A DNA stretch of 20,535 nucleotides, from positions 1 through 20,535 of IMG/VR virus record IMGVR_UViG_3300042888_001649; one strand, given 5' to 3'. Positions 1 through 20,535 of the stretch are shown here, one piece after another. Origin of the DNA: a virus. Every line of letters begins with the position of its first letter. Position 1 is the first letter of the stretch. The position numbers were made by a program, and so were the translations under genes. The notes under the pieces are model-generated. The model was given only the letters and a program-made list of their open reading frames with translations, did not search any database and was not told the origin of the DNA.

Positions 1-105
1 AATATAGTAGAAGCAACTAAAAACAAAATTGTTTATCCATCATTAGACCCTTCTATATTTGAATTAAAATATCCAGGGAAAGATATTAAAGGGAGAGCAT
101 TATAA
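1..105 (+). CDS. C-terminal end of an unidentified phage protein (partial)
   Basis: Frame 1 is open from the window edge and gives 34 residues ending in ...FELKYPGKDIKGRAL before TAA at 103-105. The stop overlaps the ATG of the next gene by one base (TAATG), so the two are probably translationally coupled and in one operon. By position it is likely another tail or baseplate component. Too little is visible to name it; the 5' part lies outside the window. Confidence 0.6.
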   Translation, partial: NIVEATKNKIVYPSLDPSIFELKYPGKDIKGRAL

Positions 106-1217
106 TGATATTATTTTATACCGCATCACAAGATGCAACTATATACTTACAACAACCTTACCAAAATACTGGTATAGATGAAATGTTAGAAATTTCTAAA
201 GTGTATTATGGTGGCACACCTGATACGAGTAGAGTATTAATTCAGTTTGATACTACTGAAATATCTAAGAGTATAGCAAATCGTACAATACCAAGTGGTT
301 CATTTACTGCATCATTGCAATTAAAAATAACTAAAGCAGACGAAATTGCCGCGAGATTTAATGTAGAGGCATATCCAATTTCTCAAAGTTGGGAAAATGG
401 TACTGGTACTCGTTTTGATAACATTACTACAAATGGTGCAACCTGGTATTATAAAAATGGAGATGACACTTCTACTATTTGGAACAATACATATGTAGAG
501 GGGCAAGGAGCTAGTTTTAACCCCTTTACAACCGGTTCTCAGAGTGGGCTTGGTGGTACGTGGTTTACCTCATCGGTATCCTCACAATCGTTCCAGTACA
601 CCTTAGAAGATATTAATTTAGATGTTACTGAATTTGTTAAAAAATGGAATAGTGGCAGTATAACAAATAATGGTATTATACTTAAGTTTCCAACTGATAA
701 AGAAACTGATTTAGTTGATTATGGTAGTATTAAAATGTTTTCAAAAGAAACTAATACAATTTATCAACCTAAATTAGTTATTACTTATTTAGAAACGGAT
801 GTAGTTAGTGGAAGTTTGACAAACATTACTGATTTTATTAATAGCAGTAGTTATGATGTTTCGTATAGATGCTATTCACCAAATTTAAAAACATCATATC
901 AAGAAGGACAAAAGGTAACACTTAAAATTGATGCAAGAGAATTATATCCAATAAAACAATTTAATACTGCCTTTGTATATCAAGTAAAATATTATTTACC
1001 ATCAACGGCATATTATAGTGTAATTGATACTTTAACAAAAGAAACTATTATAGGATATTCCGATGCAAGTAAAGTTATAAAAGGTCAATTTAATAGTTTA
1101 GTAAAATTAAATTTTCAGAATTGGCCAGTTGGTAGAAATTATACATTATTAGTAAAATCAATTACTAGTGATAATGAAGAAATTTTTGAAATCGGTACAT
1201 TTGATATTTACAAATAA
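105..1217 (+). CDS. Structural protein with DNRLRE-like beta-sandwich domain
   Basis: This 370-residue protein has no signal peptide or membrane segment. Residues about 8-230 resemble the DNRLRE/CBM96-type beta-sandwich: an opening DATIYLQQPYQN..G, then SRVLIQFDT (R followed by an FD strand), a series of beta strands rich in N, G, S and T, and a closing NNGIILKF ... PKLVITY. That family usually sits in extracellular or surface proteins as an adhesion or carbohydrate-binding fold. The remaining C-terminal part (about 235-370) is a second beta-rich region I do not recognise. It overlaps the upstream stop by one base and the next start by one base, so it belongs to a tightly packed operon with two coiled-coil proteins. 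I infer a baseplate or fibre component; carbohydrate binding is possible but not shown. AAAGGGAGAG about 10 nt before the ATG looks like a Shine-Dalgarno but is also coding sequence. Confidence 0.7.
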   Translation: MILFYTASQDATIYLQQPYQNTGIDEMLEISKVYYGGTPDTSRVLIQFDTTEISKSIANRTIPSGSFTASLQLKITKADEIAARFNVEAYPISQSWENGTGTRFDNITTNGATWYYKNGDDTSTIWNNTYVEGQGASFNPFTTGSQSGLGGTWFTSSVSSQSFQYTLEDINLDVTEFVKKWNSGSITNNGIILKFPTDKETDLVDYGSIKMFSKETNTIYQPKLVITYLETDVVSGSLTNITDFINSSSYDVSYRCYSPNLKTSYQEGQKVTLKIDARELYPIKQFNTAFVYQVKYYLPSTAYYSVIDTLTKETIIGYSDASKVIKGQFNSLVKLNFQNWPVGRNYTLLVKSITSDNEEIFEIGTFDIYK

Positions 1218-2281
1218 TGGCATTAACTAAAAAATATATAGATACAACTAATAGTACGGAAGAAACGATTACTACTAAATTATATTTAGACCAATACAAT
1301 AGTAATGAATTGTCTAAATCAGTTAATTTACAAGTAACGGAACTTATAAAACCATTGCCTGAAATAAGATTAGATTTAGTTCCTAAACCAATATATGATA
1401 CTGAATTATCACATAGTGCAGATTTACAAATTCAAGTAAATATGTTAACTGCAGATGTTGATTCTTTAAAAGCAAGGGTTCAGGCGCTAATGGCAGATAG
1501 TAGTTCTTTATATCTTGATAATGATAATTTAAGAGTACAAAACGCAGGATTAAATAATAAATTAGGTTCAATACAACAAACTACATTAGATTTAAAATCT
1601 AATTTAACAACATCATTAACTAAGGCAATAAATGAAGCAACAGAAAGAACTTCATTAGAAGCAGAGAATACGGGATTAGTTGCACAAAAAACAGCATTAA
1701 TTAAACAAATAGATACATTAAATAATTTATTAGCGCAAGCAAATGCAAGTTTACAAGTAGCAGCACAACAACTAAGTGCAAAAGCACAGGCGGTAGCAGC
1801 AGGTGGTATTGCAACTGGTGAATTATCTACTATTGTATTCGATGGTGGTGACCCTACAAAACGAAAATTAGATGGATTTGATTTTATAAATGATTTTAAT
1901 GGTGGACCTAATGGAGTTGCTAATAAATTTATACCCGCCGGTGGTAATTTAAAAACTGCTTGGAGTGCTTATTTTGATATAGTAGTTGGACCAAAGGATG
2001 TAACTGTAATGGTAGAATGCGCCGCCGGTTATAAACAACTTCCATTTGATTTTGGATTTACATTGCCAATTACATTAAAAGCAAACGAAACAAAACGATT
2101 TTCAACAGAAAACCCTAATTCAGCTTGGACTACAGGGAATGGAGGTACTTACAGAGAACACTGGTGGAGTTCCAAAGGACCATCTAGAACTGATTGGACT
2201 TTAAAAATTACAGTTAAAGATGTGGATGCTAATGGTAAAAGTGAAGATAAAAAATTCACATTTAGAACACATAAATATTAA
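1217..2281 (+). CDS. Coiled-coil phage structural protein
   Basis: This 354-residue protein has three visible parts. Residues 1-65 form a polar N-terminal segment. Residues about 66-192 form a long heptad-rich coiled coil with regularly spaced L/I/V (for example LTADVDSLKARVQALMADS and KTALIKQIDTLNNLLAQA), ending in an Ala/Gln-rich stretch. Residues about 205-354 form a Gly/Trp/Thr-rich beta domain with a cluster around YREHWWSSKGPSRTDWTLKITVKD that looks Ig- or jelly-roll-like. A central rod plus a C-terminal globular head is the usual architecture of trimeric tail spikes, fibres or baseplate pins. The start overlaps the upstream TAA (TAATG), and the next gene begins 4 nt after its stop. I recognise no enzyme motif and cannot assign a specific T4 homologue. 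Confidence 0.7.
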   Translation: MALTKKYIDTTNSTEETITTKLYLDQYNSNELSKSVNLQVTELIKPLPEIRLDLVPKPIYDTELSHSADLQIQVNMLTADVDSLKARVQALMADSSSLYLDNDNLRVQNAGLNNKLGSIQQTTLDLKSNLTTSLTKAINEATERTSLEAENTGLVAQKTALIKQIDTLNNLLAQANASLQVAAQQLSAKAQAVAAGGIATGELSTIVFDGGDPTKRKLDGFDFINDFNGGPNGVANKFIPAGGNLKTAWSAYFDIVVGPKDVTVMVECAAGYKQLPFDFGFTLPITLKANETKRFSTENPNSAWTTGNGGTYREHWWSSKGPSRTDWTLKITVKDVDANGKSEDKKFTFRTHKY

Positions 2282-2284
2282 TAT

Positions 2285-3532
2285 ATGTCAATAAAAGATT
2301 TTAAAAATATTGAAAACATTAATCTTAATTTAGATTCAACTGCGCAATTAGTTAGTTCTAAAGATTTGAATGTATTTAAAACAATAGCTAAAAATGTAAC
2401 TGATTTTGGAATGTCAAAAAATGATGTTATTGAATTTAGATTATATGATTTAGCTAATAACTTATTACAACAAACAAATGGTGTGACGGTTAGATATATT
2501 CATAAAGATAATTTAACAAAATATCTTAAGAGTGATATAGACCCATTAACTCAAGAAAAAGTATTTGATATTGATGTTGAAAAATTGGTGAATGATGCGG
2601 GATATGGTAATGGTGAATTTAATGTAGTATTTAATTTTGTTAAAAACTATATTGGATTGGATGATAAAAAACAAAGAGTTTGGATACATGAAATTTCACC
2701 AAGTAGAACGGAGATTCGTATTCAACCATTAATAACTACGGATGTTGTTCAAAATAATAAAATAACAGCTAGATACAATTCATTTATTGACAATGCATTG
2801 GAATTAAGAGAAAATTTAGATTTAATACAAAAACAAATAGATTCAATACAATTACAAATAAGTGATTTAATAGATAACTATTTAATAAAAGAATATGGTA
2901 AAAATTGGTTAAATGTAGTTAAGCGTGATTTTAAGTTTGGAAACGATTCACAATATAAAGCATTTAAAGAAAAAATATTTACAGATTTTAAAAAAAGTTT
3001 ATATAACCAATTTGAAGGTAAAGAATATATTTTGGGTAATTCTAATTATGGACAATTGTCATCGCAACCAATTGATTTAGATGAGTTTTATAATGTACAA
3101 CAAGTAGGACAATTATTAACAAATAGATTAAGTGATTCTATTGATTACAATATGAAAAATATTACATTCGTAGATTATCCACAAGATATAAAAGATGTAA
3201 TAAACACCAAAGTAGATAATCAATTATTGCAATCATTAATAACAACTACGGTTACCGCTACTTCTAATCTAACACAAAACGATAAATTAAAAGGATTAGA
3301 TAAAACAATTACAATTACACCAAATACACCGATAAAAGATGATGGTTCTATAAAAGCAGGAGTTGAACCGGATATACAACCGGTGGAAAAACCTGTCCCT
3401 GATACGGTGAAACCGGTTAAGTCTGGTAATAATAGAACTAGACGTATTGGTGGGTTATTTGGGCGTGGTACGTTTGCTGATGCATCAACTACACTAAACC
3501 GTGGGATTTTTGGTAAAATAAGACCAAAGTAA
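2285..3532 (+). CDS. Putative tail/baseplate structural protein with short coiled coil and basic tail
   Basis: This is a 415-residue protein. The N-terminal 150 residues are a mixed alpha/beta domain containing VWIHEISPSRTEIRIQPL, a strand-rich segment of a kind seen in phage tail proteins. Residues about 170-200 form a coiled coil (LRENLDLIQKQIDSIQLQISDLIDNYL), followed by a charged helical region. The last 35 residues are Arg/Gly/Phe-rich (NNRTRRIGGLFGRG ... GIFGKIRPK), like a flexible, positively charged tail that could insert into a partner. The gene starts 4 nt after the coiled-coil protein gene and ends 40 nt before the giant tail gene. No Shine-Dalgarno is present. The structural role is inferred from context; I do not recognise a named family. 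Confidence 0.65.
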   Translation: MSIKDFKNIENINLNLDSTAQLVSSKDLNVFKTIAKNVTDFGMSKNDVIEFRLYDLANNLLQQTNGVTVRYIHKDNLTKYLKSDIDPLTQEKVFDIDVEKLVNDAGYGNGEFNVVFNFVKNYIGLDDKKQRVWIHEISPSRTEIRIQPLITTDVVQNNKITARYNSFIDNALELRENLDLIQKQIDSIQLQISDLIDNYLIKEYGKNWLNVVKRDFKFGNDSQYKAFKEKIFTDFKKSLYNQFEGKEYILGNSNYGQLSSQPIDLDEFYNVQQVGQLLTNRLSDSIDYNMKNITFVDYPQDIKDVINTKVDNQLLQSLITTTVTATSNLTQNDKLKGLDKTITITPNTPIKDDGSIKAGVEPDIQPVEKPVPDTVKPVKSGNNRTRRIGGLFGRGTFADASTTLNRGIFGKIRPK

Positions 3533-3559
3533 TATTAATAATATAAAAGTAATAATAGG

Positions 3560-3568
3560 ATATTTATA
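3560..3568 (+). promoter_or_regulatory. ATATTTATA upstream motif (copy 1)
   Basis: Exact ATATTTATA in the 40-nt gap, ending 4 nt before the ATG of the giant tail gene and preceded by TAATAGG. It is one of five exact copies in intergenic gaps of this window. The reverse complement, TATAAATAT, contains the T4 late promoter core. If it acts as a -10 element in the + direction, the transcript would begin at or next to the start codon. Confidence 0.45.
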
Positions 3569-3572
3569 GATA

Positions 3573-6500
3573 ATGGCAATACGACACAATAGACAATATA
3601 TGAAGCCGGTGGATAACTGGGATTATTTATATAATCCAATGGGAGAGTTATTGAATGATGGTAGCCTTTCAGGTGGAGGTGCGTTCGGTGGTGGTGGATT
3701 TGGTGGTGGTGGTGGATTTGGTGGTGATGTTGGAATGCCGGTGCCTGTGCCTAAATCAACCCCCGGAAGTGATATAAAATTAAACTTATCCAATATAAGT
3801 GAATTTAAAAATCAAATTACATTCAATATACAAAATAATGTATATCAAGAAGGTGCTACTGTTTTAATTGATTCAAATACAATTAACGATACACTTTTAA
3901 TTAAACCAATTGTAAATGATAATTTTAAATCAAAAAATTATTCTGCACTAGTAAAGACCGTAATTCCAAAATATATTCGTACAAGTGAATGGGTAACTGA
4001 TTATGGTGGTAATTTTGGATTTAATGCCGGCAGTTCTATGTTTGGGGGGATGGGTGGAAATTCAGGAGTTGGGGGGATGGGGTATTATGATGGCTGGAAT
4101 AGTGGTGGTATTAATACACGTTTAGTAGAAAAAACAGAAAGTGTAAATATTCCTGGTATTAAAATACAACAATTTAATGGTGATAATGTTTATCAAGGTA
4201 GTACGGATTATGAATTACCATTGACCACCGATTTACAATTTGATTTAGATAAAGTTGCGGTAAAAGTAGTAACAAATACAATTACACAAGCTATTCAATT
4301 TATCTCAAATTACAAAAACGATATATTAAATAATGAAGTAAATATTAAAGTTACCTCAAGCGATGTACCAAATGGAGTAGTTAATACAAAAATACAAAAT
4401 GAAGTAAGGTTTGCAAATTCCAATGGGGTAGCGGGTCCTGTTAAAATAGAACTTAGTGGATTTGATAAATTTTTATTTAAAAGTATTAGATGGCAATATA
4501 CTGACAAATTTAGTGAAAATTCTGATTTAAATTTAGGTGATTTCAATGTTGTAAATGATACGGTATTTAATATTGATGCATCGGTTTTTAATAAAAACAT
4601 TTTAATCTTAGTAGAAGTAGAACCAGATAATGCAGATTATCCAGTATTAAAATTAACTACTAATACAATACAACAAAGTATTTTAGAATCAATATATGCA
4701 TCTACAACCGATTCTAAATTAATTACAATTGATTTTGATTTAAAAAATACAGATTTTGTTAAAGTAACTACACCGTATAAACAATATAATGTAGCAGTAA
4801 GTGCGACAGGTTTACTTCGTACAAAAATAGATTTAGATTTAAAGAAAGATTTTTTAAATAATGAGGGTGCATTTAAAATAGCATTAGTTCCAAGTTCCAA
4901 TTTATATGGCGATGGAAATGTGGAATATGTTATTGTTACCTTATCTAAAATATTTGATACACCGATAATTGATAAAATTGATTATCCTACCGATGTATAC
5001 ATACCCTCATATACATTTGGTGATGTTAATTTTAAAGTAACATTTGAGTCCAATTTAGCAACTACTGTATTAGTATATCATTCTAAAGAAGATGCTAATA
5101 CTGCGTTAGGAAAGTTTTCTAATAAAGATTTTATTAGTTTAAACTATAAAGATTTAAAAAATAGAAAAATAATTAATTCACCATTAGATTTATTAATTAT
5201 TCCGTATAATGGAAATGTTAAAGGTGAAATAGAAAGAATTACTATTAATTTTGAAGATGAACAAATATATGTTTCTACCCAAGATTTAAAAACTAGTTTG
5301 TTTGATGCAATTGCCGTTAATTTAAACTTATCATTAGGAAACGAACAAAAATATTTATCTCACTTAGCTTCATTTGATATTGATGACAAAGAAATATTAG
5401 TTTCTAATTGGGATATAGATTACAGTACATTTACCAAATTCAAAAAAGATAGTGTAGGTAATAGTATTCCAGATGGTGAAATAAGTAAAAGTATTGTATT
5501 AAAATTATATGAAGCATTACCTGCTAATATAAACAAGAATGATACATTATGGGTATCTCGTTTAATGTCTTTGCCTATTATCCAAAGAGTAGTAGTAAGT
5601 AGTAAACCGGAAACAAATGCATTACCATTAAGAGCACCAAACTTTAATATAGAAGTTGATTATGTAAAGGGTCAATCTACAATATACGAATCATACGATG
5701 ATTTAATATTAAGTGGTAGTGAATCATCTCAACAAATTGTAGATAAATTACTTTCACAAAATTTTGTAGAAACAGATAGAATTAATATAGATTATTCTAA
5801 TTTTTCTAACTTTATAAAATATAGTAGTGCAGTTGAAAGATTAGCAAACTTTAAATATAAAAAAGAATTAGCAGAATACTATGAGGATAGAATTGGTTAT
5901 TTAACTGATGTACTATATAACGAACAAACACAAAGTATTAATGTAATACAGGATGTAACAAAATATTCTGAAAAATTATCTACATTAGTTAGTGGGTTTG
6001 ATGGTTGGGAAAATAACTTAGTAAGTAGTTCATTGGTATTCACTGCAGATAGTGCTTCATATCAATCATTTCCTGGTGGTAGATTTAATTTAGAAAGTGG
6101 AGAAACTGCATTTAGTAATGATGGTACAACTTATATTACTAATCCAAATACAACACTTACTAATTGGTATTTAGGTACTATGGATTCTGCATCGGTTTAT
6201 GATAATATGAACCTTAATGCTTTAAAAAATAATATTCCACAATTTATAAGTGAAGATGAAAACAATTCAGATTACTTATTGTTCTTAGATATGGTGGGTA
6301 ACCACTTTGATATTCTTTGGAGTTATATTAAAGGTATGACAGACCAAAGGATGATTACCGAAACTAATTCATATGGTATTAATGATGAATTACTTTATAA
6401 CTATTTAGAATCATTTAGTTGGAATGCTAAAAATTTAAATTCAAATAAAAACTTATGGGGATATTTGTTTGGTTATAATGGTGACGGTGTTGGTATTGTA

Positions 6501-8759
6501 GATGGTAAAAGTGTATTAAATGATGCCGATGGATATACAATTACACCTGAACAATATACAAAAACTATTTGGAGAAGAATTGCAAATAATTTACCTTATT
6601 TATTAAAACATAAAGGTTCTAAACGTGGTATAAAAGCATTGATGAGTTCATATGGTATTCCACAATCAATGTTAACCATACTGGAATTTGGTGGACCTGT
6701 TGCAGATGATGCGGCACCTTCTACTTTTACATATGAAACATTAAGTTCTACCTTAGTATTTAATACCGGTTCATATTTAACGTCTAGTTGGAGTGGAGCA
6801 CCGCAAGCAATTGAATTTAGAGTTAAACCAACATATTCATCATCGGTAGATTTAGTAAGTGGCAGTGGATTTAAATTATTTATAAGTGGTGGAGCAAACA
6901 CAACTAATCAAATTGGTAGTTTACAATTAAAAGTGAATGGAACAACAATTTTATCATCATCTGCATATTCATTCTTTGATGGTAATTTTCATTCTATATT
7001 AGTAAATAATCAAAATGGTGCATATACGGCTTATTATGGAAATGCAGAAAAAGATAGAATAGTAAAACAAGGTAGTGTAACAGGTAGTGGTACATTGGCA
7101 TGGAATAGTGGTTCTCAAATTGTATTTGGTAATTTTAATGGAGAAATGGATGAAGTTAGAATATGGAAAACTGCATTAAGTTCTTCTATATTTGATATAC
7201 ATGTATTAGGTAGTGAGGTTATTGTAGGAAATACAATGAAAAGTTCTACCGAAGATTTATTATTAAGATTAGATTTTGAAAATCCACACTCTTTATATCC
7301 ATCTGGTTCTGAAATTTCTAAAATTAAAAACGTAGCACCTATTGCAACTTATATGAACGATGTAAGTGCAAGTGGATTTGATACCGCATCACAATATAAT
7401 AGTAGTTCTTCACAACATTGGAACTACAAATACATTGATAAAGATGTAACAATTACTCTACCAAATACAGGTGCTAATAGATTATCAAATGATAAAATTA
7501 GATTTGAATCACAATACACATTAGCAGGTGAAAAAATAACCGGAAGTGTTGGTGTTGATTTATCTCCTGTTAAAAGAGCAACTAAAAAAGCATTTGATAC
7601 CGCTAAAATGGATTCAAATAGAGTTGGTATATTTTTCTCACCTAATAAAGATTTAGATTTAGATATTGCAAAATCATTAGGTGGTGGAAGTTTGGATGAT
7701 TATATTGGTGACCCTTCAGATGATTATAAAAACACATATAAAAAATTAGATACACTTAGAGAATATTATTTTGAAAGAGTATCTAATAGAAACATTTATG
7801 ATTTTATTAAATTAATTAAATTCTTTGATAAATCATTCTTTGTTAATCTTAAAGAAATGCTGCCGGCAAGAGCAAAGGTAACAGAAGGATTATTAATAGC
7901 ACCGCACTTTTTAGAAAGAAGTAAAGTTAAAAGAAATAAACCAACGGCAATTAATGAACAACATGAAGGAACAATTACTGATACTACAATAACAGAAGTA
8001 AGTAGTACGTTTGATGTGTTAAATACGGATTTAAGTTTATCTGGTTCTTTAGAAAATATTAGTGGTATAAATTTAGGATATGATGTATTTTTAACGGCAT
8101 CAAATGTTTATAATTTTAAAGGTGAGTATGATACATATGATGCAAATATTGATAATATTATATTAGATATAGCAACCGGTCAATACATTACATATGAAGC
8201 TGAGATTGATTATAGAAGAAATGAAGCAACAATAACAACTGAACTTGATTTAATAAACGCTGGTCAAATTATCGGAATGGATGATAACTATATTAATTAT
8301 GGATATAATACTTATTTTAATAATGGATATGGTAAATATCATTATGAAGAAAATGGCACATTTAAATCAAAGGGTGTAAGAGCATTTATAGTAACAAAAC
8401 AAAATACTATTCTTACACAATTAAATCAAAATGGTGTAAGTGGTAGTGAAGCTAATGTTGTAACCTCATCATATTCACAAGAACTAATAGTACAAGATTT
8501 TAATACAAGTGTAGGATTAACAATTGGTGGAAATATTATTGCAATACAAACCGCTAGTGGATATTTACCATCTCATTATATTTATAAAGGAGAGAAACAT
8601 ACCGGAACTCAGAATTTGTTTTATAGAGGTTCTAAGCAAACAATAAACACTACAATTGATGGTAAAGAAGCGGTTGAATCATTTGTAACTAACCCAACTA
8701 CATTAAGAGTAACGGCACAAGGTAGAAGTAATAACGAACCAATCTTAGAAGTAGATTAA
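3573..8759 (+). CDS. Giant tail/baseplate protein with gpI-like segment and LamG domain
   Basis: This 1728-residue protein has several visible regions. A Gly-rich stretch near residues 30-55 and another near 150-178 look like flexible linkers. A long series of beta-rich repeats follows to about residue 700. A helical section around 740-800 (RLANFKYKKELAEYYEDRIGY) leads to about 880-1035, where FLDMVGNHFDILWSYIKGM, LLYNYLESFSWNAKNL and LPYLLKHKGSKRGIKALMSS followed by YGIP resemble the P2 gpI-type tail protein region, which links baseplate to fibre. Residues about 1072-1212 form a LamG/concanavalin-like lectin fold, with GNFNGEMDEVRIWKTALSS as its diagnostic last strands. The C-terminal 500 residues are beta-rich. 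I infer a large distal-tail or baseplate subunit that may contact host glycans. It starts after an ATATTTATA motif; no Shine-Dalgarno. The specific homologue is uncertain. Confidence 0.75.
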   Translation: MAIRHNRQYMKPVDNWDYLYNPMGELLNDGSLSGGGAFGGGGFGGGGGFGGDVGMPVPVPKSTPGSDIKLNLSNISEFKNQITFNIQNNVYQEGATVLIDSNTINDTLLIKPIVNDNFKSKNYSALVKTVIPKYIRTSEWVTDYGGNFGFNAGSSMFGGMGGNSGVGGMGYYDGWNSGGINTRLVEKTESVNIPGIKIQQFNGDNVYQGSTDYELPLTTDLQFDLDKVAVKVVTNTITQAIQFISNYKNDILNNEVNIKVTSSDVPNGVVNTKIQNEVRFANSNGVAGPVKIELSGFDKFLFKSIRWQYTDKFSENSDLNLGDFNVVNDTVFNIDASVFNKNILILVEVEPDNADYPVLKLTTNTIQQSILESIYASTTDSKLITIDFDLKNTDFVKVTTPYKQYNVAVSATGLLRTKIDLDLKKDFLNNEGAFKIALVPSSNLYGDGNVEYVIVTLSKIFDTPIIDKIDYPTDVYIPSYTFGDVNFKVTFESNLATTVLVYHSKEDANTALGKFSNKDFISLNYKDLKNRKIINSPLDLLIIPYNGNVKGEIERITINFEDEQIYVSTQDLKTSLFDAIAVNLNLSLGNEQKYLSHLASFDIDDKEILVSNWDIDYSTFTKFKKDSVGNSIPDGEISKSIVLKLYEALPANINKNDTLWVSRLMSLPIIQRVVVSSKPETNALPLRAPNFNIEVDYVKGQSTIYESYDDLILSGSESSQQIVDKLLSQNFVETDRINIDYSNFSNFIKYSSAVERLANFKYKKELAEYYEDRIGYLTDVLYNEQTQSINVIQDVTKYSEKLSTLVSGFDGWENNLVSSSLVFTADSASYQSFPGGRFNLESGETAFSNDGTTYITNPNTTLTNWYLGTMDSASVYDNMNLNALKNNIPQFISEDENNSDYLLFLDMVGNHFDILWSYIKGMTDQRMITETNSYGINDELLYNYLESFSWNAKNLNSNKNLWGYLFGYNGDGVGIVDGKSVLNDADGYTITPEQYTKTIWRRIANNLPYLLKHKGSKRGIKALMSSYGIPQSMLTILEFGGPVADDAAPSTFTYETLSSTLVFNTGSYLTSSWSGAPQAIEFRVKPTYSSSVDLVSGSGFKLFISGGANTTNQIGSLQLKVNGTTILSSSAYSFFDGNFHSILVNNQNGAYTAYYGNAEKDRIVKQGSVTGSGTLAWNSGSQIVFGNFNGEMDEVRIWKTALSSSIFDIHVLGSEVIVGNTMKSSTEDLLLRLDFENPHSLYPSGSEISKIKNVAPIATYMNDVSASGFDTASQYNSSSSQHWNYKYIDKDVTITLPNTGANRLSNDKIRFESQYTLAGEKITGSVGVDLSPVKRATKKAFDTAKMDSNRVGIFFSPNKDLDLDIAKSLGGGSLDDYIGDPSDDYKNTYKKLDTLREYYFERVSNRNIYDFIKLIKFFDKSFFVNLKEMLPARAKVTEGLLIAPHFLERSKVKRNKPTAINEQHEGTITDTTITEVSSTFDVLNTDLSLSGSLENISGINLGYDVFLTASNVYNFKGEYDTYDANIDNIILDIATGQYITYEAEIDYRRNEATITTELDLINAGQIIGMDDNYINYGYNTYFNNGYGKYHYEENGTFKSKGVRAFIVTKQNTILTQLNQNGVSGSEANVVTSSYSQELIVQDFNTSVGLTIGGNIIAIQTASGYLPSHYIYKGEKHTGTQNLFYRGSKQTINTTIDGKEAVESFVTNPTTLRVTAQGRSNNEPILEVD
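4042..4081 (+). repeat. Direct repeat with G-runs inside the giant tail gene
   Basis: TTGGGGGGATGGG occurs at 4042-4054 and again at 4069-4081, 27 bases apart, both in frame and encoding GGMG within a Gly-rich linker. Runs of six G are conspicuous in such AT-rich DNA and use the GGG glycine codon, rare elsewhere in this gene. Probably a short duplication in a linker; the G-run density could also allow a G-quadruplex, although the middle loop is long. Confidence 0.5.
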
Positions 8760-8786
8760 AAATAATGTAACAAAAAAATATTTTAT

Positions 8787-8795
8787 ATATTTATA
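8787..8795 (+). promoter_or_regulatory. ATATTTATA upstream motif (copy 2)
   Basis: Exact ATATTTATA inside the 55-nt AT-only gap, ending 19 nt before the ATG at 8815. The spacing is compatible with a -10 element and a short A-rich leader without a Shine-Dalgarno. Confidence 0.45.
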
Positions 8796-8814
8796 AAAGA
8801 ATAATAAACAAACT

Positions 8815-9438
8815 ATGGCATACTTAGATAACACAACAATTACAGTAGATGCTATCCTTACCAAAAAAGGTAGAGAGAAATTAGCAGCTGGACAACCTTT
8901 AGCAATTAGTCAATTTGCATTGGGTGATGATGAAATTGATTACCTATTATATGATGCAGCACATCCAAAAGGTTCTGCATATTATGATAATGCAATTTTG
9001 AAAACACCGGTATTAGAAGCATCTCCTGATGAAACTCAGGCGTTGAAATATAAATTAGTAACTTTACCAAAAAACACAACAAGAATACCACAAGTATCTT
9101 TAAATGTTACTGGTATTGCAGCTAAAACAACCGGAGGACAATATCCAATTAATCCTTCAACATCTCCAGCAGGAAATATGAATGGTGGGTATACGGCGGT
9201 TTTAGGTAATAAAAATGCGGGTAGTATTGTAGGAGCAGGTTTAACAAATGTAACTACAACAACAAATACTTTCAGTAATAGTGTAACTGCAACTGCAGAA
9301 GTTGTAAAAGGATTAACATTTACATTTATTCCTAATAGTTCATTGACTTCAACATTAACAACAACATTGACTATATTTGGTAACGAAACTGGTGGTAGTG
9401 TAACTATACCTGTAACAGTTACTTATACAATAGCATAA
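8815..9438 (+). CDS. Phage structural protein (tail/virion-associated)
   Basis: This 207-residue protein begins MAYLDNTTITVDAILTKKGR followed by EKLAAG and QFALGDDEIDY. This N-terminal pattern (new unit, ITxKGREKLA, then a ..GDDEIDY strand) resembles the N-terminal segment of phage tail/fibre proteins, where KGxxxLA precedes a xxGDG strand. The middle holds a hydrophilic segment with paired strands (TQALKYKLVTLP), and the C-terminal 90 residues are a Thr/Ser/Val-rich beta domain with an alternating strand pattern (TLTTTLTIFGNETGGSVTIP), likely Ig-like. It sits between the giant tail protein and another structural gene, 17 nt upstream of the latter. No catalytic motif or signal peptide. I judge it a virion component; its exact place in the particle cannot be read from sequence. 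Confidence 0.7.
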   Translation: MAYLDNTTITVDAILTKKGREKLAAGQPLAISQFALGDDEIDYLLYDAAHPKGSAYYDNAILKTPVLEASPDETQALKYKLVTLPKNTTRIPQVSLNVTGIAAKTTGGQYPINPSTSPAGNMNGGYTAVLGNKNAGSIVGAGLTNVTTTTNTFSNSVTATAEVVKGLTFTFIPNSSLTSTLTTTLTIFGNETGGSVTIPVTVTYTIA

Positions 9439-9455
9439 AAATATAATAAAAGAAT

Positions 9456-10670
9456 ATGGCAACTTTAGGTACAAATACCGGAACACAATTAACCAATGAT
9501 TTAGCAACATATCTTAACCAACAAAAGCAATCAGCTAATGGGGTTATTGATACAAATCAATTGGCTACTATTATTAATACTTATCTTACAACAGGTGAGC
9601 AATTAGTAGCAGAAACTGGAGTAACAACAAACTCAGTATACAAAAAATTCAATACAACTGATATTGTAACTGCTAAAAATGAAATCGTAACAACTGGATT
9701 ATGGAGTGATGATAGTGGAAGTTTAAATACTTTTTTTACCGGTTCTTCTACATCTATTGCGGGTATGAGTGGTTCAGCAACGGCTAATTACTATCATAAT
9801 GTATATGCATCGGCAGCTACAAGTTCTATTGAATTTTCAGTAGCATACGGACATAAATATGGTAGTGGTTCTGCAACATACACAAATAATCCAAATACTA
9901 CATTTGCAACTAAAGCAACTTATTTTCAATATAGAGCTTTATTAACTGATACGGCGGAAACTAGTTTTTATTTTTATTCATCTAGTACACCGGATGGTTA
10001 CGCAACTGATGAAATATATGTAATTAATGTAGCTCGTTCTAATTATAGAGAAAGAATGGATGCTGGAAACTGGCAGATTACTTTAAAGGGAACTAGTGGT
10101 TCATTTACTTTCATAGATAATAGTAATGAAAAATTCAATACTACTAATGCAGGTACAAATGAGTACAACATTGTAAGTGGTACATTAAATTTAGGACAAA
10201 ATATTGATTCGGTTATAAACACATACACCGCATCTAATCAACAAGGATTTGGTAAATTCTATCCTGATTATGGTATTTTAGTATTCAACCCAACCGCATT
10301 GGCGGCTACATTGGGTGCACAAACCATTACTCCATCTGGAACAGGAGTGGATTCATATGATTCACATAAGTTTTTTAATGCAATTAGTGGTGGTGCAAAT
10401 TTTGAAGCAAGAAGAATTGAAAACGTATCAACGGCACACTACTTTGTAAGAGTTAACAATAGAGAATTTAATTTTTCTAATAACCCTACATTTGTAGATG
10501 CAACGGGTTCAATGGCCAATCCTACTTTCAAAGCAGAACCTTATGTATATCCTACTACGGTTGGTTTATATAATGATTCAAATGAATTAATAGCAGTAGC
10601 TAAAACATCTCAACCAATCGCTAAATCTTTTAGTAAAGAATTACTATTAAAGGTTAAGTTAGATTTCTAA
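9456..10670 (+). CDS. Phage structural protein with C-terminal GLYND module (1)
   Basis: This 404-residue protein starts with a helical N-terminal segment (LTNDLATYLNQQKQSANGVI) followed by a large beta-rich body dominated by Ser, Thr, Asn, Gly, Tyr and Phe. The C-terminal 75 residues contain NNREFNFSNNPTFVDATGS and YPTTVGLYNDSNELIAVAKT, ending in SQPIAKSFSKELLLKVKLDF. The same module closes the next gene product (EFNVSTNPTA ... TTIGLYDDNMDMVAVAKLAT), so the two are related by their last domain. The pattern is typical of large structural proteins of T4-like environmental phages. It lies 17 nt after the 207-residue gene; the leader is A-rich with no Shine-Dalgarno, and no ATATTTATA copy precedes it, so it is probably read through from upstream. 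A terminator lies 53 nt after its stop. Confidence 0.75.
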   Translation: MATLGTNTGTQLTNDLATYLNQQKQSANGVIDTNQLATIINTYLTTGEQLVAETGVTTNSVYKKFNTTDIVTAKNEIVTTGLWSDDSGSLNTFFTGSSTSIAGMSGSATANYYHNVYASAATSSIEFSVAYGHKYGSGSATYTNNPNTTFATKATYFQYRALLTDTAETSFYFYSSSTPDGYATDEIYVINVARSNYRERMDAGNWQITLKGTSGSFTFIDNSNEKFNTTNAGTNEYNIVSGTLNLGQNIDSVINTYTASNQQGFGKFYPDYGILVFNPTALAATLGAQTITPSGTGVDSYDSHKFFNAISGGANFEARRIENVSTAHYFVRVNNREFNFSNNPTFVDATGSMANPTFKAEPYVYPTTVGLYNDSNELIAVAKTSQPIAKSFSKELLLKVKLDF

Positions 10671-10680
10671 TAAAATATTT

Positions 10681-10711
10681 GTTTGGGAGTATCGTAGGAC
10701 AAAAACCAAAC
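10681..10711 (+). ncRNA. Inverted repeat downstream of 404-residue structural gene
   Basis: GTTTGG at 10681-10686 pairs perfectly with CCAAAC at 10706-10711, with one further T-A pair outside and a 19-nt loop rich in G and A. It lies between the stop codon and the terminator. It may simply stabilise the 3' end of the mRNA. Weak evidence of function beyond the pairing itself. Confidence 0.3.
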
Positions 10712-10722
10712 ACATAATTAAG

Positions 10723-10749
10723 AACCCAACCCTAAAAAGTTGGGTTTTT
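10723..10749 (+). terminator. Rho-independent terminator
   Basis: AACCCAAC at 10723-10730 pairs with GTTGGGTT at 10739-10746 around an 8-nt loop (CCTAAAAA). The stem can be extended by a G-U and an A-U pair, and it is followed by a U-rich run that includes 10745-10749. It lies 53 nt after the stop of the structural gene. It is the only clear GC-stem terminator in the window, so it likely separates the 8815-10670 transcription unit from the next. On the other strand the run after the stem is weaker. Confidence 0.85.
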
Positions 10750-10759
10750 GTTTAATAAG

Positions 10760-10768
10760 ATATTTATA
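10760..10768 (+). promoter_or_regulatory. ATATTTATA upstream motif (copy 3)
   Basis: Exact ATATTTATA directly after the terminator, preceded by TAATAAG (compare TAATAGG at the giant tail gene) and ending 6 nt before the ATG at 10775. Because the terminator lies just upstream, a new promoter is expected here, which strengthens a promoter reading for this motif. Confidence 0.5.
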
Positions 10769-10774
10769 TAAGAT

Positions 10775-11878
10775 ATGTTAAAACAAATACCTAAATCAGA
10801 TATTAATTTAAGACCTTTTAAGGCTTATAAAAATTGGGATGTTACCAGTGATTCAACTTCAATTGATTATGTAACAACTTTGAGTGGAGAAAATTATACG
10901 GCAAGTGCTGATTTATTAACATCTACTGAATTAAATGAAAAGGGATTATATCATCAACTATATACAATGTATTATAGAGACCCTAATAATCCATTTACAT
11001 CTTATGGTGATATAAAACCAACTACAACTACAATAGATAATGCTAAACAAAGATTATTAGTAGATAGAGCAAGAGTTATAGCAATACCGCAAATAAAATA
11101 TGGCGAACAAATAAAACCATTTTCAATAAACATTTATGATAACGAATTAAATGAAACTATTTTTGATGATGGTCATGGTAATTTAATATCAAATTATAGT
11201 TCATATAATTTTAAATTAATCAATATTGAAACGGGTGAATTTATATTTTACGATGCAAATAATAATGAAATTCAAAGTACAATATTATCGTTAGATATTG
11301 AAACTAATACATTATTTGTAGATGATGAAGCTGCTTTTTATTTATTAACAATAGATGTAGAAGCGGGTACTATTAGTTTTTTAGGTGTATTTAAAAAGAA
11401 AACATTTGATGTACCTACTATTGGTAATGTATTTTATTCACATGGTTTAATTGTTATAACAAAATTAACACAATTAGGTGGAGTAAGATACAATTCATTA
11501 AGTACGTTTAGCGGTTCATACAAATCAACTACTACTATTTATGAAAACGAAGTATTGTTGATTGTTGGCGAGGATGAATTTAATGTATCAACTAATCCAA
11601 CCGCTACGATTGCAACTAATGTTATAACAGGTTCTATATCAACTACATTCGAAGGAATTAAAAAAACTACATATAGTGATAATTATCAATTACCTTCTTT
11701 TAATGCATACGAATATAGTTCATCAATGGACCCTACTGGTTCTTTTATTGCACCTTACATTACAACTATTGGTTTATATGATGATAATATGGATATGGTA
11801 GCAGTAGCTAAATTAGCAACCCCTATTAAATCAACTCCAGACCTTCCTGTAAACTTTTTGATTCGATTTGATACTTAA
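10775..11878 (+). CDS. Phage structural protein with C-terminal GLYND module (2)
   Basis: This 367-residue protein opens with MLKQIPKSDINLRPFKAYKN and has YGEQIKPFSINIYDNEL followed by ..IFDDGHGNLI, then IGNVFYSHGLIVITKL. These strand patterns are typical of beta-rich tail proteins of T4-like environmental phages. The C-terminus shares a module with the preceding 404-residue protein: EFNVSTNPTA, then TTIGLYDDNMDMVAVAKLATP, ending in a short beta strand (NFLIRFDT). The two genes lie either side of a terminator, so the module has probably been duplicated or shuffled between neighbouring virion proteins. The gene starts just after an ATATTTATA motif. No signal peptide, membrane segment or catalytic motif. 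I infer a structural role from context and the module; the precise part is unknown. Confidence 0.75.
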   Translation: MLKQIPKSDINLRPFKAYKNWDVTSDSTSIDYVTTLSGENYTASADLLTSTELNEKGLYHQLYTMYYRDPNNPFTSYGDIKPTTTTIDNAKQRLLVDRARVIAIPQIKYGEQIKPFSINIYDNELNETIFDDGHGNLISNYSSYNFKLINIETGEFIFYDANNNEIQSTILSLDIETNTLFVDDEAAFYLLTIDVEAGTISFLGVFKKKTFDVPTIGNVFYSHGLIVITKLTQLGGVRYNSLSTFSGSYKSTTTIYENEVLLIVGEDEFNVSTNPTATIATNVITGSISTTFEGIKKTTYSDNYQLPSFNAYEYSSSMDPTGSFIAPYITTIGLYDDNMDMVAVAKLATPIKSTPDLPVNFLIRFDT

Positions 11879-11881
11879 CGT

Positions 11882-11890
11882 ATATTTATA
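11882..11890 (+). promoter_or_regulatory. ATATTTATA upstream motif (copy 4)
   Basis: Exact ATATTTATA in the 26-nt gap, starting 4 nt after the previous stop and ending 14 nt before the ATG at 11905. It would drive the 70-residue gene and perhaps the endonuclease I gene, which follows only 2 nt after that gene. Confidence 0.45.
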
Positions 11891-11904
11891 TAAAACAAAA
11901 CACA

Positions 11905-12117
11905 ATGGCAATAATAGACACATACAATAAAAGTGGCATCGCAGCAAAAGTTGATAGTAATGCTAAAACATCGGGATTTACTCCAAAGCAACAATTAGGT
12001 GGTATATCTGAATTTGATTTAAGTGAAAAGGCTTTAGAGAAAAAAAATTTAAATGGTAATGTAACCGCACCATATACTCCTAAGAAAAACTATGAAGCGG
12101 TTACACCTAGAAAATAA
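11905..12117 (+). CDS. Small hypothetical protein
   Basis: A 70-residue basic, hydrophilic protein (MAIIDTYNKSGIAAKVDSNA ... ending TPKKNYEAVTPRK) rich in Lys, Asn and Thr, with no cysteines, no membrane segment and no clear globular core. It may be partly disordered. It follows the second GLYND-module protein after a 26-nt gap carrying the ATATTTATA motif. It is followed 2 nt later by the endonuclease I gene, so it could be a small virion component or an accessory factor co-expressed with recombination genes. I do not recognise it. The frame is intact with a good ATG, and tight packing argues that it is real rather than chance. Confidence 0.65.
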   Translation: MAIIDTYNKSGIAAKVDSNAKTSGFTPKQQLGGISEFDLSEKALEKKNLNGNVTAPYTPKKNYEAVTPRK

Positions 12118-12119
12118 TA

Positions 12120-12524
12120 ATGACAAAAAAAGTTACAAAAAAGGGTTGGGTAGCAAAGAAGAATGGTTATAAGAGTGGATTAGAAGATACCGTTTCCCAA
12201 CAAATAGAGAGTAAAGGAATTAAAGTAGAATACGAAACTGAAAAGGTTAATTATATTATACCTTCCTCACCTCACACATATAGTCCGGATTTTAAATTAC
12301 CCAATAACATTAGGGTAGAAACGAAAGGTAGGTTTGTATTAGCCGATAGAAAGAAACATCTATTAGTTAAAGAACAAAATCCTACCATAGATATTCGTTT
12401 TGTATTTACCAATTCAAAGAACAAAATTAACAAAAAATCCAAAACAACTTACTCCGATTGGTGTGACAAGTATGGATTTAAGTATGCCGATAAGCTGATA
12501 CCAGAAGAATGGTTCTCAGAATAA
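12120..12524 (+). CDS. T7-type endonuclease I (Holliday-junction resolvase)
   Basis: This 134-residue protein aligns along its length with T7 endonuclease I, a dimeric nuclease of the PD-(D/E)XK type that cuts four-way and branched DNA. Matches include SGLEDTVSQQIESKGIKVEY, IIPSSPHTYSPDFKLPNN, VETKGRF and DRKKHLLVKEQNPTIDIRFV. The four catalytic residues are present: E22, D57, E67 and K69, equivalent to E20, D55, E65 and K67 of T7. The C-terminal YADKLIPEEWF closes the family pattern. It starts 2 nt after the 70-residue gene and lies 36 nt before the primase. With the SbcCD fusion downstream it forms a recombination/DNA-processing set that would resolve branched intermediates before packaging. 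No Shine-Dalgarno. The family is certain; the symbol is left blank because T7 gene 3 is a numbered gene. Confidence 0.95.
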   Translation: MTKKVTKKGWVAKKNGYKSGLEDTVSQQIESKGIKVEYETEKVNYIIPSSPHTYSPDFKLPNNIRVETKGRFVLADRKKHLLVKEQNPTIDIRFVFTNSKNKINKKSKTTYSDWCDKYGFKYADKLIPEEWFSE

Positions 12525-12556
12525 TTTGGTAATTCGGACTATTTTCCATATCTTTG
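12525..12556 (+). promoter_or_regulatory. Bacteroidota-type promoter before primase
   Basis: TTTG at 12525-12528 and TATCTTTG at 12549-12556 (matching TAnnTTTG) are separated by 20 nt, the spacing known for the main sigma factor of Bacteroidota. The expected start site is only a few bases after the box, near the ATG at 12561, implying a leaderless or very short-leader transcript. It lies wholly in the 36-nt gap between endonuclease I and primase. Single example, so chance is possible. Confidence 0.45.
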
Positions 12557-12560
12557 GTAT

Positions 12561-13562
12561 ATGGAGATAATACAACTTTTTGATAAATACATAGGACCAA
12601 GCAAACCTCTAAAGAAAAATGAGTATGCATACCATTGTCCTTTCTGTCATCACCACAAACCTAAACTACAAATAAATGATAAGACTTTTAAGTTTCATTG
12701 TTGGACTTGTAATGCAGGTGGTAATCTTATGTACTTAGGTAAGAGAATTGGAATGAGTGATTTTGACTTAAGTGATTTGATTGGTAGATGTGGAATGAGT
12801 GAAGAAGTTAGAAAAAAATTAAAAGATGATTGGGGTGGTTCTATAAAAGAATTGTTAGATAAAATAACAGCAGAAATTGCAGAAGAAGATGATGAAAACA
12901 CATCACAATTATTTTTACCATCTGAATTTAAATCTGCATTAGAATTATCAAATAGTATTACAAATCCATTAGAAAGAAATGCAATATCATATCTTAAACA
13001 AAGAGGTATTACTAAAAAACATATCATTAAATATAACATAGGATTTTGTCCAACAGGATTATATGGTGGTAGAATTATCGTTCCTTCATATGATAGTAGA
13101 AATCAATTAAATTATTTTATAGCAAGAAGTATCTTTGCAGAAGAGAAACAAAAATATAAAAATCCACCTGTATCTAAGGATGTTATAGTATTTTTTAATC
13201 AAATTGATTGGAAACAACCTATTACTTTATGTGAAGGTGTATTTGATGCAATTGCTTTAAAAAGAAATTCTATCCCGTTATTAGGTAAATTTGTACAAAA
13301 AACATTAATGGGGGCTATTAAAAATACCAATCCTGATATCTACATTTGTTTGGATAGTGATGCACAAGAGGATGCAATGGTATTATATAATAAAATAAAA
13401 CCATATGTAAAGTCGGTGAGGAACATTAAGTTAGATAGTAAAGATGCCGGTGAAAATACCTTCCAAAATATTTTGAAATATCAGAAAAATTCCGTAACTT
13501 TAAGTTGGGAAACAGTATTAAGAGAAAAACTATCTAATTTCAGTAGTAGTATATTAAAATAG
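12561..13562 (+). CDS. DNA primase (T4 gp61-like, Zn-ribbon plus TOPRIM)
   Basis: This 333-residue protein has the length of T4 gp61 (342). It should synthesise RNA primers at the replication fork. The N-terminal zinc-binding domain has four cysteines, C26/C29 (HCPFC) and C47/C50 (HCWTC), instead of the CHC2 His. The middle is a helical region with an acidic linker (EEDDEN). A TOPRIM catalytic core follows: E225 and D229 in CEGVFDAIA, then D265 and D267 in CLDSDAQED, with KDAGEN further on. A helicase is not in view, so it must work with one encoded elsewhere. It begins 36 nt after the endonuclease I gene and ends 21 nt before the SbcCD fusion. A TTTG-N20-TATCTTTG sequence lies directly upstream. 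No other in-frame Met occurs before residue 58, which supports the chosen start. Confidence 0.93.
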   Translation: MEIIQLFDKYIGPSKPLKKNEYAYHCPFCHHHKPKLQINDKTFKFHCWTCNAGGNLMYLGKRIGMSDFDLSDLIGRCGMSEEVRKKLKDDWGGSIKELLDKITAEIAEEDDENTSQLFLPSEFKSALELSNSITNPLERNAISYLKQRGITKKHIIKYNIGFCPTGLYGGRIIVPSYDSRNQLNYFIARSIFAEEKQKYKNPPVSKDVIVFFNQIDWKQPITLCEGVFDAIALKRNSIPLLGKFVQKTLMGAIKNTNPDIYICLDSDAQEDAMVLYNKIKPYVKSVRNIKLDSKDAGENTFQNILKYQKNSVTLSWETVLREKLSNFSSSILK

Positions 13563-13583
13563 AATTTATCAAATAAAATATAA

Positions 13584-16500
13584 ATGAATAAATTAAAAAG
13601 GATTTATCACATTGCAGACATTCACATTAGAAATCTAAAAAGACACCAGGAATATAGAGAGGTATTTGACAGATTATTTAATGATATTAAATCTAAGGGA
13701 GTCGATGACTCTCTTATTTATTTAGCGGGAGACTTAGCACACGCAAAATTAGAAATGTCACCGGAGCTTCTTAACGAAATAAATTATTTTCTTAAGAAGT
13801 GCTGTGAATTATGTCCTACCATATTAATCGCTGGAAACCACGATTGTAACTTAAACAATGCTGGTAGATTGGATGTATTAACTCCAATTGTAGAAGCATT
13901 AGATTTACCTAATTTAACTTATTTAAGAAATACTCAAAGTTATACCTATGGGGGTGTAAGATTTGATACATTCTCCATTTTTGATGATAAAGAGAATTGG
14001 ATATTTAAACCATTAACATCAGATACTAAAAATATTGCATTGTTTCATGGACCGGTATTAGATGCAACTACGGATGTTGGTTATACAATTTCCTCTCGTC
14101 ATTTTACATCAGAAATGTTTGATGGATATGATTTAGCTTTATTAGGGGATATACATAGAAGACAAACTATGATTTCTCCTGAAGGATGTAAAGTAGTTTA
14201 TCCAGGTTCTTTAATACAACAGAATCATGGTGAAGCATTAGACAAGCATGGTTATGCTATTTGGAATGTTGATGATTTATCAGTTGAATATGTAGATGTT
14301 CAGAATGATTATGGTTATTATACTTTGCACGTTGAGAATGGTGTTGTGCCAGATGTAACCGATATGCCAATGAAACCTCGTCTTAGAGTGTTCGTATCTA
14401 AAACCGATGCAGCAGATATTAAGAGAGTTACTACGGAGATTAAAAAGAAATATAAAGTAGATGAGTTCACTATTACTCGTACCGACACTTTGGCTCGTTT
14501 AAGGACGGGTACCAAAGATGGTAAATTAAACGTAGGTAATGTGAATGACCCTCAATACCAAGCCGGTCTTATTAAAGATTACTTAGGTAGAAACTATATG
14601 TTGGATAATGAAACATTAGGTAAGATTGAGGATTTGAACAATAAACTAAACAAACGATTAAACGATGATGATTTAGTTAAGAACATAGCTTGGAAACCAA
14701 TTCGTTTTGAGTTTGATAATATGTTCTCTTATGGTGAGGATAATATCGTTAACTTTGAGAATATGAAAGGGTTAATGGGGGTGTTCGCTCCAAACGCTAG
14801 TGGTAAGTCCTCTTTATTTGATGCTCTTTCATTTTGTATATTTGATAAAAGTAGTAGAGCATTTAAGGCAGCTAACATTCTAAACAATCGTAAAACATCA
14901 TTTAGTTGTAAGTTAGAGTTTGATATTAATGATGAGAGATTTTTTATTGAGAGAACTGCTAAAACTACAAAGAAAGGTGATGCGGTTAAATGTGATGTAA
15001 ACTTTTGGAAAATAGAGGGTGGCGAAATTGTAAACTTAAATGGTGATGAACGTAGAGGAACGGATAAAGTAATTGAATCTTATTTAGGAAAGTATGAGGA
15101 TTTTGTATTAACTGCATTATCTTTACAAGGAAACAATTCTTTATTCATTGATAAATCACAATCAGAAAGAAAGGATTTATTAGCTCAGTTTATGGGTATT
15201 AATGTATTTGATAAGTTATATGATTTAGCAAGTGAAGATATTAAAGAAGTTCAGGTCTTATTAAGAAACTTTAAGAGAACTGATTTTACATCTGAATTAG
15301 CAATTGCTGAAAATAAATTAGAAACCTTAAAGGATGAGTATGAGGAATTTGAAATTGAGAAAGAAGGTTACGAAGATAGACAAGATGATTTGAATGAAGA
15401 AATAACTAATCTATCAGCTCAATTAGTTCCTATTGATGGTAACTTAGATATTACTGAATTAGAAAGTAAACAATCAACTTTACAATCCCAAATCACAGGC
15501 TCCGATGCAACTATACAAACCAAATCTTTAAGTATTGGTAAGATAATGGATGTAATGGCTGAGTTGACAATTGCAATTGATAGTAAAAAACAATTTAATG
15601 GTATTGATATAGATGTTGTATATTCCAACTATCAACAACAACAAAAGGATTTAATTGAAGCTACGAAAATTTATGATATTGCAAAAGTACACCTAAGTTC
15701 CGCAGAAGAAACGATAAAACATTTGGATAATCATGAATATGACCCTAATTGTAAGTTTTGTTGTGATAATACTTTTGTAAAAGATGCAATGAGAGTAAAA
15801 GAGTTATTACCTCAATTGAAAGAAGCACTTAAACAAGCAACAATTGATGCAACTGGTATTCAACAAACTTTAGATTCTTGGGAAGGTATTGATGAACAAT
15901 ATTCTCAATTTGAAGATTACAAATCTAAATTGGAAAAAGGTAAAGCCCTTCATAAAACTACATACTTAGAATTAAGTGGATTGATTACTCAAAAAGAATT
16001 GTATGAAGCACAATTAACAGCAGTAGAATTAGATATTGAAAGATACCACGCTAACGAAACTACTATTCAAAACAATGATTCATTAGAGGAACAAATTGAT
16101 ATTAAGAAACAAGAGTTAGCGGGAGTTAGTAAAGACCTAAGAGAGATAGCTGCACGATTATTAGATATGAATGGACAGATAGTTCAAACACAATCTTATA
16201 TTACATCAGTTACCGATAAGATGACAGAAGCAAAAGATTTAGAAGAAAAGTTCCAAATCTACGAATACTACTTAGATGCAGTTAAGAGAGATGGTGTTTC
16301 ATATGAATTGATTGCAAAGGCTTTACCGGTGATAGAAGGTGAGGTTAATAACATCTTACAGCAAATTGTAGAGTTTGGTATCGTATTTGATATGAGTGGC
16401 AAGAATGTGAACGCTAGGATTGTTTATGAGGACCAACATTGGCCATTAGAGATGTGTAGTGGTATGGAAAAATTCGTAAGTGGATTAGCAATTAGAGTTG

Positions 16501-16730
16501 CACTTATTAATGTATGTAATTTACCTCGTCCAAACTTTTTAGTTATTGATGAAGGATTTGGTACATTAGATAGTGACAATTTACAATCTATATTTATGAT
16601 GTTTGATTACCTTAAAACACAATTCGATTTCATTAATATCATTTCTCACTTGGATGCAATGCGAGATATTGTAGATACATTGGTTGAGATTAAAAAAGTA
16701 GATGGATTTTCTCAAATTCAATATAAATAG
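13584..16730 (+). CDS. Fused SbcD/SbcC (Mre11-Rad50, T4 gp47-gp46-like) nuclease-ATPase
   Basis: This 1048-residue single chain joins two proteins that are separate in T4 (gp47 and gp46) and E. coli (SbcD and SbcC). Residues 1-345 are the Mre11-type metallophosphatase with the expected motifs: D12/H14 (ADIH), D50 (AGD), N85/H86/D87 (GNHD), H155 (FHGPV), D189/H191 (GDIH). After a linker, residues 376-1048 are the Rad50-type ATPase: Walker A at 402-410 (APNASGKSS, with Ala for two usual glycines), a Q-loop segment LSLQGNNS, a long coiled coil about 555-920 with the zinc-hook Cys pair C723-x-x-C726 at its tip, signature MCSGMEK at 957-963, Walker B with D989/E990 (LVIDEG), and H1022 (ISHLD). It should trim DNA ends and promote recombination-dependent replication. 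The two halves in one polypeptide fix their stoichiometry. It lies 21 nt after the primase, with no Shine-Dalgarno. All motifs are visible, so I am sure of the family. Confidence 0.95.
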   Translation: MNKLKRIYHIADIHIRNLKRHQEYREVFDRLFNDIKSKGVDDSLIYLAGDLAHAKLEMSPELLNEINYFLKKCCELCPTILIAGNHDCNLNNAGRLDVLTPIVEALDLPNLTYLRNTQSYTYGGVRFDTFSIFDDKENWIFKPLTSDTKNIALFHGPVLDATTDVGYTISSRHFTSEMFDGYDLALLGDIHRRQTMISPEGCKVVYPGSLIQQNHGEALDKHGYAIWNVDDLSVEYVDVQNDYGYYTLHVENGVVPDVTDMPMKPRLRVFVSKTDAADIKRVTTEIKKKYKVDEFTITRTDTLARLRTGTKDGKLNVGNVNDPQYQAGLIKDYLGRNYMLDNETLGKIEDLNNKLNKRLNDDDLVKNIAWKPIRFEFDNMFSYGEDNIVNFENMKGLMGVFAPNASGKSSLFDALSFCIFDKSSRAFKAANILNNRKTSFSCKLEFDINDERFFIERTAKTTKKGDAVKCDVNFWKIEGGEIVNLNGDERRGTDKVIESYLGKYEDFVLTALSLQGNNSLFIDKSQSERKDLLAQFMGINVFDKLYDLASEDIKEVQVLLRNFKRTDFTSELAIAENKLETLKDEYEEFEIEKEGYEDRQDDLNEEITNLSAQLVPIDGNLDITELESKQSTLQSQITGSDATIQTKSLSIGKIMDVMAELTIAIDSKKQFNGIDIDVVYSNYQQQQKDLIEATKIYDIAKVHLSSAEETIKHLDNHEYDPNCKFCCDNTFVKDAMRVKELLPQLKEALKQATIDATGIQQTLDSWEGIDEQYSQFEDYKSKLEKGKALHKTTYLELSGLITQKELYEAQLTAVELDIERYHANETTIQNNDSLEEQIDIKKQELAGVSKDLREIAARLLDMNGQIVQTQSYITSVTDKMTEAKDLEEKFQIYEYYLDAVKRDGVSYELIAKALPVIEGEVNNILQQIVEFGIVFDMSGKNVNARIVYEDQHWPLEMCSGMEKFVSGLAIRVALINVCNLPRPNFLVIDEGFGTLDSDNLQSIFMMFDYLKTQFDFINIISHLDAMRDIVDTLVEIKKVDGFSQIQYK

Positions 16731-16739
16731 ATATTTATT
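16722..16739 (+). promoter_or_regulatory. Palindromic TATAAATA/TATTTATT motif (copy 5, variant)
   Basis: TATAAATA at 16722-16729, overlapping the SbcCD stop, is followed after GA by TATTTATT. The latter is part of ATATTTATT at 16731-16739, ending 3 nt before the ATG at 16743. The two arms make a near-perfect inverted repeat (seven of eight pairs) and combine a forward T4-late-like TATAAATA with the window's own motif. It could be a promoter or operator. A leaderless start is implied if the second half is a -10. Confidence 0.45.
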
Positions 16740-16742
16740 TCT

Positions 16743-17384
16743 ATGAATGAAAAAATACACAATCAATTAACAAGTAAAGGATATTATACAACAACAATAA
16801 ATCCTACTATAACTGAAAAACTAAAACAAATTTTTAGTAAAATAAAAGATATAGAATTTAGAGATGCAACACATACGTCTTGTGGTGAAACGGGTTACAC
16901 ACATGATACCGATTTTGAAGTATTAGAGGAATTAAAAAAAGAATATGCACCATTAAAGAAATGGCAATTCTGGTATTCTAATCATAATTTATATAAATTT
17001 TTAGATAGAGATGAAGTAGAATTTATTAAAGATGAAGTTTTTAGAAGTTTAATACAAGAATGTTATCCTGCTGATTTATACGATTTAGAAAATTGTCATT
17101 TATCTTATACTATGTATAATAAACAATGTTATATAAATCAACATCAAGATGGTATTAGTAAAAATAAAATATGTAATATTTTACTTTATTTAAATGAAGA
17201 TTATAAGGATGGGTATGGTGGTGAATTAGTTATAAATGGTAATGTTGTAGTAAAACCAGAGTTTGGTGCATTGGCAGTATTAGATTTTACAACCGCAAAT
17301 CCAAAACACGAAGTAACCGAAGTGTTAGATGATAACTTTAAACGATTTGCTATTTTAACTTCATTTATATATAATAATAAATAA
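16743..17384 (+). CDS. 2-oxoglutarate/Fe(II)-dependent oxygenase, prolyl-4-hydroxylase-like
   Basis: This 213-residue protein carries the catalytic set of the prolyl-4-hydroxylase-like oxygenases in order: H134 and D136 (INQHQDG, HxD), H189 (NPKHEV) and R201 (KRFAIL), the basic residue that binds 2-oxoglutarate. Between them, CNILLYLNEDYKDGYGGEL is the typical strand-turn-strand of the jelly-roll core. Iron and 2-oxoglutarate would drive hydroxylation of an unknown substrate. Similar oxygenases are common in marine T4-like phages, often beside structural genes. Here it lies between the SbcCD fusion and a giant tail fibre gene, so modification of a virion protein is a reasonable but untested guess; nucleic acid or lipid substrates are also possible. 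It begins 12 nt after the SbcCD stop, with an ATATTTATT motif just before the ATG. Confidence 0.9.
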   Translation: MNEKIHNQLTSKGYYTTTINPTITEKLKQIFSKIKDIEFRDATHTSCGETGYTHDTDFEVLEELKKEYAPLKKWQFWYSNHNLYKFLDRDEVEFIKDEVFRSLIQECYPADLYDLENCHLSYTMYNKQCYINQHQDGISKNKICNILLYLNEDYKDGYGGELVINGNVVVKPEFGALAVLDFTTANPKHEVTEVLDDNFKRFAILTSFIYNNK

Positions 17385-17389
17385 ATGGA

Positions 17390-17398
17390 ATATTTATA
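17390..17398 (+). promoter_or_regulatory. ATATTTATA upstream motif (copy 6)
   Basis: Exact ATATTTATA, preceded by AAATGGA, in the 31-nt gap before the giant fibre gene, ending 17 nt before its ATG at 17416. The spacing suits a -10 element and a short leader (AGAAATACATTCTATAA). Confidence 0.45.
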
Positions 17399-17415
17399 AG
17401 AAATACATTCTATAA

Positions 17416-20400
17416 ATGGCCGTTGATATAAAAGTTGCACCCGAAGAAAAATTAGAATTAGTACAGACACTAATTACAGATACTTCAATAAATTCAGAAT
17501 ACTTTAATATAAGTGAACTCTCCGATTCTTTTTCAGGAGGTAAAAACGCATTCCTAATAGCAGGTTCTGATTTATTAGAAGCGAATTCAGAAATAAAAAT
17601 TCAAATTAGAGATGCAGCTGGCAATATTGTTTATCATGAATTTTCAGATGGTAGTCCAAACGAATACTATGAAGGTAATTCTAAAGTAGTAGCAGTATAT
17701 GTTTATCCAACCGAAACCGCATTTGGACCGGCAACAATTACAATTTTAGGTGAACTTAATACTAAAAATGTAAATGTTCCAATTGATTGGCAAAACAAAT
17801 ATAATGTAAAGTGGCAGGGTAGAGTTAATATTAATCCAGCATTATCCAACACTACAAGAGTAAGATTTAAAAAAAGACCGGTAGTTACAATTACAGAATT
17901 ATTACAACCATTATATTCAATTGTAAGTGGTAGTAAAGTAGCATCGTTAGTAACACAATCATTTGCAAGTATAACTGTAAATCAATTAGATACATTCGCC
18001 GGAGATGTAGCTAGAGTTAAAGTATATAGAACATCCGAAGGTGATATATCGGATTATGATTTAATACAAGATATTTCAATAGAAGCTAAAAATCTTTTAA
18101 CTACATATGAATTAAGTGGGAGTGTAGTTGGAAATGCAGGAACATTTGGTCCTGATACTTTAAGTAAAGTTTGGAATACAAGTTCATTGTACGCCGTATT
18201 AGATACAACCAATGTTGAAAATGGTTTACAATTAAGTGGTAGTGGTAAATTCAGTTTTACATCATCATTAAATTTACTTAGTTCAAATACATATGAATTA
18301 CAATTAGATGTATTTTATACAGGTTCAAGTGCAACAAATTTAGTAGCGTATATAAGTGGTACTCAAAATGGTGAAATTCCAATTACAACATTTAGTGGTT
18401 CAATTCCAACTAAAAACTTTGAAACAACTATAACTGCATTTAAAATACCAAAGGATGAACCAACTGCAAGTTTATACTTATCACAATCATCTGGAACAAA
18501 CCAATGGCATGTTGGAAATATATCGTTAAACCTTTCACAAGATACCGCATTCTCCCCAAACGAAATTAGTTTTATTACATCAATGCCAACTATATTAGGT
18601 AATGATATTTTTAATTTTAAGTTTGAATTTTATGATATAAACAATAATTATGTTCCAGTTGCAGTAACACAAAGTGCAACATTTAATGGGGGCAATAGTT
18701 TAACACAGGCGTTGATTAGTGGTTCAGCATCATCATCAAACGCGGCATTAACTGCATTATCACAATCAGTTAGTAGTAGTATTTCATCAACATCACAAAG
18801 TGTAAGTAGCAGTATTGCCGCAACAAGTGCATCTTTAAGTAGTAGTATTTCTCAATCAACATTTACGGCATCATTATTTACAAGTGCATCGGTATCTACA
18901 TTAAGTGGTTCGGTGAGCACATCTATAAATTTAGTAAGTGGTTCATTGAGTAGTTCTATCAATGTAGTAAGTGGAAGTGTAGTTAATTTAAGTTCATCAG
19001 TAAGTACATCATTATCAACTTTATCCTCATCATTAAGTGCATCCTTATCAAATATTAGTAGTTCAGTATCTAATTCATCTTTTACAGTTTATTCAGCATC
19101 CGCATATTTAGAGAAATTTATTTTTACAGATGAAAATGGTAAATTAAATAAAACACCAACAACATCATCCACAATAAATGGATTATATTTAGGTTCAACT
19201 TATTTAGGATTTTATAGTGGAAGTAGTTGGAAAACATATATGGATAATCAGGGTGATTTCTATCTTACTGGTTCAAACAATAATTTTTTAGCTTGGAATA
19301 GTTCATTAGGAACATTACAAGTTCAAGGTGTAATTAATATTCAAGGTGGAAATGCTGCAACAACAAGTAGTGTTGCAACGGCAGCTGCAAACGCAGTAAC
19401 TTCGGGTTCAAATGCAGCAAATAATGTTAGTAATTCTTTAGCACCAAATATATTTACCTCTACAACTGGTTTAATAAATAGACCACCTGTTGTTTTGGTA
19501 GGTAGTACATCGGGGTTATATTTAGGCTCATCTTATTTAGGATATTACAATGGAACTGATTGGAAAACCTATATGGCTAACAATGGTAACTTTTATTTAA
19601 GTGGACCTGGAACCAATGCTTTAACTTGGGCAAATGGTGTATTAACTATAAATGGTATTATTAACGTTACCGGTGGTGATGCAGCAACATCTGCCTCTGC
19701 TTTTACAATGGCAACTAATTCTGCAAATACAGCACAATCAAATGCATCCGCCTCCGCATTTACAATGGCAGGTGGTGCATACACAAATGCATCCGCCTCC
19801 GCATTTACAATAGCAGGTGGTGCATACACAAATGCATCATCAAGTGCATTTATAATGGCAGCAGGAGCATATAGTAACGCTTCGCATTCAGCATATTTAT
19901 CAGCAAATACAGCATACACAAATGCAAAAACAATTGCAGATAATATAGCAAATGGTTCTTATAGCGGGGGAACATTAATTTCAGGACAAAGTATCGTATC
20001 TCCTATTATAGCAGGAGCCGATGGGTATTTTTCAAATACAGTAAAGGTTGGTGGTACTAGTGCATTAACAATTAGTGGATTAAACAAAGCAATATATTCA
20101 GGAGCAGGAAATTGGTATAATGCAGATACTGGATTCTATATAAATGATGGTGGTTATTTTTCATTAAGTAACAAATTAAATTTTAATGCAGCAAATAATA
20201 CCCTAACCGTAAATGGAAATATAACAACTATATCTGGAAATATTGGAGGATGGGAAATTGGTAATGGATATTTACGTTCATCAAATTCACAAACTTATTT
20301 ATATAGTACTGGATTTATTGAATTAAAAGATTCAGCCGGTCAAAATAAAGTAACAATAGATTCAAGTGCAACATTACCAAGTCCTTCAGCGGGTAGTGAT

Positions 20401-20535
20401 AGTGGAAACATTGTAGTACCGGCACAAGCTGCACAAACAAGTTACTATAATAATGGTGCAGCATCTGGTGGTAATACTGCAGTAACGTACAATGCGGGAA
20501 CTAATACATATTCATTACAATGGTCACAACAAGTT
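17416..20535 (+). CDS. Giant tail fibre protein, repeat-rich (3' end outside window)
   Basis: From ATG at 17416 the frame stays open for 1040 codons to the window edge, so it is truncated only by the window. Residues 1-180 are beta-rich (MAVDIKVAPEEKLELVQTLI). Residues about 180-428 are beta-rich with Ser/Thr strands. Residues 428-554 form a Ser-dominated stretch with SxxSSS-type spacing (QSVSSSIAATSASLSSSIS), likely a rod. Two copies of a 60-residue module follow at 589-650 and 700-759: GLYLGS(T/S)YLG(F/Y)Y, WKTYM, FYL(T/S)G, ending NIQGGNAAT/NVTGGDAAT. Four 15-residue repeats lie at 776-835. A segment with GGWEIG at 944-949 resembles the GGWxI pattern of phage tail proteins. No enzyme motif is seen. 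It is probably a fibre binding the host surface, with its tip beyond the window. It is preceded by an ATATTTATA motif and the oxygenase gene. Confidence 0.85.
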   Translation, partial: MAVDIKVAPEEKLELVQTLITDTSINSEYFNISELSDSFSGGKNAFLIAGSDLLEANSEIKIQIRDAAGNIVYHEFSDGSPNEYYEGNSKVVAVYVYPTETAFGPATITILGELNTKNVNVPIDWQNKYNVKWQGRVNINPALSNTTRVRFKKRPVVTITELLQPLYSIVSGSKVASLVTQSFASITVNQLDTFAGDVARVKVYRTSEGDISDYDLIQDISIEAKNLLTTYELSGSVVGNAGTFGPDTLSKVWNTSSLYAVLDTTNVENGLQLSGSGKFSFTSSLNLLSSNTYELQLDVFYTGSSATNLVAYISGTQNGEIPITTFSGSIPTKNFETTITAFKIPKDEPTASLYLSQSSGTNQWHVGNISLNLSQDTAFSPNEISFITSMPTILGNDIFNFKFEFYDINNNYVPVAVTQSATFNGGNSLTQALISGSASSSNAALTALSQSVSSSISSTSQSVSSSIAATSASLSSSISQSTFTASLFTSASVSTLSGSVSTSINLVSGSLSSSINVVSGSVVNLSSSVSTSLSTLSSSLSASLSNISSSVSNSSFTVYSASAYLEKFIFTDENGKLNKTPTTSSTINGLYLGSTYLGFYSGSSWKTYMDNQGDFYLTGSNNNFLAWNSSLGTLQVQGVINIQGGNAATTSSVATAAANAVTSGSNAANNVSNSLAPNIFTSTTGLINRPPVVLVGSTSGLYLGSSYLGYYNGTDWKTYMANNGNFYLSGPGTNALTWANGVLTINGIINVTGGDAATSASAFTMATNSANTAQSNASASAFTMAGGAYTNASASAFTIAGGAYTNASSSAFIMAAGAYSNASHSAYLSANTAYTNAKTIADNIANGSYSGGTLISGQSIVSPIIAGADGYFSNTVKVGGTSALTISGLNKAIYSGAGNWYNADTGFYINDGGYFSLSNKLNFNAANNTLTVNGNITTISGNIGGWEIGNGYLRSSNSQTYLYSTGFIELKDSAGQNKVTIDSSATLPSPSAGSDSGNIVVPAQAAQTSYYNNGAASGGNTAVTYNAGTNTYSLQWSQQV
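18700..19080 (+). repeat. Low-complexity Ser-rich rod coding repeat
   Basis: This part of the fibre gene encodes mostly Ser with Ala, Thr, Val and Leu at heptad-like intervals (SLSSSIS, SLSTLSSSLSAS). It is an irregular, degenerate repeat at the DNA level, with many agtagt and tcatca words, consistent with an elongated shaft of variable length. Confidence 0.6.
19180..19692 (+). repeat. Duplicated 60-residue fibre module
   Basis: Copy A lies at 19180-19365 and copy B at 19513-19692, 333 nt apart. Both encode GLYLGSxYLGxYxGxxWKTYMxNxGxFYLxG and then N(I/V)xGG(N/D)AAT. The shared residues are too many for chance, so this is an internal duplication with divergence. Confidence 0.85.
19741..19920 (+). 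repeat. 45-bp tandem repeat (15-residue unit) in the fibre gene
   Basis: Copies begin at 19741, 19786, 19831 and 19876, all 45 nt apart and in frame. The first two differ at a single base in the stretch I compared (ATGGCA against ATAGCA) and encode NASASAFTMAGGAYT and NASASAFTIAGGAYT. The third (NASSSAFIMAAGAYS) and fourth (NASHSAYLSANTAYT) are diverged, and a related partial unit lies upstream near 19690. The near identity of the first two points to recent slippage or gene conversion. The 15-residue period suits a helical bundle rod. Confidence 0.85.

Follow-up and report, generated by a model that had tools for sequence, protein, structure and literature searches.

The late promoter of phage T4 is TATAAATA, used together with gp55, gp33 and gp45. 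In KVP40, 44RR, S-PM2 and Aeh1, in silico searches identified late boxes, which were linked to gp55 homologues, and the Aeh1 box is changed at positions −13/−12, according to the available portion of PMC2988020. Jumbo phages with a gp23 capsid ('group 2'), some of them phages of Bacteroidetes, have sigma factors and no RNA polymerase and were inferred to recruit the host polymerase (PMC7824862, available portion); for their sigma factors no promoter is named in that portion, whereas here a promoter is described and a candidate sigma factor is linked to it by inference. On the host side, the polymerase of Bacteroidota does not use E. coli-type promoters, and transcription from the sigma-A promoters of F. 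johnsoniae starts 4–5 nt past the box (PMC6847099, available portion).

The DNA analysed here is a window of 20,535 nt, virus record IMGVR_UViG_3300042888_001649, whose intergenic gaps carry the box ATATTTATA with the core TATTTATA. We consider this box likely to be the late promoter of a large T4-like clade, read by the host polymerase with a sigma factor of the family of gp118 from Flavobacterium phage immuto. As in T4, one 8-bp A/T box at −10 stands in gene direction 5′ of head and tail genes, a conserved −35 element is absent, a phage protein has a predicted sigma region-2 fold, and an Rpb1-type phage polymerase was not found. Unlike in T4, the box reads TATTTATA rather than TATAAATA, with two of eight positions changed from A to T (−10 and −9 by the T4 numbering); both residues that touch −9 in gp55 are replaced in the gp118 family; the candidate sigma factor bears a further helical C-terminal domain; and a gp45-like clamp was detected in 7 of 15 relatives but none was found in immuto, several of the clamp-less records being fragments. 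A drifted late box is shared with Aeh1, although the change there concerns −13/−12 and here −10/−9 (PMC2988020, available portion).

Scanning of the whole window returned exact ATATTTATA on the + strand at 3560, 8578, 8787, 10760, 11882 and 17390 and none on the − strand, which recovers all five intergenic copies and the single copy within a gene listed in the initial annotation. The box at 3560..3568 lies 4 nt 5′ of the ATG of a 1728-aa gene (3573-8759), that at 8787..8795 lies 19 nt 5′ of a 207-aa gene (8815-9438), that at 10760..10768 lies 6 nt 5′ of a 367-aa gene (10775-11878), that at 11882..11890 lies 14 nt 5′ of a 70-aa gene (11905-12117), and that at 17390..17398 lies 17 nt 5′ of a long gene starting at 17416 and open at the window end. 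Two variant copies on the same strand, ATATTTATT at 16731..16739 and ATATTTACA at 1204..1212, are 3 and 4 nt from an ATG, so that all distances agree with the 3–19 nt given before. The former precedes the gene of a 2OG-Fe(II) oxygenase (16743-17384), and the latter is located within the end of gene 105-1217. For the exact copy at 8578..8586 (+ strand), embedded in the coding region of 3573-8759, we propose no role. A hairpin (10723..10746) between the preceding gene and the box at 10760 was terminator-like on the − strand only in our scan; by eye, TTTGTTT follows it on the + strand.

When bases 1-104 are excluded, the 342 intergenic bases of the window (1.7% of its length) hold five of the six exact copies, all on the gene strand. 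Among 5000 dinucleotide shuffles of these gaps, 4493 contained no copy, 486 contained one and 21 contained two, and more than two were never seen. Allowing one mismatch and both strands over the whole window abolished the enrichment (42 seen versus 56.9 expected). Thus, the signal is limited to the exact core, on one strand and in the gaps.

Conservation of the box was followed gene by gene by searching for TATTTA[TC][AT] 5′ of orthologues in 157 related loci and counting distinct upstream regions. It was present in 55 of 57 such regions for the gene at 8815, 48 of 52 for that at 10775, 36 of 45 for that at 17416, all seven for that at 11905 and both of the two for that at 3573, where the gap was 4 nt each time. 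The same gene-wise view separates the two variants. The oxygenase copy stands, with a box in 6 of 8 orthologous upstream regions, whereas the copy at 1204 was matched in one of six and is probably due to chance. Orthologues of three neighbouring genes had no box at all (0/40, 0/41 and 0/47). The box also occurs 5′ of immuto gp107, listed with the 207-aa gene.

Alignment of 226 sites revealed A/T-rich flanks with mostly A just 5′ (0.74) and just 3′ (0.71) of TATTTAT, and no second strong element within the 20 bases 5′ of the box. A TAATARG flank, as described in the initial annotation, thus dissolves into general A/T richness, and a T7-like promoter (TAATA...) suggested by this flank was dropped because the flank is unconserved. 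The proposed kinship with the T4 late core holds as to kind and fails as to direction. It had been seen on the reverse complement, a match that arises because the A/T word is nearly palindromic. Read in gene direction, the box differs from TATAAATA at two of eight positions. Use of the reverse strand, with a T4 box facing away from the genes, was rejected: in gene direction the word reads TATTTATA, and TATAAATA in that direction is at chance level in the gaps.

Counts in relatives, which the initial annotation had proposed, gave a positive result. The gaps of seven related genomes contained 167 copies of TATTTATA versus 15.6 expected and 23 of T4's TATAAATA versus 21.7 expected. All 20 long related contigs were strand-biased, with 418 copies summed over the majority strands versus 39 on the other. 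Either ATATTTAT or TATTTATA was within the top ten gap 8-mers of seven of eight ranked relatives, Mel-JY01 being the exception, and the same ranking placed TATAAATA first in the T4 late region. An ATG followed TATTTATA within 40 nt in 130 of 204 cases at 80 gp118 loci, which were not dereplicated, and in 170 of 270 cases in the seven genomes. Since gene-direction TATAAATA also precedes ATGs at this distance in part of the cases (43 of 94 at the same non-dereplicated loci, 32 of 95 in the seven genomes), boxes other than TATTTATA may be in minor use. That these matches are mere overlaps with TATTTAT was rejected, as no more than 4 of the 43 and 5 of the 32 overlap. Some of the pre-ATG TATAAATA matches fall in coding sequence.

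In immuto, the box stands 5′ of the terminase, portal, sheath, tube and tape-measure genes. With module borders drawn by us from the annotation and only genes with a gap of at least 15 nt counted, 19 of 59 structural-module genes have it versus 9 of 102 outside (p = 0.0004). No box was found within 80 nt of 5 of the 17 late genes listed, the major capsid gene among them. The phage-specific late promoter assumed in the initial annotation is thereby supported on three sides, by gene-specific conservation, by strand bias and by the position 5′ of immuto late structural genes.

Late box and host-type promoters are complementary in the genes they mark. In the window, a host-type promoter (TTTG, 20 nt, TATCTTTG; 12525..12556, + strand) ends 4 nt 5′ of the primase ATG at 12561. 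TAHHTTTG was present 5′ of 28 of 38 primase orthologues, 23 of them with the upstream TTG as well, and a late box 5′ of 6 of 37. For ten other window genes, a comparison that left out genes 1217 and 3573, TAHHTTTG occurred in 0 to 7 upstream regions per gene and was joined by the upstream TTG no more than once. The full TAnnTTTG plus TTG element was found 5′ of the genes at 8815, 10775, 11905, the oxygenase and 17416 in 0/56, 1/62, 0/6, 0/7 and 0/44 cases, respectively. Compared with the Bacteroidota sigma-A promoter (TTTG / TAnnTTTG), the late box probably shares the host core polymerase and may share the start spacing, but it lacks the TAnnTTTG pattern and is found on another gene set. The gene of the candidate sigma factor itself has, within 4 kb upstream, a host-type element nearer than any late box in 5/5 genomes; in immuto this element is present solely as the variant TATATTTAGG.

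A search for a sigma-like factor, likewise suggested at the outset, led to the gp118 family, relatives of which occur in 20 of 22 records, or 17 of 18 after subtraction of the query's own record, two co-fetched contigs and T4. As the gene lies outside the window, its presence in this virus is deduced from near-identical relatives. The gp118 model (pLDDT 73.9) aligned with sigma region 2 (4lup_A) over 91 of 91 residues (rmsd 2.3, Z 9.1) and, in the second row, with T4 gp55 (7d7c_F) over 115 of 137 (rmsd 7.6, Z 9.9). Z scores near 10 are within the chance range for mostly helical models, and the structure tool warns below about 13. With few exceptions, the 50 structural matches listed were sigma factors or chains of sigma-polymerase complexes; Foldseek against the PDB gave no match at E 0.001. 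On this model, a sigma region-2 fold is predicted for the gp118 family. Modelled alone (pLDDT 81.6), the C-terminal domain matched nothing convincingly, the highest Z being 5.3 and that of a single sigma-A chain 5.0; it may or may not be region-4-like. A phage-owned RNA polymerase of the Rpb1 type was rejected, PF00623 being absent from 15/15 records with positive controls in 14/14. The single-subunit family PF00940 had no match, and its control was positive nowhere either.

At the sequence level, the relation of gp118 to gp55 is weak in hmmscan (E 0.5), in hhalign (probability 14%, E 0.0019) and in a genome scan (E 0.008) in which two other contigs scored equally weakly in stop-containing frames away from gp118 relatives. 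Sigma70_r2 matched 10 of 36 gp118 members (best E 0.011), and phrog_234 matched 5 of 42 (best E 0.028), a score reached equally by unrelated-looking families without an assigned function. The sigma profile found nothing at E 1 among the sequences of solved structures in the PDB, and T4 was the sole match to phrog_12791 among 20 records. In the alignment with gp55, the counterpart of Y97, which reads A−12, is Y in 36/36 members, the same in three MAFFT modes. The counterparts of N13 and H95, which contact A−9, are T/G and F/Y in 36/36. The counterpart of T99 in the −8 pocket is T in 15 of 36, G in 15, Q in 5 and S in one, and R57 and L54 are likewise changed.

Taken together, early genes and those for replication, such as the primase in this window, would be started by the host holoenzyme at Bacteroidota −33/−7 promoters. 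A phage sigma factor of the gp118 family, putatively distant kin of T4 gp55, would be made from host-type promoters, bind the host core polymerase and recruit it to tail, head and further late genes through their TATTTATA boxes. The box-bearing genes would be expressed late, with RNA starting about 5 nt past the box. Boxes 3–7 nt from the ATG would then yield leaderless mRNAs, as the initial annotation had supposed. This is plausible, and the statistical signal is modest: ATGs are in excess 3–7 nt after the box at p = 0.010 with non-independent sites, in a permutation control with words overlapping the motif masked. This excess bears only indirectly on a T4-type start about one helical turn downstream of the box. 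A more far-reaching proposition combines several steps, namely that within the gp55-type lineage both −9 residues switched along with base −9 (A to T) whereas the −12 reader was retained, and that late transcription in the immuto branch is clamp-free, has help from the sigma factor's additional C-terminal domain and produces some leaderless late mRNAs. As a whole, we regard it as tentative and rather doubtful.

Other readers of the box are conceivable. A host alternative sigma factor, or host sigma-A with a phage activator, might recognize it and leave gp118 with another role. The TATTT common to the box and the host-type element TATATTTG would suit such a reading, as would the indirect nature of the pairing between gp118 and the box and the weak sequence link to gp55. 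Yet the box is devoid of the TAnnTTTG spacing, TATTTGTA, the variant belonging to the host-type element, is enriched separately (51 versus 6.0 expected), and a protein with a sigma-like model accompanies the clade in 17 of 18 independently chosen records, so that recognition by a host sigma factor appears unlikely. That the box serves a phage DNA-binding protein as an operator, instead of being a promoter read by a sigma factor, is very improbable. A short, conserved word whose distance from genes varies would fit an operator too, but strand bias in 20/20 contigs speaks against it, as do aligned sites without a second conserved promoter element.

Proximity to start codons, in bacteria that lack Shine-Dalgarno sequences according to the available portion of PMC6847099, could mark the box as a translation-initiation signal of such Bacteroidota messages. 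This was rejected because the spacing varies: among the orthologues of one gene the distance to the ATG ranges from 19 to 37 nt. Also against it, the neighbouring genes without a box are translated as well, and certain boxes sit after terminator-like hairpins, which lie directly upstream of 19 of 170 boxes versus 3 of 2570 control ATGs (internal ATGs included), leaving a role in translation extremely improbable. A mere chance occurrence of A/T words is barely credible; the gaps are A/T-rich and the one-mismatch counts in the window stay under expectation, but the observed number was reached in 0/5000 shuffles, the gaps of relatives hold 167 copies versus 15.6 expected, and conservation of the box varies from gene to gene.

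With recognition of the late box by a gp118-type sigma factor as the preferred reading, a large phage group with mostly unnamed genes gains a readable map of early and late genes, and the late sigma factor of the box-bearing phages is proposed to be the product of a core gene that annotations call hypothetical. A sequence word thereby becomes a testable case of a promoter and a sigma factor changing together; if true, a change in DNA recognition by T4-type sigma factors is directly testable. The boxes could furnish late promoters for Bacteroidota. Among the matches listed for open-licence PMC titles, none had as its subject the ATATTTATA motif or late promoters in T4-like phages of Bacteroidota. 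The box-bearing clade, this window included, probably infects Bacteroidota. The box-bearing relative Mel-JY01 counts against this reading, its host on record being Microcystis, not a member of the Bacteroidota. At least 572 IMG/VR stretches carry a relative of one window gene.

The window, an entire IMG/VR record of 20,535 bases from a virus fragment, contains 13 genes by our ORF list, all on the + strand. Four of the 13 matched PHROG families and ten were covered by a Pfam search; the genes named in this way encode endonuclease I, a DnaG-type primase, a fused SbcD-SbcC protein and a 2OG-Fe(II) oxygenase. The SbcD-SbcC fusion (13584-16730) is a single protein of 1048 aa with phrog_100 at residues 2-302 and phrog_77 at 349-1047. 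The oxygenase (16743-17384) was assigned by Pfam, and a late-type box precedes six of its eight distinct relatives in the footprint count; its PHROG match is labelled DNA endonuclease, apparently wrongly. Six exact copies of the recurrent box ATATTTATA and two variants were found in a window scan where the initial annotation had placed them. Five of the six exact copies sit in the 342 intergenic bases, and 5000 dinucleotide shuffles of these gaps yielded no copy 4493 times, one copy 486 times and two copies 21 times. With one mismatch and both strands allowed, the motif was not in excess across the window.

The box is conserved among relatives, which comprise 157 loci (L007-L163) from two IMG/VR protein searches (best 80 of 572 and best 80 of 130). 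Genes are also shared with two cultured phages, Microcystis phage Mel-JY01 and Flavobacterium phage immuto, whose 160 kb genome is annotated with T4-like gp20 and gp23, a prohead protease and a tail sheath. Each of the 20 long related contigs examined showed a strand bias for ATATTTATA, with 418 versus 39 copies summed over contigs; the majority strand was verified as the gene strand in six wholly fetched contigs. We collected from the 157 loci the 45 nt ahead of each window-gene orthologue, removed near-duplicates (alike at 41 or more of 45 positions) and searched the rest for TATTTA[TC][AT]. With genes named by start coordinate, the box preceded orthologues of 8815 in 55/57 distinct regions, 10775 in 48/52, 17416 in 36/45, 11905 in 7/7 and 3573 in 2/2. 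It was found in 0/27 regions for gene 105, 0/40 for 9456, 0/41 for endonuclease I, 0/47 for SbcCD, 1/43 for 2285 and 6/37 for the primase. As this pattern of presence and absence repeats in orthologues, the division into genes with and without the motif drawn by the initial annotation characterises the clade; the exception is the copy before gene 1217, which is not conserved (1/6).

Enrichment in relatives, a check proposed in the initial annotation, was evident when the gaps of immuto and of six IMG/VR contigs (83 to 289 kb) were pooled, which by crude ORF calling amount to 75,571 intergenic bases in these seven genomes. The 8-base core TATTTATA occurred 167 times in the gene direction, against 15.6 predicted by dinucleotide composition; 23 copies point the opposite way. 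Five single-base variants exceeded expectation more than twofold, namely TATTTGTA, part of the host-type element (51 versus 6.0), TATTTATT (39 versus 15.2), TATATATA (37 versus 13.4), TACTTATA (24 versus 4.9) and TCTTTATA (11 versus 4.5); TACTTATA could be a late box of lower strength or a signal of another kind. Ranking of gap words placed ATATTTAT or TATTTATA in the top ten of all seven genomes (only ATATTTAT in contig G004) and TATAAATA, the T4 late consensus, first in the T4 late region. Neither ATATTTAT nor TATTTATA was among the ten top gap words of Mel-JY01, where other words fill the list; TATTTATA lies at most 40 nt before an ATG there in 13/35 copies on the + strand versus 1/28 on the - strand. 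In aligned sites the flanks are A/T-rich, and A is informative on either side of the seven-base core (0.74 preceding it, 0.71 following it).

In immuto, TATTTAT[AT] lies within 80 nt before 12 of 17 inspected late genes, including terminase, portal, sheath, tube, hub and tape measure; none was found in this interval before the other five, among them the major capsid gene. Considering genes with an upstream gap of at least 15 nt, and with module borders drawn by us, the box precedes 19/59 in the structural module versus 9/102 elsewhere (p = 0.0004). Host-like elements are distributed as 19/39 in a block of small unknown genes, 8/63 in the replication block and 4/59 in the structural module. Upstream of the window primase we find TTTG, 20 nt, TATCTTTG, 4 nt and ATG, in agreement with the Flavobacterium -33/-7 elements TTTG / TANNTTTG reported in PMC6847099. 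TAHHTTTG precedes 28 of 38 primase orthologues, 23 of them also with an upstream TTG, and the full host-type element was present in at most one upstream region per gene for ten other window genes (all but 1217 and 3573). The window thus divides as immuto does, into box genes and a primase with a host-type promoter.

This primase promoter and the Flavobacterium host of immuto make Bacteroidota the likely hosts. The recorded host of Mel-JY01, Microcystis, is at odds with this. In Mel-JY01 (PP395634.1, L168, before 182020; and L169), the primase is preceded by TTG...TATATTTG and several late genes by TATTTAT-type boxes; the phage may therefore infect not Microcystis but a Bacteroidota organism accompanying it. 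GGAG-like words stand ahead of the ATG in several Mel-JY01 genes. Between about 22 and 77 kb, immuto (NC_055915) carries at least 12 long elements of almost identical sequence (AGTTG, about 20 nt, TATATTTAGGTA), mostly upstream of small unknown genes and many extending into TCAATAATTAAAA; these are probably host-type early promoters with an extended conserved start region.

Counted inside and outside gaps alike, an ATG follows within 40 nt in 170/270 copies of TATTTATA in the seven genomes and in 130/204 in 80 loci (L179-L258, not dereplicated) around gp118, an immuto protein and candidate late sigma factor, compared with 1606/6507 masked permutation words. Such proximity could be read as a translation signal, a reading made unlikely by the variable distance between box and ATG (19 to 37 nt among orthologues of gene 8815 alone), by box-free neighbour genes and by hairpins upstream of some boxes. 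Terminator-like hairpins precede 19/170 boxes versus 3/2570 control ATGs, internal ATGs included. Of the 170 boxes, 24 lie 3-7 nt, 5 lie 8-11 nt and 119 lie 12-30 nt from the ATG, compared with 239, 168 and 726 of the 1606 masked words; for 3-7 versus 8-11 nt this gives p = 0.010, an optimistic value because the sites are partly orthologous. Among 52 dereplicated loci the counts were 24/145 at 3-7 nt and 0/145 at 8-11 nt. The commonest distance of host-type promoters to the ATG in the same genomes is 4 nt; with the promoter-to-start spacing of 4-5 nt reported in PMC6847099, this would place +1 at or beside the A of the ATG. For F. psychrophilum, PMC9723704 gives 5.5% leaderless messages. For TATAAATA in the gene direction, likewise counted inside and outside gaps, an ATG lies no more than 40 nt downstream in 32/95 copies in the seven genomes and in 43/94 in the gp118 loci (not dereplicated); given the frequency for masked words, other boxes may be in minor use. 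Some of these copies in gp118 loci are coding and lie directly before the gp118 start; others are in gaps.

The box is real, conserved, oriented and promoter-like. Most likely it is a late promoter that works like that of T4 without the T4 consensus. The phage-specific late promoter of the initial annotation is supported by conservation, orientation and position ahead of immuto structural genes; its link to T4 holds for the kind of promoter but not for the orientation. TATAAATA occurs in pooled gaps 23 times in the gene direction versus 21.7 expected, a count equal by definition to that of TATTTATA in reverse.

The sigma-like factor envisaged in the initial annotation has a candidate in the gp118 family, towards which sequence comparison points only faintly. 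Relatives of gp118 occur in 20/22 records, missing in T4 and one 102-kb fragment; if T4, the record of the query and two contigs retrieved with gp118 are set aside, the count is 17/18. With phrog_234, the T4 late-sigma profile, immuto yields a single weak match, within gp118 (E 0.008; hmmscan E 0.5), which taken alone proves nothing since equally weak matches occur in stop-containing frames of two other contigs, away from gp118 relatives. The profile matched 5/42 family members, and other families of unknown function score as well; Sigma70_r2 matched 10/36 (best E 0.011), and hhalign against 22 gp55 proteins, the T4 late sigma, aligned 98 colinear columns (E 0.0019, probability 14%). An AlphaFold2 model of gp118 (pLDDT 73.9, pTM 0.43) found nothing in the PDB at E 0.001 with Foldseek; sigma factors fill most of the list, next to some unrelated rows. 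On realignment, its region-2 part covered whole sigma-2 domains in 4lup_A (91/91 residues, rmsd 2.3, Z 9.1) and 2o7g_A (84/88, rmsd 2.2), and T4 gp55 in the promoter complex (7d7c_F) was the second row (Z 9.9, rmsd 7.6, 115 residues), Z values that helical models also reach by chance. All but a few of the 50 realigned rows are sigma factors or chains from complexes of sigma with polymerase; two entry titles name RPSH and RPSB, which we take to be sigma-H and sigma-B. In a viral structure library the named near-top rows are mostly phage sigma factors, with the Vibrio phage Kuja late factor at rank 13. For this predicted structure the weight lies in the uniform sigma list and full domain cover rather than in Z. 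In the 4 kb ahead of the sigma gene, a host-type element lies closer to it than any late box in 5/5 genomes, at 0.7 to 2.8 kb (in immuto only as TATATTTAGG), which would fit, if weakly, a factor made early. That gp118 reads the box is our inference; that late promoter and phage sigma hold jointly appears to us quite probable, a judgement slightly tempered by changed pocket residues other than those at -9, by the background matches of phrog_234 and by the copies of TATAAATA near ATGs.

In the T4 complex described in PMC7892883, A(-12) stacks on Y97, A(-9) contacts N13 and H95, and A(-8) is bonded by T99. TATTTATA differs from the T4 box in having T at -10 and -9; A is retained at -12 and -8. 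We aligned 36 gp118-family members to gp55 in three MAFFT modes. The -12 reader Y97 is the same in 36/36, whereas both -9-contacting residues are altered, N13 to T (32) or G (4) and H95 to F (22) or Y (14). Another pocket residue, F86, stays F in 28 members and is replaced by Y in 8. The match between residues and bases is a correlation between two distant families with no clean one-to-one reading, because the pocket residues R57 (T in 29, K in 6, R in 1), L54 (I, V or M) and mostly T99 (T in 15, G in 15, Q in 5, S in 1) have also changed although A(-8) is kept.

Compared with T4 gp55, the candidate sigma has about 100 extra residues, predicted as four helices, which modelled separately gave no good structural match. 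A clamp like gp45, the T4 sliding clamp, is patchy across the clade (G009:C1:210424-211134 and relatives): the T4 profile found it in 2/15 relatives and the clamp of one relative in 7/15, source counted, several clamp-negative records being fragments. Both searches left immuto without one; a close relative of immuto gave one doubtful match (E 0.003). The immuto annotation lists family A DNA polymerase genes.
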